This document shows positions 1-64,000 of a stretch of 64,000 nucleotides of DNA, piece after piece. The notes beneath the pieces were generated by a model. It worked only from the letters and a program-made list of their open reading frames with translations, made no database searches and had not been told where the DNA came from. The stretch's first letter is position 1. Every line of letters starts with the position of its first letter. This stretch comes from Pelagomonas calceolata (taxonomy: Eukaryota > Sar > Pelagophyceae > Pelagomonadales > Pelagomonadaceae): assembly GCA_918797485.1 (NCBI GenBank), contig CAKKNE010000002.1:5608501-5672500 (forward strand). Reading direction: 5' to 3'. The position numbers and the translations under genes were made by a program.

Positions 1-1729
1 TCCGCGCGTTCGCCTGGACCGCGTCGACGAACCCTCCGCGCGGGCGCGTCCGGAGGCCGATCAAGTTTTTCTGGAGCGACGACTGCGGCGGTGGCCCGCG
101 GGCCCGCGCGCGCCGCCGCGGCGGCACGCCGGGCCGCGGCCGCCTCGCAACAGGCGCGACGCCTCCACCTGTCGCCAAGGTGTCGAACGTGACGCACGAC
201 AGGTCGTCTCCATAACTTCCGTAGGACCCCTCGTCCGCCGCAAAATCGACGGGCACGATGCTTGATTCATCGTTGATCTCGTCGATCATGCCCTGGATCC
301 GCCGCACCTCGGGGAAGTCGCCCCTTCTCCGCGCTCTAGCTTGCTCCTGTCTTCGCAAATCGACCTGCGACGCCCTTTCCCGCTTCAGCGCGTCGCGGCC
401 GCGCCGCACCGACAATATCGACGCGTCGTCGCCCAAAGAACAGCCGACCTTCTCGGCTCTATGACGATGATATCGCAGCCTCGAGTCGATCTCGAGACCT
501 TTAGATAGGAGCGAGGCGTCGTCGTCGTCCACGGAACGCCATCTTAGAGGATTGGGTGTCTGGGCCGTCGGCGGTCTTGTCAAAGCTCTCGGCGGGCCCG
601 CATTGTCAGGATTATCAATAGCGGCCACGGCAGCGAGCAACTCGTCGGCGGACGGGTGTCCACTGGTATTGACGCGCGGATCTCTTTGGGCCTGCTCGTG
701 GGCCTTGCGGGCTTTGTCGAGCACGTCGCGGAACGCGCGCTTGTTCAGGGCGACGAGCGTCGAGGGCTCGGTGCATGTGACCGTCTCTCCACATGGGGCT
801 TCTTTCATAAGACCCTGCTCACCATAAGTGTCGCCCGCCCCTAACCTACCGATGGCCTTCTTCGACCGTCGGACTTTCCTCACGGACTGCCAGACGACGG
901 GGTGCTTTTTGGACACGCGCGTCGGCCACGAGTTCTTGCCCCTCTCTACGCGGTGCCTTGATATCAGACAAGACCCGTCCAACAGAAAGTAGACGTTGTC
1001 CGTCGCTTCGCCTTGCCTTACGACGCGGTCGCCCCGCCTCAGGTAATGGAACGTCAGCATCTGGCAGATCTTGTGGACCTTGGATTTGGACCACCTCCTA
1101 AATAGAGGTACGTTCTTCAAGGTATCAAAAGCTCGTCTCCTCTCCGTTTCCCTGTGGACTGCTAATACATCTTCCACATCCGTATCTCTCAGGGATAGAA
1201 ACTCGGCCTTCATGCTTCGGATCGTACATATTGTGACAGCTTCACCCCATTTATAGGGAGGATCGACGCGACCATCCAAGAACACGCAGAACTGCTCTTT
1301 TTCAGGCAGGCACTGGCCGTCATAGGCTTCCATCAACCGCGCGGCGCGCGTCACTCTTCGTAACGCGCGACCATCTAACTCTTTAGCTCGCGGCCAGGTC
1401 CTTTGCAAGCACTCAACAATAGCATCTATTCCTCGTTCCTCCCGCGCCGCCGGGTCCCTAGACAAGCCCTCCCTCAACACGGCCTTGTCGCGCTTCGCCT
1501 CCCTGCTCGTCTCATCTAAGCGTAGCAGGGAGTCTTCGTTATAGACCGTACTTCTCAGATAGTGCTGTTTGGGACGGAAGCGTTGGGCCTCGGTAATTAC
1601 GGAGACTCTTGATGAATCGCCGCGGCTGCTCAGGGTCCGCCGGCGCATGGCGACGGAGGCGTAGCCCTCCTCTGCTTCGGGCATTGCGTTCTTCTCTATA
1701 CAACTCGGGGAGGGGACCTCGGGCAGCAT
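1..1729 (-). CDS. Cyclic-nucleotide-binding-domain protein, 3' end beyond the window
   Basis: An uninterrupted minus-strand frame runs from ATG at 1729 (MLPEVPSPSC...) off the left edge, giving about 576 visible residues. Residues ~205-330 form a cNMP-binding beta-roll: FDTLKNVPLFRRW, then RRGDRVVRQGEATDNVYFLL, then GDTYGEQGLM, then a closing VTCTEPSTLVALNKRAF. A weaker, degenerate copy precedes it (QFCVFLDGRV ... KAEFLSLRDTDVEDVL, ~residues 135-190). In the phosphate-binding cassette the usual Arg after GE is not seen (GEQGLMKEAPCGET), so nucleotide binding is doubtful. A long basic, Arg-rich tail follows. No membrane segment is visible, so this is more like soluble CNBD2-type proteins than a channel or kinase. 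It is divergent from the helicase at 2259 and shares its intergenic region. The domain call is firm; the role is unknown. Confidence 0.75.
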   Translation of the reverse strand, partial: MLPEVPSPSCIEKNAMPEAEEGYASVAMRRRTLSSRGDSSRVSVITEAQRFRPKQHYLRSTVYNEDSLLRLDETSREAKRDKAVLREGLSRDPAAREERGIDAIVECLQRTWPRAKELDGRALRRVTRAARLMEAYDGQCLPEKEQFCVFLDGRVDPPYKWGEAVTICTIRSMKAEFLSLRDTDVEDVLAVHRETERRRAFDTLKNVPLFRRWSKSKVHKICQMLTFHYLRRGDRVVRQGEATDNVYFLLDGSCLISRHRVERGKNSWPTRVSKKHPVVWQSVRKVRRSKKAIGRLGAGDTYGEQGLMKEAPCGETVTCTEPSTLVALNKRAFRDVLDKARKAHEQAQRDPRVNTSGHPSADELLAAVAAIDNPDNAGPPRALTRPPTAQTPNPLRWRSVDDDDASLLSKGLEIDSRLRYHRHRAEKVGCSLGDDASILSVRRGRDALKRERASQVDLRRQEQARARRRGDFPEVRRIQGMIDEINDESSIVPVDFAADEGSYGSYGDDLSCVTFDTLATGGGVAPVARRPRPGVPPRRRARARGPPPQSSLQKNLIGLRTRPRGGFVDAVQANAR

Positions 1730-1743
1730 CGTGAAGGCGCTTG

Positions 1744-1882
1744 CCTTAGCCTAGGTGCTGGGTTACCTTGGGGCAGCTAGGTATGGAGCTTGCCTTTGCG
1801 CTGCCTCGGCTCGGTGCTGCGACCTTGTTGATGGCGCTGCGCCTTAGGCTTGGTGATGGGTACCTTCGGGCAGCTTGGCGAT
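1744..1882. repeat. Imperfect direct repeat, two copies about 97 bp apart
   Basis: A unit of about 43 bp containing CTAGGTGCTGGGTTACCTT with GGGCAGCTAG at 1744-1786 recurs in altered form (TTGGTGATGGGTACCTTCGG, then CAGCTT) at 1841-1882. The rest of the 529-bp gap between the CNBD gene and the helicase holds one palindromic promoter-type element (2050-2071) and no convincing gene. Confidence 0.5.
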
Positions 1883-2049
1883 GCGGTGCGCCGGCCAGCC
1901 TTCGTGATAAGAGCTGCCCTTGTTGCTCAGCGCTCTCCGACAGCGTCGGTTTTTCGCAGCGCTAGTGCGGGTTGCCATCGCTCAAAACGACGAGGATGCA
2001 GTTGCCGCGGATGCTATTGCTTCGGGGCATTGGACGACTTTTGCGCTTC

Positions 2050-2071
2050 CTAGTGTCTTACAAGCCGCTAG
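2050..2071 (+). promoter_or_regulatory. Palindromic promoter element, copy 1
   Basis: Left arm CTAGTGT, core CTTACA, right arm CGCTAG. It lies between divergent genes: 321 bp upstream of the CNBD start (1729) and 188 bp upstream of the helicase start (2259). Confidence 0.7.
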
Positions 2072-2258
2072 CTCTGGTTTTGGCGCGCCGCGTTCAGCTT
2101 GTCTGCACGCACAGATGCAAATACGCATAACTTAAGCAGTGATAAATATACCAGCGATCACTGTGTTGCAGCGCTGCTACGCAAACGCTGGTTTTAGCAC
2201 GTCTACATAGCATAGCACAATAGCAGCAGCTCCCAAGCTGAACGCCGCGCTAAGACAA

Positions 2259-4826
2259 ATGGCATTCGTGCAACCATTCACGAACCTCAATCCAAGGCGT
2301 CCAAGACGCCAGCCCACGAGCGTCGTCCGCACCGACCAGCCGAGCAAGATCTACGCGGCTGCGCTGCGCGAGGTGCTCGCCTGGGAGAATAGCTCAGAAG
2401 AGGGCGAGGCCGACGGCGCGCCGCCGCGCGACGACTCCGTCAGTAGTTATGTAGACGCCTGGGTCGGCGCGTGGCTGCGCGAGACGCGCGCTGATGTTGC
2501 GTCATCACCAAGAGGCGCGTGGCGCGAGGTTAGGGTGGCCCTGGAGAACGCCGGCGCGCACGATGCTGATAGAGGTGCCTTCGCGCCCCTGAAAATTTAT
2601 GGAAGACTCGGCGACCCGGCGCGGGATGACTTGGTTGCGCTCAAGCAGGACAGCACAAAAATACTCTGCGTACTAACGAAGCGCGACGGCGCGGCGGACG
2701 CGGCCCGCGTCGGCGCGCGGAAATTACTGGGCCCGGGCGGCGTCCAGGCCACGTGCCAATTTCAAACCATAACGGGGCTGACGCCGTCGTTACGAGAACT
2801 CGACGCATTAGCGCACGTTCCGTTGCTGAGCCCGAGGCTACGCGAAGCTTTAGTATCAAAGCAGACGCGGCCGGTCACCGTCCAGACGAAGCGCACGGAC
2901 TTAGGCGAGCACGCCGCCGCGGCGGCCTGCTGCGCGAGGTTAGACGCTCTTGTTTCAAGGAGCGGCTTCTCAAAACATGCGCGTACGAAGTGCAACCCTA
3001 GTCAATTAGAAGCGATCGTCCACGCCGTCGGCGGCTTTGCGCATGATAGTGAAGATATCACACTGATCCAGGGCCCGCCAGGCACGGGAAAAACTACAAC
3101 CTTAGTAGTCTGTGTCAACGCGCTCCACAACGCCCAGTACCAGACCTACTACCAGGAAGTTTTAAGGGAGGCCATCCACAAGGACGATCTGGTGCGGCAG
3201 GCGGGCTGGAAGAAGTGTGCCAGGAGATGTGAGTGGCTCGAGAAGTTACGACACTTGAAACCTAGGATACTCATAGCCGCACCGTCGAACGTTGCGGTTG
3301 ATAATGTAGTGCAAAAAATCGTTCAATTAGGCTTCGTCGACGGTACGGGTTCGAAGTACAACCCGGACATTGTACGCGTTGGGCGCGGGTCGGTCGGTGC
3401 TGGGGTGGCGTCCTTAGATGCTCGAGTTGATGATTTCTTAACTAAGGACGTGGACTGGCTGCAGAATGAAGCTCAAAGGGCGGAGAAGAGAAGGAATAGA
3501 GCTTTAGAAGATGCTAATTTAGCGAGGCACCTGCTGCAGCTGTTCTCCGAGGCACCTTCACAAATACCGAAGGGCTGGGAGGTGCGCGTGCACCCGGCGC
3601 CGCCCGCGTATAATCAGGGGCAGTACGATCGGCTCGAACCCTTACAAGCGCACGAAGTGGCGCACATTTATTACGTCGATCACGCGAATAAGAGAACGAC
3701 CCTTAAACCACCTTCAGTAAAAATGGGCCAAGAGTGTATATCAGAGTACTACGAACGGACGCACTGCCGGAAATGGCTGCTGCACTCCTTAGAAGCGTGG
3801 GCCCACGAGGGCACTTTACTTGATAGATGTCGTACTGCTTTAAACAAAGGCGTCTCGCGAGACCCTACCAAGAGAGCGCTCCAACAGTCCTTCCTCGCCG
3901 ACGCCGAGATCGTGTGTTCGACCTTACACGGCTGCGGCCACGGGTCGTTGGAAGATGCTAGATTCCGAGCTGTCGTGATTGATGAAGCTGCGAACGCGAC
4001 GGAGCCGGCCGTTTTGTGTGCTTTACGAAGACTGGAGCAGGGTCGAGTTGTATTAGTAGGCGACCCTAAACAATTGCAGGCCGTGCGCAAGTTCAGTGGA
4101 GACGCCTGGGCCGGGGCGTCGCTGTTTGAAAGGCTAGCTTCACAAGGAACTCCAGTACGTTTACTAGATACGCAGTACCGCATGCATCCTACGTTATCGT
4201 CCTACTGTTCGCAGGCGTCCTATAACGGGTTGCTGCGGGACGGGCTACCTTTATCGACGTTCAAACCGTCGACATGTGCTGCATTAGGGCCGCTCTCCTT
4301 CTTGAATCTCGCGACGTCCGCCGAGAAACAGTCGTCGACGCAATCTAGATCAAATCCGGAAGAAGCGAAGCTGTGTCGCAAGGTCTATGATGCGTTACAG
4401 GCGCGGGACGTGGCGGTCGTGACGTTCTACCGCGACCAACTGAAGGAGCTAAGGCGCGTCTTCGGGGACGTGTCGAAGAAACTCGTGGAGATTGATACCG
4501 TGGACGCGTTTCAAGGAAGGGAGAAGGACTATGTTATTGTCTCATGCGTGCGCGCGGGCGACGAGGGCGTGGGCTTCTTGAGAGATGAAAGGCGGCTGAA
4601 CGTCGCCTTGACGCGCGCGAAGCACGGGTGCGTCGTTATTGGTCGCGAGGCGACGCTGCGCACGGATCCAAGGTGGCGGGGGTTATTGGAAGCTGCTTGC
4701 ATCGTGGACGTGGCGTCTTCTGACGCGGCGCTGGAGCTGTTGGGGGCTCGTGGAGCTCCTGTGCTCGGCAAGCGGCGGCGCGAGGAGGCCGAGGACGGTG
4801 AGCTGGAGGATGTGGGGATCTTGTAG
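2259..4826 (+). CDS. UPF1/SEN1-like superfamily 1 DNA/RNA helicase
   Basis: An 855-residue intronless protein with the complete SF1B helicase motif set: Walker A GPPGTGKTTT (~residue 270), APSNVAVDN (Ia), a DEAA Walker B box (~575), VVLVGDPKQLQAV (III), LLDTQYRMHP (IV), DTVDAFQGREKDYVIVSC (V) and RRLNVALTRAKHGCVVIG (VI, ~776). This order and spacing is that of the UPF1/SEN1/SMUBP2 family, which unwinds RNA or RNA:DNA hybrids with ATP. The acidic box reads DEAA instead of the common DEAQ/DEAS. No CH zinc domain of true UPF1 is present and the N-terminus is short, so a SEN1/IGHMBP2-like role in transcription or RNA turnover is more likely. Start chosen at the first ATG of the frame, 188 bp after the palindromic element. 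The C-terminus is basic and then acidic (GKRRREEAEDGELEDVG). Confidence 0.93.
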   Translation: MAFVQPFTNLNPRRPRRQPTSVVRTDQPSKIYAAALREVLAWENSSEEGEADGAPPRDDSVSSYVDAWVGAWLRETRADVASSPRGAWREVRVALENAGAHDADRGAFAPLKIYGRLGDPARDDLVALKQDSTKILCVLTKRDGAADAARVGARKLLGPGGVQATCQFQTITGLTPSLRELDALAHVPLLSPRLREALVSKQTRPVTVQTKRTDLGEHAAAAACCARLDALVSRSGFSKHARTKCNPSQLEAIVHAVGGFAHDSEDITLIQGPPGTGKTTTLVVCVNALHNAQYQTYYQEVLREAIHKDDLVRQAGWKKCARRCEWLEKLRHLKPRILIAAPSNVAVDNVVQKIVQLGFVDGTGSKYNPDIVRVGRGSVGAGVASLDARVDDFLTKDVDWLQNEAQRAEKRRNRALEDANLARHLLQLFSEAPSQIPKGWEVRVHPAPPAYNQGQYDRLEPLQAHEVAHIYYVDHANKRTTLKPPSVKMGQECISEYYERTHCRKWLLHSLEAWAHEGTLLDRCRTALNKGVSRDPTKRALQQSFLADAEIVCSTLHGCGHGSLEDARFRAVVIDEAANATEPAVLCALRRLEQGRVVLVGDPKQLQAVRKFSGDAWAGASLFERLASQGTPVRLLDTQYRMHPTLSSYCSQASYNGLLRDGLPLSTFKPSTCAALGPLSFLNLATSAEKQSSTQSRSNPEEAKLCRKVYDALQARDVAVVTFYRDQLKELRRVFGDVSKKLVEIDTVDAFQGREKDYVIVSCVRAGDEGVGFLRDERRLNVALTRAKHGCVVIGREATLRTDPRWRGLLEAACIVDVASSDAALELLGARGAPVLGKRRREEAEDGELEDVGIL

Positions 4827-5074
4827 TGTCCTTCCGATGTGTGTTGTGTAATTTGTCTCAAGTTCGTTGACACTAAATGCGTCGGCTCTGGAGGCCCTAG
4901 TTGTCGGGTTTTTGCCGGACCAAAAATCGGTTCAGTGGACAACGCCGGCCCCCGCGTCAAGTGGGACCTCGCGGCGCGGAATCTGTACGCCCCATACGTG
5001 CCCCTCTGCGGCGCGCGCTGGGAACCGGTCCCGCACGGTCGTTTTATCGACAAGCGGCGTCGTTTGCCGCGAAA

Positions 5075-5341
5075 ATGGCCAAGGCCGCCGAGCTCGCGGC
5101 GTCGTCCCGCGCCGAACGCGTCGACAAGGTCCGCGACCACCTGGCCAAGGTCGACGACGCCGTGAAGCTGGCGAAGAAGCTCGACGCCAACAGCCCGGCG
5201 AAGCGCTGGGCCACGATTATGGCAAAGGCCGATGATGGTGCCCCTTCTGCGCCGGTCGCCAAGCCTCTGCCGCCACTCGTGGTCGCCGTCGCGGTCGTCG
5301 CGGCCGCGTACGTGGTGCGCGCGCTCTTTGCCAAGGAGTAG
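5075..5341 (+). CDS. Small C-terminally anchored membrane protein
   Basis: An 88-residue frame (MAKAAELAASSRAERVDKV...) with a good start context (GAAAATGG). Residues 1-50 are charged and alpha-helical; after a Pro-rich linker (APSAPVAKPLPP) comes one hydrophobic segment, LVVAVAVVAAAYVVRALFA, ending two residues before the stop. This is tail-anchor geometry: the N-terminus would face the cytosol. The same frame is open upstream to 4901, but those codons are Arg/Pro-rich and look non-coding. It follows the helicase stop by 248 bp on the same strand. No family is recognised. Confidence is moderate because the gene is short. Confidence 0.5.
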   Translation: MAKAAELAASSRAERVDKVRDHLAKVDDAVKLAKKLDANSPAKRWATIMAKADDGAPSAPVAKPLPPLVVAVAVVAAAYVVRALFAKE

Positions 5342-5434
5342 CTCCCGGCGCGCGCGGGCACAAGGCCCCGCGACAAACCCCCCCCAAGAACTAAGTCCCT
5401 GTACGCCATCACCGCGAGTCAACAACACACAAAA

Positions 5435-6610
5435 CTATGCCCCCCGGAGCCAACCCTCGACGCGCCCCAAAAGCGCCGCGTCCGAGTATTCCGCGGGGAG
5501 GCGGCTCCGCGGCGGTTCGCGCGACACGGCGTCGAGGGCGCGCCGCACGGCGTCGGGGTACTCTTCCAGAGAGACGCTCGCGACCCAGGGCGCCCCCACG
5601 GCGTCGACAAAATCGTGCTGCGTGCGCCACGGCAGCCGCGGGTTCACCCACTTCTCGACGCGCGGCTTCGGATACCTGACCTGGACGACGGCGCAGCCGT
5701 GCTCGAGCGCGTCGAGGGCGCCGGGGCCCAGGACCGGGTCCCCGAGCCCGAGGGCCACCTGGGCCTCTCCGAGCAATTTTGAGTAGCCCGCGGCGTCGAG
5801 GAGGCCCCGGTTCTCTATAAAAGCGGGCAACCCTCTTGCCTTGTCGCGGGGCACGGTCGCCACGAGCTTCACGCCATCTAACTTCGAGACTGCGTCGAGC
5901 GCCCGCCGCACCGCCGGCGTGAAGTATTTTGCTTCCTTGCCCAGGATGAGGACCAGTCCCTTTTTTTTGGGAGGCGGGTCCGCGCGGTAGGCTTTATCTT
6001 CGACCCGGAACCCGATCATCGTGTTGCCGCAGGGATACGGGTAGGGCACGAGGTACTCGTTAACTTTCGTCCCGCGCGCGACTTGTTGCTGAGGCGTGCC
6101 CCAAAAATCCACGTTGTAGCGCCTTTTCGCGGATACGGCTCTTTTCAACGCATCATCCGTGTACTGGTCCGACACGACAATAATGTTACCGGTTAATGAG
6201 GCCGCGTCGGCTCTATTCTTCACGACGACCGTCTTTGCTCCTAATTCTTGCGCGCCCCACATGATGGCCGAAAATATTTTGAACTCGCCGAAGGTGTGGC
6301 CGTGGTCGTAGAGGTTCGGCTTCACTATTGCGATTGTTGTGCCCGCGAAGTCCGAGCGTTTGCTCTCGGGTGACGGTGGTGGTACGGCTGGCTTTACGAC
6401 GGGCGCCGGTGGTGCTGGCACGGCTGCTGGCGGCTCGCGCGCAAACGCGTCGCCCTCCTTCGCTGCAGCGGCCAGCGATTTGAGTTCTGCTCGTAGCGCG
6501 GCGTCCTTGTCTCCGGCCGGCGCCGCATGGTGTGGGAGGTGCAGCAGGTTGGTGACCGTTACGAGTGCCGTGACAAGGAGCAGCGCTGTGGCTACGTGGC
6601 TAAATTTCAT
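5435..6610 (-). CDS. GT18-like (MGAT5-type) glycosyltransferase, type II membrane protein
   Basis: A 391-residue protein starting MKFSHVATALLLVTALVTV, an uncleaved signal anchor of a Golgi type II protein, followed by an Ala/Pro-rich stem (to ~residue 90). The luminal part carries a GT-B donor-site block, VALGLGDPVLGPGALDALEHG (~300-320), then CAVVQVRYPKP and TQHDFVDAVGAP. These match the order of the alpha-1,6-mannosyl-glycoprotein beta-1,6-GlcNAc-transferase family (GLG.P..GPAPLEAL..GC, then SQHPY...VG.P). The likely role is to branch N-glycans in the Golgi, but the protein is roughly half the length of animal MGAT5 and the exact acceptor cannot be read. Family assignment is from motif resemblance only. 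It shares an upstream region holding a palindromic element (6678) with the gene at 7050. Confidence 0.6.
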   Translation of the reverse strand: MKFSHVATALLLVTALVTVTNLLHLPHHAAPAGDKDAALRAELKSLAAAAKEGDAFAREPPAAVPAPPAPVVKPAVPPPSPESKRSDFAGTTIAIVKPNLYDHGHTFGEFKIFSAIMWGAQELGAKTVVVKNRADAASLTGNIIVVSDQYTDDALKRAVSAKRRYNVDFWGTPQQQVARGTKVNEYLVPYPYPCGNTMIGFRVEDKAYRADPPPKKKGLVLILGKEAKYFTPAVRRALDAVSKLDGVKLVATVPRDKARGLPAFIENRGLLDAAGYSKLLGEAQVALGLGDPVLGPGALDALEHGCAVVQVRYPKPRVEKWVNPRLPWRTQHDFVDAVGAPWVASVSLEEYPDAVRRALDAVSREPPRSRLPAEYSDAALLGRVEGWLRGA

Positions 6611-6677
6611 ATTATCGATTCTTGCCAGCCATGGCTGGCGTATGCATCGAATTTTGGCCGGCGCCGCAAAAACGCAG

Positions 6678-6698
6678 CTAGCGTCGGTAAGCTACTAG
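6678..6698 (-). promoter_or_regulatory. Palindromic promoter element, copy 2 (variant)
   Basis: Left arm CTAGCG, core GGTAAG, right arm TACTAG. One of the more diverged copies. It lies 68 bp upstream of the GT18-like gene and 352 bp upstream of the gene at 7050, between these divergent genes. The remaining ~430 bp between them shows no gene. Confidence 0.5.
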
Positions 6699-7049
6699 CA
6701 AGTATGCCGAGCAAGCCGCCGGCCGAGCCGCCGCACGTTCCATCTGTCTGAGCATGGAGTGCTGCTCCTGTCGACGAGCCCTGGACCAGTTCCATTCGTT
6801 CTTCGCGTTGCGTGAATGAAATTTGCCTGGATGACGATCGTGACCTATAGCTCCTCATCCAGAGTATACCAGGCAGAGCCAACGCGTTCGACGGTTTTGT
6901 CGTATCACCGAAGGCCGGTGTGTGCGAGCTCTACGTCTGAAAATACGTAAAAGGTGCTCTGCAATCAATTTGGGCCAGGTGTCGACTTGCACTCATCGCC
7001 CGCGCACCCCCGCGGTTTCTACGCCTCAAAACTATACGACTCAAAACTA

Positions 7050-7451
7050 ATGCGACGCCCCTCCACACGGCGGCCGTCTCTGTGCGCGCGCCGCGACGCC
7101 CGCAAAAAATTCCGGGCCAACGCGCTCGAATGGACGGTGCTCATCGTTGTTGGTGTTGCGGCGCCCTGTGCGTCGTTCCAGTTCGGGCAGTTGATCGGCC
7201 ACAAGCTCTTCCCCGAGCAGCAGTATAACGACGCGCACGCGACGTGCAACGCGAACCCGAAGGACCAGATCTTCGTCCGCAGTCCGAGCGACCCGTTCGC
7301 CGCGGTGCAGCCGGATGCGACGCCCGCGCCGGTCCCGGACGGCGCGCCGACGCCTATTTCGACGCCGACGGCGCCGAAGAAGTGTCAAATAGAGGCGCAC
7401 GACCTCCTCGGCCTCTCGCCCGCGGCCGCGGCCGCGCACAGCTGCAGGTAA
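7050..7451 (+). CDS. Hypothetical single-pass membrane protein
   Basis: A 133-residue frame from ATG 7050. The N-terminal 30 residues are strongly basic (MRRPSTRRPSLCARRDARKK), followed by one hydrophobic segment WTVLIVVGVAAPCASFQFG and a Pro/Thr-rich tail with two Cys. The basic lead plus one helix would fit an organelle-inner-membrane or type II protein. The frame is also open upstream to 6954, but only with a GTG. It ends at CTGCAG/GTAACA, which is a good splice donor, so the true C-terminus could lie in a further exon before 7530; I could not place one. No family recognised. Confidence 0.4.
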   Translation: MRRPSTRRPSLCARRDARKKFRANALEWTVLIVVGVAAPCASFQFGQLIGHKLFPEQQYNDAHATCNANPKDQIFVRSPSDPFAAVQPDATPAPVPDGAPTPISTPTAPKKCQIEAHDLLGLSPAAAAAHSCR

Positions 7452-7574
7452 CAGCACGCGCGTTTTTTGGTTCTCGCGACGCTTCCCCATGTTCTTCCCC
7501 CCGTCGTCGCGCAAGTAAGTAATCCCATCCCGCACGACGACGCGGCAGAATACGGAGTCCTAGAAAACTCAACA

Positions 7575-8420
7575 TTAACAGAACGCGGACTCCTCCCGCC
7601 TCTCCAACCCGACGGCGTAGACCTGGGCCAGGTGGATTACCAAGGCCAAAACGTGCACGTTGTCGTGGACCTCCCAGACGCCCGGGACCGTGCCGAAGGT
7701 CCACTTGAACTTCGAGTCGAGGCCTGCGTGTGTTAACCGGTGAGTCGAGCGGACGTCGCGTCGATGGCGTGGAGGTCCAGCGAGCGGACATCGCATCACC
7801 GGCACGCCATCGAGCAGACGCCATCGAGCAGACGCGTCGATGGCGTGGAGACGACATAAAAAGGACGCCGCGTACGCACGCCCCCCCACAAAGAAGTAGA
7901 GAAAGAGTAGCACCTTCGAGAGGGCCACGCCCCACCCGAGCGGCGGCGGGATCCGCAAGACCTCGACAGCCGCCAACAAAAAATTCTGACCGAAGCCGCA
8001 GAGCACCCTTACCGCTCTATTCATCTGGTCGTACTGGAGGTCGCGCTTTCGTAGTAAAGAGACGAACTGGACCAGGATCAAGGTCGTGGTCATCCACAAC
8101 GATAATGTGGAGGCCGGCGCCGTGGACCGGCAGTAGGCTCGCACGTGCGTCGTATAGACGCCCGTGATGGCGCAGAAGTCCGCCGCTAAAACTAGCACAT
8201 AAGCGCGCGGCGTCTCCCAGGGAATGACGTGTAGTATGCTCCCGAAGACGTACACTACAATATTCGTTCTCGCGAGGGATCTCCGTCGTTGGTCCTGCAG
8301 CAAGTTCACTCCAAGAGATCCGAGGACGACGACCACAGGGTAGAGCCATCCTCTATATTTCGCTCTCTTGAGTCCGTTGCCGTACTGAGCGTGGCGGCCG
8401 ATGCGAGACCAATCGACCAT
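7575..8420 (-). CDS. Seven-helix HlyIII/PAQR-like membrane protein with a hidden in-frame intron
   Basis: The 281-codon frame reads through, but its middle (RAYAASFLCRLHAID... to ...HRLTHAG) is unlike protein and is bounded by GTGCGT at 7879 and ACACGCAG at 7724. Removing these 156 nt (exons 7880-8420 and 7575-7723) joins LYFFVGG to RLDSKFKWTFGTVPG and gives 229 residues with about seven hydrophobic segments. Segment 2 has GSILHVIPW and then LAADFCAITGVYTT; the last segment follows GTVPGVWEVHDNVHVLALVIH. The Ser/His...Asp...HxxxH layout resembles the CREST superfamily (hemolysin III, PAQR receptors, alkaline ceramidase), which bind Zn and hydrolyse lipid amides or sense adiponectin-like ligands. 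One metal-ligand His after the Asp appears replaced by Phe. Family assignment is tentative. Confidence 0.55.
   Translation of the reverse strand: MVDWSRIGRHAQYGNGLKRAKYRGWLYPVVVVLGSLGVNLLQDQRRRSLARTNIVVYVFGSILHVIPWETPRAYVLVLAADFCAITGVYTTHVRAYCRSTAPASTLSLWMTTTLILVQFVSLLRKRDLQYDQMNRAVRVLCGFGQNFLLAAVEVLRIPPPLGWGVALSKVLLFLYFFVGGRAYAASFLCRLHAIDASARWRLLDGVPVMRCPLAGPPRHRRDVRSTHRLTHAGLDSKFKWTFGTVPGVWEVHDNVHVLALVIHLAQVYAVGLERREESAFC
7724..7879 (-). other. Predicted 156-nt phase-compatible intron with internal repeats (introner-like)
   Basis: It starts GTGCGTACG and ends TTAACACACGCAG on the minus strand, and is a multiple of three with no stop, so the frame stays open. It holds two perfect 14-bp direct repeats (GCCATCGAGCAGAC at 7806-7819 and 7820-7833) and inverted copies of ACGCCATCGACGCG (7754-7771 and 7830-7847). 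The same core occurs in introns of the FAHD1-like gene and cofilin. Confidence 0.6.
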
Positions 8421-8447
8421 CGTTTGCTAGTGCGGCGACGGCGTCGA

Positions 8448-8550
8448 GGTGGTTCTAGGCGTCTTCCGACGCAGCACTGCTACTCAAGGTGGCAGTGCCA
8501 GGCGGTTCTAGGCGTCGTGCGCCGCAGCACTGACCAAGGTGGCAGTGCCA
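8448..8550. repeat. Tandem duplication of about 50 bp upstream of the HlyIII-like gene
   Basis: Copy 1 at 8448-8500 (GGTGGTTCTAGGCGTC ... AAGGTGGCAGTGCCA) and copy 2 at 8501-8550 (GGCGGTTCTAGGCGTC ... AAGGTGGCAGTGCCA) differ by a 3-nt gap and a few substitutions. They sit in the 366-bp space between the starts/ends of two minus-strand genes (8420 and 8787), where no palindromic element and no gene is seen. Confidence 0.7.
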
Positions 8551-8786
8551 GCCTCTGCACAAAGTTCAAAATGCTGCTAGCAGCGTCGCGTGTGCGCTGC
8601 CAGCTCGCAGGCAGTACGGCGGTGTACTCCAGGCTGCGAGAGTGCACCTCCTACAAGTTTGTGACTACGGCGTCGCGCTCAGTTTGACGTGTTTGCACGC
8701 AGAGCATCGGCACAGAGCTCAGATGCCAGTCGCCCTCGCGACCGCGGAGAAAAGAACACACAAGTTACACTAGGGGAGGACGTGTC

Positions 8787-9425
8787 TCAGTCCTTCAGCC
8801 ACGCCGTCGCGCGGCCGAGCGCTTTGGTGGCGACCATGTCCACGATGAGGCCCGGGACGACGCGCGTCGCCTCGATCGACGCAGCTAGGCTGACGCGCGT
8901 CTTGTCGCCGACGCGCTCGACGACCCAGGCGCCCGAGCACCGTTTGACGGCCGGCGAGGCCCGGTCCAAGTCGAAGCGCAGCACCTGGGCGCCCCTACTA
9001 TCGGTCTCCTCCGCCAGCACCAAGTCGCACGGCAATCTAAATTTGGTCACGGAAAAGTGGCAGGTCCGCGTCGTCTCGTCGAGCCATTCCCGCGTTTTTG
9101 AGGTCTTGATGCCTCGCATCAGACCAGACCAGCCGTCGACGTCGCGCAGCCGCTGCCACACTTTCTCTAACGGTTCATTAGTCTCGACGACGTGGACGCA
9201 CTGGCCGCCGCGGCCTCGTCTATCCTTGCGCTGGACCTCGCCGTCCCTTGCCAGTCGTAATTGCTCCGTGCGCGTTAAGAGAGGTGCCGACGACGGCACG
9301 GCCGGGCCCCTTTTTTGTGGTGCGGGCGGCGCGATTTTAATGCCAGGCGAAACGACGACATTGACCGAAGGATTGAGAGCTACGGCGGGCGCTAGGACCA
9401 GCGCCAAAGCCGAGAGCCGCACCAT
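8787..9425 (-). CDS. SRPBCC/polyketide-cyclase-like lipid-binding protein, probably plastid-targeted
   Basis: A 212-residue protein from ATG 9425. Residues 1-17 are a signal peptide (MVRLSALALVLAPAVALNPS), a typical bipartite plastid leader start for secondary-plastid algae. From ~residue 75 the chain fits the START-like SRPBCC fold of plant-type coenzyme/lipid carriers: VHVVETNEPLEKVWQRLRDV, then WSGLMRGI, paired strands, RVSLAASIEATRVVPGLIVD and a C-terminal helix. These proteins bind a hydrophobic ligand in a central cavity; the ligand is not predictable. The frame is open to 9524 with more Arg-rich codons, but the signal peptide marks 9425 as the start. The 302-bp stretch from 9426 to the CDC27 stop at 9728 shows nothing else. 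Confidence 0.65.
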   Translation of the reverse strand: MVRLSALALVLAPAVALNPSVNVVVSPGIKIAPPAPQKRGPAVPSSAPLLTRTEQLRLARDGEVQRKDRRGRGGQCVHVVETNEPLEKVWQRLRDVDGWSGLMRGIKTSKTREWLDETTRTCHFSVTKFRLPCDLVLAEETDSRGAQVLRFDLDRASPAVKRCSGAWVVERVGDKTRVSLAASIEATRVVPGLIVDMVATKALGRATAWLKD

Positions 9426-9727
9426 GGCAGTGCAGGCTGTGCCAGAGGGGCCGCGGAAGCAGCGTCCTTGCGACGGTTGCAGTGGCCGGTGCCTCTGGTG
9501 CCTCCGAAGAGCTCGGAATCGCACGACGCTCGCCGACAGCTACGTACGCGCCGTTTTGGCAGTGACAACAACTTCTACAGCAGCGAGGATACTCGTGCCT
9601 GCGGGCCCACGCATCCGTCTGAAACATGGTTGCAAGACTACGCAGCCGCTCCGTCAGGGGGCGGCGTCCGCAAGACGGCGCGAAGTCGACCCCGCGCCAC
9701 CGCGAAGAAGGAACCAAGATTACCCAA

Positions 9728-11506
9728 CTAGAACTTCTCGTCCTCAGAGACATCAGGCTCCTCCAACCGATCAATAGCGCTTTTGATCAGGTTGTTGTCC
9801 TTCGGCTCGAGGTCCAACGCGAACGTGAACCGCATCATCGCATCATCTAATTTGCCGAGCTTCTTGCAGACCTTGCCCATGAGGAAGTGGACGGAGGCCT
9901 CCTTCGGCGCGTGGTCGGCGACCGCTTCCAACTCCTTCAAAGCTTCCGCATGCCGGTCCATGCTAATAAGGACATTGGCGCACTGGAACCTCGCCTGGGG
10001 GTTGTTCGGTTCCGCTTGAGCTGCGAGTCTCAAATGTCGGAGCGCATCATGGCACCGTTTGTTCGCGTGGTACGTCATTCCCAGATAGCAATGGAGTACG
10101 GAAGAGCCAGGATTCATGCTCAAAGCTCGCTGGAAGTGGTACTCGGCCAAGGCGTACTTCTCCTGGCGGTAGTAGATGGCCCCCAGCCCGTACCACGCAT
10201 TATAATGCCGCCCGTCGAGCCGCATCGCGTGGCGGTACATGGCTACTGCTTTTTCGAAGGCCTCATTGGCCACATATTCGTGGCCGCACAGCGTGTACGC
10301 GTAGGCGAATCTAGGTGCTACCGCAATAGCTCTATGAAAGCACCGTATCGCCGCGTCGTGCTCCTTTTGTAGGGACAGACAATTTCCCGCGGCGCACCAC
10401 GCTTCCGGGGACCGCGGGTCCCTCCGGACCGCGTCCCGCGCCAGATAGCAGAGCTGGACGTCGTCCTTGAGGTGCCACAATGCTGTACTAAGTAACTCTA
10501 AACCTTCCAATCTATGAGGTTCGCACCGCCGCATACTCTGTAAAGCATTGACGCACGCATCATAATCAGCCTTCTCGAAGTGAGCCCGGCCCCTCAAATG
10601 TTGCGCCCAGCCCGTGTCGAAGTGCCGCGCGGGTAGGGAGTGGAGGGCTTTCAGTGACGCGTCTGTTCTCGACGCGGCGAGGTCGCGCCTCGCGCTCCCC
10701 AGAATCCTTAAAACATCCAACAACGCACCGGGCAAGGACGAAGGCACCTCATTTCGATAAGGAGCGAAGCCTCTATCGGAAGAAGCCGTCCGCGGCACCT
10801 TCGCTCGCGGTCGTTCCAGCGGCGTCGACGCCGGCGTCGACGCGAAACTGAGAGCCTTGGGTCTATGAGTCGAGGGCGCCGACGGCGGCGTCGGTTCTAA
10901 GACTCGAGGCCCGCGCGGCGTCCGTTGGGGCGGCGCGTTTTCATCTTTCGAGGCCGTCGGTGGGTCTACGACCGTCTCATTCTTCAATGCATGCGGCGCG
11001 TCCCTCCGGAACGTGTGCTGCGGGTCGACGTCCGCGCCTAGTCTACAAAGAGCGTCGTAGGCGACCCACATCAAGGCGTCTTTTTCAAGGGCCAACTCGT
11101 AGTACGCGATGGCATGGTTCGCTCGATGGCCCTTCTCGCAGATACTTCCAAGAACATAGAGCCCGGCGGCGCCGTGGGGCACCGGGCTCGCTTTGGATCG
11201 TAATAACTGAGAGGACTCGCGGGGCCCGGCCGCTCGAGCTGCTCGATCCGGCAACAGCGCCGCCTCGGCCTCTGAATCTTTATCGAGGCGGTGGCAGGCC
11301 AACGCGAGCAAGTACCGCCCGTGGGGCTCCAGCGTCTGGCCGCGCAGCGTCGCGTAGGCCCGGTGGGCCGCGCCCTGTCTCAGGTAGCACGACGCGAGTG
11401 CCTCGAGCGTCTGCGACGACGGCGCCTCGGCGTGCGCGCGCTCGCAGAGGAAGGCCGCGTTCGTGTGGAGGAAGAGGCCGGCGTAGCGGTCGTAGAGGGC
11501 GGCCAT
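9728..11506 (-). CDS. CDC27: Anaphase-promoting complex subunit 3 (CDC27), TPR protein
   Basis: 592 residues built from tetratricopeptide repeats on both sides of a low-complexity middle (~residues 165-255, Pro/Thr/Lys-rich), which is the layout of CDC27/APC3. The N-terminal block (DRYAGLFLHTNAAFLCERAH, YLLALACHRLDKDSEAEAAL, VLGSICEKGHRANHAIAYYE) is the dimerisation TPR arm. The C-terminal block has at least eight repeats, including PEAWCAAGNCLSLQKEHDAA, YAYTLCGHEYVANEAFEKAV, YNAWYGLGAIYYRQEKYALA and VHFLMGKVCKKLGKLDDAM. In the APC/C this subunit binds the IR tails of the Cdc20/Cdh1 activators and drives ubiquitination of cyclins and securin. It is somewhat shorter than animal CDC27 because of a shorter linker. 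Start at the first ATG, 176 bp from an upstream palindromic element. Confidence 0.9.
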   Translation of the reverse strand: MAALYDRYAGLFLHTNAAFLCERAHAEAPSSQTLEALASCYLRQGAAHRAYATLRGQTLEPHGRYLLALACHRLDKDSEAEAALLPDRAARAAGPRESSQLLRSKASPVPHGAAGLYVLGSICEKGHRANHAIAYYELALEKDALMWVAYDALCRLGADVDPQHTFRRDAPHALKNETVVDPPTASKDENAPPQRTPRGPRVLEPTPPSAPSTHRPKALSFASTPASTPLERPRAKVPRTASSDRGFAPYRNEVPSSLPGALLDVLRILGSARRDLAASRTDASLKALHSLPARHFDTGWAQHLRGRAHFEKADYDACVNALQSMRRCEPHRLEGLELLSTALWHLKDDVQLCYLARDAVRRDPRSPEAWCAAGNCLSLQKEHDAAIRCFHRAIAVAPRFAYAYTLCGHEYVANEAFEKAVAMYRHAMRLDGRHYNAWYGLGAIYYRQEKYALAEYHFQRALSMNPGSSVLHCYLGMTYHANKRCHDALRHLRLAAQAEPNNPQARFQCANVLISMDRHAEALKELEAVADHAPKEASVHFLMGKVCKKLGKLDDAMMRFTFALDLEPKDNNLIKSAIDRLEEPDVSEDEKF

Positions 11507-11681
11507 CTCGCGCCGACGGCGTTGAGCCCCTCCGATGAGGTGCTGGCTGGTTTCACGTCGCGGGAGCGCTTCTGAGGCTCTGAGAGCGCCCGACTGCTAA
11601 GGATTAGTCGACTATAGCCGCAACTCTTCAGCTGGCACTGCTAATCGCACGTAGAGCTAGCCCGCGGCCGCGGGCAAAGGG

Positions 11682-11705
11682 CTAGCGTGTCGATAGACAC
11701 ACTAG
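11682..11705 (-). promoter_or_regulatory. Palindromic promoter element, copy 3
   Basis: Left arm CTAGCGTGT, core ATAGAC, right arm ACACTAG (24 bp). It lies 176 bp upstream of CDC27 and 69 bp past the end of the next minus-strand gene, so here it serves only one start. Confidence 0.6.
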
Positions 11706-11773
11706 CATCGATAGATCACGCCGTCGACGCGCATAACACAGCAAAGTAGGATGAATACCACAACAAACCATTA

Positions 11774-12415
11774 TTACCCCGCCGCGACGGCCCCCCCGTC
11801 GAGCGCGCGAGTCACGACTTCACAATTCCCCATCTTCTGGTCCTCTCCAAAAAGCCGCTTGAAGAAGCCCGCGTGGCCCACGACGAGCACGTCCTTGTGG
11901 GGCGGCAGCGCATTCAGAAGCTCCCGGAACTCCGCGAGGCGCGCCTCGGCGGCCCTCGGCGCGAACCAGCCGCCGTCGGCGCAGATCCAGTCGCGCGGCG
12001 TCCGTATTCTAGCGACGTCGAAGCTAGGATACCGTGCTTCGATCATCGATGCGTCGAGCGACCCGCGCTGGCAGGCGTCAGCGGGAGGCATCGCCGTCTC
12101 GGTGTGCAATGATGTCACAATTATTTCAACGTCGTCCTGCGTCTCTGCTATTTTCGAGGCGGTCTGCAACGCTCGACACAGGGGACTCGTCACGATGATG
12201 TCGAACTGCCGCTCCGGAGGCTTTAAAGCTTCGGCGAGCTGACTAGCCTGCGCCTCGCCCGCCTCCGTCAAGGCCGGATCAAGCAATGCGCGCCCCTCAG
12301 TATCTCTGCCGTCTCTTATGAACTCGTTGTGCCGCGCCTCGCCGTGGCGCGCGAAGCTGAAGGTGCGGTCCTGGAGGCCCATGGCTCTGCGCTGGTAGCC
12401 GAGGTGGCCGTGCAT
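11774..12415 (-). CDS. Histidine phosphatase superfamily (phosphoglycerate-mutase-like) protein
   Basis: 213 residues (or 202 from a second ATG at 12382, MGLQDRTFSFARHGE). The catalytic RHG motif is FARHGEARHNE (~residues 21-31), followed by LDPALTEAGEAQA, the phosphate-pocket segment DIIVTSPLCRALQTA, a Glu-bearing segment LHTETAMPPADAC, and the second catalytic His in VLVVGHAGFFKRLFG. These are all the canonical pieces of the branch of cofactor-dependent phosphatases typified by fungal/plant PGM-like proteins, which use a phospho-His intermediate. The substrate is unknown; true glycolytic mutases are longer. It is divergent from the F-box-like gene at 12632, with a palindromic element between them. 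Confidence 0.85.
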   Translation of the reverse strand: MHGHLGYQRRAMGLQDRTFSFARHGEARHNEFIRDGRDTEGRALLDPALTEAGEAQASQLAEALKPPERQFDIIVTSPLCRALQTASKIAETQDDVEIIVTSLHTETAMPPADACQRGSLDASMIEARYPSFDVARIRTPRDWICADGGWFAPRAAEARLAEFRELLNALPPHKDVLVVGHAGFFKRLFGEDQKMGNCEVVTRALDGGAVAAG

Positions 12416-12514
12416 CGTGGTGATGCGCAGCGGTGCAGGGCTCGCGCGGATGCTTCTCTACTGTATTTTTTTGCAGGTTGCGAGCTGTTTTATGGCTGCA
12501 AAGCTGGGGCTTAG

Positions 12515-12538
12515 CTAGCGGCATGTAAGACACACTAG
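12515..12538 (-). promoter_or_regulatory. Palindromic promoter element, copy 4
   Basis: Left arm CTAGCGGC, core TGTAAG, right arm ACACACTAG. Almost midway (about 100 bp each way) between the start codons of the divergent histidine phosphatase (12415) and F-box-like (12632) genes. Confidence 0.75.
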
Positions 12539-12631
12539 CCATCTGCCGCAGCCTCGCGGCGCTGATTATAGCGGCGCTAAGGTGCTATACGTGGTGGAGA
12601 CTCGATTTTCGTAACCTGCCTGCAGCGCAAA

Positions 12632-13945
12632 ATGCGCACGCGCAGCGACGCAGCGCGCCAGCGATCCCTGCTGAAGCTCCCAGAGGACTGCATCAGGCAT
12701 GTGGCGCTTTTCATTGATCGCGACGTCCACGGGGCGCGGTTTGCGTTGACGTCGCGGCGCGTGATGCGCTCCCTGACGTCCACGGTCTGGGCCAAGATTC
12801 TGAAAGCGACGCACGGCGGCCTCAAGATCGCCGCCGCGGAGACAGACGGGCTGCGGGTCGCTGCGCGACTCGCGGCCGCGCGCGCTGACAGAGGGCCCGT
12901 CGATGGGTTCTGGGCCCTCGCCACGAGTTGCGGCGCCGCGCCATACGCCCAACAGCAATATTGGGCCGACGCGCTCTTCCGACGCGAGCCTTGGCGCATC
13001 TACTGCTCGCGATCCAACCCCGGCGGCGAACCGGTGCTCTGCGCGACGGCGTTTCTGGCGGGCGGAGAGGACGAGGAAGGGCCCGATCGGCGATATATGT
13101 TAGATAGGCTCGAAGCGGATAATCGCGCGTATATCCAGGAAAGTTTCAGGAAGGGAAGGTCCAACCTGGCCTATGTGTTCGAGGATGTTTATGGACGCAA
13201 CGCTCCCAACGCAAGTCCATTGACTGGGAGGACGTTGCGCATATGCCAGGAAATTGCGCGCCGTTTCGACAATGCTCAATTGGACAACCCGTGGTTTAGG
13301 TCGGGCCTCTCGGAAACTGTTTACGAGGCTCGCGGCGACAACGGCGTTCAGGTGGACCCGCGCGTCGAGGCGCTGGCCGCGAGGGCGCACCCGGCGACTG
13401 CGATCGCGACCGGAATCACTATCCGCCGCGCGCTGAACTTCACGTGTCCCGCGCGCTGTGGCATCATCTACGGCTTCCGAAGGCCTCCTCGCGTCTCCGA
13501 CATCTCCGACGGCCGCTTGAAGGATCTAGCGGCCGCCGCTGCACCGACGATCTGCGAGCTCGGGCCACTATCTGGTGATTCTCCCAATGCATTAAAAGAC
13601 TGCTTCGAGGACACTGAACCGGTGCGTCTCTCACTGCGAGGCGTCTTCTGTGCATGCGCATGCTACCAGATCGTCGGCGGCGACCAGGACGCGGAGGTCT
13701 TCCCGCTCGCAGTCTTCTCCTTTCCTATTCGCTCTCAGGTCCAAGAAATTCCCGACATGCGGGCGACCCTCGCCGTCCCCGTGGCGATCCAGGGCATGGT
13801 CGTCGCCGTCGTCGAGGTCGACAACCACGGCGACGAACTTTGGAACGAAGGCGAGGCCAACGTCGACCTGGAGTACGTAGGCATCGAGGGCTACGCGTAC
13901 GTGCCACCGGGTCACGAGCCGGTGCCACCGGACCACCGCTTGTGA
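12632..13945 (+). CDS. F-box-like protein of unknown function
   Basis: 437 residues from the first ATG. Residues ~10-55 (RSLLKLPEDCIRHVALFI, then HGARFALTSRRVMRSL) look like an F-box, the Skp1-binding helix bundle of SCF ubiquitin ligases: LPEDxxxxVxxFI followed by a Leu/Ser-rich second half. The remaining 380 residues match no family I know; they contain a segment with WFRSGLSETVYE and a C-terminal beta-rich part (LAVPVAIQGMVVAVVEVDNHGDELW, broken here only for length at its ends) with four Cys near residue 340 (FCACACYQIVGG). No membrane segment. If the F-box is real the C-terminal part would be the substrate receptor. The gene call is firm, the function tentative. Confidence 0.6.
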   Translation: MRTRSDAARQRSLLKLPEDCIRHVALFIDRDVHGARFALTSRRVMRSLTSTVWAKILKATHGGLKIAAAETDGLRVAARLAAARADRGPVDGFWALATSCGAAPYAQQQYWADALFRREPWRIYCSRSNPGGEPVLCATAFLAGGEDEEGPDRRYMLDRLEADNRAYIQESFRKGRSNLAYVFEDVYGRNAPNASPLTGRTLRICQEIARRFDNAQLDNPWFRSGLSETVYEARGDNGVQVDPRVEALAARAHPATAIATGITIRRALNFTCPARCGIIYGFRRPPRVSDISDGRLKDLAAAAAPTICELGPLSGDSPNALKDCFEDTEPVRLSLRGVFCACACYQIVGGDQDAEVFPLAVFSFPIRSQVQEIPDMRATLAVPVAIQGMVVAVVEVDNHGDELWNEGEANVDLEYVGIEGYAYVPPGHEPVPPDHRL

Positions 13946-14107
13946 TCCTCTCTCTGCTGTGTAGTTAGCGTAACTATGAAATAAGACCAAAGATCTACGC
14001 GGCAGCCTCGGCGAGCGCCCCAACGAGATCAACCAGCGCCGCGCGCTCCGCAGCCGCAGCCGACCGCGCCAACGACAGGGATAGATTAAGACAACTTATG
14101 AGCAGAC

Positions 14108-14983
14108 TCAGCGGCGGCGCCGGAACGGGTTCCAGGAGGACCGCTCCGCCGGCTGCTCCACGGCCGCCGGCGCCGCCGGCTCGCTCCCGCGATTCTTCTC
14201 GATTTTTTCGAGGCGCCTCGCGGCCTCGGACGCCTTGACGTTGAGCAGGAAGAAGGACTCCATGGACTGGCGCGTGAAGCGCGTGCGCACGACTTTTGTA
14301 GCGTCGTTCCGGTCGAAGTACGGCAATCTTCTGCATAGCACGCCGTCCCGAAATAACAGATACGACGGCAACTGCAGCGACCGCACGCCCAGGTCGACGT
14401 CATATCTCTTCGCGATTTCCGGGTAGCGCGCCACGTCGATGGACCCGAAGAGCCGCTTGCTGCCGGCGTAGTCGGCCGCGAGGCCGCAAAAAAGAGGCTT
14501 GAGGGCGTCGGCGCCGTCGTGCCACGAGCAGGTCAATTCGACGATCTTCATGGTTTCGGTTTTGCACAGGGCGAACTTCGGGAAGGTCCGGTCATCCAAA
14601 ACCTCGACATTCTCCGAGCCTAAAAAAGTAGGCGGCGGTATCAAATGAATCAGCGCCCCCACGGCACACGCCAAGGCAAAGACCACGATAACATCGCAGT
14701 GCAACAAGCACATGCCCACCGCTAATTTACCGTACCAGAAGATCTTCGTCATGCACTCGTGCAGCGAATTCGCCCTTCGTAGCTTACCGAGCAAAGCCAA
14801 ACCAACGAGCATGTAGACCTCCCGTTCCTTCGTTTCAAACAAATAAGCACCGCTGCCGGGCACTACTACAAGCTCCGCGCCGGGCACGACGGTGCGCAGC
14901 CAGAGCCAGCTCAACGAAGCCCAGGCATTAATGATGTAGTAGGGCTGCTTCAGGTGGCGTGCCTTCTCGCGGAAGGAGTCCAT
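14108..14983 (-). CDS. TMX2-like transmembrane thioredoxin-fold protein lacking active-site cysteines
   Basis: 291 residues. The N-terminal part has a long hydrophobic region with several helices (SWLWLRTVVPGAELVVVPG, KLAVGMCLLHCDVIVVFAL, ACAVGALIHLIPPPTFLG). A thioredoxin-like domain follows (residues ~125-250): IVELTCSWHDGADALKPLF, LFGSIDVARYPEIAKRYDVD, LQLPSYLLFRDGVLCRRLPY. Length, membrane lead and the RY.V......LP...LF.GG pattern match TMX2, an ER/mitochondria-contact thioredoxin-related protein. In place of CxxC the active loop reads WHDG, so redox catalysis is not expected; animal TMX2 also has only a partial motif (SNDC). The C-terminus is basic (NPFRRRR), the position of an ER-retention-like signal. 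Divergent from the FAHD1-like gene. Confidence 0.75.
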   Translation of the reverse strand: MDSFREKARHLKQPYYIINAWASLSWLWLRTVVPGAELVVVPGSGAYLFETKEREVYMLVGLALLGKLRRANSLHECMTKIFWYGKLAVGMCLLHCDVIVVFALACAVGALIHLIPPPTFLGSENVEVLDDRTFPKFALCKTETMKIVELTCSWHDGADALKPLFCGLAADYAGSKRLFGSIDVARYPEIAKRYDVDLGVRSLQLPSYLLFRDGVLCRRLPYFDRNDATKVVRTRFTRQSMESFFLLNVKASEAARRLEKIEKNRGSEPAAPAAVEQPAERSSWNPFRRRR

Positions 14984-15055
14984 GGCGGCGCGTTGCTTGC
15001 GCGGGCAGCGTCGCTTCGCGAGACTGCGTCGATCGCTTTCGGGTGTTTTTTTTTT

Positions 15056-15077
15056 CTAGTGTCTTACATTACGCTAG
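15056..15077 (+). promoter_or_regulatory. Palindromic promoter element, copy 5
   Basis: Left arm CTAGTGT, core CTTACA, right arm CGCTAG. 73 bp from the TMX2-like start (14983) and 121 bp from the FAHD1-like start (15198), in the gap between these divergent genes. Confidence 0.75.
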
Positions 15078-15197
15078 CTGACAGGTGGCCTCGACAGCTT
15101 ATTTAAGCGCAAAGCTTGATAACCGGATTGTCGGCAGTCGCATGGCTCATTTCTGTGATCCCTTGAGCAGATCCAACCATCCACACGATCTCTAATT

Positions 15198-16007
15198 ATG
15201 GCCCAATACTTGTTCCCACCCGCCGTGCCAGCTGCCCTGCGCGTCGTCGGCGAGACGGCGCTGTTCCCGGTGCGACGCGTGGCGTGCCGCGTCCTTACAG
15301 TGCCGTCGACGAAGCGCTCGAGAGCACTCGGCACGCCATCGCCGCGACGCCGTCGACTCAAGGCGTCGTCGAGAGCAGCACTCACACAGGTCTACTGCGT
15401 CGGCCGCAACTACCGGGCCCACTCGCGGGAGATGATCCAGCGGCAGGCGGCGCAGCTGGACATCACGGACGACAAGGTCGGCGCGCCGCCGTTTTTTTTT
15501 CAGAAACCCGCGTATGGTGCCGTGACGGATAGCCGGACGGTTCCGTACCCGCCGAAGACGCAGCGGCTGGAGCACGAGCTCGAGATGGTCGTCGCGCTGG
15601 GCGACGGCGCCGCGGTGTTCGGCTGCGCGCTGGGCGTCGACCTCACGCGGCGCGATCTCCAGGACCAGGCGAAGGCCCAGCGGCGGCCGTGGGACGCGGC
15701 GAAGGCCTTCGACGCGTCGGCGCCCTGCGGGGCGCTCGCGCGCGGCCTGCCGCCGAAAGAGACGCGCCTCGAGCTCCGCGTCAACGGCGCGGTCCGCCAG
15801 AGCTGCGTGCTCGCGGACATGATCTACGGCGTGCCCGAGATTCTGGATCACCTGTCGCGCGAGGTCGAGCTCTGTCCGGGCGACGTGATATTCACGGGCA
15901 CGCCATCAGGCGTCGGGCCGCTCGCGCCCGGCGACGCGGTCGCGTGTCGCGCCGTTGACGTCGACGGCGGGGAGGCGCTGCCGGCGTGTGAGTTTGTTGT
16001 GAAGTAA
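15198..16007 (+). CDS. FAHD1-type acylpyruvase / fumarylacetoacetate hydrolase family protein with an in-frame intron
   Basis: The frame reads 269 codons, but codons for VACRVLTVP... to ...RAALTQ are bounded by GTGGCG (15279) and CACACAG (15389). Removing these 111 nt joins ALFPVRR to VYCVGRNYRAHSREM, the usual N-terminus of the family, and leaves 232 residues, close to FAHD1 length. Visible elements are YCVGRNYRAH, FFFQKP, metal ligands in RLEHELEMVV (E, E) and the Asp of LGVDLTRRDLQ, the KAFD lysine segment, and the closing GDVIFTGTPSGVGPLAPGD. Mg-dependent FAHD1 enzymes cleave acylpyruvates or decarboxylate oxaloacetate in mitochondria; no long targeting peptide is obvious here. Its stop (16005-16007) is only 8 bp from the convergent stop of the ankyrin fragment. 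Confidence 0.88.
   Translation: MAQYLFPPAVPAALRVVGETALFPVRRVACRVLTVPSTKRSRALGTPSPRRRRLKASSRAALTQVYCVGRNYRAHSREMIQRQAAQLDITDDKVGAPPFFFQKPAYGAVTDSRTVPYPPKTQRLEHELEMVVALGDGAAVFGCALGVDLTRRDLQDQAKAQRRPWDAAKAFDASAPCGALARGLPPKETRLELRVNGAVRQSCVLADMIYGVPEILDHLSREVELCPGDVIFTGTPSGVGPLAPGDAVACRAVDVDGGEALPACEFVVK
15279..15389 (+). other. Predicted 111-nt in-frame intron sharing a core with two other introns
   Basis: GT-AG, begins GTGGCGTGCC and ends ACTCACACAG. Length is a multiple of three with no stop. It contains CACGCCATCGCCGCGACG (15332-15349), followed by GTCGACTCA, nearly the same as part of the intron at 7724-7879. Removal restores a continuous family-typical N-terminus. Confidence 0.75.
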
Positions 16008-16015
16008 GTGTCTTC

Positions 16016-16453
16016 TTAGATGACCTCCCCCGTGGCGGCGCTCGTCGCGCGCCAGAACTGCAACACGTGCCAGCATAGCTCGTTGGGCAGGCGGAGGACG
16101 CGGGCGGCGACCGGATCGGCGGCGTCTTTTGTGCGACCGCGGAGTACCAGACTCCGCAGGCGCAGCACGTCTTTGCGGGACTGTCGTCGATACGCGGTCC
16201 ACGTGCCGCCCGCCGCGCGGATGTCGTCGACGAGCTTCGTACAAGCGGCCCAGTGTACTCTATTTGCCCAGCCACCGGTGTGGATATTGCTGTTCAAACT
16301 TCGGATCCATTCTTCGGCTGACCACTCTGACCCACCTGCCTTAACGGAATCCATCGACGCGCCAGCCCTTAACATTTCCGAAACAATATTGAGGAACGGG
16401 TTCGCTTCATACATTCTGAGCGCGAGAAGGGCCGCACCAGGACGGCCTCGTCT
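16016..16453 (-). pseudogene. 5'-truncated ankyrin-repeat gene fragment (C-terminal tail)
   Basis: An open minus-strand frame from a stop at 16454-16456 to TAA at 16016. It begins mid-protein (PGAALLALRMYEANPFLNIV) with half an ankyrin repeat (SEMLRAGASMDSV) and then the tail IRAAGGTWTAYRRQ, LRLRSLVLRGRTKDA and VLRLPNELCWHVLQFWRATS. The same tail, in the same order, ends the intact ankyrin gene at 48852-49586 (CIRAAGSWKAFVRRP ... LRALVVRGRAK ... LVTLPNPVLWRVLNYWRATS), so the reading frame is certain. The N-terminal repeats are missing: upstream the sequence changes abruptly to a membrane-protein gene on the other strand. An internal ATG exists at 16414 but the fragment is most likely a relic of a rearrangement or of a mis-joined assembly. 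Confidence 0.7.
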
Positions 16454-16932
16454 TCATCATATTCTGCTTGGTCGTCGCGTCGTGGTTCGTCGGCCTCAAG
16501 CTCTACAACGGCTTCCTCTCGCTCTGCGGCCAGACGGACCACCGCACGGACGCGGGCATGCACGGCTGGACGTACGCATCCTACAATTTGCTACTGGCGG
16601 GGACGTTCTGGGTCATGAATTTGATGTGCGCGATCCCCATCTTCGGCATCGTTATGTTGGTTTGGCTCATCGCGAACCACGAGCACGTGACGTGTTTTAA
16701 CCGGAAGAAGGTCCGGGACTGGGCGGCGTCGGCGCAGCGCCGCGGGAGCAACGTCGACCTGGCCGCGCGGGCCGAGGCGCAGGCCGAGTCAGACTCGCGG
16801 TGCGGCGGTTGTTTGTGTTGCTGCGGGCCGCGGCCGGACGTGTTGGTTGAGCACGAGGCGCAGCGCGAGGCGCGCATCGCGGCGCATCGAGGAGTCCTCC
16901 CCGGCCTCGAGCCGGACGCCGGCGAAGCTTAG
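16420..16932 (+). pseudogene. 5'-truncated multi-pass membrane protein gene
   Basis: The plus frame opens after a stop at 16417-16419, runs EGPHQDGLVFIIFCLVVASW and has no ATG until deep inside (first Met in GMHGWTYASYN). It encodes two or three membrane helices (LVFIIFCLVVASWFVGLKL; YNLLLAGTFWVMNLMCAIPI; FGIVMLVWLIANHEHV), a basic segment, and a Cys-rich cluster near the end (CGGCLCCCG) that could be palmitoylated or bind metal. The missing 5' part would have to overlap the antisense ankyrin fragment. No family recognised. Either a broken gene or one whose first exon was lost in the same event. Confidence 0.55.
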
Positions 16933-16984
16933 TAGACAAGACCTCCCCCCTAAGTGTCGATCCCGATCTTTTACGCAAGGGCCT

Positions 16985-17521
16985 CTAGTCGCCGTCCACG
17001 AGCTTGCCGACGACGTCGTACTTGCCCTCGAACGACGCCACCCAGAGCGCGAGCGACGCGCGCTCGGCGGGGTTCAGGGGCGCGCCGTCGTCGGGCTCGT
17101 AGTCGGGGTCGCCGTCGAGTCGGTTTTTGGCCAATTGTCTCGTCGCGTCGCGGCCGGCCATCGACGCGTAGGGCCCGCCCGGCGCGTAGAAGTGCCGGCC
17201 CCGCCAGACGTTGAAGACTTTGCCGTCCGCGCCCAGCAGGATGGGGCCGTCGTAGTCCGTACCGTCGTATTGCTTGAGCTCTGATTCCCGCCACGTCTCG
17301 CGCGGCTCGATGAAGGCGCGTTGCCGCCGTTCTTCCAAGCGCTCCTTGGACTCGGCGTCGGCGGCGCTCACGGCCTGCTTCCTCTGCGAATCCTGAAACG
17401 TAGTGAACGCCCACGAGGCCGCCGCCGCGCCCCCTACGACTTCGGCTACGAGGTTGAGCTCGAAGGCGCAGGCGGCGCGCAGCAGCGCCCCCAGAATCAG
17501 CAAATAGCTGTGCCTGGCCAT
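16985..17521 (-). CDS. Cytochrome b5-like heme/steroid-binding (MAPR family) protein, secretory or plastid-targeted
   Basis: 178 residues from ATG 17521, with a signal peptide (MARHSYLLILGALLRAACAF). Residues ~75-150 match the membrane-associated progesterone receptor form of the cytochrome b5 fold: ELKQYDGTDYDGPILLGADG, KVFNVWRGRHFYAPGGPYAS, MAGRDATRQLAKNRLD. This family binds heme through a Tyr rather than two His, and the YAPGGPY segment is the signature. An acidic stretch and a C-terminal helix (PAERASLALWVASFEGKYDV) follow. The frame is open to 17623 but the signal peptide marks the start used. Convergent with the truncated membrane gene (53 bp between stops). Confidence 0.8.
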   Translation of the reverse strand: MARHSYLLILGALLRAACAFELNLVAEVVGGAAAASWAFTTFQDSQRKQAVSAADAESKERLEERRQRAFIEPRETWRESELKQYDGTDYDGPILLGADGKVFNVWRGRHFYAPGGPYASMAGRDATRQLAKNRLDGDPDYEPDDGAPLNPAERASLALWVASFEGKYDVVGKLVDGD

Positions 17522-17650
17522 CGCAGAACACCGCGGACCCCTTAGGGCGCTCGCGCGGGTGGGGCCGTGGGAAAAAGAGCAGCTCGGGAGCTGTTGGCTT
17601 CTACCTGATGCGTAAATGCGCAAGATTGCCGCCGGGCTGCGATTTCAACG

Positions 17651-17669
17651 CTAGTATCGATGACGCTAG
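17651..17669 (+). promoter_or_regulatory. Palindromic promoter element, copy 6 (variant)
   Basis: Left arm CTAGTATC and right arm GACGCTAG, without a clear TTACA core (19 bp). It lies between divergent starts at 17521 and 17870. Confidence 0.4.
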
Positions 17670-17786
17670 CAGCGAACCTTAATCCTGCAGTGCCGCCCGC
17701 ATACAGCTGCATCTATCCATTGCGCGCACTCTCTGGCCTTCGCGTGCAACGCTGTGCACTGCGTGACATCGCTGCTGTGGTCTGTG

Positions 17787-17837
17787 GGCCGCTGTGCAGT
17801 GCTGGCCGCTGTGCAGTGCTGGCCGCTGTGCGCTGCT
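17787..17837. repeat. 17-bp minisatellite, three copies, next to a start codon
   Basis: GGCCGCTGTGCAGTGCT starts at 17787, 17804 and 17821 (last copy with one change), about 35 bp before the ATG at 17870. A further partial copy follows. It fills most of the leader region of the downstream gene. Confidence 0.75.
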
Positions 17838-17869
17838 GACCGCTGGCGGCTGTGCAGCGCTGCCTCAGA

Positions 17870-19524
17870 ATGTCCAAAATGCACCGATGCGTCCTCCTCG
17901 CGGCCGTCGTGGCCTGTGCTGCTGCGCGCCGACCGGGCTCGCGCGTCGTCCAATTCACGAGACGCCTGCCGCGCCGGACGCGGCGCGCGGCCGAAACCGT
18001 AGTGCTCGACATGCCGCTCGGATTGCTCGAATCGCGGGTGGAAAGGCAATTGAGCAAGGCCCTCGGCCAAGCACCCGTCGAGCACAGCGTGTTTCAGGCT
18101 CTTCGTATGGTTTGCGGCTGCGCGCTGCTATTTCAGAGTGCGAAAATACCACAAACTGCTGCAACGCTGCAATGCTTCGCTTGTCTCCTGCAGATCTCGC
18201 ACGGTATGATACTGGGCGCGACGGGAGGCGGCATCGATCTCTTCCAGTCGCCGGCGCGGGACGACGAGGGCGCTCGCGTGCTGTTCGTCGTGGTGAGGCT
18301 CTGCGCCTGGATCGTGGCCAGAGACATCGCGGAGCGCCACGGCTCGACGGCCGCGATCGCGGGTGTGACGATTGGCGTCCTGGCGGCGAAACTAGCTGTG
18401 GCAACGTACGACCACGCTAGGATTCTGGCGCGGCGCCAGCGCAAGCGCATCCAAGCCGTGCGGGGGCTCACCGTATCGGACGAGCATGAGCCGCCCCTGG
18501 ACGCCATCGCCGCGACGCTCGAGCGCCTGGAGATGTCCTACAGCGACTACGTGAAGCAAGGGCTGAACTGGGTCGTGCGGACCCAGGTCTACGCCGGGAG
18601 CGCGCGCGCGGGCCGCGGCGTCGTTTGCACGGCGTGCGACTGTGCGCATATCGACCGACCCGCGTGGGCGAACGTCGACGCGGAGAGACGCGAGGCGAAG
18701 GCCCGCGCGGCGGCGGCCAAGATCCAAGCGGTGCGGCTCCACGAGTTCCTGCACATGTGCGTCTTGGCGCTGAGTACTCGCTATGGCGTCCGTTTCGCCA
18801 GAAGGCGACGCCTGGGCAAGCGGGCGCTCGACAACCTCGGCGACGACATTCCGCTGGCCGGCGGCGGCGCGTTCTCGCCGTCGCGGCGAGCCATTGCGAG
18901 CCTGGACCTCGTCAAGTTCGCCCCGGCGGCGTTGGGGGCGTTCGAGGTCTCCGAGGGCGCGCGTACGCTTCGGGCGCGGAATCGGTACGCTGCATTACGA
19001 GCGGGGCTGCGGGCTACGAACGTCGTTGAGACCTATGTGGCCGGTGACGTCCTGTGTGGAAATCAACCAGTGCGTCGGGTGCAGTCAAAGGCGCCGTGAA
19101 TTTTGATTTCTACACAGGCGACGTCGATTCTCGAGGTCGCCGTCGGTCGAAGCGGGGCATGCTCAAGCAGTTCCTCGCGTTGTTCCGGGCGCTGACCCAG
19201 ACCGTGAACTATCTGACAAGCTTTGTCAACAATTGGGTCCGGGCATTTGAGCGCTGGCTCCTCGAGCGACGGGGCTACATCCGATTCGTCTGGCGCTTCG
19301 TGTTGGCTCCTATCTTCGTCGTCAAGGGGCTCCAGAAGCCTCTCCTCGGGTTCTACAAGGCCGTCGCCGCGGAGTGCTATCCGTGGTTATTGGCGTGGTC
19401 GGGCTGGCGGGTCCAGCTCGGGACGCTTGAGCTTCACCAGGTCCCGGCCTACATGACGTGGGCCGCGGCGCTGCCGGCGCGGTGGCTCGCCGTCGTGGTG
19501 CGGAACCGCGGTGGTGGCGACTAG
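17870..19524 (+). CDS. Unknown secretory/membrane protein, two exons or a frameshift
   Basis: Two frames make one gene: 17870-19099 (frame A, MSKMHRCVLLAAVVACAAAR) and a second frame ending at 19524. Removing a 41-nt GT-AG stretch (19044-19084) joins VVETYVA directly to VKGAVNFDFYTGDVDSRG and keeps the frame to the end, giving about 537 residues. The N-terminus is a signal peptide. Middle parts contain helices (VFQALRMVCGCALLFQ; TAAIAGVTIGVLAAKLAV) and the C-terminal part has aromatic amphipathic segments (WVRAFERWLLERRGYIRFVW). Cys pairs occur near VVCTACDCAH. No family recognised. Alternatives to splicing are a real frameshift or a sequencing error. Its start is preceded by the 17-bp minisatellite. 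Confidence 0.5.
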
Positions 19525-19583
19525 GTGTTGTTTGTGATTCGTGTGGTAAGTCTAGTATGTTTACTCGGATAGGTGTTGTAAAT

Positions 19584-19604
19584 CTAGTGTGTTTGTTCCT
19601 CTAG
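19584..19604 (+). promoter_or_regulatory. Palindromic promoter element, copy 7 (weak)
   Basis: Left arm CTAGTGTGTT, right arm CTCTAG; the core is altered. It lies 163 bp upstream of the SET-domain gene, 60 bp past the preceding gene on the same strand. A half-copy (CTAGTATGTTTAC) is at 19552. Confidence 0.4.
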
Positions 19605-19766
19605 CTCCGAGTTTGCGGTTGCTTTTTTGATCGCCAACTGGGGCAGTCCGTGCTTAGGCGTCTCAGAGAATTGGCAGCATCAGTTATTAGTCGCAGCGCG
19701 TAGCACTGGGACGTCAGCGCATCCCTGAGACCACCGGAGTGCAAGAGAGCATTAGCTGCAAACAGG

Positions 19767-20639
19767 ATGGCAGCGCAACTCGACGCCAAGGACGCCAAGC
19801 CGCCATACGCCTTCAAGCGCGTCGACGCGTACGACGGCGGCATCGGTGCCTTCGCGACGCGGGACTTGAAGCGCGGCGAGGTCATCCTGCACGAGCCGCC
19901 ACTCGTCACGGCCACGATGGCGACGTTAGAACAACGAGTCGCTGCACTAGATGAAAAAACGCGCAAGCGCCTCTTCTCGCTCTGCGACTGGCGCGCCGAG
20001 CGCGCCAAAACCCAAAAAACGGCGCTCGGCGTCTTCCAGGCGAACGGCTACCCCTGCCCGACGGCTAGAGAACCCGACGCGGCCGGCGTCTTCCTCAAAT
20101 TTAGTAGATTCAACCACTCGTGCAAGCCGAACGCGCACCACGCCTGGCGCAAGGGCGAGCGCTGGATCTTCGCGACGCACGATGTCAAGGAGGGGTCGGA
20201 GCTCACGACGCATTATGTTGATCTATTTATGACGTCCGAGGACCGCAAGAAGGCGCTCAAGGAGCGCTTCGGCTTCGACTGCGTGTGCCGGGGCTGCGAG
20301 CCGACGCCGAAACTAAGAGTCGCCTTCTCGGACGCGCGGCGGGCTCACATGCGCCAATTGGACGAGCAGATCTACGACAAAGCATCTAGGGGGAAGCACG
20401 AGGCCGCCATCCGCGACGTCACGGAGCGGTTGATCATGCTCGAGGAGGAGGAGCTCGACTCGCCGGCGGCCGTCGCGCGCGCGTGCGACGACGCCGCGCA
20501 GGCCGCGGCCCACGCGAACGATAAAAAAACGGAGAAGGAATGGCTCGAGCGCGCGCGCGCCGAGTCGAAGCTCTGCGAGCCGCCCGAGTCGTCCGAGCTC
20601 GAGGAGCTCGAGCGGCGGCTGGCGAAGCTAGGTGTGTAG
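19767..20639 (+). CDS. SET-domain protein, SMYD-like lysine methyltransferase
   Basis: 290 residues. The SET domain spans ~residues 15-175: GIGAFATRDLKRGEVIL (S-adenosylmethionine site), then FSRFNHSCKPNAHHAW, which contains the invariant NHSCxPN knot, then EGSELTTHYVD with the catalytic Tyr, and a post-SET cysteine cluster CVCRGCE. There is no MYND zinc finger between the SET halves; instead a short helix-rich insert. The remaining 110 residues are helical and acidic. Such proteins methylate lysines of histones or other proteins; here the substrate is unknown. A good leader (AACAGGATGG) sets the start. Confidence 0.88.
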   Translation: MAAQLDAKDAKPPYAFKRVDAYDGGIGAFATRDLKRGEVILHEPPLVTATMATLEQRVAALDEKTRKRLFSLCDWRAERAKTQKTALGVFQANGYPCPTAREPDAAGVFLKFSRFNHSCKPNAHHAWRKGERWIFATHDVKEGSELTTHYVDLFMTSEDRKKALKERFGFDCVCRGCEPTPKLRVAFSDARRAHMRQLDEQIYDKASRGKHEAAIRDVTERLIMLEEEELDSPAAVARACDDAAQAAAHANDKKTEKEWLERARAESKLCEPPESSELEELERRLAKLGV

Positions 20640-20652
20640 TTTGTATTTCAAG

Positions 20653-21408
20653 TTAGTCCCTAGGCGCGCCGAGGCCGGGGATCTTGGACGGATGGCCGAC
20701 CCAGGCGACGACCCAGAAGTCGGCGCCGTCCGCGCAGAGATGGACCTTCTCCGTGGCGCCGCCGCTGAACGTAAACCCGGCGCCGGGGCGTTGGCGTTCG
20801 TATTCCTCGTTTGACACTCTCCCGCGGACAACGAAAGCCGGATGATCCTCCAGCCGGTTAGCCGCACCAAGTATATATGTATTCTCTCTTCTTTGTCCAG
20901 CGTACGGTTCAGCGGACACGACGAAAAATACTTGGCCCTTGGGTACGTCAATTGACACGTACAACCCGGACTCATCATCATCAATGTTACGTTTATTCTC
21001 GATTTTGAACGTCAAGAAGCGGGCCGTGGGTCGTGCCCGTTCCAGCGCCTCGAGGGCCTCGTCGCAGGCGGCGACCAGCGCTTCGTAGCACAGAAACTCT
21101 GCCTCGGTCCTGAGATCCTCGAGCCGATGCGCGTCCGCGGCGGCGGCGGCGGGCAACCGGTTCGCGCGCATGAATCGGAGCACGTCCGCGAAGACGTCCG
21201 GGTCCCGGTCTAGGAAAATCTCCCGCTGGCCACCCGGCGCGTCGTCGCCGTCGGCTGAGACGCGCGCGCGCTTCTTTCCGCGGAGCTTCCGGCCCGTCTC
21301 CCCCAGCAGCGCTTCAAAGTAGCCTGCGCCGCTGGCCTCAAGTGTTGTGGTGGACGTTTTGAAGGTGCGGCCGCCCGCATCGATGATGATCACGCTGTCG
21401 GAGCTCAT
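20653..21408 (-). CDS. BTB/POZ (KCTD-type T1) domain protein
   Basis: 251 residues. The N-terminal ~110 residues are a potassium-channel-tetramerisation-type BTB: VIIIDAGGRTFKTSTTTLEA, a charged loop with KRARVSADGDD, then REIFLDRDPDVFADVLRFMR (the classic FxDRDPxxFxxVLxFLR block) and AEFLCYEALVAACDEALE. The C-terminal half is beta-rich with two matched segments (ESGLYVSIDVPKGQVFFVV; FWVVAWVGHPSKIPG) and is not recognised. KCTD-like proteins act as adaptors of cullin-3 ubiquitin ligases or in channel assembly. It is divergent from the Cys-loop channel at 21640; their shared region has no palindromic element, one of two exceptions. Confidence 0.85.
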   Translation of the reverse strand: MSSDSVIIIDAGGRTFKTSTTTLEASGAGYFEALLGETGRKLRGKKRARVSADGDDAPGGQREIFLDRDPDVFADVLRFMRANRLPAAAAADAHRLEDLRTEAEFLCYEALVAACDEALEALERARPTARFLTFKIENKRNIDDDESGLYVSIDVPKGQVFFVVSAEPYAGQRRENTYILGAANRLEDHPAFVVRGRVSNEEYERQRPGAGFTFSGGATEKVHLCADGADFWVVAWVGHPSKIPGLGAPRD

Positions 21409-21639
21409 GTTTGCGTGAGTGCCTCTCGTCAGACACGATTTATCAAATTAGTTGGGGGGCAGCCCATCAGGCAGAGCAATATTGAGCCATTTTGAGTGTT
21501 CGCCGGCGAGGAGCACCACAGTGCGGCATAATTCCAGACCCGCAGCAGTGATCCGGCACTCTCACGACAGGAATAAAGCAGCCCGACGGCGCCTCGAACC
21601 ACTGCAGCAGGACAGGGCAGCCCCAAGCCCTCTGAAACG

Positions 21640-23358
21640 ATGGCATCCGCGCCGAAGCGATGGATGCTTCTGCTCATGGTAGCACGCATGAGGGCACAAC
21701 CCGGCGGTGGCGGCGACTCCGGTGACGGCCCCGGCGACGGCCCCGGCGACGGCCCCGGCGGCGACGGCAACGACAAACGGTGCCAATTCAACATGACCCA
21801 GCGCGCATTTCACTCGCACCGCACGCTCGAAGACATACTTCTGAGCACGGAGTACGATGCCAGCTCGAGACCCGAGGTCGCAAGAGAGAAAGACCTGAAG
21901 AACAAGCCCACCGCGGTCACCTGGACGCTCGCGACGAAGGGCTTCTCCATCAGCGAGAAGGCGAACACCGTGACGCTCACGGGCGAGGTCACGGAGTCCT
22001 GGGTCGACGAACGATTAGCGTTCAACTACACGCAGGGCGATACTTGTCCTAGTGATTCTCCACCCGTCTGGACCGTCTCGAAGAGTCATTATTATCAGAT
22101 CTGGCGGCCCTGGCTCTACATCTCGAATCAAGTCTCCACGTCCGATATCTCCAACGCCGGCAGTTCGCTCAAGGTCGACGCGGACGGGACAGTGACGTGG
22201 ACCTACAACACTCTGATCACGGCGCGCTGCGCTTTGGACTTAAAAAGGAGTCCCTTCGACACACAAACGTGCGGCGTAGACGTCATGTCCCTCTCGTACG
22301 ATGCCTTCGAGATGGAGATCAGCGGCGCCGCCTACTCGACGCAGCCCACCTTAGAATGGAAGATGCTGGGCGACGCCAAGGTGTCGTCGAACAGTGCGGT
22401 CAAGGAGGGTCCCGATGCCCAAACGACAGGGCCGTCGTACGCCGTGCTAGAAGTACGCTTCGAGTTCAAAAGAAGGAACGGCTACCAAATCCGGGAGATA
22501 TTCGTGCCGGCGATCCTATACCTATTACTAGCTTATTGCGGTTTCTGGATAGACCGGAATGTGGCACCGGCAAGAGTCGCAATCTCCGTCATCCCAGTAT
22601 TGATCACGCGGACGCTCCTGAACTCGGTCTACGCGACAAGCCAATTGCTGCCCTACGTTAACGTGCTCACGCTCTACCTGAACATCCTCAGCTATCTCAA
22701 TATCCTCGCTGTCTGCCAATATGCTCTGGTGCAGCGCTGCATCCAGGACGAGAAGAAGGCGTTGCTACGACTAAAAGGCCTCGCAAAGATGAGAGATGTC
22801 ATCGACGCGCTCGTCGACGCGACAGAGACAGTTGCGCCGCCGCACGCCAAGACCCCCCCGGACCCAGAGGCGCCCGTGGCGGTCGTGCCCGGAAAGCGCA
22901 TCATCCGGGCACGGAGCGAGCGCTTCGACGCGCTGCTCGCGCAGAAGGGGGTCAACCCCGTCGCCGGCCGCGCCGTCGCCGAGCTCAAACGAATCTTCGA
23001 GCGGGCCGACCGCGACGGGTCCGGAGACATCGATATGCTCGAGTTCTGCAAGGCGCTGCGAGGCTTCGGCATCTACGACCCGCCCGACGCCGCGCGGCTC
23101 GCGCTGTCGTCGATGCGCCACGCTGCGAATCAGGACGACGCTACATCAACGGTAGGTTTCGACGAGTTCGTCGACCTACTCCTCGGCTACGAGAAACATC
23201 GAGTCGCGGATATCTTCCCGGGAGAGGAGCTGCGGAACTTTCGGTACCTGCCCGCGTCGCTCCAATTGGACGTCGCCTGCCGCATCGCCTTCCTCCCATT
23301 CGCTGGTGTCGTGTTGGCCGTCGCGCTATCTATCTTGGACGCGCAGACGGCCGAGTAA
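21640..23358 (+). CDS. Cys-loop (pentameric) ligand-gated ion channel with EF-hand in the M3-M4 loop
   Basis: 572 residues. After a signal-like lead comes a GDGP repeat (residues ~30-45), then an extracellular ligand-binding domain with aromatic strands (WRPWLYISNQVST, WTYNTLITARC). Cys197 and Cys211 are separated by exactly 13 residues (CALDLKRSPFDTQTC), the eukaryotic Cys-loop with the conserved Pro-Phe-Asp. Four membrane helices follow: M1 IREIFVPAILYLLLAYCGFW (~284), M2 ARVAISVIPVLITRTLL (~312), M3 NVLTLYLNILSYLNILAVC (~338) and M4 RIAFLPFAGVVLAVALSIL (~547). The long cytoplasmic M3-M4 loop carries a canonical EF-hand loop DRDGSGDIDMLE (457-468) and a second, degenerate one (NQDDATSTVGFDEF). 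M2 has few ring charges, so ion selectivity is unclear. The ligand is unknown. Confidence 0.88.
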   Translation: MASAPKRWMLLLMVARMRAQPGGGGDSGDGPGDGPGDGPGGDGNDKRCQFNMTQRAFHSHRTLEDILLSTEYDASSRPEVAREKDLKNKPTAVTWTLATKGFSISEKANTVTLTGEVTESWVDERLAFNYTQGDTCPSDSPPVWTVSKSHYYQIWRPWLYISNQVSTSDISNAGSSLKVDADGTVTWTYNTLITARCALDLKRSPFDTQTCGVDVMSLSYDAFEMEISGAAYSTQPTLEWKMLGDAKVSSNSAVKEGPDAQTTGPSYAVLEVRFEFKRRNGYQIREIFVPAILYLLLAYCGFWIDRNVAPARVAISVIPVLITRTLLNSVYATSQLLPYVNVLTLYLNILSYLNILAVCQYALVQRCIQDEKKALLRLKGLAKMRDVIDALVDATETVAPPHAKTPPDPEAPVAVVPGKRIIRARSERFDALLAQKGVNPVAGRAVAELKRIFERADRDGSGDIDMLEFCKALRGFGIYDPPDAARLALSSMRHAANQDDATSTVGFDEFVDLLLGYEKHRVADIFPGEELRNFRYLPASLQLDVACRIAFLPFAGVVLAVALSILDAQTAE

Positions 23359-23372
23359 TAACAACACATGTC

Positions 23373-25475
23373 TTACACGCGGATGCCGGCCAGCCCCTCC
23401 CCCTCATACCCCTGGCGCTCGCCCTCCTCGAAGATGATGTCGAGGTCGTCGAGGAACTGCCCCGCGGACGAGAAGATGGCGTCGAGCTCGCCCTCGGCGC
23501 CGCGGATCGCCGCGGCGGCGTCGGGGCCCTCGGGCTCCTCTTCTTCCTTCTTGGGACTCACGCCGAGCTGGAAGATCCAGGAATTGGGATCGGCCGGCCC
23601 CGGCTTCGGCGGCGCGGACGGCGGCGGCGCCGGGACGCTCTTCGTGAGCTCCGCGATCTGCCGCCGTAAGTCGCGGATCTCCTTGTCCTTGGCGTCCCCA
23701 ATAAACGCCTCCTCGTCTTGTTTCGGTAACGAGGTCGCATTCAACAGATCGGCGAGGATGGTCGGAGGCTGGTCCGTGTCCGGACTCCGCGCCGCCGCCG
23801 CCGTTAAACCTTCGTCGATCATCTCCGCGGTCTTCTCCACGCGTTCTCTGGTGGGAGGCGGTTTTTGTAACACACGCTGCGTCGGCGGCCCGCAGTAGAC
23901 GAAGTGGCAGTGCGCGCAGACTTTGACGGCGTCGTACAGGGCCAGGCGCTGCCGCCGCGACATCTTCACCAAAGCTGCCGCAGTGGGCCGCGCTTCTCCA
24001 TCGCGGGGCTTGTCCAGGACCACTTTTCGCGGTATTGAGAACCTCAGGTCGCGCGCCATGGCGTCCTGGTACTCGTGGAGGCGTTCTTCCGGGATCTCGC
24101 GGTCGCAATATGCGCCTTCACATTCTACCGCTTGAAACGGCTCCTCTTTATCAACAATGATCTTCTTGCGCGGCATCCAGACCTCGTTACGGTCAAAGGT
24201 ACCTCTGATACCTTTGATCTGCAACACGGACCAGCGCCCTCTTTCATCTTGGACGCAGTCGCACGCGATCGCTGTCAACTGATTACCGAGGACATGGTTC
24301 AGGCCCCGCAACACACTTGCCGTGCAGACCTTGGCGTCGGTCCAGGCTTGACTCCCGGGCACGCTCCGCACGACCGAACACGTGCCCTCGACGCACCTTG
24401 CCGTGGAGGTGGCCACTTCCTCCTGAGACGACTCCGAGAGGACCCAGGCCTCGGGCTGCCCGCCTCCGTGAGCCCAGGGCCCCGCGTCGATTTTCGTATT
24501 CTCCTCGCCCCGCCTCAGCTTCCACTGGAGGTTCGCGGCGGCCCGCGCGTCCACCAGAGCTCTACAAATCCACGGCTTGCCGCCCTTTGATGATATATAA
24601 CGCTGCAAGACGACGCCCGCCTCGCCCACGGCATCACCGACGGGCTCCGTGAATAATAAGGCTTGCAGCGCGGCGCGCGCGGCCTTGGGTTTCGTGTAGA
24701 AGGCGCAGGCGTGCTGGCCACTCGAGGTATCTGGAGGAGCTTTCTCGACGGCGTCCGCGGCTCGTTTCGCGGCCTGGTGGTGCATCGACGAGAGGAACGC
24801 CGTCGTACATTTGAGGACGACGAGCGGCTTCTTTGTGAAATGCCGGTGCCTACGGGCTTCGACGTAGCTGTCGTCCTCTATTACTTCGCTCTGCGGGCCG
24901 CATAACCTCTTTTCCAACAATCTTCTCGTAGCTCGGTCCAGCCCGACCCAGCCCGGCTCGCCGTCCTCGTTGAGGTCGCCCCAGCGCCACGCCCTCCGCT
25001 GGACCTTGCCGTCTTCGTTCGAAGAATGCCAGACGAGCGTGGGCGGCGAGGCCACCACCGATAAGGTACAGGGCACTCTACAAGAAGTTCGGTCGGGCAC
25101 TAACCCCCAGCAGGTCGCACCGGAGTCCAAGTCGGGGCAGGACGCTTGTTTCGCGTCTTGTGATGCCAGCCGTTTCTTCGCCTCCAGAGCGGCTTCCTTG
25201 TTGGCCGGGGCGAGCGGCGGTAATGTCGTGGACGGCTCTTGCGCGATCGGGGCCTCGGGCTTCGTGATCGGGTTCAGCGGCCGGGCGAGCTTGTTTGTCC
25301 TGTTTCGCTGCTGCCGTTTTTTCGTCGGCTTCCTCGCGGGCTTGCCGCGCTTCACGTTGCGCAGCTCCCTTAATCTCTTCTCGATCTGCTTCTCGGTGGT
25401 CGGCGTGAGGCCGTCGAGCTCTCCCAAGAACGCGTCGAAGCGGTTCGAGACGCTTGCTTCATCGGTTGGCTCCAT
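23373..25475 (-). CDS. Large unknown protein with cysteine pairs
   Basis: 700 residues from ATG 25475 (MEPTDEASVSNRFDAFLGEL). The frame is open to 25598, but a palindromic element at 25614-25635 would then sit 16 bp from the start, whereas elsewhere these lie farther off; 25475 gives 139 bp. N-terminal part: helix and a basic stretch (GKPARKPTKKRQQRNRT). Central part: WHSSNEDGKVQRRAWRWGDL, FTKKPLVVLKCTTAFLSS, VVLQRYISSKGGKPWICRAL and WSVLQIKGIRGTFDRNE, which look like a globular beta/alpha domain. Then two cysteine clusters (ECEGAYCDRE; VCAHCHFVYC) and an acidic C-terminus with a coiled segment (KDKEIRDLRRQIAELT). Single Cys-x-x-Cys-type motifs of this kind occur in some ciliary proteins, but I do not recognise the family. 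Confidence 0.7.
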   Translation of the reverse strand: MEPTDEASVSNRFDAFLGELDGLTPTTEKQIEKRLRELRNVKRGKPARKPTKKRQQRNRTNKLARPLNPITKPEAPIAQEPSTTLPPLAPANKEAALEAKKRLASQDAKQASCPDLDSGATCWGLVPDRTSCRVPCTLSVVASPPTLVWHSSNEDGKVQRRAWRWGDLNEDGEPGWVGLDRATRRLLEKRLCGPQSEVIEDDSYVEARRHRHFTKKPLVVLKCTTAFLSSMHHQAAKRAADAVEKAPPDTSSGQHACAFYTKPKAARAALQALLFTEPVGDAVGEAGVVLQRYISSKGGKPWICRALVDARAAANLQWKLRRGEENTKIDAGPWAHGGGQPEAWVLSESSQEEVATSTARCVEGTCSVVRSVPGSQAWTDAKVCTASVLRGLNHVLGNQLTAIACDCVQDERGRWSVLQIKGIRGTFDRNEVWMPRKKIIVDKEEPFQAVECEGAYCDREIPEERLHEYQDAMARDLRFSIPRKVVLDKPRDGEARPTAAALVKMSRRQRLALYDAVKVCAHCHFVYCGPPTQRVLQKPPPTRERVEKTAEMIDEGLTAAAARSPDTDQPPTILADLLNATSLPKQDEEAFIGDAKDKEIRDLRRQIAELTKSVPAPPPSAPPKPGPADPNSWIFQLGVSPKKEEEEPEGPDAAAAIRGAEGELDAIFSSAGQFLDDLDIIFEEGERQGYEGEGLAGIRV

Positions 25476-25613
25476 TGTTGGTACCGTCGCGTCGCGTTTG
25501 GGATGAGCGCCCGTCGCGGTGCCACCTGGGGTTTCTCCCGGAGGTGGAGAGGCAGCCGGGCGTCCGTGGAGACAGCCCCTTTGCTCGCAAGCTGCCACAA
25601 AACCACCGTTTTG

Positions 25614-25635
25614 CTAGTATGTTACAGGACGCTAG
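25614..25635 (+). promoter_or_regulatory. Palindromic promoter element, copy 8
   Basis: Left arm CTAGTATG, core TTACAG, right arm CGCTAG. 139 bp from the start of the 700-residue unknown (25475) and 116 bp from the amine oxidase start (25751). Confidence 0.75.
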
Positions 25636-25750
25636 CTGAGGTTTCACGCCTTCTTTTTCGAGCGCCTCGGTGCGTCTGCAGACTCACACGTGTCGCAAAG
25701 CTCGACTCGTGTATAGCGCCACTACTACTTTGCACTCTGCTGCACCTGTA

Positions 25751-27091
25751 ATGGCTGCACAAGTCGAGAGCAGCACTTTTGACGTGGTAGTCATCGGCGC
25801 TGGATTGGCAGGCCTCGCCTGCGCGAGGGCTCTCAAGGGCGGCGGCCTCGACGTGGTCGTGCTGGAAGCGCGCGAAAGGTTGGGCGGAAGAGTGCACAGC
25901 GTCGACGTGGACGGCGTCGACGTGGAGCTCGGCGCGCAGTGGGTGCACGACGACGCGGCGTCGCACCCGGCGCGGAAGTTTTGTGAGCGCGCCAATCTAA
26001 AGCTGCGTGGCACGTCGTGGGAGCAAGCCGCGTTGGTTTGTAGAGGCGAGCGACGGCCCGGCGCCGAGATCAAGCGAGCGCGCGCGGCGGCGGAGCGGGC
26101 GTTCGGCGCCGCGCGGGCGGCGCGGCGGACGGCGAAAGCCGATGCCTCGCTGGACGACGCGCTGCGTCCGCTGCTCGCGGGCGCCGACGCGGTGACGCAG
26201 TTCTTCGTGCGCCTCGAGAACGAGCTGGACTACGGCGCCGGCGCAGAGGAGCTCTCCCTGCATCATTGGGATAAAGACGAGTATTGGAGGGAGGTTAAGT
26301 CCAGCAAAAAGGGCGGCGACGCGCTCGCAGGCCCGCTCGCGTCCGCCGTCGCCGCGTTGTCGGAGGGTCTCGCGGTGCGCCTCGGCCACGCGGTGACGGC
26401 CGTCGAGACGGGCGACGACGTCGTTCGCGTCCGCGGAGATGCCTTCGAGCTCGCCGCGCGGCGCGTCGTCGTCGCCGTGCCGCTCGGCTGTTTGAAGGAG
26501 GGATCGATGGCATTTGCACCAAACCTCTCGCCGCGGAAGACGCATGCGCTCGCCGCCGTCGGCTTCTCGCGCTTCGAAAAGGTGGTACTCGCGTTCGCCG
26601 AGCCGTTCTGGGAACGCGTCGTGGGCCGGCGGCACGTGATCCACGCCCCCTCGGACGCGCCATTACCGCGCTTCGAGGTCTTCTTCTCGCTCAACGCGGC
26701 GCGCGGCACGGCGAAGGCGCCCCATGTTTTGGTTGCGATCGTGGGCGGTGCCGACGCGACCGCCGCCGAGGCGGAGGACGACGCGACGCTGCGCCTGTTG
26801 GTCTGCGACGCCCTCGACGCGGCCCTCGGGACGGCGGAGGCCGCGCGCCACTGTCGTCGCATGCTCCGGACGCAGTGGTCGCGGGACGAGTTCGCGCGCG
26901 GCGCCTACTCGTACCTGCCGCCCGGCGCGACGCCCGAAGACTACGACGCCCTCGCGCGGCCGGAGCACCGCGGCCGCGTGCTCTTCTGCGGCGAGCACAC
27001 GTCCCGGAAGTATCCGGCGACGATGCACGGGGCGTTGCTCTCGGGGGAACGCGAGGCGAAGCGGGTCCTTGGTGACCTCGGACGAGGCTAA
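25751..27091 (+). CDS. Flavin-containing amine oxidase (polyamine/LSD1-like family)
   Basis: 446 residues from ATG 25751. The N-terminal Rossmann site is VVVIGAGLAGLACARALKG, with the second FAD segment VLEARERLGGRV and the substrate-side ELGAQWVHDD. The middle holds VRVRGDAFELAARRVVVAVP and LGCLKEGSMAF. The C-terminal FAD block is GRVLFCGEHTSRKYPATMHG followed by ALLSGEREAKRVL. These are the signatures of the amine oxidase (PF01593) family. A Lys that contacts FAD N5 in PAO/LSD1 sits in a GF.RF.KV segment, seen here as GFSRFEKVVL. It could be a polyamine oxidase or a demethylase-like enzyme; no SWIRM domain or targeting peptide is present. The frame is open to 25670 but this start matches family length. 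Confidence 0.9.
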   Translation: MAAQVESSTFDVVVIGAGLAGLACARALKGGGLDVVVLEARERLGGRVHSVDVDGVDVELGAQWVHDDAASHPARKFCERANLKLRGTSWEQAALVCRGERRPGAEIKRARAAAERAFGAARAARRTAKADASLDDALRPLLAGADAVTQFFVRLENELDYGAGAEELSLHHWDKDEYWREVKSSKKGGDALAGPLASAVAALSEGLAVRLGHAVTAVETGDDVVRVRGDAFELAARRVVVAVPLGCLKEGSMAFAPNLSPRKTHALAAVGFSRFEKVVLAFAEPFWERVVGRRHVIHAPSDAPLPRFEVFFSLNAARGTAKAPHVLVAIVGGADATAAEAEDDATLRLLVCDALDAALGTAEAARHCRRMLRTQWSRDEFARGAYSYLPPGATPEDYDALARPEHRGRVLFCGEHTSRKYPATMHGALLSGEREAKRVLGDLGRG

Positions 27092-27392
27092 TAGTAAGTT
27101 TGTGGTAAAATGAAATAGCTATAGTCAATTCGGGTTGCGGGGGCGCGCGCCTAGAGGGGTGACGGGGGAGCTATCCCCCGCGAGCGTGTACGTAAGTTTG
27201 TGGTAGAAGTTGCAAAATCAAAACGGGTTTTTGGCCAAACTTTTGGGACGCCTAGCGCTCGTACGCGGCGCGTTATCTACGAGGAAGGTGGGTCTGCGAT
27301 CGATTCGCCTCACGCACGGCCCCTCTACCGAACGAGAACGCGAGCGGCCGCCCCCGCAAAATAGCCGACCTCTAGGAGCAAGAGTCGACTCG

Positions 27393-27776
27393 ATGGAGCC
27401 CAATGATGATGCCGGTAACTCCACTCAGGGGTATAAAGAGAATGTGAAAAGCTTTCTCCTTTGCCGCGTGCGGGCGGGCCGTGGAAGCGCGTTCGGGCGT
27501 GTACCCTACGCGGTCTGTCGGCTCATTGCCGCGACCGCCGGATGCTTGTTCCAAGCGGCCGATGCATACAGAGGACGGCGGGAGGGCTTTTCTTTCAAGC
27601 TGGGTGGGCAAGGGTTAGGGTACTACCCAGACTACAACGCGCTGGAAGATGCGGCCCGGGAGCTGACCGAGGGCGATCGCATACGGATTCAACGTTACCA
27701 TCCCCCCGATATCGACCCCGTCCCCGACCCCGCTACTACGCTATTGGCACACTACGCTACCGGGGCGGACTACTAG
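27393..27776 (+). CDS. Small hypothetical protein of unusual composition
   Basis: 127 residues from ATG 27393 (MEPNDDAGNSTQGYKENV). Features: KSFLLCRVRAGRGSAFGRVP, YAVCRLIAATAGCLFQAADA and a domain-like GFSFKLGGQGLGYYPDYNAL, then an acidic/Pro-rich end. Codon choice is less GC-biased than in neighbours at the start (GGTAACTCCACTCAGGGG, AAAGAGAATGTG). The 300-bp stretch before it holds an exact 14-bp repeat (GTAAGTTTGTGGTA at 27094 and 27192), suggesting a local insertion or duplication. No family recognised; could be a recent arrival or a fragment. It converges on LTO1. Confidence 0.4.
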   Translation: MEPNDDAGNSTQGYKENVKSFLLCRVRAGRGSAFGRVPYAVCRLIAATAGCLFQAADAYRGRREGFSFKLGGQGLGYYPDYNALEDAARELTEGDRIRIQRYHPPDIDPVPDPATTLLAHYATGADY

Positions 27777-27906
27777 CACTAAACTACGCTGCCGGCTTCC
27801 CCTGCTTCGACTGCGCCGAGGTGACGGCGAGGTCGCAGGGCACTAGTGCGGACTCGGAAGGGCGCCCGGATCCGAATGCCCAGAATGTATAAGAATTTAC
27901 GCGGGT

Positions 27907-28851
27907 CTAGCCCTTGAACCCGGACAGCTCCGCGAGCTCGTCGAGCGACTTCTCGCCCGGGTAGAGCTCGCCGCCGATGTCCCACGTCGGGTAGCCCTTG
28001 ACGCCGCGCCGGTCGCACTTGGCGCGCTGCGAGTCGACGCCGTCGGCGGCGCACTCGACGTAGTCGATGTCCTCGACGGCCTTCGAGCCGAAGGCCGACT
28101 TCTGGTCGAAGCAGTGCGAGCACCAGTAGGCGCCGTACATGCGCGCGCCCTTGGCTGACAGATGCTTCGCCAGGGCCGCGGCTTTAGGGGTTGTCGCCGT
28201 CTTCACGGGCGGCGGCGAGAAGAGTTGCTTTGGAGTTGTTGTCTCGGCGGCGACGGCCGGCTGGACGATCATGCGAGCTTCCTTGAGCGCGACGTTGCCG
28301 GCCACCGTACTAAACTGCACCAGAGCGGCCAACACGGTAGCCGCGATAAACGGCGTCCGCGATCCCTTTTCGCTCCGCAGGAGCCACGCGTTCGTAAAAC
28401 ATAAAGTAGCAGACCCAAAGCACAGGACGCACGTCTGGTTGAGCCAAAATAACAATAAACCCACGAGGCACACCGACGCCGCGGCCATGGCGCTTGTTAG
28501 AGCTACTAGCGGCTTCCGCGTCTTGTCCACATCACCCAGCGCGAGGAATAATACAGCAGCGTACGCGAGTAAACCCACCGCAGCTAGTGGTACGCCGCCG
28601 GGCAGCTGCGCGTAGGGACCTTCCAAGACGCTGCCGCAGCCGCTCGCGCAGAGGCCTTGTACGCCGGTCAGCTTCGAATAGGTGAGGTACGCCGTCTCGG
28701 CGACGCCGATCCCGGCGACGGCGGCGACGGCCTTGCGCGTGGCTGGTTCATCATTCGTTTGCGTCGCCTTCAGACATGTCCGTTGCCTGACACGGGGCGC
28801 CTGGAGCGCATGCGCACTCGCGAGCAACAACAAGACCCTAGTCGTCCTCAT
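27907..28851 (-). CDS. LTO1: Plastid VKOR-thioredoxin fusion (LTO1-like thiol oxidoreductase)
   Basis: 314 residues. A signal peptide with plastid-type junction (MRTTRVLLLLASAHALQAP) precedes a four/five-helix VKOR domain (~45-190): loop Cys68 and Cys72 (CASGCGSVLEGPYAQLPGG) and the quinone-site pair Cys141-Cys144 (CVLC). A thioredoxin-like domain follows with active site CSHC at 244-247 (YGAYWCSHCFDQK) and the cis-Pro loop VKGYPTWDIGG. This fusion is the photosynthetic-eukaryote/cyanobacterial enzyme that oxidises thiols to disulfides in the thylakoid lumen and is needed for photosystem II assembly. Its ATG overlaps the end of the upstream small gene by 14 nt, on the same strand. Confidence 0.93.
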   Translation of the reverse strand: MRTTRVLLLLASAHALQAPRVRQRTCLKATQTNDEPATRKAVAAVAGIGVAETAYLTYSKLTGVQGLCASGCGSVLEGPYAQLPGGVPLAAVGLLAYAAVLFLALGDVDKTRKPLVALTSAMAAASVCLVGLLLFWLNQTCVLCFGSATLCFTNAWLLRSEKGSRTPFIAATVLAALVQFSTVAGNVALKEARMIVQPAVAAETTTPKQLFSPPPVKTATTPKAAALAKHLSAKGARMYGAYWCSHCFDQKSAFGSKAVEDIDYVECAADGVDSQRAKCDRRGVKGYPTWDIGGELYPGEKSLDELAELSGFKG

Positions 28852-29032
28852 CCGTGATGCGGCGCTTGATGTCTCCCTTGAATTCCGGCGTGAGCGCGGG
28901 GTAGACGCACCAGCCCGCGATACCCGCGAGGGGGATGAGCCACGGCTTCAGGCTCCAGCCGTAGAGCGACCAGCTCTTCACGCGCGCGCCGACGACACCC
29001 TTCGAGGCCTTCGCCGCGAGGTTCGCGAACAT
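28838..29032 (-). CDS. 64-residue single-pass membrane protein overlapping LTO1
   Basis: MFANLAAKASKGVVGARVKS starts at 29032; a Trp-rich hydrophobic helix (PWLIPLAGIAGWCVYPAL) and an acidic end (KGDIKRRITDEDD) follow. Size, the single helix and the amphipathic basic N-terminus resemble small accessory subunits of mitochondrial respiratory complexes, but no specific family is recognised. Its stop TAG (28838-28840) lies inside codons 4-5 of LTO1, an overlap of 14 nt in another frame. The 507-bp stretch upstream to 29539 contains one palindromic element (29446) and no other gene. Confidence 0.55.
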   Translation of the reverse strand: MFANLAAKASKGVVGARVKSWSLYGWSLKPWLIPLAGIAGWCVYPALTPEFKGDIKRRITDEDD

Positions 29033-29445
29033 GCCCGACCTGCGCGCCGCGACTCTACGGGGACCGTGGGAGTAAAACGCGAGTACCCAACTCTCGCCGC
29101 GGCGCCGCGGCGGTGCGGGTCGCGGGAGAACCCCTTGACAAATGCTCCGCCTGGTCGTCTCCCACACCAGTAACGCCCGCGTGCGCGTGGTAAAGCGCGC
29201 AGCGTGCTGACTTTGTGTGTGGTTCTTCTTTGTTGCCCTATAGGCCGCCTCCCCACCGCTCCGGCGCCGCGGGAGAGCGTGTTTTTGTGCAGGCGGTGCT
29301 GGTGGCTTTTGGGGCGGGCGGCGGCCGGCGTTTCGCGTTGAGCTCGACTGGCACCGTCCAAGCCCTTGAAATAACGACGCTGGGTGTACAGCGAGACGGT
29401 ATCGCTGTGTGTGATGGCCAAAAGCAGCAAGCTTTGCCAAGCTAT

Positions 29446-29467
29446 CTAGCGTGCTGTAAGACACTAG
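29446..29467 (-). promoter_or_regulatory. Palindromic promoter element, copy 9
   Basis: Left arm CTAGCGTG, core TGTAAG, right arm ACACTAG. 414 bp upstream of the small membrane protein gene (29032), 73 bp downstream of the ADH5 stop (same strand). Confidence 0.65.
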
Positions 29468-29539
29468 CAACGAAACCAACAAATCCACCACAGTATTAAA
29501 TAGCCCCGCCGCGGCGTCGACGGGAGTCGTATCGAGCAC

Positions 29540-30928
<1,389 letters not shown>

Positions 30929-30950
30929 CTAGCGGCATGTAACACACTAG
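30929..30950 (-). promoter_or_regulatory. Palindromic promoter element, copy 10 (ADH5/ESD)
   Basis: Left arm CTAGCGGC, core TGTAAC, right arm ACACTAG. 109 bp upstream of ADH5 (30820) and 183 bp upstream of ESD (31133), two enzymes of one pathway. Confidence 0.78.
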
Positions 30951-31132
30951 CAAACAGCCCGAGCTAGACTAGCACAATTATTACAGCCTCTCGCAAGACC
31001 TGTGGCCGTGCTATACGCACAAACTCATTTATTTGCATCGCTGCGATTGTGTGCCGACGCGCGGTGCACAACTCTCGCTTGCAGCTGTGTTTGCTGCAGT
31101 CCCAGCAGCACTCACCGCGGCGACACCGCAGC

Positions 31133-32101
31133 ATGCTCACCGCCCGCCGCCTCTTAACGCTAACGGCGACGGGCGCGCGCGCGCTCTCCGCGGTCACGAA
31201 ACTGAGCACAAATAACTGCTTCGGCGGCCAGTGGCGCCGCTTCCAGTTCGATTCGTCGACGACGGGCACGCCCATGGTCTTTTCGGTGTTCGTGCCGCCG
31301 GTCCAGAAGGCGCCGTGCCTCTTTTATCTCTCGGGATTGACGTGCACAGATGAAAACTTCGTGCAAAAGGCGGGCGCGGCTCGGAGAGCGGCCGAGCTGG
31401 GAATCGCGCTGGTGGCGCCGGACACGTCGCCTCGACTCCCGGAGGACCGGAGGCTGCCCGGCGAAGACGACAGCTATGATTTCGGCAGTGGAGCCGGCTT
31501 CTACGTCGACGCCACGAATTACCCCTGGAGCCAGTACTACAATATGTACTCCTTCGTCACCCAAGAACTGCCCGAGGCGGTCATGGTGGCCTGCCCGGAG
31601 GTCGACGTGCAGACGCGGTCCATCACAGGGCATTCGATGGGCGGCCACGGCGCATTGACGATAGGCCTGAAGCAGCCGGCCGTCTGGCGGAGCGTTTCCG
31701 CGTTCTCGCCGATCTGCAACCCGACGAAGGTGCCCTGGGGTCCGCGGCGGCGCGACACTCAACCGGTACGCCAGGCGCGGTCGGTGACAGGTTCGATTCA
31801 CACAGGCCAGAAGGCCTTCGAGGGATACCTCGGGTCCGTCGACGCCGGCCTCGAGCACGATGCCTGCGAGCTCGTGAAGAAGGGGCCGCGAAGCGACGCC
31901 ATATTAGTATCCCAAGGCGCGGACGACGACTTCCTGGTGGGTGATACCAATCAGCTTCAGCCGGAGGCCTTCCGAAGCGCGTGCGACGGCGTGGGACAGG
32001 AGCTGGATCTGCGCTACGAGGCGGGCTACGACCACTCGTACTTCTTCATCCAGTCGTTTATCGACGAACATCTCGACTTTCACGCGTCGAGGCTCAAGTA
32101 A
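31133..32101 (+). CDS. ESD: S-formylglutathione hydrolase (esterase D) with an in-frame intron
   Basis: The frame reads 322 codons from ATG 31133; a 66-nt GT-AG insert at 31740-31805 breaks the family sequence between NPTKVPWG and QKAFEGYLG, and its removal (300 residues) restores the usual ICNP..PWG.KAF.GYLG. The N-terminus MLTARRLLTLTATGARALS looks like a mitochondrial leader, matching ADH5. The alpha/beta-hydrolase nucleophile is Ser168 in GHSMGGHGALTI; the catalytic Asp is in SQGADDDFLV and His in AGYDHSYFFI. The enzyme hydrolyses S-formylglutathione to formate and glutathione, completing formaldehyde detoxification. Further open frame upstream (from 31049) lacks an ATG. Confidence 0.94.
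   Translation: MLTARRLLTLTATGARALSAVTKLSTNNCFGGQWRRFQFDSSTTGTPMVFSVFVPPVQKAPCLFYLSGLTCTDENFVQKAGAARRAAELGIALVAPDTSPRLPEDRRLPGEDDSYDFGSGAGFYVDATNYPWSQYYNMYSFVTQELPEAVMVACPEVDVQTRSITGHSMGGHGALTIGLKQPAVWRSVSAFSPICNPTKVPWGPRRRDTQPVRQARSVTGSIHTGQKAFEGYLGSVDAGLEHDACELVKKGPRSDAILVSQGADDDFLVGDTNQLQPEAFRSACDGVGQELDLRYEAGYDHSYFFIQSFIDEHLDFHASRLK
31740..31805 (+). other. Predicted 66-nt in-frame intron in ESD
   Basis: Starts GTCCGCGG, ends GATTCACACAG. Multiple of three, no stop, inserted inside a conserved esterase-D segment. The CACACAG end matches the intron of the FAHD1-like gene. Confidence 0.85.
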
Positions 32102-32111
32102 ACATATAAAC

Positions 32112-34169
32112 TTAATACGCCGTCACGTCGCCGTGCGGGTTGTCCACGCAGTTCCACGGCTTAAGGTTCTGCCGAAGAAACCGCTCGATGGCTTCGAAGT
32201 ATGCCTTCCGATGCTCTTCGGACCAGCCCGACGGCCCGTGTCCCTCGCCCTCCAGAAACAGCGTTTCCAACAGAGGCGACGCGGCTTTCTCGGCGAAGGT
32301 GTTGATTTGCGCGAACGGGCAGTCCGTGTCGGCCTGGCCGTGCGCGAGTAACAGCGGCACGCGCACCACCGGCTCGGGGTTCGCGCGCGCCACGCGCGGC
32401 CGGACGGCCTCCTCGTAGACCCAGCCGCCCATCAACCACCGGTCGTAGTAACGAACTTCCGTGCACTTCTGCTGCACGTTCCAGTCGGCGATGCCCGCCG
32501 AAGCCACAACGCAGGAGAACGGCGACTCGGCGCGCGTCGCGGCGAGCAGGCCGAGGTAGCCGCCCCACGAGTGGCCCGCGTAGCCCACGCCGCGGCTCCG
32601 GTCGACGGAGATACCTTCGGGCGGCCGCAAGCCGTCTTCCTTCAGACACCACGTCCCCGCCGCGCAGACGCTCTCGAAGTCCTTCTTGCCGCACCCGTCG
32701 CCGCACACCGCGTCCATGTGCGCGAGGCCGAAGCCTACGCTTCCGGGAAAATGCGGGACCACGACGACATGTCCGAGGTCCGCGAGCCACTGGAAGAGGG
32801 GAGCCGGCTCGAGCGCGTGCGAGCAGAGAGGACCGCCGTGCCCCCAGACGAGGGGCCGGACCGTGACGGCGTTGTTATCCGTGCCCATCGTGTCGTCGTC
32901 GTCGTCGTCGCCACCAATCTCCGTAGTGGGCCAGTATACTAGCGCGTGGCAGCCGTCGTCGAGCTTGACCTGGTCCGGCGCGCGGAGCTTCGCCGCCAAG
33001 GCTAGGGGCATCGTATACGTCAGCCGGTCGTCGGGGAAGCTGGAACTCTTGACAGCATGAAGGTCGCCCCACGAGTCCGGTGAACGCTTGACAAAGAGCA
33101 CGTCTGCGAGACGTACCGCAGCGACGGGCGCGACGGCGCCCTGCTCTCCAGGATCGAAACCGATCCTGCTGATCATCCCGGTAGAGCGATCACCAGAAAC
33201 GGAAAATTCGACTTCGTAGAGCGCTTCCCCGACGCCGCTTTCCTCTCGCCCGGTCACGACGACGCCGGTGCGTTCGGCGTTGACGCACATGTCACGGATT
33301 GGAGGCCCGTAGGATCGTGCAGCTACATCGACCCTTTGAAAATCGGGTGTTTGTATGTCGACGCGCTCCCAGCGCGTCGCATCCCGGTCGAGGACGAACA
33401 GGCCGTGCACGAGCCCCGACGTGGGCCCGTCGGCGAGCCGCTGCGGTGCGTCCGCCGCATCGTCGGCGAAAAGCTTGGCGCCGACGCCGCTCGCGACATC
33501 GTGACCGCCGAAGCGGCAGACTAGCTGGCGGCGACCATTAGTACCAGGTATGTCGTTGACGAGGCAACCGACCGACGGCGGGGCGTATTCTACACGGCCG
33601 TCGCGCGCCACAGACCGCTGCCCTGCCTCATCAACGACGATTACTTCCGCAACCATGGCGTTCGCGAGGCGGTGGACGAGTGCCACGGCCGAGCTGCCGG
33701 GCCAGCCGTCGAAGCTTCCAATGCTACCGCCCTTCGAGGCAACGTAGACCTCGTCGAAATCGCCCCGGCTTGTCCACGAGTAGCGCCGCAGGCACTCACG
33801 GCCATCAGCGCGCTTCACGATGACGAGAAAGGCATCGCCGACCCACCGGATGCTGCCTCGCATCGTTTCGCCCTTGGCAGGCTCGATGACTAAGTTGCCG
33901 AAATTGCCGTAGGAGCTGCCTACCTTGAGCGCGCCATCGATCACTACGGCGAAGTCGCCGTCCTCGAAGAATACTGGTGGACCCGCAACCTTTGCGCGAG
34001 ACGCGACGACCAGCGGCGGCTGCGACGGCCGCTGCAGCAGGAGGTCGTCGCCCCAGCCGCGGCGGCGCGCGACCCAGGCGCAGGTCCAGCCCTCGTCGCT
34101 GTGCGTCCCAGCGAAGTGCCAGCAGGACTCATCTTTCAATGCCTCGGAGATCGTGAGTGCGGGCGGCAT
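32112..34169 (-). CDS. S9 prolyl-oligopeptidase-family peptidase (acylaminoacyl-peptidase-like)
   Basis: 685 residues, intronless. The first ~400 residues are beta-rich with repeated Trp/Asp patterns (GDFAVVIDGALKVGSSYGNF; WVGDAFLVIVKRADGRECL), consistent with the beta-propeller that gates these enzymes. The C-terminal ~270 residues are the alpha/beta-hydrolase: VWGHGGPLCSHAL, VVVPHFPGSVGFGLAHMDAV, the nucleophile GYAGHSWGGYLGLLAATR, Asp in LAHGQADTDCPFAQ and His in EGEGHGPSGWSEEH. Family members remove N-acyl amino acids or cut short peptides. No signal peptide, so cytosolic or plastid/mitochondrial by unknown means. Stop lies 8 bp from the convergent ESD stop. Confidence 0.9.
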   Translation of the reverse strand: MPPALTISEALKDESCWHFAGTHSDEGWTCAWVARRRGWGDDLLLQRPSQPPLVVASRAKVAGPPVFFEDGDFAVVIDGALKVGSSYGNFGNLVIEPAKGETMRGSIRWVGDAFLVIVKRADGRECLRRYSWTSRGDFDEVYVASKGGSIGSFDGWPGSSAVALVHRLANAMVAEVIVVDEAGQRSVARDGRVEYAPPSVGCLVNDIPGTNGRRQLVCRFGGHDVASGVGAKLFADDAADAPQRLADGPTSGLVHGLFVLDRDATRWERVDIQTPDFQRVDVAARSYGPPIRDMCVNAERTGVVVTGREESGVGEALYEVEFSVSGDRSTGMISRIGFDPGEQGAVAPVAAVRLADVLFVKRSPDSWGDLHAVKSSSFPDDRLTYTMPLALAAKLRAPDQVKLDDGCHALVYWPTTEIGGDDDDDDTMGTDNNAVTVRPLVWGHGGPLCSHALEPAPLFQWLADLGHVVVVPHFPGSVGFGLAHMDAVCGDGCGKKDFESVCAAGTWCLKEDGLRPPEGISVDRSRGVGYAGHSWGGYLGLLAATRAESPFSCVVASAGIADWNVQQKCTEVRYYDRWLMGGWVYEEAVRPRVARANPEPVVRVPLLLAHGQADTDCPFAQINTFAEKAASPLLETLFLEGEGHGPSGWSEEHRKAYFEAIERFLRQNLKPWNCVDNPHGDVTAY

Positions 34170-34336
34170 CGGTGCAGTAGTGTAGCTTAAGTGTGCAACA
34201 AAATCAGTGGCAGAGTTGCACGCAATTAATTTCGCGACGCCGGCCGAGCTGTGCGAGCTAAAAGCGAGTATTACCTACAGCAATGCGCGACCGGTTCGCC
34301 TATATGGGCTGTTTTTGTCTGCGCTGCAGGTGTTTG

Positions 34337-34358
34337 CTAGTGTGTTACAGGACGCTAG
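34337..34358 (+). promoter_or_regulatory. Palindromic promoter element, copy 11
   Basis: Left arm CTAGTGTG, core TTACAG, right arm CGCTAG. 168 bp from the S9 peptidase start and 150 bp from the BioF start. Confidence 0.78.
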
Positions 34359-34507
34359 CTCCCGCCCGGGCGCGGCTCTTGCAAGCACGCACGCGCGGCC
34401 AGGTACGCGCGCTACGAAGCATTCGTGCGAAAACGTGCCGTGCTCCCGCTCCCACCCGCTGATTGATGCGTTAACGACTCACAGACTGCACAAAAGACCA
34501 CTGCACA

Positions 34508-35707
34508 ATGCGCCGCCTCGCGCCGCGGCGGCGCTTCTTCGCGGGCCGCTATCAAGCTGCATTAGCGAAGAGGGCCGCGGAAGGCACGCTGCGCAGCACT
34601 ACCGTAAGAACGGAAACTTTAATAGACTTCGCGTCGAACGACTACCTCGGCGTCGCGCGCGATGCCGCCTTCGCCGCGGCCCACTTCGCGGCCGAGGCCA
34701 GGAGAGCGGACGCGGCCGCGGGCTCGACGGGCAGCCGCCTGCTCACGGGCGCATCACGGGAACACGACGCCTTCGAGGCCTTTGCTGCTCAATTTCACGG
34801 GCGAGAGAGCGCGCTGCTCTTCGGGTCGGGCTACGCGGCGAATAGCGCCGTCGCTGCGACGCTGCCCCTGCCTTCTGATGCGGTCCTCTTCGACGAGCGG
34901 AGCCACAACTCGACGCGGTTCGGGTTGGTGCGGAGCCGCGCCTCTGTACAAAGACCCTTCGGCCACAACGATTTGGATGATCTGCGGGTTAAGCTAAGGG
35001 ATCACGAGGGCGCCCTGGTCTTCGTCGAGGGCATTTACTCGATGGACGGCGACGAGGCGCCTCTCCAAGAACTCGCGGAGCTTTGTTTGGAGGATGGTCG
35101 GGCGGGTCTTATCGTAGATGAAGCGCACTCGACGGGCATCTTGGGAGATTGTGGAAGAGGCGCCGTCTCCACGTTGCCTATACCATTGAGGCGGGCCGTC
35201 GTCGCCCAGGTCCACACGTTCGGGAAGGCGTTGGGCGGCCACGGCGCCGTCGTGGTTTGCGACGCGACGACGAGGGAGTACCTGGCGAACTACGCCCAGC
35301 CCTTCGTCTACGCGACGGCGCCGCCCGATTCGCATTCCAGATTGGCGCGGCGGGCGTACGACGCCGTCGCCGCCGCGGACGACGCGCGGCGCCACTTGGC
35401 GCGTCTCATCGACCTCTTCCGGGCCGAGTGCGACGTCGGGTCCTTATTACTACCGTCGCGCACGCCCATCCAGGCGGTCCTGGCGCCGGGCGCCGACGTA
35501 GTGTCGCGTGCTGCGGACCGCGTGCGCCGCGCGGGCTTTGACGTCGGCGCCATCCGTGCCCCCACGGTCCCGGCCGGCGCCGAGCGCCTCCGTCTCGTCC
35601 TGCACGCGTTCAACACGGAGGAAGAGGTATTGGGCGTGGCGCGGGCGGTGCGGGAGGCCGTCGACGCTTCTTCTTCCTCGTCGGAGGAGCGGCTTGTGGT
35701 GGGGTAA
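34508..35707 (+). CDS. bioF: 8-amino-7-oxononanoate synthase (BioF-type alpha-oxoamine synthase)
   Basis: 399 residues. PLP fold-type I enzyme of the alpha-oxoamine synthase family: IDFASNDYLGVARD at the N-terminus, GSTGSRLLTGASREHDAFE, FGSGYAANSAVAATLPL, ERSHNSTRFGL, EGIYSMDGDEAPLQELAEL, LIVDEAHSTGILGDCGRGA and the PLP-lysine Lys240 in HTFGKALGGHG. BioF joins pimeloyl thioester and alanine in biotin synthesis; the close relatives KBL (glycine C-acetyltransferase) and ALAS share the fold, and this compact protein without a lipid anchor best fits BioF/KBL. N-terminus (MRRLAPRRRFFAGRYQ) is basic and may target mitochondria. Ser-rich C-terminal tail is unusual. Confidence 0.82.
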   Translation: MRRLAPRRRFFAGRYQAALAKRAAEGTLRSTTVRTETLIDFASNDYLGVARDAAFAAAHFAAEARRADAAAGSTGSRLLTGASREHDAFEAFAAQFHGRESALLFGSGYAANSAVAATLPLPSDAVLFDERSHNSTRFGLVRSRASVQRPFGHNDLDDLRVKLRDHEGALVFVEGIYSMDGDEAPLQELAELCLEDGRAGLIVDEAHSTGILGDCGRGAVSTLPIPLRRAVVAQVHTFGKALGGHGAVVVCDATTREYLANYAQPFVYATAPPDSHSRLARRAYDAVAAADDARRHLARLIDLFRAECDVGSLLLPSRTPIQAVLAPGADVVSRAADRVRRAGFDVGAIRAPTVPAGAERLRLVLHAFNTEEEVLGVARAVREAVDASSSSSEERLVVG

Positions 35708-35732
35708 TGTGTTTTTGATGATTCGTACTTAC

Positions 35733-36128
35733 TCACGCCGAGCACGTAAAGGAGCCCTCCTTCGTGGAGCCCTTCGACGGCTCGAGGATCTCGAAGCTGC
35801 ACTTCGACCATACCTCCCCTAACTTGACGCGTGGATCTTCCTTTGAGGTAGTGTGAGAAAACTTGAGGTCCTCGCCGCGCGTGGGCAGCGTGACGCGGCA
35901 GTCCATGCAGGACTTCTCGTCCGCGCCCAGCTCCACCAGCCGACGCAAGAAGCCCAGCGGGTCCTCCCGGAACCTAAATCTCACGTGGTCGTCGAACACG
36001 CCGCCCTCGCGCGACTCGACGTTGAAAATCGAACCACCTGGCGTCGTGACCTTGAAGTCCGCGTACGTGGCCTTGTTCGAGACCTCGACATAAGTGAGAT
36101 CGACCTCCAGCGAGCCGCCGCAAACATA
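35733..36128 (-). pseudogene. 5'-incomplete gene of unknown function (minus side of junction)
   Basis: The minus frame is open from a stop at 36129-36131 to the stop at 35733 and starts mid-protein: CGGSLEVDLTYVEVSNKATY, ADFKVTTPGGSIFNVESREG, GVFDDHVRFRFREDPLGFLR, GADEKSCMDCRVTLP, CSFEILEPSKGS. Only one late ATG exists (35999). It looks like a beta-sandwich protein with paired cysteines, possibly extracytoplasmic; family not recognised. Convergent with BioF. The 5' part is missing, and a second 5'-incomplete gene starts on the other strand at the same place. Confidence 0.45.
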
Positions 36129-36521
36129 TCACTGAGCGAAGAATGCGACAAGTTCCTCTACGAAACGAAGGGCAAGGAGAAGAAGATCAAGCTCCTCAAA
36201 CTCACGAGCGTGTCGTCGATCGATCCTAGGAAGCCCAAGGTCCTCAAGTTCGCCACCGAAAGCAAGAGCTACAAGTTCGAGTTCGAGGACGAGAAGGACT
36301 GTGCCGTCTTCGCGGCCGGGCTGCGGGCCCTCGCGCCGGCCGAGGCGACGCGTGGCTCCATCGCTGGGAAGAAAAAGGATTTCTTACGCGTGAAAGTGCC
36401 GACCAAGCCGCTCGGCTTCCTCGCGGCGTCGACGGTCGAGCGCGACCCGGCTCGACCGGAGGCGCACCGCTCCGCCGTCGCCGCCGCCGCGCCGGCGGCG
36501 CCGAAGGACAAGGCCGTCTAG
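36117..36521 (+). pseudogene. 5'-incomplete PH-like domain gene (plus side of junction)
   Basis: About 135 residues from the junction: ISLSEECDKFLYETKGKEKK, IKLLKLTSVSSIDPRKPKVL, KFATESKSYKFEFEDEKDCA, VFAAGLRAL. The alternation of short strands ending in a helix (DEKDCAVFAAGLRALA) is that of a pleckstrin-homology-like fold, which binds phosphoinositides or proteins. A linker (KVPTKPLGFLAAS) and an Ala/Pro end follow. The frame is also open leftward to an ATG at 35853, but that part is antisense to the neighbouring gene and reads as a shadow. The true start is not in view. Confidence 0.45.
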
Positions 36522-36565
36522 GCGCACACAATCCCACGACCCCCTACGTGTACACAACTTACAGA

Positions 36566-37909
36566 CTAGAAGGCGTCGAGCGAGTCCTGCTTCCGCTTCT
36601 CCTGCGAGTCCATGAAGGACAGCTCCCAGAAGCCCTCGGGCGTCCCGGGCGGCGGGTGGTAGGCCTTGTGGCGCGAGCACTCGTCCTGGAGCTTCTTGAC
36701 GTCCGCGTCGCTGAGCTGGTCCTTCGTCGCGTCGATGAAGCCCTGGCACTGGTCGCAGAAGTGGCCGGGCATCTTCGCGCGCTCGCACTTCTTGCGCACG
36801 ACGGACTGGTAGGCGAAGCCGCCGGGCTCGCGCATGCTCGGCGCGGGCGCCGGCGCCGGCGCCTCGGCGGGCGTCGGCGGCGGCGCCGCCGGCGCCTCCT
36901 CCTCCTCCTGCGACGGGTCCCAGGACTCGCTGATGGACATGGAGGGCGCCGGCGCCGGGGCCGGGGCCGCCGCGTCGTCCCGGCGCCGGCGCTTCGTTCC
37001 TTCGTCGGAGCGGCGGGCCGCGGGCGCCCGGCCGCGCTGCAGGGCCGCGCGGTCCAGGGCCGGCGCGCCGATGCTGTGCCGCTCCGGCCGGCGCGCCGAG
37101 GCCGGCTTGTCCTCGCGGCGCGACCGGCGCTCGGCCGCGGCGCCGTTCTCGGGCCAGAGCGCCGCGCGCGGCTCGCGGTCGCCGTCGTCGCGGCGCCGCC
37201 GCGAGCGGCTCGACTCGCCGTCGCGGCGCCTGCTGCGGCTCGAATCGTCGCGCCGCCGCCGCGAACTTGTGTCGTCGTCGCGCCGCCGCCGCGAACTCGT
37301 GTCGTCCGCGCGGCGCCGCTTCTTGGTCGTCGCCGCGGCTGGATCAGCAGAAACGACGCGCGGCGTCTTCGGCGGGGGACCGCGCGGCGTCTTCGCGCCC
37401 CGCGCGGCGTTGAGGTGGTCCGCGACGTCCGCCGCGAGCCGCGCCGCGTCGACGCGCGCCGCGGGCTGGTTCGCCAGCGCGGCGTGCAGCGCCGGCGTTA
37501 CCCTTGCGAGGGCTGCTCCGAGCGCGTCGGCCTCGTTTACTTTATCGCGGTACGCGGCCTGGAGCTCGCGCTTCTGGTCCTTGCGCCGCGCGACCTCCGA
37601 GTCCCGCGCCGCGACGTCCGCGCGGAGGCCGTCGTTCTCTCGTCGCAGTTCCGCGTTCTCTCTTTCTAAACGCCGCGCGTCCGAGGGCGACGGCGACCCG
37701 TCGCGCGCGCCGCGGAGCCGCGCGACCTCGCGCTCGAGCCTCGAGGCGCGTTCATTGGCCTCCTCGAGCTCGGCCGCCGTGGGCCGCTCCTCGAGGGCGG
37801 CCTCGGCTCGCTTTCTGCGGCCCTTTTCGCGCTCGAGGCGCTCGTTCCAGCGTCGCTCCTCCGCCTGGAGGTCGGCGCGGGCGCCGTCGAGGATGTCGTC
37901 GACGCCCAT
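36566..37909 (-). CDS. CtIP/Sae2/COM1-type DNA end-resection factor
   Basis: 447 residues from ATG 37909 (MGVDDILDGARADLQAEERR). Residues ~10-125 are a coiled coil of heptads (RLEREVARLRG; RLERENAELRRENDGLRADV), as in the tetramerising CtIP N-terminus. The middle is a disordered Arg/Ser/Asp region with tandem blocks DDTSSRRRRDD, then Pro/Ala-rich. The C-terminal ~85 residues are the conserved Sae2 domain: SVVRKKCERAKMPGHFCDQC, CSRHKAYHPPPGTPEGFWEL, SFMDSQE. This factor activates MRE11-RAD50 to start resection of double-strand breaks in mitosis and meiosis. The frame is open to 38206 but lacks protein-like content. The CxxC and SRHK elements are complete. Divergent from the GluTR-like gene. 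Confidence 0.85.
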   Translation of the reverse strand: MGVDDILDGARADLQAEERRWNERLEREKGRRKRAEAALEERPTAAELEEANERASRLEREVARLRGARDGSPSPSDARRLERENAELRRENDGLRADVAARDSEVARRKDQKRELQAAYRDKVNEADALGAALARVTPALHAALANQPAARVDAARLAADVADHLNAARGAKTPRGPPPKTPRVVSADPAAATTKKRRRADDTSSRRRRDDDTSSRRRRDDSSRSRRRDGESSRSRRRRDDGDREPRAALWPENGAAAERRSRREDKPASARRPERHSIGAPALDRAALQRGRAPAARRSDEGTKRRRRDDAAAPAPAPAPSMSISESWDPSQEEEEAPAAPPPTPAEAPAPAPAPSMREPGGFAYQSVVRKKCERAKMPGHFCDQCQGFIDATKDQLSDADVKKLQDECSRHKAYHPPPGTPEGFWELSFMDSQEKRKQDSLDAF

Positions 37910-38093
37910 GCTTGGTCTTTTTGGCGTGCGCGGCGGCGCTGCTGATGTGCTGCCTGTTCTCGCCGCGGGACGGCGCTGCGCCCCTGCTCTTTTGCCACGC
38001 GTGCAGAAACGGCTGCGGCGGCGCGTTGCAACGTGTGATTTGGCTAGCGCGCGCGTATACGCGGCAGAGGAGCGTTCGTTGTGAAATGTCCCG

Positions 38094-38113
38094 CTAGTGG
38101 TCTTATACGCTAG
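38094..38113 (+). promoter_or_regulatory. Palindromic promoter element, copy 12 (variant)
   Basis: Left arm CTAGTGG, core TCTTATA, right arm CGCTAG (20 bp). Between divergent CtIP (37909; 185 bp) and GluTR-like (38379; 266 bp) genes; the other ~450 bp of this gap show no gene. Confidence 0.55.
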
Positions 38114-38378
38114 ATCACGTTTTGCCACGTGATATAAAAACTGCCTCATCCAAGCCCCCTTGCAGTATTTGTTCGATCTGTTACGTTTACGTGCGCTACT
38201 GCTCACTGCAGCACCGCTCCTCAGGCTTTCCTGCCGAAAAGAGCGGTCACAAGCAGCTCTAAGAGCTCAAGGCACCTGTGCTCAAGTCTGCAGGCTCCCG
38301 AGCGACGTGCTAACCGTACGCAGCCGTGGTGCCGCGCACTACGCGGCCGCAGCGGCACAGCTCTTAAAAGTGGACAAA

Positions 38379-39392
38379 ATGCACCGCGTAACGCTCGTGC
38401 TCGTTGTCGCCCAAGCGCTCGACCTCGCGCCTCTATCCAAGCTGCGAGCCGTCTCGCTCGCCCGCCCGCCCGAGAGCCGGCTCATCGCCGGGAAGCTCGA
38501 CGACTCACACGTCGCCATCTGGAAGTGGAAGGAGGCGACGATGGGCGACGGCGCGGGCGCGGCCTGCACCGGTGTGGAACGGGCGCTCGCCGAGCGCGTG
38601 AAAGCGGCCACGGGCGGCGAAGCGATCGTGCTGTCGACGTGCGCGCGCCTCGACGTCTACAGCTACTCTGACGCGGATAAAGACCTCGCGGCCATCGTCG
38701 CAAGTGACATTGGCGGCGCGGCCACGACGTGGCGGGCGGCGCGGCTCTTCGCGCCGAGGTACGCCACACCCGTGGAGCCGACGCTCGCGTCGCGCTGCGG
38801 CGCCGACGCCGCGCGGCACGTTTTCGAGGTCGCGTGCTTCGCGGGCCTGGAACGGTGCGAGTTCGACCCGTTTGATAGTCATCAGGCGCACGTCGTCAAA
38901 CAAATAAAAGCCGCCTTCGACGACGCCGCGCGGGACGGGGGACCCTGCGGTACGCGGCTGTCGGCGCTGCTGCGGCTCGCCCTCGAGACGGGCAAGGCCG
39001 CGCGCGACGGGAAGAGTGTCAGGGCTATCAATACACTTCGGGGGAAGGCCCTCGACGCCGTGGCCCTCGCGACGGCGCGACAGGAAGTGGCGGCCGCCGT
39101 CGAGGAAAGAGTGTTGGAGCCCGCCGTCCTGAAAGCGGCGGAGGCGTACGCGGCGCTGGACGCGGGACCGCGATTGCGGGAACTGAGCGAACTAGCCGAC
39201 GAGGCCGTCGCCGAGGCGATACGATCAGCGCCGAGCGCCGCATCCCGAGAAGCCGACTTGACGCGGGCTGCGCGGAAGGCACTCCACGGCCCACTGATGC
39301 GAGTTCGGGCCGGCGAGGCCGTGCTGGCCGAGGACGCCAGCTCCGACGTCCGCGCGGCCGTCGCGGAAGCGCTGACTGCTGCTGCTGCGTAA
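38379..39392 (+). CDS. Glutamyl-tRNA-reductase-like protein lacking the NADPH domain
   Basis: 337 residues from ATG 38379 (MHRVTLVLVVAQALDLAPLS), a signal-type lead with plastid-like junction. The first domain resembles the catalytic domain of HemA-type reductases: VERALAERVKAATGGEAIV, LSTCARLDVYSYSD with the would-be catalytic Cys88 (family STCNRxE.Y), DSHQAHVVKQIKAAFDDAAR and LLRLALETGKAARDGKSVR. The NADPH Rossmann domain expected next (G.GEMG) is absent; the chain passes almost directly to helices like the dimerisation domain, ending ARKALHGPLMRVRA (family LH.P...LR). The conserved Arg of CNRxE is kept, but the Asn is replaced by Ala. It is probably a non-reducing paralog, perhaps a regulator of tetrapyrrole synthesis in the plastid. 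Inferred, not shown. Confidence 0.65.
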   Translation: MHRVTLVLVVAQALDLAPLSKLRAVSLARPPESRLIAGKLDDSHVAIWKWKEATMGDGAGAACTGVERALAERVKAATGGEAIVLSTCARLDVYSYSDADKDLAAIVASDIGGAATTWRAARLFAPRYATPVEPTLASRCGADAARHVFEVACFAGLERCEFDPFDSHQAHVVKQIKAAFDDAARDGGPCGTRLSALLRLALETGKAARDGKSVRAINTLRGKALDAVALATARQEVAAAVEERVLEPAVLKAAEAYAALDAGPRLRELSELADEAVAEAIRSAPSAASREADLTRAARKALHGPLMRVRAGEAVLAEDASSDVRAAVAEALTAAAA

Positions 39393-39468
39393 TTTTTGTA
39401 ATGTTCGTGAACCACCACCCCCGCGTTACCCGCGGGCCGCGACGAGACGAGTCCGTTTCACAAAATAA

Positions 39469-40617
39469 CTACCAATTACGCCGCAGGGACCCGGCCGCCT
39501 CGGCCGGCGCCGGCTGGAGGCCGTACGTCCTATCTGGAGGCGAGTCCGGCGTCCGCGTCGAGAAGGACGCCACGAGCACGCTTCTACGACCCGCCGTGAT
39601 CAGCATGCCGCCGTGCGTCACGTCGCCGCCGAACACGAGGGCGTCGCCCGCGGACGGCGTCACGACGACGGCGTCGCCGTCGGGGTTCGAGCCGTCGGCG
39701 GAGGCTGATGATGAAGCGGGTCCCCAGAACCCGGTCCCACCACCGGCGAAGGCGCTCGGCGCCGTCAACGGGACCAGCACGGTGAGCGCCATGTGGTCCT
39801 TGTGGGCGCCGAAGAGGCCCGGCGCCTCGTATAAATTCATGGCCGGTTCGCCTTCGGACCACTCCAATTCACCGGCCATATATAAATCGCGCAACGTCGG
39901 ACACCGCTGCGACAACGACTCGTCGGGCCGCGGCCGGTCCATTTGATTTGATCGCGGTCCGGTTGTTGGTTGCCGCGCCACCCAGTCAACACCAGGAGCA
40001 AATAATTGATCATAAATATCCGGCATCTTCGCGTCCAACGCATCTAGGACATTCAAAAACACGGCCTCCGCATTGGAAACCACGTCAAAATCGAAGGCTT
40101 CGCTGTCGGCGACGGCAAACCTCCCTCTCCCATTCGTCGGTGGTCTTCCATGGAAAGCCCGGTATTTTTCAAAGGTCTCCGTGCACTTGCCGTAGAGAAA
40201 GTTGCAATCATCTAAAGTGCACGCGTTCTCCACCCTCAGCACGACCTCGCCCCGTCGGAGTCGCTCGCCGACCGTCGCGCCCTCCGGTTCATCTGTCAAA
40301 GGCACCTCTTCGATGCCGTCCTTCTCGAAGAAGTCGTCGACAGCACGGCAGACGCCGACGAAGCCGTCCACGTCCCTCGAACCGGGGCCCCAGAGCTCCT
40401 CGAGTTCTTCATAGTCAAGGTTGCCGCCCGCGAGCTCCGCGGCGATCTGCTTCGTACTCTTCGCGGCCTCCAAGTCCATCAATCCGTCGGTGGCTTTTGC
40501 CGCGAACTCGGCCTCGAGGACGTGGCGCGGCGCGAGGCGCAGCGCTGTTTCTCGTCGTCGCGCGACGGGTGCGCATTGCAGCGCGGCGGCTGATGCCAGC
40601 AATGCGAGTAGTAGCAT
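39469..40617 (-). CDS. 2-oxoglutarate/Fe(II) dioxygenase (prolyl-4-hydroxylase-like), secretory or plastid
   Basis: 382 residues with a signal peptide (MLLLALLASAAALQCAPVAR). The C-terminal double-stranded beta-helix has the HxD pair in LFGAHKDHMALTVLVPL, the Gly-rich loop AFAGGGTGFWGPASSSA, and the distal His with oxoglutarate-binding Arg in GDALVFGGDVTHGGMLITAG and RRSVLVASFS. This is the P4H-type Fe site (His-x-Asp...His...Arg). The N-terminal half is unique, with acidic patches and a Cys pair (CTLDDCNFLYGKC). The substrate is unknown. The leader ALQCAP resembles other plastid-signal junctions here. Divergent from CSL4 with a palindromic element 171 bp upstream. Confidence 0.8.
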   Translation of the reverse strand: MLLLALLASAAALQCAPVARRRETALRLAPRHVLEAEFAAKATDGLMDLEAAKSTKQIAAELAGGNLDYEELEELWGPGSRDVDGFVGVCRAVDDFFEKDGIEEVPLTDEPEGATVGERLRRGEVVLRVENACTLDDCNFLYGKCTETFEKYRAFHGRPPTNGRGRFAVADSEAFDFDVVSNAEAVFLNVLDALDAKMPDIYDQLFAPGVDWVARQPTTGPRSNQMDRPRPDESLSQRCPTLRDLYMAGELEWSEGEPAMNLYEAPGLFGAHKDHMALTVLVPLTAPSAFAGGGTGFWGPASSSASADGSNPDGDAVVVTPSAGDALVFGGDVTHGGMLITAGRRSVLVASFSTRTPDSPPDRTYGLQPAPAEAAGSLRRNW

Positions 40618-40787
40618 GTTGCGGCGGTGGCGTGCAGAGGCTATGCAGCCTCTGAGACTGGCAGCACAGCAGCGTCCTTTTATACCACTAAAGATTCCTG
40701 CCTCTGCTTTGAGAGTCTTATACCGTTCCCAAAAGTCACGAAACCGTGCAAACTACCCCGTGATGTCCCCGGCCCCGTGCCTGCGCG

Positions 40788-40809
40788 CTAGCGTCCTGTA
40801 AGACACTAG
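40788..40809 (-). promoter_or_regulatory. Palindromic promoter element, copy 13
   Basis: Left arm CTAGCGTC, core TGTAAG, right arm ACACTAG. 171 bp from the 2OG oxygenase start (40617) and 169 bp from the CSL4 start (40978), almost exactly midway. The 360-bp gap holds no other feature except a possible 5'-leader splice pair (GTAAGG ... TTGCAG, 40924-40962). Confidence 0.78.
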
Positions 40810-40977
40810 CCTACAAGCCAAACCACGGCTGCAGCGCAGTGCTCGCCGAGCTACGGCATCGCAGCGCTGGGCGAGTGCTCGCTACGGCATCGCAGTTCTC
40901 GCATCAACGCCATCGCCGCGCTGGTAAGGCCGGCATTCTTGGTTTGAGCCCTTGCAGGCTGCACAAGGGCTGGCAGC

Positions 40978-41565
40978 ATGGCGCAAAACAAAAAGAAGAG
41001 CAAAGCCAAAGGGAAGGGCAAGCCGCCAGTAAAGAAAGCAGGCAAAGCTGCGAAAAAATCGAGCGCGACCGCGACCGCCGCCGCCGCCGTCGCCGCCGCA
41101 CCGGGAATCGTCGAAGCGGGCGCGCTGGCCGCGCCGGGCGACGTGTTAGGGTCTACTGCGACCCACAAGTGCGGCCCGGGCACCTTCGCGCGGGATGGTA
41201 CAATTGTCGCGTCGCTGGCCGGCACCGTGCAAATCAACGACGACGTTATCGAGACCATTAGGGAAGGCCGCCGCCCCGCCATCGCCGTGGGCGTTGAGGT
41301 GATCGGCGTCGTGACGCGGACGAACCGGACGAACGCGCTGCTGGACCTCGTCGCGGCTGGTGGGGCGGCGCTCGACTTCCCGGCCAGGGCAACATTAAGA
41401 AGGGAGGACGCGCTGCCGCCGGGCCGGGACGCGTCGAACTTGGATCTGACGGCGCAGTTCGCGGGGCGCGACCTCGTTCGGGCGGTCGTGGTGGCCGTCG
41501 ACGACGCCGCGCGGTACCACGTGTCCGTCGCGCCGGAGGGCATGGGGCTCGTGCGGAGTGCGTAA
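40978..41565 (+). CDS. CSL4: Exosome complex subunit CSL4 (EXOSC1), no C-terminal zinc ribbon
   Basis: 195 residues. A Lys-rich N-terminal tail (AQNKKKSKAKGKGKPPVKKA) precedes the CSL4 N-terminal domain: AAPGDVLGSTATHKCGPG, TFARDGTIVASLAGTVQI. The S1 RNA-binding domain follows: VGVEVIGVVTRTNRTNALLD, FPARATLRREDAL and FAGRDLVRAVVVAVDDA with YHVSVAPEGMGLVRSA. Family members end with a small Cys-rich zinc ribbon after this point; here the stop comes first. CSL4 caps the RNA exosome and links it to cofactors for 3'-5' RNA decay and processing. The Lys-rich tail could be a nucleolar signal. Confidence 0.82.
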   Translation: MAQNKKKSKAKGKGKPPVKKAGKAAKKSSATATAAAAVAAAPGIVEAGALAAPGDVLGSTATHKCGPGTFARDGTIVASLAGTVQINDDVIETIREGRRPAIAVGVEVIGVVTRTNRTNALLDLVAAGGAALDFPARATLRREDALPPGRDASNLDLTAQFAGRDLVRAVVVAVDDAARYHVSVAPEGMGLVRSA

Positions 41566-41621
41566 CCTTAGTGTAGTGTAGTATCCGTTACGGAGGTGTC
41601 GAAAACCGGCGCGGGGCTCGT

Positions 41622-41642
41622 CTAGCGGCCTAAAGACACTAG
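41622..41642 (-). promoter_or_regulatory. Palindromic promoter element, copy 14
   Basis: Left arm CTAGCGGC, core TAAAGAC, right arm ACTAG (21 bp). It lies 57 bp downstream of CSL4 and directly before the orphan frame at 41655. Confidence 0.6.
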
Positions 41643-41654
41643 AAGCAATAGCAA

Positions 41655-41846
41655 GCAAGCTTCTCTTGTCCATACCCGACGGTCGCCGAGGCGATCCAGG
41701 GCTGCGGCATCGGGTACAACCGCACGCAGTGGGCGACGGTCGACACCAGCGGCCGCAAGAAGCTCGAGAAGCTCCTGGGCGCGGCGAAGCCCTACGCTCT
41801 TGGAGTTCTGGGAGGCCTCGCGCTCGCCGCGTTGGCGCGCCGCTGA
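41655..41846 (+). pseudogene. Orphan 3' exon or broken gene for a small membrane protein
   Basis: An open frame without any ATG encodes FSCPYPTVAEAIQGCGIGYN, RTQWATVDTSGRKKLEKLLG and AAKPYALGVLGGLALAALAR and stops at 41844-41846. The pattern (soluble helix, KKLEKLLG, one hydrophobic helix, basic end) is that of a tail-anchored or inner-membrane protein. Upstream stops (TAG near 41649) and the absence of ATG in the 90-bp gap after CSL4 mean that its 5' exon is not recognisable. The reverse strand also has a frame here but it is Arg/Leu-rich and looks like a shadow. Confidence 0.4.
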
Positions 41847-41914
41847 ACTTTCCACACACGCCCTCCTCCCCCGGGGCCTTCGTGAGTATACTAGTACACA
41901 TGCTTAGACAAGAC

Positions 41915-42703
41915 TCAAGCCGGCGCCGGCGCCGACCGGTAGCGCTCCTCGCGCTCCGCGCGTTTGCGCGCCATCTTGATTTTCTTGAAGATGTCCGACG
42001 GCTTGGGCTTGTTCGACGGGCGCGGCGGCGGCGGTGGAGGCTCGTCGCCTTTGAGCTTGAGCGTCGCCGAGGGCCAGAGGCCGAGCCCTTGCAACGTCCG
42101 CTTCAAATCATCCGGCGTGAGCTCGCGCCGCGGGTGGACCAACGTTAGGTCCTCAACGCCGACGTTTCGCTCGGAAGCGGCCCGTAACCACCCCATGACC
42201 TTTTCGAGTACGTCGTCGGCATCGTAGCGTCTGCGCTGCGGCGCCGTCGAGCCGGAGAGCAGCGTCAGGGTCGTGGTCCCCGAGGCTCCCAACGCCGGCT
42301 CGGGTGGCAAGTGGTCGAAGCGCTGGGCGGCGCGGCGCGTCGGCTCCTCGCGCAAAGCGGCCTCGAGGGACGCAGACGCGAGCGCCAGGCGCCGCAGCAC
42401 TACCGGGGTGGTCGCGGTACGGAACTCGTAGCGGCCCGGCAGCCCCTCGAGGGGAGCATAACCTAACGCCGCCATCAGGCTCGTCGCGTCGCCGGCGACG
42501 GCCGCGCGGCGCGACGTAAACAGCTCCGGGTCCTGCACGAGCTTGTCGATCGCTGCGCGCGCATCGGTGATCGTGGCCGAGAATTCAGCAGCGGTGCCCT
42601 TGCCGCGTAGCGCCGTGACGGCGCGCGAGAAGCATTCTTGCTCGCGCGTGCCTTGGGTCTTGAGGCGTTCGAGCGTCTGCTCGTAGGTTGTTGGGCGGCG
42701 CAT
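41915..42703 (-). CDS. UBX-domain protein, likely CDC48/p97 adaptor
   Basis: 262 residues. The C-terminal UBX domain (~145-215) shows TTLTLLSGSTAPQRRRYDAD, VLEKVMGWLRAASERNV, LVHPRRELTPDDLKRTLQ and LGLWPSATLKL: beta1-beta2, helix, TP-turn and the closing Leu-x-x-L strand of the ubiquitin fold. The N-terminal ~95 residues (FSRAVTALRGKGTAAEFSAT; SLMAALGYAPLEGLPGRYEF) resemble a PUB/PUG-like helical domain that binds the p97 C-terminus. A Pro-run (PPPPPPRPSNKP) and a basic helix end the protein. UBX proteins recruit CDC48 to ubiquitinated clients. The FPR loop of classical UBX proteins is not obvious. Confidence 0.75.
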   Translation of the reverse strand: MRRPTTYEQTLERLKTQGTREQECFSRAVTALRGKGTAAEFSATITDARAAIDKLVQDPELFTSRRAAVAGDATSLMAALGYAPLEGLPGRYEFRTATTPVVLRRLALASASLEAALREEPTRRAAQRFDHLPPEPALGASGTTTLTLLSGSTAPQRRRYDADDVLEKVMGWLRAASERNVGVEDLTLVHPRRELTPDDLKRTLQGLGLWPSATLKLKGDEPPPPPPRPSNKPKPSDIFKKIKMARKRAEREERYRSAPAPA

Positions 42704-42914
42704 TGTGGTGGCAGCAGCTGACCCTGATGTGTTTTATGTGGCACAGCGATGGATTTCGACTGTGTTGCGCTAGCAGAAGCAACAGAAGGCCTGAGCGACC
42801 ACGAATGTGGATTTGTGGCAGATATGCTAACCAGTGAGGCGCGTATGCCGTGCCGAGTTCGATGCGACCAGGTACTCTCTTTGCTGGTTCGGGTTCGGGA
42901 GTCGATCGCGATAC

Positions 42915-44018
42915 TTAGGCGCGAGTCCTAGATAGCGCAAATGGAGATTTCGGAGGGGAAACCGGACACGCCGTCGTGAACACGGTGGTCGGGTCCGCCG
43001 GGAGCGCGGGCGGCTCGCTCCCCGGCGCAAGCGTCGCTAGGGGTCGCCCGAGATTCAGCTTCTCCTCGCCGGCACTGATTTCTGCGGAGCCACCGGTCGC
43101 GAGGTAGGCGGTGCCCGGCGCCGCCTCCGCGCCCGCGTCGACGGCGCCGCCCTCCCCATGTGTGCCGTTCGGCGTCGCGGCGAAGGTGACCGACGACGCG
43201 GGGCGCCAGCCGCCCGCCTCGGACCACGCCCACGCGGGGCCGAACCGCGCGCGGCGCTCGTGGTACACGCTCCGGCCGTCGCGCCGGAAGTCCTCGACGA
43301 ACGAGTTGATCTTCGGCCCCAACGTACCATCCTTCGGGCGCACGAGCTTGAACGACGCGAGGTGCGTCCACGCGTCCTCGCCGTCGGGCCAGATCCACGC
43401 GCCGTAGCACGCGCCGCCGTCGTCGCAGCGGCGCATCATCACGCAAAACCGCAGTCGCTGGCCCGCGGTCCAGCCCGCGCCGTAGTCAATGCACTGCAGC
43501 CCGGTGCCCTCCCCGCCGAACCGCCGGACGACGACATGCGCGTTCTCGTACAAAACCGCGGCGCGATCGGCGACGGCCGCGGTCTCACCTTCATTCGCAT
43601 CCCAGACCGAGAACAGCACGCGTCGATGGTCGCCGTGGTCCTGGACACCAAAATACCCGTCCGCGAAGCCGACGGCCATGAAGAAGCTCCCAGGCGCGTG
43701 CTGCTCCACGACGCACTCGTTGTAGAACGCCTGCGCCGCGCCGCCGCCGCCGAAATGAAAATCCAGGTGCACCGACCGCGCGGCCGTGAATCGCGGGGGC
43801 CGGGGCTCGAAGCTCCGCCAATCATTTTCGAGCAATAATGTCGCTGCATGGTCCGTGCTCCCGCCGCCTATCGCGAGCGTGCGGCGGAGCGCCGACGCCG
43901 GTACGTGAGGAAACATGGCCGCGAGCGTGGCGATGGCCGCGTCCGCCGCGGCGTCCCGGTCCAGCATTTCCTCCTCATGGCGCACGGCACCGCGTAACCC
44001 AGGCGCGGCCGGCTGCAT
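42915..44018 (-). CDS. CUE-like domain plus DUF3472 protein
   Basis: 367 residues from ATG 44018. Residues ~25-65 (AAIATLAAMFPHVPASALRR, TDHAATLLLEND) form a CUE/UBA-like helical bundle: MFP...A...L...GG....A...LL. From ~80 the sequence matches the DUF3472 beta-rich domain: HLDFHFGGGGAAQAFYNECV, FFMAVGFADGYFGVQDHGD, RRVLFSVWDANEGETAAV, GTGLQCIDYGAGWTAGQRL, CYGAWIWPDGEDAWTHLASF, INSFVEDF. This domain occurs in secreted and cytosolic proteins of unknown activity. Fusing it with a ubiquitin-binding module suggests a role near ubiquitin, which is an inference. Divergent from the GT31 gene. Confidence 0.72.
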   Translation of the reverse strand: MQPAAPGLRGAVRHEEEMLDRDAAADAAIATLAAMFPHVPASALRRTLAIGGGSTDHAATLLLENDWRSFEPRPPRFTAARSVHLDFHFGGGGAAQAFYNECVVEQHAPGSFFMAVGFADGYFGVQDHGDHRRVLFSVWDANEGETAAVADRAAVLYENAHVVVRRFGGEGTGLQCIDYGAGWTAGQRLRFCVMMRRCDDGGACYGAWIWPDGEDAWTHLASFKLVRPKDGTLGPKINSFVEDFRRDGRSVYHERRARFGPAWAWSEAGGWRPASSVTFAATPNGTHGEGGAVDAGAEAAPGTAYLATGGSAEISAGEEKLNLGRPLATLAPGSEPPALPADPTTVFTTACPVSPPKSPFALSRTRA

Positions 44019-44179
44019 CAATTATGTGCCACTATCAATAATCAATTGTGTGATTCACGCATGTATTGATTGATGTCGCGGCGTCGGCGGCCAGCGTAGC
44101 TTCAGAGTGACTATCCTTATTGACCTCACGAGAGCACGAGTAGAGCAGAGTAGAGCACGAGTAGAATTAGGTTAGGCAG

Positions 44180-44200
44180 CTAGCGGTAGTAAGACACTAG
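44180..44200 (-). promoter_or_regulatory. Palindromic promoter element, copy 15
   Basis: Left arm CTAGCGGT, core AGTAAG, right arm ACACTAG (21 bp). 162 bp from the CUE-DUF3472 start and 112 bp from the GT31 start. Just before it is a short AGTAGAGCA-rich repeat (44130-44167). Confidence 0.72.
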
Positions 44201-44311
44201 CAAGCCAGGAGCAGCGGCTCTTTACGACGGCTGCATGCCCGAATTCATGGCATACACGCGACGACACCGACGCGTCTAACCCCGGGCAGCCTCGACACCA
44301 CCGATCAGGGG

Positions 44312-45496
44312 ATGAGGGCAGCCCTGCTCGTCGCAGCAGCCACAGCGCAGCTCTACGAGCCCGACATCACACCCCAAGAACCACAAAGACGCTTCGTCGT
44401 CACGGCGGGCTGCCCTGCTACACTAAACGCCACGTCCCAGATCCGCCTTTTTGTGGCTGTGCCGTCGGCCGCATCTTATACGCACCGGCGCCAGTGGGCG
44501 CGCGCGTCCTGGTGCCACGAAGCGAGACGATTGAGCATAGCGGTCAAGTTTTTTGTTGGATCGAATTCTGAAATAGACGACCTGCGGTATGGCGACATAG
44601 TAAGGGTACCGAGCTGGGACGGCCAGGACAATGTGACTAGCAAACAATTGCACTCGATGCGCTACTTCGCCAGCCTTTGTGGCGATACGGTGCGCGACTG
44701 GCCTTTGCGTGATGATGTTATAAAACCGACGCACTACATGCGCGTCGAGGACGACGTCTACCCCTTCGTTTCCACTGTGATTGAGGAACTCACTCAAAAA
44801 CACATCCGAGCCGTGCCCCGGCCGTTTGATGTCCAAGAACCCTTCCTCTGGGCTTTGATCATCCAGGGCAAGCCGCCCTACCCCGCCGGCTCGGGATTCG
44901 TGTTATCTGCCGATGTGGTGAGAGCCGTGGCCGCCGCCGATGCCGTTATAGAGTGGGACACGGGCGCGCCCGCGCCGGAACAGACCCAAAAACCGAGCTG
45001 GGGCAAGGGCGGCTGGCGCCACACGCCCTACATGGACGGGAGCTGGTCGACGGACGACGCGTTCGTCGGCTTGCTGGTCGCGCCGTTCCGCGTGCACAAG
45101 TACGACGATCGGCGCTTCCACGAGGCGCCCGGCGCCGGCGCCATCAACGGCTGGCCCGCGTCGGCCAATTCTATTGTGGTTGCGGGGTTGAGGGAGTGGC
45201 TGGACTTCTTCCTGCTTGGACAGAGGGACTTCGACGGCTTTAATCAGAGAAGAGGCACGCCGGGTTTAGATCATCACGCCGACGGGACGTCGTCCTTAAT
45301 GATGGAGGTGAACGGGATTCAGCACCGAATAGACTTCGATTCCTGCGCGGGCATGGGCGAGGCGGCGGCCGCGGCGTGCGTCTCATTCAGTCTCGACGCG
45401 CCGACGTGCGCGTCGCTCACGGCGCACTTCCGCCGGGCCTGCGGCGCGGCCGAGGTCCACAAGGGCGCCGTCCTGTCCGGGCGGTTAGATTTTTAA
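44312..45496 (+). CDS. GT31-family (beta-1,3-galactosyltransferase-like) glycosyltransferase
   Basis: 394 residues with a short signal peptide (MRAALLVAAATAQLYEPD). GT31 hallmarks: IRLFVAVPSAASYTHRRQWA, RASWCHEA (R...W), KFFVGSNSEI, the metal-binding triad in YMRVEDDVYPFVST, the acceptor/donor loop KPPYPAGSGFVLSADVVRA, and ST DDAFVGLLVAPFRVHKYDD (family EDVxxG). These enzymes add galactose or GlcNAc in beta-1,3 linkage to glycans in the Golgi, using a UDP-sugar and Mn. No membrane anchor beyond the signal is seen, so it may be a soluble luminal form. Acceptor unknown. A Gly-rich C-terminal part has no match. Confidence 0.75.
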   Translation: MRAALLVAAATAQLYEPDITPQEPQRRFVVTAGCPATLNATSQIRLFVAVPSAASYTHRRQWARASWCHEARRLSIAVKFFVGSNSEIDDLRYGDIVRVPSWDGQDNVTSKQLHSMRYFASLCGDTVRDWPLRDDVIKPTHYMRVEDDVYPFVSTVIEELTQKHIRAVPRPFDVQEPFLWALIIQGKPPYPAGSGFVLSADVVRAVAAADAVIEWDTGAPAPEQTQKPSWGKGGWRHTPYMDGSWSTDDAFVGLLVAPFRVHKYDDRRFHEAPGAGAINGWPASANSIVVAGLREWLDFFLLGQRDFDGFNQRRGTPGLDHHADGTSSLMMEVNGIQHRIDFDSCAGMGEAAAAACVSFSLDAPTCASLTAHFRRACGAAEVHKGAVLSGRLDF

Positions 45497-45645
45497 TGTG
45501 AATGTAATCGTAGCATCCGAGGTAGGCTCGTCGCGGCGACGGCGCGGTAGCAGCAAGTGTAGCAGCACGCCGTGTAGCAGCGACTAGCTGGCAGCGGCGC
45601 AGAAACATCTATGTGTAAACGTGAATTTAGGCCCCCACCACAACA

Positions 45646-48372
45646 TCAGGCGGGGTGGACGACCTCGCCGGGCCCGAGCACGTCCGTGTCCGCGTCGTCG
45701 CCGTCCGTGACCTCGTCCTCGTCGTCGTTGTTGAACAGTTCGTCGAAGGTCAGGTAGTCTTCCATCGAGTCCCTCTGGTGCACGGCAATATCACAATGCG
45801 TGGCGTCGGCCAACACCACCGCGTCGGCCTCGTCCGCGACGTGGTCGATAATCTTGGAATTCAAAAAATCGTTGCGCTTGATCTGCAATTCCACGTCGAA
45901 GGGCACGTCATCTATAAGTAGTCTAATAACTAAAACCACACACGCAAAGAAGCCGCAGCAGACCATGAAGACGCAGTCCAGCTGGTGCTTCGTCGGAGAA
46001 TGCTCGGGCCAGCCGCCGCCCCAGCGCTCCGGCCAGTATTTTGGAATGACCCTGGTACGATATATAATCGACAAAAAGGACGACATGACGCCCGTGTAGT
46101 TCATCAGTTCGAAGATCGATTGATACGTACCGATATCTTCCACCCCATACGGCTGTATGCGTCGATACGTACATAAATATTTGTAACCATCAGTACGCAT
46201 CTGGAACATGTTGTTCACAAACGCCATCAAAGGCGCGCCCGGGAACGCCGCCGAAAACAGGGTGATATACCCGTACTGCGTCGCTTCTTGGGTGGTGGCC
46301 TTGATGTTGTCGAGCTGCTCATCGCACTCGACCATCATATAACTATTCTCCGGGACCGACACTTTTTGTTCTTCGCCGTGGGCGTCGATGCCTCCTTCTC
46401 GAGCCATCTTTTTGTATAACTTGAGGTAGGGTAACGCAAACCCGGTCATATTTGTCGATACGATGACTGACGCTAACAGTATAATTAACGACTTCTGTAA
46501 TTTTTCGAACTTATCTTGCTTATGACCCGGCATCTTCATGAAGAAAATGACATAGAACAACGAAAAATAGGAATTGATGAAGTTGAACGCCGTCAGCTTG
46601 GCAATCAACTTATCCGCGTAGACCGTGTCGGTCATCCAGTTCTCCGCGTCCGTGAGTCTTACGGCTATCCTCTCGTACCCCTCCTTAAATAACAAAATAC
46701 CGAAGGAATTCAGCACCGTCGCAATCATGTAGAACTTCTGGTCGAACCCCAAACCTTTGAGGCCGAAATAGAGTTCCGTCCCCTCTTCCGTCTTCATCCA
46801 GACGCAGAGTAGCAGGAACAATAAGTTGACGGCGATGCAGAGGCACGTCACCCAGACGCCGCAGAGCGTCCGCCGTCGCCGCTTGTAGGGCGGGTAGAAG
46901 GCGCCCGGCCGGCCGCTCACGGGGTCGTGCATGTCGTGCAGGCCCTTGAACTGGGGCCGCCGTTGTTCCTTTTCCTCGTAGCCCACCATGCCCCATTCTA
47001 ACGCATAAGTCCTCTCCGTGCGCTTCCAGATCTCCGTATTACAGATCGACCACAAGGCCACGACGGCCGCGTAGATGACGATGGAACCGGAAGCGGTAAT
47101 CTCGTACTTCTCCCGCTCCCCGCTTTTCGCGTGGATGGCCGCCCACCACAACATGACGACAATCCCGAAGACGGCCATCAAGCCATAGCCTTGCGTGATA
47201 TGCGCCTTGAAGGCCATGAGCAGGCCCTGCTTCTCGCCGAAGTATTCTTTGTACGCTTCCAGGGGCATGCGCTGCGGCGGCGTGGCCCACGGGGCTCGAA
47301 CCCAGACGTCAAAAAGGTACTTGCGTTCCGTACGATCATGCATCGCCAACGCGGCTAGCAACGTTTCCCGCGTCGCGCCGTGCTTGCCCTTGGCCACGTG
47401 CTTCTCTATTGGTATATTTGCCCCACCTTTGGATCTATCGTCGTTGAGGCAGCTCCATATTAACTTTAATCTACGCATCGAATTAAATAAAGAGCGCTCG
47501 GACACGCCCCCGTGGTACGCGTGCTCGTGCGTCCTCAAGTAGAGCGGCTCGAGCTCTTCCTTCGTGTCGAACTTGCCGTGGATGTATTCAAAGGCCCGGA
47601 ATCTAGAAAAGGCGTGCGCGCCGTCGGCCGGCGGCGTCCGTTCCGGGATATCCATGGGCGCGATGTGCTGTTCGGGCAATCCTCGTCTGGCCAGTGTTCG
47701 TAACCTAGCTTCATGTAACGGCATCTGGAAGTCGATGTTGTCCGCTTGATTGCGCAACCTTTCGTGCGTCGCGCCCACTCGGACGTAGATCTCGTCCTCC
47801 TGCGTCGATAGGTAGGACGACGTCACGAGCCCGGCGAGTTGGGCCTTCTTCACGAAGACTTCGTGGTTGAAAGGTTTTTTCTTCCGGTGGTGCCGCCAGT
47901 GCGTCTTCCGCGGCGTGAAATCTTTTCTGGGAGGCTCGGCTGCCTCCTCACTTAGTTTCTTTCGATCTTCGTCGGATATGGTCCGAAACACAAAGGTCAT
48001 GTCCCAGTAGATGCGGCAGGGGTCCTCGGCGTCCTTCAAGGCTTCTTCCGCCAAGGATGGGAAGGGTTTGATGTCCGTCGTAGCGACCGTCTTCGGCTTG
48101 GACACGAGGGCCCCCTCCAGTTCGTCGGCGACCTCGTGCAGGCGCTGCGCCAAGCGACTGGGAGACGTATACGTCGGCGACCCGTCCTCGGTCTTCTTCC
48201 ACCACTGCTTCGGACTACCTGAAATGGAGGGCGCGAGCGTCTTGCGCATCTCCTGGTCGAACTCGGCGATGATGTTGTCGATGTCCGCCGGCGACGCCGG
48301 CGTGTGCGTGTAGTCGTAGTCCTCGTCCTCCTCGGACGAGGCGTCCTCGAGGGAGTCGTCGTTGTCGGCCAT
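45646..48372 (-). CDS. TMEM16/anoctamin-family membrane protein A
   Basis: 908 residues from ATG 48372 (MADNDDSLEDASSEEDED). A cytosolic ~390-residue N-terminus is acidic then basic (RIYWDMTFVF; EIYVRVGATHERL; SMRRLKLIWSC). It ends in EYFGEKQGLLMAFKAHI, the family entry to helix 1. Ten or so membrane helices follow, with the repeated-helix core: FNFINSYFSLFYVIFFMKM (helix-6 Asn), QYGYITLFSAAFPGAPLMAF, VNNMFQMRTDGYKYL, DIGTYQSIFELMNY. The NN..E.R.D motif of Ca-activated members has Gln in place of Glu. Such proteins are lipid scramblases or Cl channels. It is a tandem paralog of the 906-residue gene at 49844-52564; the two share most of their sequence. Confidence 0.85.
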   Translation of the reverse strand: MADNDDSLEDASSEEDEDYDYTHTPASPADIDNIIAEFDQEMRKTLAPSISGSPKQWWKKTEDGSPTYTSPSRLAQRLHEVADELEGALVSKPKTVATTDIKPFPSLAEEALKDAEDPCRIYWDMTFVFRTISDEDRKKLSEEAAEPPRKDFTPRKTHWRHHRKKKPFNHEVFVKKAQLAGLVTSSYLSTQEDEIYVRVGATHERLRNQADNIDFQMPLHEARLRTLARRGLPEQHIAPMDIPERTPPADGAHAFSRFRAFEYIHGKFDTKEELEPLYLRTHEHAYHGGVSERSLFNSMRRLKLIWSCLNDDRSKGGANIPIEKHVAKGKHGATRETLLAALAMHDRTERKYLFDVWVRAPWATPPQRMPLEAYKEYFGEKQGLLMAFKAHITQGYGLMAVFGIVVMLWWAAIHAKSGEREKYEITASGSIVIYAAVVALWSICNTEIWKRTERTYALEWGMVGYEEKEQRRPQFKGLHDMHDPVSGRPGAFYPPYKRRRRTLCGVWVTCLCIAVNLLFLLLCVWMKTEEGTELYFGLKGLGFDQKFYMIATVLNSFGILLFKEGYERIAVRLTDAENWMTDTVYADKLIAKLTAFNFINSYFSLFYVIFFMKMPGHKQDKFEKLQKSLIILLASVIVSTNMTGFALPYLKLYKKMAREGGIDAHGEEQKVSVPENSYMMVECDEQLDNIKATTQEATQYGYITLFSAAFPGAPLMAFVNNMFQMRTDGYKYLCTYRRIQPYGVEDIGTYQSIFELMNYTGVMSSFLSIIYRTRVIPKYWPERWGGGWPEHSPTKHQLDCVFMVCCGFFACVVLVIRLLIDDVPFDVELQIKRNDFLNSKIIDHVADEADAVVLADATHCDIAVHQRDSMEDYLTFDELFNNDDEDEVTDGDDADTDVLGPGEVVHPA

Positions 48373-48851
48373 GGCGGTGAAGCTGTTCCCTACGGTGCTT
48401 GTTAATACGCGGCGCGGGGCAGCCGCGCCCGCGGCGGGTTTCGATCTGTTTGCTGCGGAGGTCGGCCGGCTCCGGCGCGCTGCCCTTTGCAGCACCCGGC
48501 GACGTTCGCTTCTCGGCGGCGCTCCTAGATGTTGCAGCGCCGTGCGGGGCGCTTTTGCGCGAGCGCGGCCTTCCGGTTTGCATGTCCTTTGGCAGATCAT
48601 TAGGAGTCCGGGACCGGGTGGGTCGCCTCCGGGACGTTCCGGGGTGATTTCCTAGCGCGCCGTCGACGCGCGCGCAGGCTGCGAGCTATCTAGACACCGG
48701 GTTTGATCGAATGGAATTAGTCGGTCGGTCGATCGGATCATCGGCGTACGATCATCGCTCGGGGGTGGATACGTGCGTCGGGGCCGTCGACGCGGTGACT
48801 GCGACCGCGACGACCGCGAACGCGACAGCGCCGGCGAGGCGGCGCGAGCGC

Positions 48852-49586
48852 TCACGACGTGGCGCGCCAGTAGTTGAGCACGCGCCACAACACCGGATTG
48901 GGCAGCGTCACGAGCCGGCGAAGACCAGCGTCGCGCGTCTTTGCCCGACCGCGGACGACGAGCGCCCGCAGCACGAACAGGTCGACGTGGGGTCGTCGCA
49001 CGAATGCCTTCCACGACCCCGCGGCCCGGATGCAGTCGAACGTGTCGCGGCAGGCGATCCAATTCTGCTCTTCACAGACCTCGGGCCGGAGCCGCTCGAT
49101 GCGCCACATCCGCATCTCAACGTCCTCCGAGCCGCAGATGCGGTCGACGCGGGCACCGCCCCGAAGCAGGGCCCGGATCACGGCGAGCGCCGGGAACCGC
49201 GAGGGCCGCAGGCTCAGCGCCTCGATGGCGACCATGAGCGGCGTCTTGCTCCCTGCGCCCGCCGCGGTCCGCGCGTTCGGAGCGGCACCACTCGCCAGGA
49301 GCGCCTCGACGAGGTCCAGCGAGAAGGCGCCGCGCGCCCGCGCCGCCGCGTGCAGGGGCGACCCGTATCCGCTAGCCTTTAGCGGATTCGGGTCGGCGCC
49401 CCGCGCGAGGAGTCGTCGCGCCAGCTTTACATGACGTTCGCGGATGAGCGGCGCCGACACCGTTTTGACCAGGAGGCCCGTGAGGAGCTCGCGCCTCTCG
49501 TCGTCGTCGTCTTTCTCATCATGTTCGGCGAGCCAAGCTTCGACGGGAGACAAGGTGAAGACGCGCTCCCTCGGCTGGCGTGACAT
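48852..49586 (-). CDS. Ankyrin-repeat protein with a conserved C-terminal tail
   Basis: 244 residues. Three ankyrin repeats: LARRLLARGADPNPLKASGY, GSPLHAAARARGAFSLDLVE, ALLASGAAPNART with TPLMVAIEAL, then VIRALLRGGARVDRI. The tail (CIRAAGSWKAFVRRPHVDLF, VLRALVVRGRAK, LVTLPNPVLWRVLNYWRATS) recurs in the fragment at 16016-16453 and may be an F-box/SOCS-like adaptor segment; its role is not known. This points to a repeated family of ankyrin genes in the genome. It lies between the two anoctamin genes on the same strand, and the upstream part of anoctamin A (48373-48851) has no palindromic element. Confidence 0.75.
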   Translation of the reverse strand: MSRQPRERVFTLSPVEAWLAEHDEKDDDDERRELLTGLLVKTVSAPLIRERHVKLARRLLARGADPNPLKASGYGSPLHAAARARGAFSLDLVEALLASGAAPNARTAAGAGSKTPLMVAIEALSLRPSRFPALAVIRALLRGGARVDRICGSEDVEMRMWRIERLRPEVCEEQNWIACRDTFDCIRAAGSWKAFVRRPHVDLFVLRALVVRGRAKTRDAGLRRLVTLPNPVLWRVLNYWRATS

Positions 49587-49843
49587 CCGCTGGGAGCTCC
49601 CCTCACGGGCGGCGGTTTCGCTGCCAAGATGTTAAGCCCTATCCATTTTGCATCTATGGCGCCCCCGTGGCCGTACCAAAAAGGTTTGCGGCGGCGCGTC
49701 AATGTGTGGGCCCTAAGGCAAGCAACGTAACCTTACACAAGCCCGTGGGCTAGCCGGTAGCGAAGTTGCCTTTTTCGTGGCGATGTTAAGTGGGTCTATC
49801 TCCTAGAGTAAGGCGCCCGGGAGGAAGGAAAGGGAGGCGAGAC

Positions 49844-52564
49844 CTAGGCATCGGCCTTGGGCGAAGCGTCGGGCGGAGCAGCCCGGGGCGAGACGGGCCG
49901 CAAAGGCCGCGGCGAGATTTCTTCGACTTTTCTTACAGCCTCTTCCAATCCTCTTCCAAAGAGCTTGTCGTAGGTCGAGTAGGGCTCCATCGTGTCCCGG
50001 TCTTTCACTTCGACGGCCACCGTCAAAGCCGTCGGCGACAGGGCCGTGTCGGCCTCGTCCGCGACGTGGTCGATGATCTTGGAGTTGAGGAAGTCGTTGC
50101 GCTTGATCTGGAGTTCCACGTCAAACGGCACGTCGTCGATCAGCACCCGCAGCATGAGCATGAACCCGAAGTAGAAGGAGCAGATGACCATGAAGACGAC
50201 GTCCTCCTGGTGCCGCGACGGCTCCGCGCCCCACTTCGCCGGCCAGTAGTTCTTCAGGACGTCCGTGCGGTAGACTATCGCTAGGAACGACGACGCGATG
50301 CCCAGATAGTTCATGAGCTCAAAAATGGACTGGAACGTGCCGATGTCTTCGAACCCGAACGGCTGGATCCTTCGGTACGTACAGAGGTACTTGTAGGCGT
50401 CCATCCTTAATCCGACCAAGTTGTTGATGCACGTCATGAGCGGTGCGAGCGGAAACGCCGCCGAAAATAACGTAACATACCCGTACTGCGTCGCCTCCAT
50501 CGTCGTCGCCTTGATGTTGTCCAGCTGCTCGTCGCATTCGACGAGTAAGTACTCGACGCCGGGCGTCGACATCTCGTTCACGCGCGCGACGCCGTTCTCG
50601 TCCCGCTCCAGGCCGCCCTCCGTCTTCATTTTTACGATGAGCTGGATGTAAGGGACGATAAAATTAGTTATGTTCTGCGCGAAGATCTGGGTAGCTAGCA
50701 AAATCCCCAAATCCTGCTGGAGCTTGCGGAAGGCGCCCATGCGGCACGGGCCCTTGTTTTCTTTCCCCTCATTGCCGAAGGCCCAGCAGTAAAAAAAGAT
50801 CGTAAAAAATAAGGAGAAGTAGCTGTTCACAAAGTTGAAGACTGATAGGCGCGAGATGAGTTTATCCGCATATACAGTGTCGGTCATCCAGTTCTCCGCA
50901 TCGGTTAATTTGACGGCGACTTTTTCATACGCTAATTTGAAGACGATGATGCCGACCGAGTTCACGAGCGCACCGGCGGTCGCGTTCTGCTTCTTGTAGT
51001 AGACGCAGCCGACCAAAAACGCCACGGATAACCCGAGGCAGATTAACGTCACAAGCTTCGCGAACGCGACGCGACACGTCCGTCTATGCGGCGGGAAGAA
51101 CGCGCCCGGCCGTCCGGTCACGGCGTCGTCCATGTCGGGAATGCCCTTGAACTGCGGCCGTCTAGCTTGTTGCGCCTCGAAGCCGACCATGCCCCACTTC
51201 AAAGCTAGTTCGCGCTCCTGCCTTCTCCAGCTCTCCATGCTCAGCACGCTCCACAACCCCACCACGCACGCATAAATGAACACAGACCCATCTCCAGTAA
51301 TGGAACCCGTGTTGGCCCACCACAACATCACGACGATGCCAAACAAAGACATCATGAGGTAGCCCGTCGTGATGTGGGCCTTGAACGCCATGAGCAAGCC
51401 CTGCTTCTCGCCGAAGTATTCCTTGTAGGCCTCGAGCGGCATGCCCTCGAGGTAGCAGTCGCAGCAGAACGGCAGCATGCCCTGCAAATCAATGCGCGAC
51501 GGCAGCGTGAAGATCGACGCGCGGACCCAGTGCTCGTATAAAGCTTTGCGCTCCCGCTGGTTGTGCATCGCCAGGGCGGCTAAGATCTTCTTCTGTTGGA
51601 CGCGCTTCTCGACCGCAACGCCCGCACCTCCCAGCGACGGCTCATCATTAATGCAAGACCACATCAGCTTCAACCGACGCATCGAATTGAACAGCGTCCT
51701 TTCTTGACTGTTGTCTCCCCTAAACCCCGTGTGCTCATGCGTACGTCTATAAAGAGGTGCTAATTCTTCCGACGTGTCGTACTTGCCGTTGATGTGCTGG
51801 TAGGCTCTGAATCTACTAAAAGTCTTCTCGCCGTCCTCGGGAGGCGTCCGTTCGGGAATCTTCATCGGCTCGATTTGATACTGCGGTAATCCGGCCTCGC
51901 AGACTAATCTCAATCGATCCTCATCGAGCGGCGTCGGAAAATTAATGTTGTCCGCCTGGATGCATAACCTCTCGTGCGTCGCCCCGACGCGAACGTAGAT
52001 CTCGTCTTTTTGTATCGATAGATAGGCCGACGTAACGAGCCCGGCCGCCGTGACCTTGCCGATGAAGTCCGTGTGATCAAACTGGTGCTTCTTCTTCTTC
52101 TTCAGTCGTTTTTTGACTGCGGCCTTCATATCGCCCAGTGCTTGTTGGAAGTCGCTCTTCGGCTCCTCAGCGTCGTCCTTCTTCTCCTTCTTCACGGGGA
52201 AGACGAAGGTCATGTCCCAGTAGATGCGGGTGGGGTCCTCGGGGTCCTTCTGTTGCTCTTGCGCTAAGGGCGGGTAGGACGCGCGTTTTGGCGACGGGGG
52301 AATGGACTTGATCTTCTGGGCGTGCTTCGCGAGCTTCCAGAAGTCGGGCTTCGTGCCTCGTACGGACGAGACCGGTTCGACGGGCGGCGGCGGCGGCTCG
52401 TCGGCTTTCTTGCCAAAGGTGACCAAAGCTGCCGCCTTGCGCCAGCGCCACCAGCCCGGCTGTTCATTTTGTGCGGCCTCGAGGGCGTCGGCCGCCGCTT
52501 CCAACTGCGTGTCCTCCTCGGTGGCCTCCTCGAAGGCGTTCTCTCCCGTTTGTTCGTCGGCCAT
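49844..52564 (-). CDS. TMEM16/anoctamin-family membrane protein B
   Basis: 906 residues (MADEQTGENAFEEATEED). Colinear with anoctamin A, sharing IYWDMTFVFP, KDEIYVRVGATHERL, SRFRAYQHINGKYDT, SMRRLKLMWSC, EYFGEKQGLLMAFKAHITTG, LTDAENWMTDTVYADKLI, ATQYGYVTLFSAAFPLAPLM, DIGTFQSIFELMNYLG and VPFDVELQIKRNDFLNSKII. The final NN..E.R.D site reads INNLVGLRMDAYKYL, with Gly for Glu, so Ca gating may differ. It has an extra Cys-rich insertion (LPFCCDCYLEG) before EYFGEK that A lacks. N-terminal part contains a Lys-rich helix (KKRLKKKKKHQFDH). It is divergent from cofilin. Confidence 0.85.
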   Translation of the reverse strand: MADEQTGENAFEEATEEDTQLEAAADALEAAQNEQPGWWRWRKAAALVTFGKKADEPPPPPVEPVSSVRGTKPDFWKLAKHAQKIKSIPPSPKRASYPPLAQEQQKDPEDPTRIYWDMTFVFPVKKEKKDDAEEPKSDFQQALGDMKAAVKKRLKKKKKHQFDHTDFIGKVTAAGLVTSAYLSIQKDEIYVRVGATHERLCIQADNINFPTPLDEDRLRLVCEAGLPQYQIEPMKIPERTPPEDGEKTFSRFRAYQHINGKYDTSEELAPLYRRTHEHTGFRGDNSQERTLFNSMRRLKLMWSCINDEPSLGGAGVAVEKRVQQKKILAALAMHNQRERKALYEHWVRASIFTLPSRIDLQGMLPFCCDCYLEGMPLEAYKEYFGEKQGLLMAFKAHITTGYLMMSLFGIVVMLWWANTGSITGDGSVFIYACVVGLWSVLSMESWRRQERELALKWGMVGFEAQQARRPQFKGIPDMDDAVTGRPGAFFPPHRRTCRVAFAKLVTLICLGLSVAFLVGCVYYKKQNATAGALVNSVGIIVFKLAYEKVAVKLTDAENWMTDTVYADKLISRLSVFNFVNSYFSLFFTIFFYCWAFGNEGKENKGPCRMGAFRKLQQDLGILLATQIFAQNITNFIVPYIQLIVKMKTEGGLERDENGVARVNEMSTPGVEYLLVECDEQLDNIKATTMEATQYGYVTLFSAAFPLAPLMTCINNLVGLRMDAYKYLCTYRRIQPFGFEDIGTFQSIFELMNYLGIASSFLAIVYRTDVLKNYWPAKWGAEPSRHQEDVVFMVICSFYFGFMLMLRVLIDDVPFDVELQIKRNDFLNSKIIDHVADEADTALSPTALTVAVEVKDRDTMEPYSTYDKLFGRGLEEAVRKVEEISPRPLRPVSPRAAPPDASPKADA

Positions 52565-52908
52565 GCTTGCTATGCTAGGCTGCCCTGGCTCGATCTTATT
52601 TGTAGGGGGCTGCCCTTGTCTCGGCTGCCGCGGCTAGCGAGTGCGCGTCGTTGGCGTGATGTCTCGCGGTGCGCTGCGTCCTGTAGCCGTCGGCGACGTG
52701 TGGTAATTGTTGTGGGTGTGCGAGCCAAACTTTGGGAGGACGTGCGGGTTGTAAAATCCAGCGGACGTTTTTTCGGCTCGTTCGTACACCTCTGGACCGA
52801 TCCGGAGACGCCTGGACTGCTAAGCCGAGGCCGCCGTCCGACGTCCGGCCGGCAGGCGTCCTCCAAAATTGGCCGCGCCGCTGCGTTTTGCGCGAGGACA
52901 TCTCAAGG

Positions 52909-53820
52909 ATGGTGAGTAAGGCTGCTCGGCGCGGCTTTAGCGTAGCGGTCGACGAGAGCTTCGGAAAACGAGATGCGTGGTCCACCCGTCGCCTGGGCCT
53001 GCAGACACAATGCTGGCCCTAGCTGGCTTTGGCCGGCGCGACGCGCTGCGCGTGTCTGGAGCGCAGCCATTGCTGAAAGACACTCCTCGCGTCGGCGCGG
53101 CGCCGCCAGAAGCGTAGCGCTTGCCGACACACACACTACCCGCGCCGCCGCCGCGGCGCGGCTTTTCGAGAAAAATTCCACATTTTCACCCGCCGACACA
53201 CCCACCCGCGCGTCGCTGCCTCGCACTCGTTGATTTATTCGCCGCCGCCGCGCGCCCGCCACGCATCGCATCGATCCCTTCCTCACTCGCGCGAGAGTGC
53301 TCACGACCATACATCCGTAGGCGACCGGCATCGGCGTCGCCGACGCCGTGATCCAGAAGTTCGACTCCTTCAAGCTCAAGAAGGCGGGTGATGTGAAGAT
53401 CATCACGCTGAAGATCGACGGCAAGGCTGTAGTGATTGACCAGGAGTACCCGCGGTCGACGACGTGGGAGTCGTTCCATGCGGACCAGTTGGGGGGCGCG
53501 CTTGAGACGGAGCCCCGCTACGTGCTCCTGGACCACGACTACACGACGACGGACGGCCGGCCCGCGGACAAGATCATTTTGATCTCGTGGATCCCCGACA
53601 CGTCGCCGGTGATGAAGAAGATGTTTGTCCGCGGCGTCTACCTTTGCGACGCGACGCGCTGCCTCCCATACGCCATCGACGCGATACCCCGCGCAGGAAG
53701 TACGCCGGCACGAAGGAGGCGGTCAAGAGCGCGCTGCAGGGCATCGCCATCAACCTCAACGCGACGGACATGGCCGAGGCGGCGCTCTCGGAGATCGAGG
53801 CGGCGTGCAAGAAGATCTAG
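52909..53820 (+). CDS. ADF/cofilin with an ATG-only first coding exon
   Basis: Three exons are needed. Exon 1 is only the ATG at 52909-52911, followed at once by a consensus donor GTGAGTAAG. The 409-nt intron ends CATCCGTAG at 53320; exon 2 is 53321-53622; a 74-nt intron (GTTTGTCC ... CGCGCAG, 53623-53696); exon 3 is 53697-53820. Translation gives 142 residues beginning MATGIGVADAVIQKF, the normal length and N-terminus of cofilins, with FKLKKAGDVKIITLKIDG, RYVLLDHDYTTTDG, IILISWIPDTSPVMKKM joined to KYAGTKEAVKSALQG, then NLNATDMAEAALSEIEAAC. The family's helix that binds actin (KMKYAGTKEAVK) spans the exon 2/3 junction. Cofilin severs and depolymerises F-actin; the Ser after Met (regulatory phosphosite) is replaced by Ala. 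Confidence 0.9.
53623..53696 (+). other. 74-nt intron of cofilin with the shared core
   Basis: GTTTGTCC start, GCGCAG end; contains TACGCCATCGACGCGAT (53669-53685), the same core as the introns at 7724-7879 and 15279-15389. Its removal restores the cofilin frame. Confidence 0.88.
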
Positions 53821-53893
53821 GCGCGCGTAGCGCCTTCTTGTAGTAATTCCCGGCTCGTAGTATATCCGTACTATGTCAATCAAAAGTTACTCA

Positions 53894-56800
53894 TCAGTAG
53901 TAGTTGTCCCGGATCACGCGCGACGACCGCGCCCGGAGCCGCGCGACTTCCCGCGCCACCCCGTGCGTGTTGTACAGCGCCTCCAGCGCCGCGACGCGCC
54001 CGGCGTGTAATCTCAAAGGCGCGCCCCTTCTCAAGCCGACGTCCTCCTCGCCGTGGTCGTCGACGTAGATCGACGGCGCGTACGACGCGTGCGGCCCCCG
54101 CACCAAGAGGACCGCGCATTTCAGCACGAGGAAGAAGACGCCGACGCCGTCGCCGTTGATGCGCCGCGCGTGTAACGTGCAATTCCCGGGAGCACCGGGC
54201 CGCTTCGCGCCCGCATGTAACACGCGCCCCGTGAGCAAACAGACCGCGGCGCCGTGGTCGACGTCGTCGCCACCTAACCCGCGCGCGTCCCGGAGTCGCG
54301 CGTACAACTCCGTGAACGACTCCGGCAGCTTGACGAAGCGCGTCGCGCGCCGCGACGGCTGCAGCGTGCGCAGCCCGAGGTGGGACACGTCCCAGGTGGC
54401 ATGTCTTCTACCGGAAGCGTCCGGCGCGGCGTGGCCCGCCAATGAAGCCAATAATGGTGTCGGCGCGTCGCCGACCCCGGACACGCCATCATCATCCCCG
54501 AGAATCGGCGCGTGGAGCAGCTGCTCGTCATCCGTATCGTCGGAGGAGATCTCGCCATCTGAAGCGTCGAAGCAGCGCGCCTGTGAATCGTCGTCGTCGA
54601 GCGTCGAGAGGCAGAGCGCGTCGTCCTCGTCGGACGGCGCCGACGGCGGCTTCAAAGGCGGTCTCGAGGCCCCTTCATATAAAGCGCGAAAGCTCCTACA
54701 CCAACACTCCGCTAATCTAGCGTACGGCGGCGTGCTTAGTAGGGCAAACGAGATGGATAGGGGTTCTTGCGTCGAAGAGCAAGCCTCCAACGCGACGTCG
54801 ATGGCCAAGGCCAACGGCCCGACGGCCTCCTTTACGGCAGATGGCGACGGCACTACTGATCTAGGAGCCAGACCCGCCGCCGAGCGACAGACGCGATCTA
54901 ACACACGCAATCCTTCAATCTCCTCCTCGCTATCCTCATGAGTAGAGGTGGGCGCCTCCGGCTCGAGCAACAGTTGCACGATGCGCGCGAACACGACCGC
55001 GTCCCGCAACCGACACAAGTCGCCGCGCGGCCAGAGCGAGCAGCACCCGCAAAAGAACGCACACAAGTCCCACGCGAGGAGCGGCTGCCTTAAAGCTTCG
55101 TCCGTGCGCTGCGCGTTGCCTTGGGCTTCGCCGCGCCACGTCGCCGCGTCGGCGCCGTCGGGCCGTGCCAACGCGAAGGGCGCGTGGCATAGGCCCAAAG
55201 GTAGCGCCGGCGTCGCCTGGGCGATTTGCTGGCGTAGCATATCATTGATCGCGAGCATGTGGTCCTCGGCAAAAGTTCTACAGAGCCACTTGCTACCGTC
55301 CCAGTGTAAGGCGTCGGCTCTTATGGTTATGACGCTCTCCTCGTCGACGAAGCGCCGTAAACCATACTTCCTCAACAGCAAGCGTTCTGCCGATGACGTG
55401 TGGGTCGTCAACGACTCGCGCTCCCAGGCCTCCTCCGTCGCGCGGAACGGGGGCGGACTCCGCAGTAACACGTCACCGCTCAACAGGTTGGCCAAGCGGG
55501 AAGATAACGTAGAACCCCCCCCGACCATCGCGTAGCCGTCCACGCCGCCGCACCTCAACGCGCGCATGCAGGCCTTCGCGGCTCTTCTAGCACTTTCGTC
55601 GCCGTCGCCGCGCGTCGCGGACAGCAACGAAAAGCCGCAGGCCGCCCACGCGCTTAAGGCCGCCGCCGGCGGCCTTAATGCTGGCGGCGCCGCGCCACCA
55701 TCAGCAGCATCAGATAAAGCATCCACTAACCTTCGAGCCGCGCCATCTAAGGACGTTCTGGGCGCATCGGGCGCCGGAGGGGCGTTATGCCACCTTTCGA
55801 CGACCTCCGGCAAGGATAGTTGGGGAGCCGCGGGCTCGTCCCTAGCTTCCAAGACGGGATCTTCAACACAGGGCACCAGACAGTTCGCCAGGCCCTTGCA
55901 GAGCGGGCATAAAAACTCCCTTCGGGACACGTCGACGCAGAATCTCCCGTCGTACGACGTCTCTCCCGCCAGGTATTTCTGTAACACAGAAGCATAATAC
56001 GCGTCCCAGCACCCATAATGCACTCGATGACCGCAAGAAGCGACATGCACCCTCACCCGGCCCCAGCGCTTCCACGCCGACGGCTGCATCGGAATTAACG
56101 CGTCGTCGACGCCCGCGTGCTGGTCCTGTCGCAGTGACACCCACCCCACAACGTTGGAGGACTGGACCTTCGCCGACGAGCCTCTGACATGAGTCACCCG
56201 CACCTCGTCGCCGCGCTTGAAGCGTAGGACGACGCGACCCGAAGGTCGCCCGTCTTTGAGTAACTGACGGGCTTGGCAGCTTCTATTCGCGACCCAGCGC
56301 CTCCGATCGCCTCGTCGTTCTCGATCGACTTGCCTCGCCAACACACAACTCCGTTGCGCCAACGCCACAAAACCCAGGGGATCATCATCGGTAGCCGCCC
56401 CCCGACACATGATGCACGACGCGTCACATTGCTTCTCAGACTTGGACTCCTCGGCGGCGGCCTCCTCGGCCGCGAGCAAGGCCGCGAACCGGTCTTGCCT
56501 CGCCTTCATACGCGCCATGACGCGCTTCCTCGCCCGTCTCGCGCGTTCTTTGCGATCCTCGTCGGGCGACGTCGGCGTCTCGGCGAGTTGCGGTGCTCGC
56601 TGCCTTAGTAGAGAAGCACATTCATTTGATTGGGTAGCCACATGCTTGATGAGCCATTCTAAGCCATCATCGTACAAGGGCGAACCGAGGCCGCCCCGGT
56701 CCCTCAGATCCAATAACGCAGGGTAAATAACTTTCGACCATTCATCGACACAACCGTCATGTGCTACGAGTGTCGCTAGATGTAACGCGGCGCCCTCCAG

Positions 56801-59800
56801 TTCTCTTTCACCAGCTTCTTGCGATGACGAAGAACCTCGTCTGAAGGCGCCTTCCAGAGCTCGGAACGTCGTCGGGCTTCGTAACAAAGATTGGCGCATG
56901 TCTACGAAAGACGCGTGGCAATTCGACGGCTTCGCTACTAACGGCATGGCCTTCACGCGCAATCTTCTTCTGATAGATGCTATTCTTTCTTGAGCCTTCT
57001 CGTGATCACTTCTCGACAGGCGGGGAAAGCCGGGGTCGTAGCCCCCGTGCAACTCCCGCCTCAGATCCCACAATTCCCCCGTCGCATCGACGCGCACGGC
57101 GACGCGATTCAGCAAAGACTCCATGGGGACCACCGGCGCGTTCCGCGCGGCGCCGCCGCCAGCACTTACAGCCCCCCCAAAAGCTTTTGCTGCGGCCGCG
57201 ACCACCGCGACGACCTCGGAATGGCGCTGGGGCTGCACCGCTAAAGCGTGCACTAATTCTCTCAAACATCGCTCCTCCAAGGCTTCCGCCCCAGGCGGCG
57301 GCGGCGCGTCCGCCGCGAGCCTCCCAATGAGAGACAAACATTCGGCGGCCGCCGGCGCTAAAGCTTCCTTGGGCGGCGGCTGCGCCGGCCGCGCCCTTTG
57401 TGTTGCGGCCGCGACGTCCTCCGGGTCGTCGTCGTCGTTGGGAGGCGTCCGCGCGACGCGAAACGCGCCCCGTCTTGCTCTTTCACCAGGCTGCGCCGCG
57501 TTTCGTCGCGGCGTCGCGGCGCCGGCCACGGCCGCGGCCGCCGCTAAGCGTAAAGCGCGTCTTCTTTCAGGAGTGGGTGGCGGCGTCGTCTGCAGCGGCT
57601 GCGCCGGCGCCTCGGCGACGCCGGCCGGCGCCGGGGCTGTTGCTGGTAGTCTTAGAGCCGAGGCGATGGCGCCGGCGACGACGGCTACGGCCACGGCCTT
57701 GGCCCGCGCCGCCTCCTTTGCCGCACATGCGCCCGCGGAAGTCTTCGCCGCGACGTCGCCATCAGTTTCCGGTTGGAGCAGGTAGCGGTCGACGCAGAAC
57801 CGTTCTAAGCATAATCTAGCGACGGCATCGCCTCCTAGAGCCAGAGCGCCGACTTGCACCGCGCTCACGTCGGCATCTCGCAGCGCGTGGCAGAGCGGCG
57901 GCGACGCATAGGATAAAGCCGCGGATAATGCAGCGTGGCCGTTCCTTCGCCACAATCCGGCGGCGACGTGGGCGCCACACGCTAAAGCTCGTAGTGGGTG
58001 GTCCACTAATGCTCTTCCCAGAGCGTCTCGGACCCGAGACGCTTCTTCGGGCGACGTGCACTGCTGTAGACCCACTCCACATTTGTCATCGGACGACGCT
58101 TTCCCGAACAAATCGGCTAACTCAGTCGACGCCAGCGTCTTGACCGCCTTCCGCTCCGTGTCGTCGTCCTCGTCGTCCGACAAGTCTTCCAATCTCTCCG
58201 CGGCGACGACGACGCGCCGTCGGTCTCGAGGTGCCGCCGACGCTAGAGGTGGGAGTGGATCCAAGCCAACGGCCGCGGCTTTGAGAGCGGCAGCCGCCAC
58301 GAATCTATGTAAAGGTAAGTGTAGAGATACGGGCTGCGAGCAGACATCGTACAGTATAACATCTCCATCACTCTGAACTGTCAATTCTTCAAATTTCGAG
58401 ACGCGTCTCCATTCATGGGTACCGGCCCTAGCTGCCAGCCACTCGAGTAAAGCCGCGGCGCCGCCCCACAGAGCGCCTAGCGCGGCTTCCCGGCCATCGT
58501 CCACTTCGAGAGCTCGAGCGACGAGCAACTCGGTAGCAGACGCCACATTTAACGCGAGGTTAAATGCGGGCACCCATCTTCTGGATTCATATTCTACATG
58601 GGGCTCCGACCCATCCCTTCTCGTGGCCTCATCCACACCTTGCAAGCGCGACAGTAAAGCCAGCCACGCTCGCAAAGGCGCCCGGCCCGGCCCGCCCTCA
58701 TCCACAAACTCGGCCCGTAGCATCTCGTGGGCGACCTTCTCCGTCTGCAGGGCGTACTCGAAATCACGTAAAGCGTGCGCGAACCGTCGATGTTGGACCA
58801 CGGGCTCTTCCAGGAACCGGTCCGGGTCTATTGAAGGAGTTGTGCTACGTCTCCGAGGCGTGGCTCCCGGACTCGAATCTTCTTGGCGCCACCTCTCCAG
58901 GATCTGTTGCCTTCGTTCATCCTCTTCGTCCGACTCGCTTTCGTGCGGCAGGGGCGACGACGGTTCCAAGGCTGGCGGCGCTCTTCGAGAAGGTCTCGCG
59001 TGCCTCCCTTCTCTTCTTCGTTCTCTTGCTGCATCACAACCGGCAGACCCTAAACAGGCCAGTAGAGCTCTGAGGACGACCGCTAAAACACCAGCATGCG
59101 CTAGTTTTGGGTCGTCGCGTCTCGGTGTTAATGCACGTCGTACTAATGAAGGCGTCGTGAAGATCTGCACAGATAAAGCAAATATAGTGTCGTCGGCCGT
59201 GCCCACGCCGCGCGCGAATAGTCGAGACACACTCCCGTAGGCGCCTAGTAGAGCATCGGCGAGCGACGCCCGCGCGACGGCGTCCACTAAAGCCCTCAAC
59301 AGCACGTCGTGGCACGCGGAACGTAGCGGTCTTGGGAGTAGCGCGTCGCAGGCCACCAAAACGCCAAAGGCACTGGAAGCGAAGCCGCTCTCACCTTCGT
59401 CGAGCTGCAGTCGCCTTTCACTCTTCTCTAGTCGCTCAACCAATGAGAAGCGCGACGACTTGAGTAGAGCAGGCGCGCCCGGCGTATTGGGTAAGGGTAG
59501 AGGCGCCGCGAAGGCGTCCGCCACGAGGCGTCGCAGGGCGTCCGCACCTCTCACCAACTCCGAGAGCCACTTCGCGAGTTGCGTGGCTCGCAGTTCTCGT
59601 TCAAGTAGCTCGTCGTCGACCGCCGCACCTAGTAACCCGCGCGCGTGCACGGCTCGTAATGCTGTTTGGGCGTCACCGAGCGGCAACAACGCGTCGCCCT
59701 CGCGGTCTACCCTTCCAGCTAAATCGCGAGCTCGTGCTACTGAGAGACCGAGACCAGCTAAGGCGCCAATGACATCGTCATACGAGTGGACGTCGTCGTC

Positions 59801-60592
59801 GTGCAATCTCACCCTAACACCTTGATCCTCGTCCCTCGATTGCGCTGCTGCGGAAAGTCTATCTAACAAGCCCGTCTCCTCGTTCGGTTCCGTCGTCGAG
59901 AAGGCCGGGTTCGAGTTGAAGGGTTCGTGGGCACCGGCCGCCCGCACAGCGGCTCCCACGACATACCGAGCCGCTTCTCGTACCACAACTTCGCCCGCTT
60001 GCCTTAGACCGGGTGGTAGTGATGCTAGAGGATCCTCCTCGACGACCGAAGACGCTCGGTGCTTCGCGCAGCAGCCCTCGGCGACCCATGCCTCCGGGTC
60101 CCCGCAGTCGCAACAGCCGCCCGGCGCGGCCCGGTGGAAGAAGACCTCGTGGCCCTGGTGATTTGAGGATCTAAAACAAGCGTCACAAAGGACACACGTG
60201 TTGTCTTTTTGGCAGGTTCTGCAATTCCACGCAATATCGCCCGCGGCAAAAACGTGGCCACAAGCTCTTTGATTCGTTTCTGCTAGCTTCGCTAATAACC
60301 CAAACGGTCCGTCATTCTGGGCCACGCGGCAGCACAAGAGATGCGTGGCCCAGCTCCTCAGTTGCTTCGGCGGGGCACTCGCGAAGCACCTTCTCGCGGC
60401 CCTCGCAATAGCCTCGGTGTCGCCGTCGGCATGGGCGGCCGACACACACGCGGCGAACTCATGCGGAGAGAAGCGCTCCGCTAAGGGAGCGTCGCTCGCT
60501 AAAGCCGCCTTGAGGAGCTCCGTCGGGCTCGGCTCGGACGCGTGCACAGGCGTCAGGGCCGGGTCCTCGGGCTCGGGCTGGCTGATGTTCAT
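53894..60592 (-). CDS. UBR-box E3 ubiquitin ligase (N-recognin, UBR1/PRT6-like)
   Basis: A 2,232-residue intronless protein. UBR zinc box at 111-178: CGHVFAAGDIAWNCRTCQKD, CVLCDACFRSSNHQGHE, CCDCGDPEAWVAEGCC. It binds destabilising N-terminal residues (N-degrons). A long helical middle follows (with an ARM-like stretch and Ala-rich linkers). A RING-type module near ~1390-1560 has CDASCIMC, CGHRVHYGCWDAYYA and FLCPLCKGL, with unusual insertions between zinc ligands (RGDRRRWVANRS). The C-terminal autoinhibitory (UBLC) domain holds SFTELYARLRDARGL, AVCLLTGRVLHAG, CTLHARRINGDGVGVFFLV and FLV..C..LL and a conserved final RVAALEALYNTHGVA. It marks proteins for proteasomal turnover by the Arg/N-degron pathway. 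No ClpS-like domain was recognised. Confidence 0.92.
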   Translation of the reverse strand: MNISQPEPEDPALTPVHASEPSPTELLKAALASDAPLAERFSPHEFAACVSAAHADGDTEAIARAARRCFASAPPKQLRSWATHLLCCRVAQNDGPFGLLAKLAETNQRACGHVFAAGDIAWNCRTCQKDNTCVLCDACFRSSNHQGHEVFFHRAAPGGCCDCGDPEAWVAEGCCAKHRASSVVEEDPLASLPPGLRQAGEVVVREAARYVVGAAVRAAGAHEPFNSNPAFSTTEPNEETGLLDRLSAAAQSRDEDQGVRVRLHDDDVHSYDDVIGALAGLGLSVARARDLAGRVDREGDALLPLGDAQTALRAVHARGLLGAAVDDELLERELRATQLAKWLSELVRGADALRRLVADAFAAPLPLPNTPGAPALLKSSRFSLVERLEKSERRLQLDEGESGFASSAFGVLVACDALLPRPLRSACHDVLLRALVDAVARASLADALLGAYGSVSRLFARGVGTADDTIFALSVQIFTTPSLVRRALTPRRDDPKLAHAGVLAVVLRALLACLGSAGCDAARERRREGRHARPSRRAPPALEPSSPLPHESESDEEDERRQQILERWRQEDSSPGATPRRRSTTPSIDPDRFLEEPVVQHRRFAHALRDFEYALQTEKVAHEMLRAEFVDEGGPGRAPLRAWLALLSRLQGVDEATRRDGSEPHVEYESRRWVPAFNLALNVASATELLVARALEVDDGREAALGALWGGAAALLEWLAARAGTHEWRRVSKFEELTVQSDGDVILYDVCSQPVSLHLPLHRFVAAAALKAAAVGLDPLPPLASAAPRDRRRVVVAAERLEDLSDDEDDDTERKAVKTLASTELADLFGKASSDDKCGVGLQQCTSPEEASRVRDALGRALVDHPLRALACGAHVAAGLWRRNGHAALSAALSYASPPLCHALRDADVSAVQVGALALGGDAVARLCLERFCVDRYLLQPETDGDVAAKTSAGACAAKEAARAKAVAVAVVAGAIASALRLPATAPAPAGVAEAPAQPLQTTPPPTPERRRALRLAAAAAVAGAATPRRNAAQPGERARRGAFRVARTPPNDDDDPEDVAAATQRARPAQPPPKEALAPAAAECLSLIGRLAADAPPPPGAEALEERCLRELVHALAVQPQRHSEVVAVVAAAAKAFGGAVSAGGGAARNAPVVPMESLLNRVAVRVDATGELWDLRRELHGGYDPGFPRLSRSDHEKAQERIASIRRRLRVKAMPLVAKPSNCHASFVDMRQSLLRSPTTFRALEGAFRRGSSSSQEAGERELEGAALHLATLVAHDGCVDEWSKVIYPALLDLRDRGGLGSPLYDDGLEWLIKHVATQSNECASLLRQRAPQLAETPTSPDEDRKERARRARKRVMARMKARQDRFAALLAAEEAAAEESKSEKQCDASCIMCRGAATDDDPLGFVALAQRSCVLARQVDRERRGDRRRWVANRSCQARQLLKDGRPSGRVVLRFKRGDEVRVTHVRGSSAKVQSSNVVGWVSLRQDQHAGVDDALIPMQPSAWKRWGRVRVHVASCGHRVHYGCWDAYYASVLQKYLAGETSYDGRFCVDVSRREFLCPLCKGLANCLVPCVEDPVLEARDEPAAPQLSLPEVVERWHNAPPAPDAPRTSLDGAARRLVDALSDAADGGAAPPALRPPAAALSAWAACGFSLLSATRGDGDESARRAAKACMRALRCGGVDGYAMVGGGSTLSSRLANLLSGDVLLRSPPPFRATEEAWERESLTTHTSSAERLLLRKYGLRRFVDEESVITIRADALHWDGSKWLCRTFAEDHMLAINDMLRQQIAQATPALPLGLCHAPFALARPDGADAATWRGEAQGNAQRTDEALRQPLLAWDLCAFFCGCCSLWPRGDLCRLRDAVVFARIVQLLLEPEAPTSTHEDSEEEIEGLRVLDRVCRSAAGLAPRSVVPSPSAVKEAVGPLALAIDVALEACSSTQEPLSISFALLSTPPYARLAECWCRSFRALYEGASRPPLKPPSAPSDEDDALCLSTLDDDDSQARCFDASDGEISSDDTDDEQLLHAPILGDDDGVSGVGDAPTPLLASLAGHAAPDASGRRHATWDVSHLGLRTLQPSRRATRFVKLPESFTELYARLRDARGLGGDDVDHGAAVCLLTGRVLHAGAKRPGAPGNCTLHARRINGDGVGVFFLVLKCAVLLVRGPHASYAPSIYVDDHGEEDVGLRRGAPLRLHAGRVAALEALYNTHGVAREVARLRARSSRVIRDNYY

Positions 60593-60625
60593 TCTTGTGT
60601 TTTTGGTGTTCGTCTCTGCTCTTGG

Positions 60626-60700
60626 CCTAGCGCTGCACGGGGCCTAGCGCTGCACGGGGCCTAGCGCTGGATGGGAGCCGAAGTGCTCTTGTCTAGCGCT
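60626..60700. repeat. 17-bp minisatellite upstream of the UBR gene
   Basis: CCTAGCGCTGCACGGGG starts at 60626, 60643 and 60660 (the third copy diverges after CCTAGCGCTG), with a fourth partial copy at 60692 (TCTAGCGCTGTATG). Same 17-bp period as the repeat at 17787, and also just 5' of a start codon. Confidence 0.75.
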
Positions 60701-60850
60701 GTATGAGTCCGAGGAGTTGGGCGGCCCGTAGGCTCTGATACCTCTCCCAGAGCTCGGGTAGGTTGATGAGGTACTGTTCAACTATCTTGGGCTACCTTTA
60801 GGCTCGTTAAAGCGCCGCGAAGGCTGCTTTTGTCAAGTCCGCTGTGATTC

Positions 60851-60871
60851 CTAGTACTGGTGTAACACTAG
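60851..60871 (+). promoter_or_regulatory. Palindromic promoter element, copy 16 (variant)
   Basis: Left arm CTAGTACT, core GTGTAA, right arm CACTAG (21 bp). 259 bp from the UBR start and 85 bp from the HMG-box gene start at 60956. Confidence 0.55.
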
Positions 60872-60955
60872 CTCGTTTCTATAACTCGACACAGCAGGGT
60901 CAAGCGCAGTGTTCCAGCCCGCGGCCGTGGAACATAAATACAGACAGCGAAACGC

Positions 60956-61259
60956 ATGCCCGCAGCGGCATCTGTCAGACCCTGCCCCGCCTGCACGTTT
61001 CACAACCTTCCCAGCGCTACGCATTGCGACGTCTGCGACGAGCCTCTCGGCGCTGCAGTAGCGCCGGCCATAATCACTCCCGCGAAGAGCATGGACGGCG
61101 TAAAAGTCAAAACGGAGGGCGTAACCGTCAAGCCGGAGTCCGCCGATGGCGCGGCGCCCGCCGTCGTGAAGACCGAGGTCAAGGCGGAGGTCAAAGACGA
61201 GGACGAGGAGGAGCCCGCCCTCGTCTGCGTGCCGAAGACGGCGCCCAAGAAGAAGCAGG

Positions 61260-61290
<31 letters not shown>

Positions 61291-62230
61291 GCCGCGCGCC
61301 GCGCCGGCACCCGCGCCAGCCGCACAAGCGACGCGGCCCGCGCCCGCCCCGCAAGATGATGATGATGACGACGACGAGGAGCCCGACATCTGCCGGCCGC
61401 GGACGGCCCCCGTCGTAGATGAAGACGAGAAGGTGCCGATGAAGAAGCAGTCCGGGTACCAGTTCCACAACGCGACGCACCGCGCGGCCGTCAAGAAGGA
61501 AATAGAAGAGGCCAATCCGGACATGCCGGCCAAGGAGAAGAACGCGCTGATCACGAAGCGGCTCGGGGACATGTGGGGTAGGTTAGATAAGGCCGCGCAG
61601 CACCGGTACAAGGCCGACGCGCCGTATGTGGTCATAAAACAGAAGGGGCCGCATAAACCGGAGCCGCCGAGACTGGTCGACCTGCCGGCGGGCACGCACG
61701 GCAAGTGCAAGCGGTGCGGCGAAGGCGTGGAAGAGAGAGCTGTGGTTGTAGGTTCTAGAAGGTGGAAGGTCAAGTGCTTCCGGGAGTCGACGTCATTAGA
61801 AGTAGGAGACGGGTCGCACAAGTGCAAGGTCTCCGGTGAGATGATAGAGTCGGGTGCGGTCTGCCTGGCGGTCAAGGTAAAGTCGGCCACTATTTATTTC
61901 GAGGCAAGCAAGGTCGCGCCCTTCCTGCGGGCTTTACTAAAACCGGCGCTGCCCGATGCGTTGTTCGGCGGCTTCGATGCCCTGGGAGGTCCCGAGAAGC
62001 GGGCGTTCTACGCGCTCTTTCCGGACGTGGCGTTGCCGGAGCAGTACAAGAGCAAGGGGCAGAAGGCGCAGGCGAAAACGGCGAAGGAGTTCGACTTCGC
62101 GGCGATGGTGGGGCGCCCGCGCGACACGCGCTACGATATAGATGACGACGACTCCGAGGAGGACGAGGAGCCGGTCGCGCCGGCGCCGAAGAAGCGGCGC
62201 GTCATCGAGGACCTCGAGGACGACGTCTAG
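60956..62230 (+). CDS. Nuclear protein with RanBP2-type zinc finger, HMG box and a C-terminal zinc module
   Basis: 424 residues. N-terminal zinc finger CPACTFHNLPSATHCDVCDE (C..C..N....C..C, RanBP2/NZF type; the Trp is replaced by Phe). A Lys/Glu region then an Ala/Pro linker and an acidic run (QDDDDDDDEEPD) follow. An HMG box spans ~165-225: GYQFHNATHRAAVKKEIEEA, NPDMPAKEKNALITKRLGDM and WGRLDKAAQHRYKADAPY. A second zinc module begins KCKRCGEGVEERAVVVGSRR and continues to VKCFRES, GSHKCKVSGEMIESGAVC, and a helix with KVAPFLRALL. That region resembles PARP-type DNA-end-binding fingers or PADR1. A DEEE-tail with KKRR signals (PKKRRVIEDLE) suggests nuclear import. A DNA/RNA-binding architectural or damage-response factor, inferred. 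Confidence 0.7.
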
Positions 62231-62265
62231 TCCTCTGTGTAAGTGATCATACAAGAACAATGACA

Positions 62266-63483
62266 TTAGGACAGGTCCGCCACGCGGCCCGCATTTATCA
62301 ACGCCTCGAAGCGTCTTTGCGACGGCGCGTAGAGCGCCTCGAGTTTCAATCGCAGCGGCTCGGCGATGGCGAAGGCGCTCTTCCGCGTGCCGCAGTCGTG
62401 CCAGCACGTCTGCTTCCTCGGCGGGTTCACACCGTCGACGCCGAGGAAGCGCGCCACGTTCTGCAGCACGCGCGCCGTCTCCGCGAACAGGGCCTCGGCC
62501 CGGACGGCACCCACACGTGAATAGAGTGAAGCGTACGTGGTCGCGTGGTCCCCATATAACCCCTTGTAGAGGTACCGCTTGCAGGCTGGTCGTATGTTAT
62601 AATTCTTGTTGACCCAGCAGTTCTTGGGCTGGCCGTCGATGAAGTGGGCGCATCGCTCCACGTACTCAACTAATGAATGTCCGGACGACGAGTTCCCACT
62701 CCCACCAATAAATTGCGAGACGGCGGGCGCCAGTACCACGCATCGCCGGAAGACGGGCAATTCCCCTGAAACAGCTTCATTAAACGAACGGTCCTCGCTC
62801 CCCGCCCGCCGGTTCTGGTCCCACGCCGCGTGCGCGCGTTTGATGGGGTCCCGCCAGAGCAGGATGATGTGGGCTTCTGGTAGGAATTTCGACAGGTGGA
62901 CGGCGGCGATAGGATCAGCTAAGTAGTCCGGCGACGCATCTACAATTCCACCTCTCCTACCAAGGCCATTCACGTAGCTTCTGGAGCGGCACGCGTCGAT
63001 GACGTGGTGGCTATCGAAGAAGTGCTGCTCCTTGCGGCCGTTCGGTGCTCGCACGAAATGTGGGGAATTGACGAGAGCGTCATATAGTAGGGTCGTGCCG
63101 CACTTCTGCTCTCCTATGAGCGAGACGAACGGTCGTCCTCGCAAGACAGATAACGGCCCGAAGGCGTCCTCAGAAACGGACCAGGCCGGGCCCTTCACCT
63201 TGAGCGTGGCGACCTTCTTCTCGATTCTTTTAGCGGCGTTCGTGTCCATGTCTGAACACCATGTAAATTCCGTGTCGCAGCGTCGTCGCGCGTTCGCGCA
63301 CTGTAAATCGGAACACGCGAGCTGGCAAGCACAAGGGTCCCGGCCCCTTCGCGGCGTGTTCGGGCAGGCGTGGTCCACTCTACTCGTCGCGAGGCGCGCG
63401 GCGGCGTCGAACAGCTTCGGGTCGAGGTGTTGCTGGGCGGCCGCTATCGAGACGCAGAGCCAGCGCATCATGCTGCCCCGCAT
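62266..63483 (-). CDS. Sulfotransferase (heparan-sulfate/NDST-type family), secretory
   Basis: 405 residues from ATG 63483; ATGs at 63471 and 63468 (MRWLCVSIAAAQQ) also fit and make a neater signal peptide. The N-terminal ~90 residues have Cys clusters (CACQLACSDLQCANARRRC). The PAPS-binding 5'-PSB is GEQKCGTTLLYDALV and the 3'-PB is HIILLWRDPIKRAHAAW, with EAVSGELPVF and CWVNKNYNIRPACKRYLYKG between; the final segment has CWHDCGTRKSAFAIAEPLRL. These are the sulfotransferase_1-type nucleotide sites of Golgi carbohydrate sulfotransferases, which transfer sulfate from PAPS to glycans. Algal sulfated polysaccharides would be a natural acceptor, but this is inference. Divergent from the NASP-like gene. 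Confidence 0.8.
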   Translation of the reverse strand: MRGSMMRWLCVSIAAAQQHLDPKLFDAAARLATSRVDHACPNTPRRGRDPCACQLACSDLQCANARRRCDTEFTWCSDMDTNAAKRIEKKVATLKVKGPAWSVSEDAFGPLSVLRGRPFVSLIGEQKCGTTLLYDALVNSPHFVRAPNGRKEQHFFDSHHVIDACRSRSYVNGLGRRGGIVDASPDYLADPIAAVHLSKFLPEAHIILLWRDPIKRAHAAWDQNRRAGSEDRSFNEAVSGELPVFRRCVVLAPAVSQFIGGSGNSSSGHSLVEYVERCAHFIDGQPKNCWVNKNYNIRPACKRYLYKGLYGDHATTYASLYSRVGAVRAEALFAETARVLQNVARFLGVDGVNPPRKQTCWHDCGTRKSAFAIAEPLRLKLEALYAPSQRRFEALINAGRVADLS

Positions 63484-63568
63484 CGATGCGGCTCCCAGCG
63501 ACCCTTCGGTCGCGTTTTCGGGGCAGCGGGCAGCAATTGCGGGCTGCTGGAAAAACAAGCTGTGCTTG

Positions 63569-63590
63569 CTAGTGTGTTACATGCCGCTAG
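63569..63590 (+). promoter_or_regulatory. Palindromic promoter element, copy 17
   Basis: Left arm CTAGTGTG, core TTACAT, right arm CGCTAG. 86 bp from the sulfotransferase start (63483) and 169 bp from the NASP-like start (63759). Confidence 0.77.
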
Positions 63591-63758
63591 GGCGTGCTGC
63601 CTCCAAAACTACTCGCAGCGTTTTGTGCAGCCTGCCTAGGGCTTTCGACGCAGTTGCATAGCGCAGTAGCCAGCCGAGGACCTCACGCGCCAGCCAGCAT
63701 CACGCCGCCGCCGCTTGAGACGCAGCGGTAGCTCTGCAATTCAAAAGACAGATTTCAA

Positions 63759-64000
63759 ATGGCAGAGACCAACCCGTTTGCCAACGCCGGCGCGGACGCC
63801 GCGAGCCTGCTGGCGCAGACAGCCGAGCAGCCCATGACCTTCGAAACGGCGAAAGCACTCACCAGTAAAGGCGACCACGACGCCGCCATCGACGCCTGGG
63901 CTTCGTTGTTGGAGAAGGCCGTCACGGCCCACGGCGAGACCTCCAAGGAGACGGCGCCGCTGTACTATCGGTATGGCGACGCCCTGCTGAGGAAGTGCGA
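63759..64000 (+). CDS. NASP/SHNi-TPR histone chaperone, 3' end beyond the window
   Basis: 80 residues are visible from ATG 63759: MAETNPFANAGADAASLLAQ, FETAKALTSKGDHDAAIDAW, ASLLEKAVTAHGETSKETAP, LYYRYGDALLRK. The first TPR with a HGE.S.E.AP..Y.YG.ALL second helix is the signature of the SHNi-TPR family (NASP, Hif1, Sim3), which carries H3-H4 or H1 histones to chromatin. The N-terminal NPF is also seen. It lies 169 bp beyond a palindromic element. The assignment rests on the first repeat only. Confidence 0.72.
   Translation, partial: MAETNPFANAGADAASLLAQTAEQPMTFETAKALTSKGDHDAAIDAWASLLEKAVTAHGETSKETAPLYYRYGDALLRKC

Follow-up and report, generated by a model that had tools for sequence, protein, structure and literature searches.

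The CGCG element (TCTCGCGAGA) is a short palindrome of vertebrate TATA-less CpG-island promoters (PMC6192621, in part). The element of Pelagomonas calceolata described here is likewise a short palindromic promoter element, but its consensus is unrelated, and it is about 22 bp long and bipartite with a variable spacer, whereas the CGCG element is compact and spans 10 bp; its presence in 31 of 52 sampled divergent gaps is a further point of difference, and while the CGCG element is backed by reporter and nascent-RNA evidence, the Pelagomonas element is described by sequence analysis (PMC6192621, in part). A promoter location is also shared with the sites of the yeast factors Rap1, Reb1 and Abf1, which have nucleosome-displacing activity; Rap1, however, represses divergent transcription near its sites, whereas the main location of the Pelagomonas element is between divergent gene pairs (PMC6602560, in part). 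Like the pelagophyte introner elements, which are introns of ~210 bp inside genes, it is a repeated non-coding sequence of the Pelagomonas genome, but unlike them it is only ~22-30 bp long and occurs in none of 193 called coding segments (PMC9481584, in part). In the open-access literature, supplements excluded, we found no description of the element or of promoters in Pelagomonas, Aureococcus or pelagophytes generally, and a term search of the Pelagomonas genome paper and two transcriptome papers returned no promoter motif; pelagophyte promoter architecture thus appears to have been undescribed so far. One long element, carried by more than half of the divergent gaps sampled in a widely distributed alga, offers a direct handle on how transcription starts in this lineage. 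It could improve start-site annotation, it supplies a promoter part for testing, and it poses a clear biochemical question, namely which protein binds it.

We analyzed a window of 64 kb (the whole stretch of DNA presented here) together with 20 spread 10-kb stretches, 264 kb in total, with gene calls from a home-made codon HMM that had no splice model. The consensus derived from a gapped weight matrix, which allows for the variable spacer, is GCTTGCTAGTGTSTTAC-N(2-5)-CGCTAGCT, a bipartite, quasi-palindromic sequence of about 22 bp. Two half-sites, GCTAGTG... and CGCTAGC, usually occur together, with a conserved TSTTAC block next to the left one. The yeast Rap1, Reb1 and Abf1 motifs differ in sequence from the Pelagomonas element. 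The fixed length of 22 bp given in the first-pass annotation is only the commonest one, because TTAC and CGCTAG stand at variable distances, mostly 2 to 5 bp (4 bp is commonest, followed by 3, 2 and 5). Among 50 aligned copies, sequence conservation ended ~5 bp to the left and 2 bp to the right of the two CTAG boxes. Genome-wide, the strict core had 2397 matches and its reversed control none, and the left half CTAGTGTSTTAC occurred 2723 times (reversed control, 1), so that in ~88% of cases a right half lies no more than 10 bp from the left one; the half-sites behave as one unit. By extrapolation the genome holds 5,500-6,000 copies. At a threshold of 13 bits the matrix gave 53 matches in the 264 kb against 0.6 expected from second-order Markov shuffles, and a chance origin is excluded. 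The viral contigs searched contained no match, and no known RNA family reached its gathering score in the window and ten of the stretches. The copies in the window are the following:

2050..2071, plus strand: element copy, spacer 4, 39.4 bits, in the divergent gap 1739-2321
6678..6698, minus strand: element copy, spacer 3, 29.6 bits, in the divergent gap 6326-7109
11682..11705, minus strand: element copy, spacer 6, 22.3 bits, in a tandem gap upstream of a minus-strand TPR gene
12515..12538, minus strand: element copy, spacer 6, 25.9 bits, in a divergent gap
15056..15077, plus strand: element copy, spacer 4, 40.3 bits, in a divergent gap
17651..17669, no strand assigned: doubtful diverged copy, 4.8 bits (3 of 40 gap shuffles as good), in a divergent gap
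19552..19572, plus strand: weak second copy beside 19584, 13.2 bits
19584..19604, plus strand: element copy, spacer 3, 22.1 bits, in a tandem gap upstream of a SET-domain gene
25614..25635, plus strand: element copy, spacer 4, 37.4 bits, in a divergent gap with an amine oxidase on the plus side
29446..29467, minus strand: element copy, spacer 4, 36.4 bits, in a tandem gap 3' of a zinc-ADH gene and upstream of a minus-strand gene
30929..30950, minus strand: element copy, spacer 4, 40.8 bits, in the divergent gap between zinc-ADH (minus) and a putative esterase (plus)
34337..34358, plus strand: element copy, spacer 4, 39.7 bits, in the divergent gap between an S9 peptidase (minus) and a class I/II aminotransferase (plus)
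38094..38113, plus strand: weak element copy, spacer 2, 13.2 bits, in a divergent gap
40788..40809, minus strand: element copy, spacer 4, 32.7 bits, in a divergent gap with a gene carrying an ECR1_N (exosome) domain on the plus side
41622..41642, minus strand: element copy, spacer 3, 27.0 bits, directly 3' of the exosome-subunit gene
44180..44200, minus strand: element copy, spacer 3, 39.3 bits, in the divergent gap between DUF3472 and galactosyltransferase genes
60851..60871, no strand assigned: doubtful diverged copy, 5.3 bits (5 of 40 gap shuffles as good), in a divergent gap
63569..63590, plus strand: element copy, spacer 4, 35.5 bits, in a divergent gap

The first-pass annotation had listed 17 of these. 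In all 17 the first four letters are CTAG and a CTAG...CTAG block is present, and 15 score 13-41 bits, but those at 17651 and 60851 are indistinguishable from the best match in shuffles of their own gaps; the weak copy at 19552 is the one addition. That 13 of the 15 divergent pairs (here, gaps of at least 60 bp) have exactly one copy holds if two weak copies are counted, and becomes 11 by matrix match alone. The two gaps named as lacking the element, the BTB/Cys-loop gap and the one beside the anoctamin gene, do lack it. Four copies had been placed 5' of single genes, and three of them (11682, 19584 and 29446) indeed lie in tandem gaps, while the status of the fourth, 41622, is uncertain. The longest open SAE2-like frame (minus strand, to 38206) covers the copy at 38094; the coding call stops at 37909.

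In the 264-kb sample, divergent gaps accounted for 31 matches, at most one in each, and tandem gaps for 17, spread over 16 of the 67. Two of the 54 gaps called convergent held a match, no called coding sequence did, as the first-pass annotation had held for confident coding exons, and the remaining 3 of the 53 matches lay where a stretch ends or at a locus with no gene call. The convergent call at 41622, 3' of the exosome-subunit gene, is uncertain because a small plus-strand ORF (41652-41846) without a Pfam match comes next, and the gap of the other copy, L011:3666, is probably tandem since a plus-strand ORF with an Ephrin_rec_like domain follows; both were kept as convergent in the counts. 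In the 20 stretches outside the window alone, 20 of 36 divergent gaps were occupied versus 1 of 39 convergent ones (p=1.7e-7); the outcome that the first-pass annotation had named as refuting its reading, copies scattered evenly through coding, convergent and divergent DNA, did not occur there. A genome-wide location in promoter regions with depletion elsewhere, the pattern of a general-regulatory-factor-type site, is thus what the 264-kb sample displays. The description "nearly every divergent region" suits this window (11-13 of 15) but is too strong for the wider sample, where the share is 56-60% (20 of 36; 31 of 52) and tandem gaps hold about one third of the matches (17 of 53). In 21 of the 52 divergent gaps no match reached 13 bits, so the element is not universal.

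Within divergent gaps the copies are solitary and central. None of 50 gaps of at least 60 bp held two matches, against 6.7 expected under a length-weighted Poisson model (p=0.0006); close-set copies do exist, at 19552 and 19584 within one tandem gap of the window and as a strict-pattern pair 37 bp apart at C1:575888/575925. The median distances to the two start codons were 192 and 187 bp, and the variance of the relative position was 0.016, compared with 0.083 for a uniform distribution. Orientation is mixed, as had been noted from the window: 30 of 53 matches were forward in the sample, the strict matches divide 1206 to 1191 genome-wide, and copies in tandem gaps ran along the gene direction in 11 cases and against it in 6. 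An apparent plus-strand bias among exact matches was a listing artefact, in which the exact minus-strand match at 30929 was missing; full counts were 1208/1136 and 1206/1191.

For a second species we used contigs of a sister alga from a mislabelled MAG. The element was present in both species in all 8 orthologous gaps compared, which had been picked for a match in the sister (an exact one in five cases). Six copies align at orthologous positions, a seventh is inverted and the eighth has moved. In five aligned copies the motif was 90-95% identical versus 35-63% in the 50-bp flanks (gap columns counted as differences), and in one further copy at the same place 68% versus 45%, so in most compared cases the aligned sequences indicate constraint above the flanks. 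Weaker sister matches at L034:462 (17.5 bits) and L040:849 (13.4 bits) lie outside this comparison. The strict pattern also occurs on the contigs L032, L035-L039 and L041, which were left out; some chance matches are expected, by our estimate, in the 257 Gb searched. L032 looks bacterial by its proteins, and Pfam matches were MgsA_C/AAA on L035 and HAD and ankyrin on L036. Orthologues of the window were also sought in four MAGs (20 kb searched, 24001-44000), three of which gave 7 short or weak matches in all, the longest ~850 bp at 64%; none could be used for comparison.

Thousands of copies, mostly alone between divergent genes and retained in the same compared gaps of a relative, suggest that a protein able to open promoters to either side lands on the element. 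We consider it probable that the element is the site of one lineage-specific general regulatory factor, a sequence-specific DNA-binding protein, for promoters in Pelagomonas and its sister species. Either a dimeric protein or one whose several domains are joined by a flexible linker would bind both half-sites and exclude nucleosomes, and polymerase II initiation complexes could then assemble on both sides, serving both genes in divergent gaps and, in tandem gaps, one gene and perhaps a non-coding transcript. The geometry and the random orientation are consistent with such two-way transcription. Were the element instead the core promoter itself, the candidate role given to it in the first-pass annotation, replacing TATA/Inr with starts at or within ~30 bp in both directions, its single, central copy per divergent gap would also be accounted for, as would the rarity of TATA in the vicinity (to the right of strict copies with spacers of 2-5 bp, 130 TATA words lie at 55-84 bp; strict copies number ~2,400 in all). 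With a median of ~190 bp to both start codons, however, this reading implies fairly long leaders for a compact genome, and that distance is matched no less well by an upstream binding site for a factor; moreover, the flanks are AT-richer 50-80 bp out on both sides (GC 0.51-0.57 in 10-bp bins), a weak hint of a start region there. We regard a core promoter as unlikely. TATA-like words at 60-75 bp numbered 19 in the 264-kb sample against ~6 per bin, with the opposite strand giving 16 in that bin and 16 control flanks giving none, but we do not claim a TATA box 70 bp outside the element, as genome counts gave a mild excess only (108, 130 and 62 words at 15-44, 55-84 and 100-129 bp).

A boundary, architectural or replication element that gathers in open intergenic DNA without driving transcription would equally be intergenic, free in orientation and single in divergent gaps, but copies strongly favour gaps that contain gene starts over convergent ones, as they do a position midway between start codons, which makes this somewhat less likely still than a core promoter. 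The extrapolated copy number also speaks against replication, since far fewer origins than 5,500-6,000 are expected in 32 Mb. Many copies are near-identical, a separate dispersed repeat of ~156 bp adjoins some of them, and a minority lie inside larger repeats, one example being a tandem array whose units are spaced 736-751 bp, all of which could point to the relic of a mobile repeat (a MITE or introner end) inserting beside promoters. The conserved body is nevertheless no longer than the site itself, ending within 5 bp outside the CTAG boxes, most compared copies have kept their orthologous place, and doubled copies are missing from divergent gaps, so that we give this origin very little credence. 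The original view of a genome-wide, promoter-located, orientation-free element rather than a mobile repeat is borne out by the stretches outside the window and by the second species. Least probable of all is an RNA hairpin acting in 5' leaders: read from the consensus, the arms could pair in one orientation with one wobble, but a single copy is shared by two opposite genes, copies point either way at random with respect to genes, a right-arm G stands opposite the left-arm T in 42 of 51 copies, and in the 5 copies where it has changed to A there is no compensation. A hairpin or cruciform was rejected for this lack of compensatory arm pairing.

Beyond the binding site of a regulatory factor, we propose more tentatively, and with doubts that outweigh our confidence, that promoters of oceanic pelagophytes may rely mainly on one orientation-free system, formed by a single lineage-specific factor and its bipartite 22-bp site. 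Most divergent pairs would be organized by a single copy per promoter, the second side would be silenced or non-coding at tandem genes, and element-free divergent gaps may use a second, smaller class, for which GGGGCAGCC is a lead. A search of 19 element-free divergent gaps for weaker copies yielded one of 11.4 bits, a score reached by none of 40 shuffles.

All 17 sites of the first-pass annotation, when read in the window, were indeed CTAG...CTAG blocks, most of them of the form CTAGTGTSTTAC-N-CGCTAG on either strand. We searched the 32,445,274-base Pelagomonas calceolata assembly, comprising six contigs of 3.9-6.3 Mb and two of 90,574 and 39,373 bases; passages of the RCC100 genome paper describe a nuclear genome of 32.4 Mb in six contigs, besides plastid (90 kb) and mitochondrial (39 kb) contigs, with 63% GC, 16,667 genes and 0.45 intron per gene (PMC9481584). 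With up to three mismatches, CTAGTGTGTTACANNNCGCTAG had 1208+1136 matches, whereas the reversed control had 4+0. The strict core CTAGTGTSTTAC-N(0-10)-CGCTAG gave 1206+1191 (control 0), and the left half alone 1377+1346 (control 0+1). Genome-wide, ~88% of left halves thus carry their right half no more than 10 bp away; the halves form one unit.

Twenty 10-kb stretches over the six nuclear contigs, hand-picked at round numbers, were added to the window to give a 264-kb sample. Thirty-one strict copies seeded a gapped weight matrix (cut-off 13 bits), which found 53 matches there; second-order Markov shuffles gave 0.6. The matrix learned from this 264-kb sample, so its scores on it are slightly optimistic, whereas the genome-wide pattern counts are independent of it. 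The consensus of the 53 matches is GCTTGCTAGTGTSTTAC-N-CGCTAGCT, with a spacer of 4 bp in 21 copies, 3 in 12, 2 in 8 and 5 in 6, and more rarely 0 (three copies), 6 (two) or 1 (one). Base composition in 50 aligned copies is near background more than 5 bp to the left and 2 bp to the right of the two CTAG boxes. The extrapolated genome total is ~5,500-6,000 copies.

A home-made codon HMM with seven states, fitted to the same sequence (73% coding), supplied the coding calls; segments below 150 bp were ignored, and these contained no matches. In the 264-kb sample, 31 matches lay in divergent gaps (31/52 gaps), 17 in tandem gaps (16/67) and two in convergent gaps (2/54), with none in the 193 called coding segments (191 kb); the remainder were two at stretch ends and one at a locus without gene calls. 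Both convergent matches look like gene-call problems, but were kept in the counts. The preference for divergent gaps, claimed from the window alone, was repeated in the 20 other stretches (divergent 20/36 versus convergent 1/39, p=1.7e-7; tandem 13/53, coding 0/147). Two matches never shared a divergent gap of at least 60 bp (0/50, 6.7 expected, p=0.0006). One tandem gap holds two copies (window 19552 and 19584), and on contig C1 two strict copies are 37 bp from each other.

The 31 divergent copies sit near the gap middle: the median distance to the nearest start codon is 192 bp on the CTAGTGT side and 187 bp on the CGCTAG side (Wilcoxon p=0.88). Orientation is mixed, as first described (30/53 forward, p=0.41), and tandem copies run along the gene direction in 11 cases and against it in six. 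Orientation is thus random, and the asymmetric element is therefore used regardless of direction. Flanks are AT-richer 50-80 bp out on both sides. TATA-like words in the 264-kb sample peak 60-75 bp from the element on both strands (19 and 16), but to the right of the element TATA is counted genome-wide 108, 130 and 62 times at 15-44, 55-84 and 100-129 bp; this is a weak hint that transcription may start outside the element.

Action as an RNA or cruciform was considered and rejected: the left-arm T faces a right-arm G in 42/51 copies, and a left A (five copies) still faces G. Rfam at gathering score gave no match in the window or ten stretches. The best-supported reading is a general-regulatory-factor site for a lineage-specific DNA-binding protein, with a mechanism that we infer: as a rule the site would be placed once per promoter, and it would work in both directions. 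In this it would resemble yeast general regulatory factor sites (PMC6602560). Its mode of action would also resemble that of the vertebrate CGCG element, which is reported to drive bidirectional transcription from TATA-less promoters (PMC6192621), although the element here is not CGCG by sequence. Open-access literature listings showed no published description of the motif, and a term search of main-text portions of Pelagomonas genome and transcriptome papers found no such motif.

A strict-core scan of prokaryote genome contigs matched 11 contigs, four of which (L031, L033, L034 and L040) are assigned to the MAG 'Spirochaeta sp. MED672'. These four are colinear with the P. calceolata assembly at ~80-94% nucleotide identity in the main blocks (70% in one block covering the element's gap), and they evidently come from a related pelagophyte misbinned in a bacterial MAG. 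They hold ten matches of at least 13 bits; leaving out two weaker ones (L034:462 and L040:849), we compared eight orthologous gaps. Five were found by exact sister match (L031, L033, L034:2199, L034:5353 and L040:586) and three were not (L034:4291, 95% identity; L040:2686, 90%; L034:7636, 68%). The element is present in both species in 8/8 gaps, the gaps having been chosen by their sister match. Five aligned copies share 90-95% identity versus 35-63% in the 50-bp flanks, where gap columns count as differences and the 35% case has an adjoining insertion; one diverged copy shares 68% (flanks 45%). In one gap high-scoring copies (39.3 and 38.7 bits) stand in opposite orientation in the two species, and in another the element has moved. 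Such a pattern is what one would expect of a functional site that is constrained but free of orientation.

Presence in nearly every divergent gap, as first proposed, held only in part. The element is frequent but not universal, because 19/50 divergent gaps lack a match at 13 bits and most of these score no better than shuffles: one gap (L011, best score 11.4 bits) scored above all 40 shuffles, three were equalled by 1-5/40 and fifteen had ordinary scores. The word GGGGCAGCC, on either strand, occurs in 8/19 divergent gaps without the element versus 3/31 with it (p=0.013, post hoc, the word having been picked after the k-mer ranking was known), and in 3/59 tandem and 0/36 convergent gaps (minimum length 60 bp). 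We regard it only as a lead, to a possible second promoter class.

Examples of divergent gaps with GGGGCAGCC (L numbers, 10-kb sample stretches)
Window 21394-21699
L011:5254
L014:993
L015:3600
L022:2032
L023:7189
L024:5477
L028:8062

A second intergenic element, ACTAGTCCTAGCACCGTAACA, is the end of a ~156-bp dispersed repeat, whose 15-mer CCTAGCACCGTAACA has 152+107 exact genome copies (control 0). With up to five mismatches, the repeat end has nine copies in the 264-kb sample and none in the window.

Copies of ACTAGTCCTAGCACCGTAACA
L015:8474
L017:1883
L017:3743
L020:7559
L021:6029
L021:9714
L027:28
L027:1518
L029:3952

In all eight cases with both neighbours called, the repeat lies in a tandem gap, on the strand opposite the genes; the upstream gene ends on one side of it, and a copy of the main element stands on the other, at most 300 bp away. 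Repeat-like sequence also lies directly beside the sister element (L034:2038-2198, element at L034:2199), and the P. calceolata counterpart (contig C6 near 2244520) lacks the repeat and keeps the element; this difference is an insertion or loss beside a promoter element. It suggests a mobile repeat landing beside the promoter element.

The word TCGATGGCG recurs in tandem gaps of L011, L014, L020, L025, L026 and L030, as well as in three divergent gaps and one convergent gap, in places repeated inside one gap, and is possibly introner-related or a start-codon context. A 437-aa ORF (window 12632-13945, + strand) has no Pfam match and 37 relatives in ENA/JGI sources at E<=0.001 (most 59-97% identical), all lacking a functional name. 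Some element copies are followed by a recurrent GGATTTCCTA...GGGAGCCCTGGAAGCCGCGCCCCGG type of sequence (one case at L017:9644), and on contig C4 (2614659-2618543) six tandem units 736-751 bp apart carry one element copy each.
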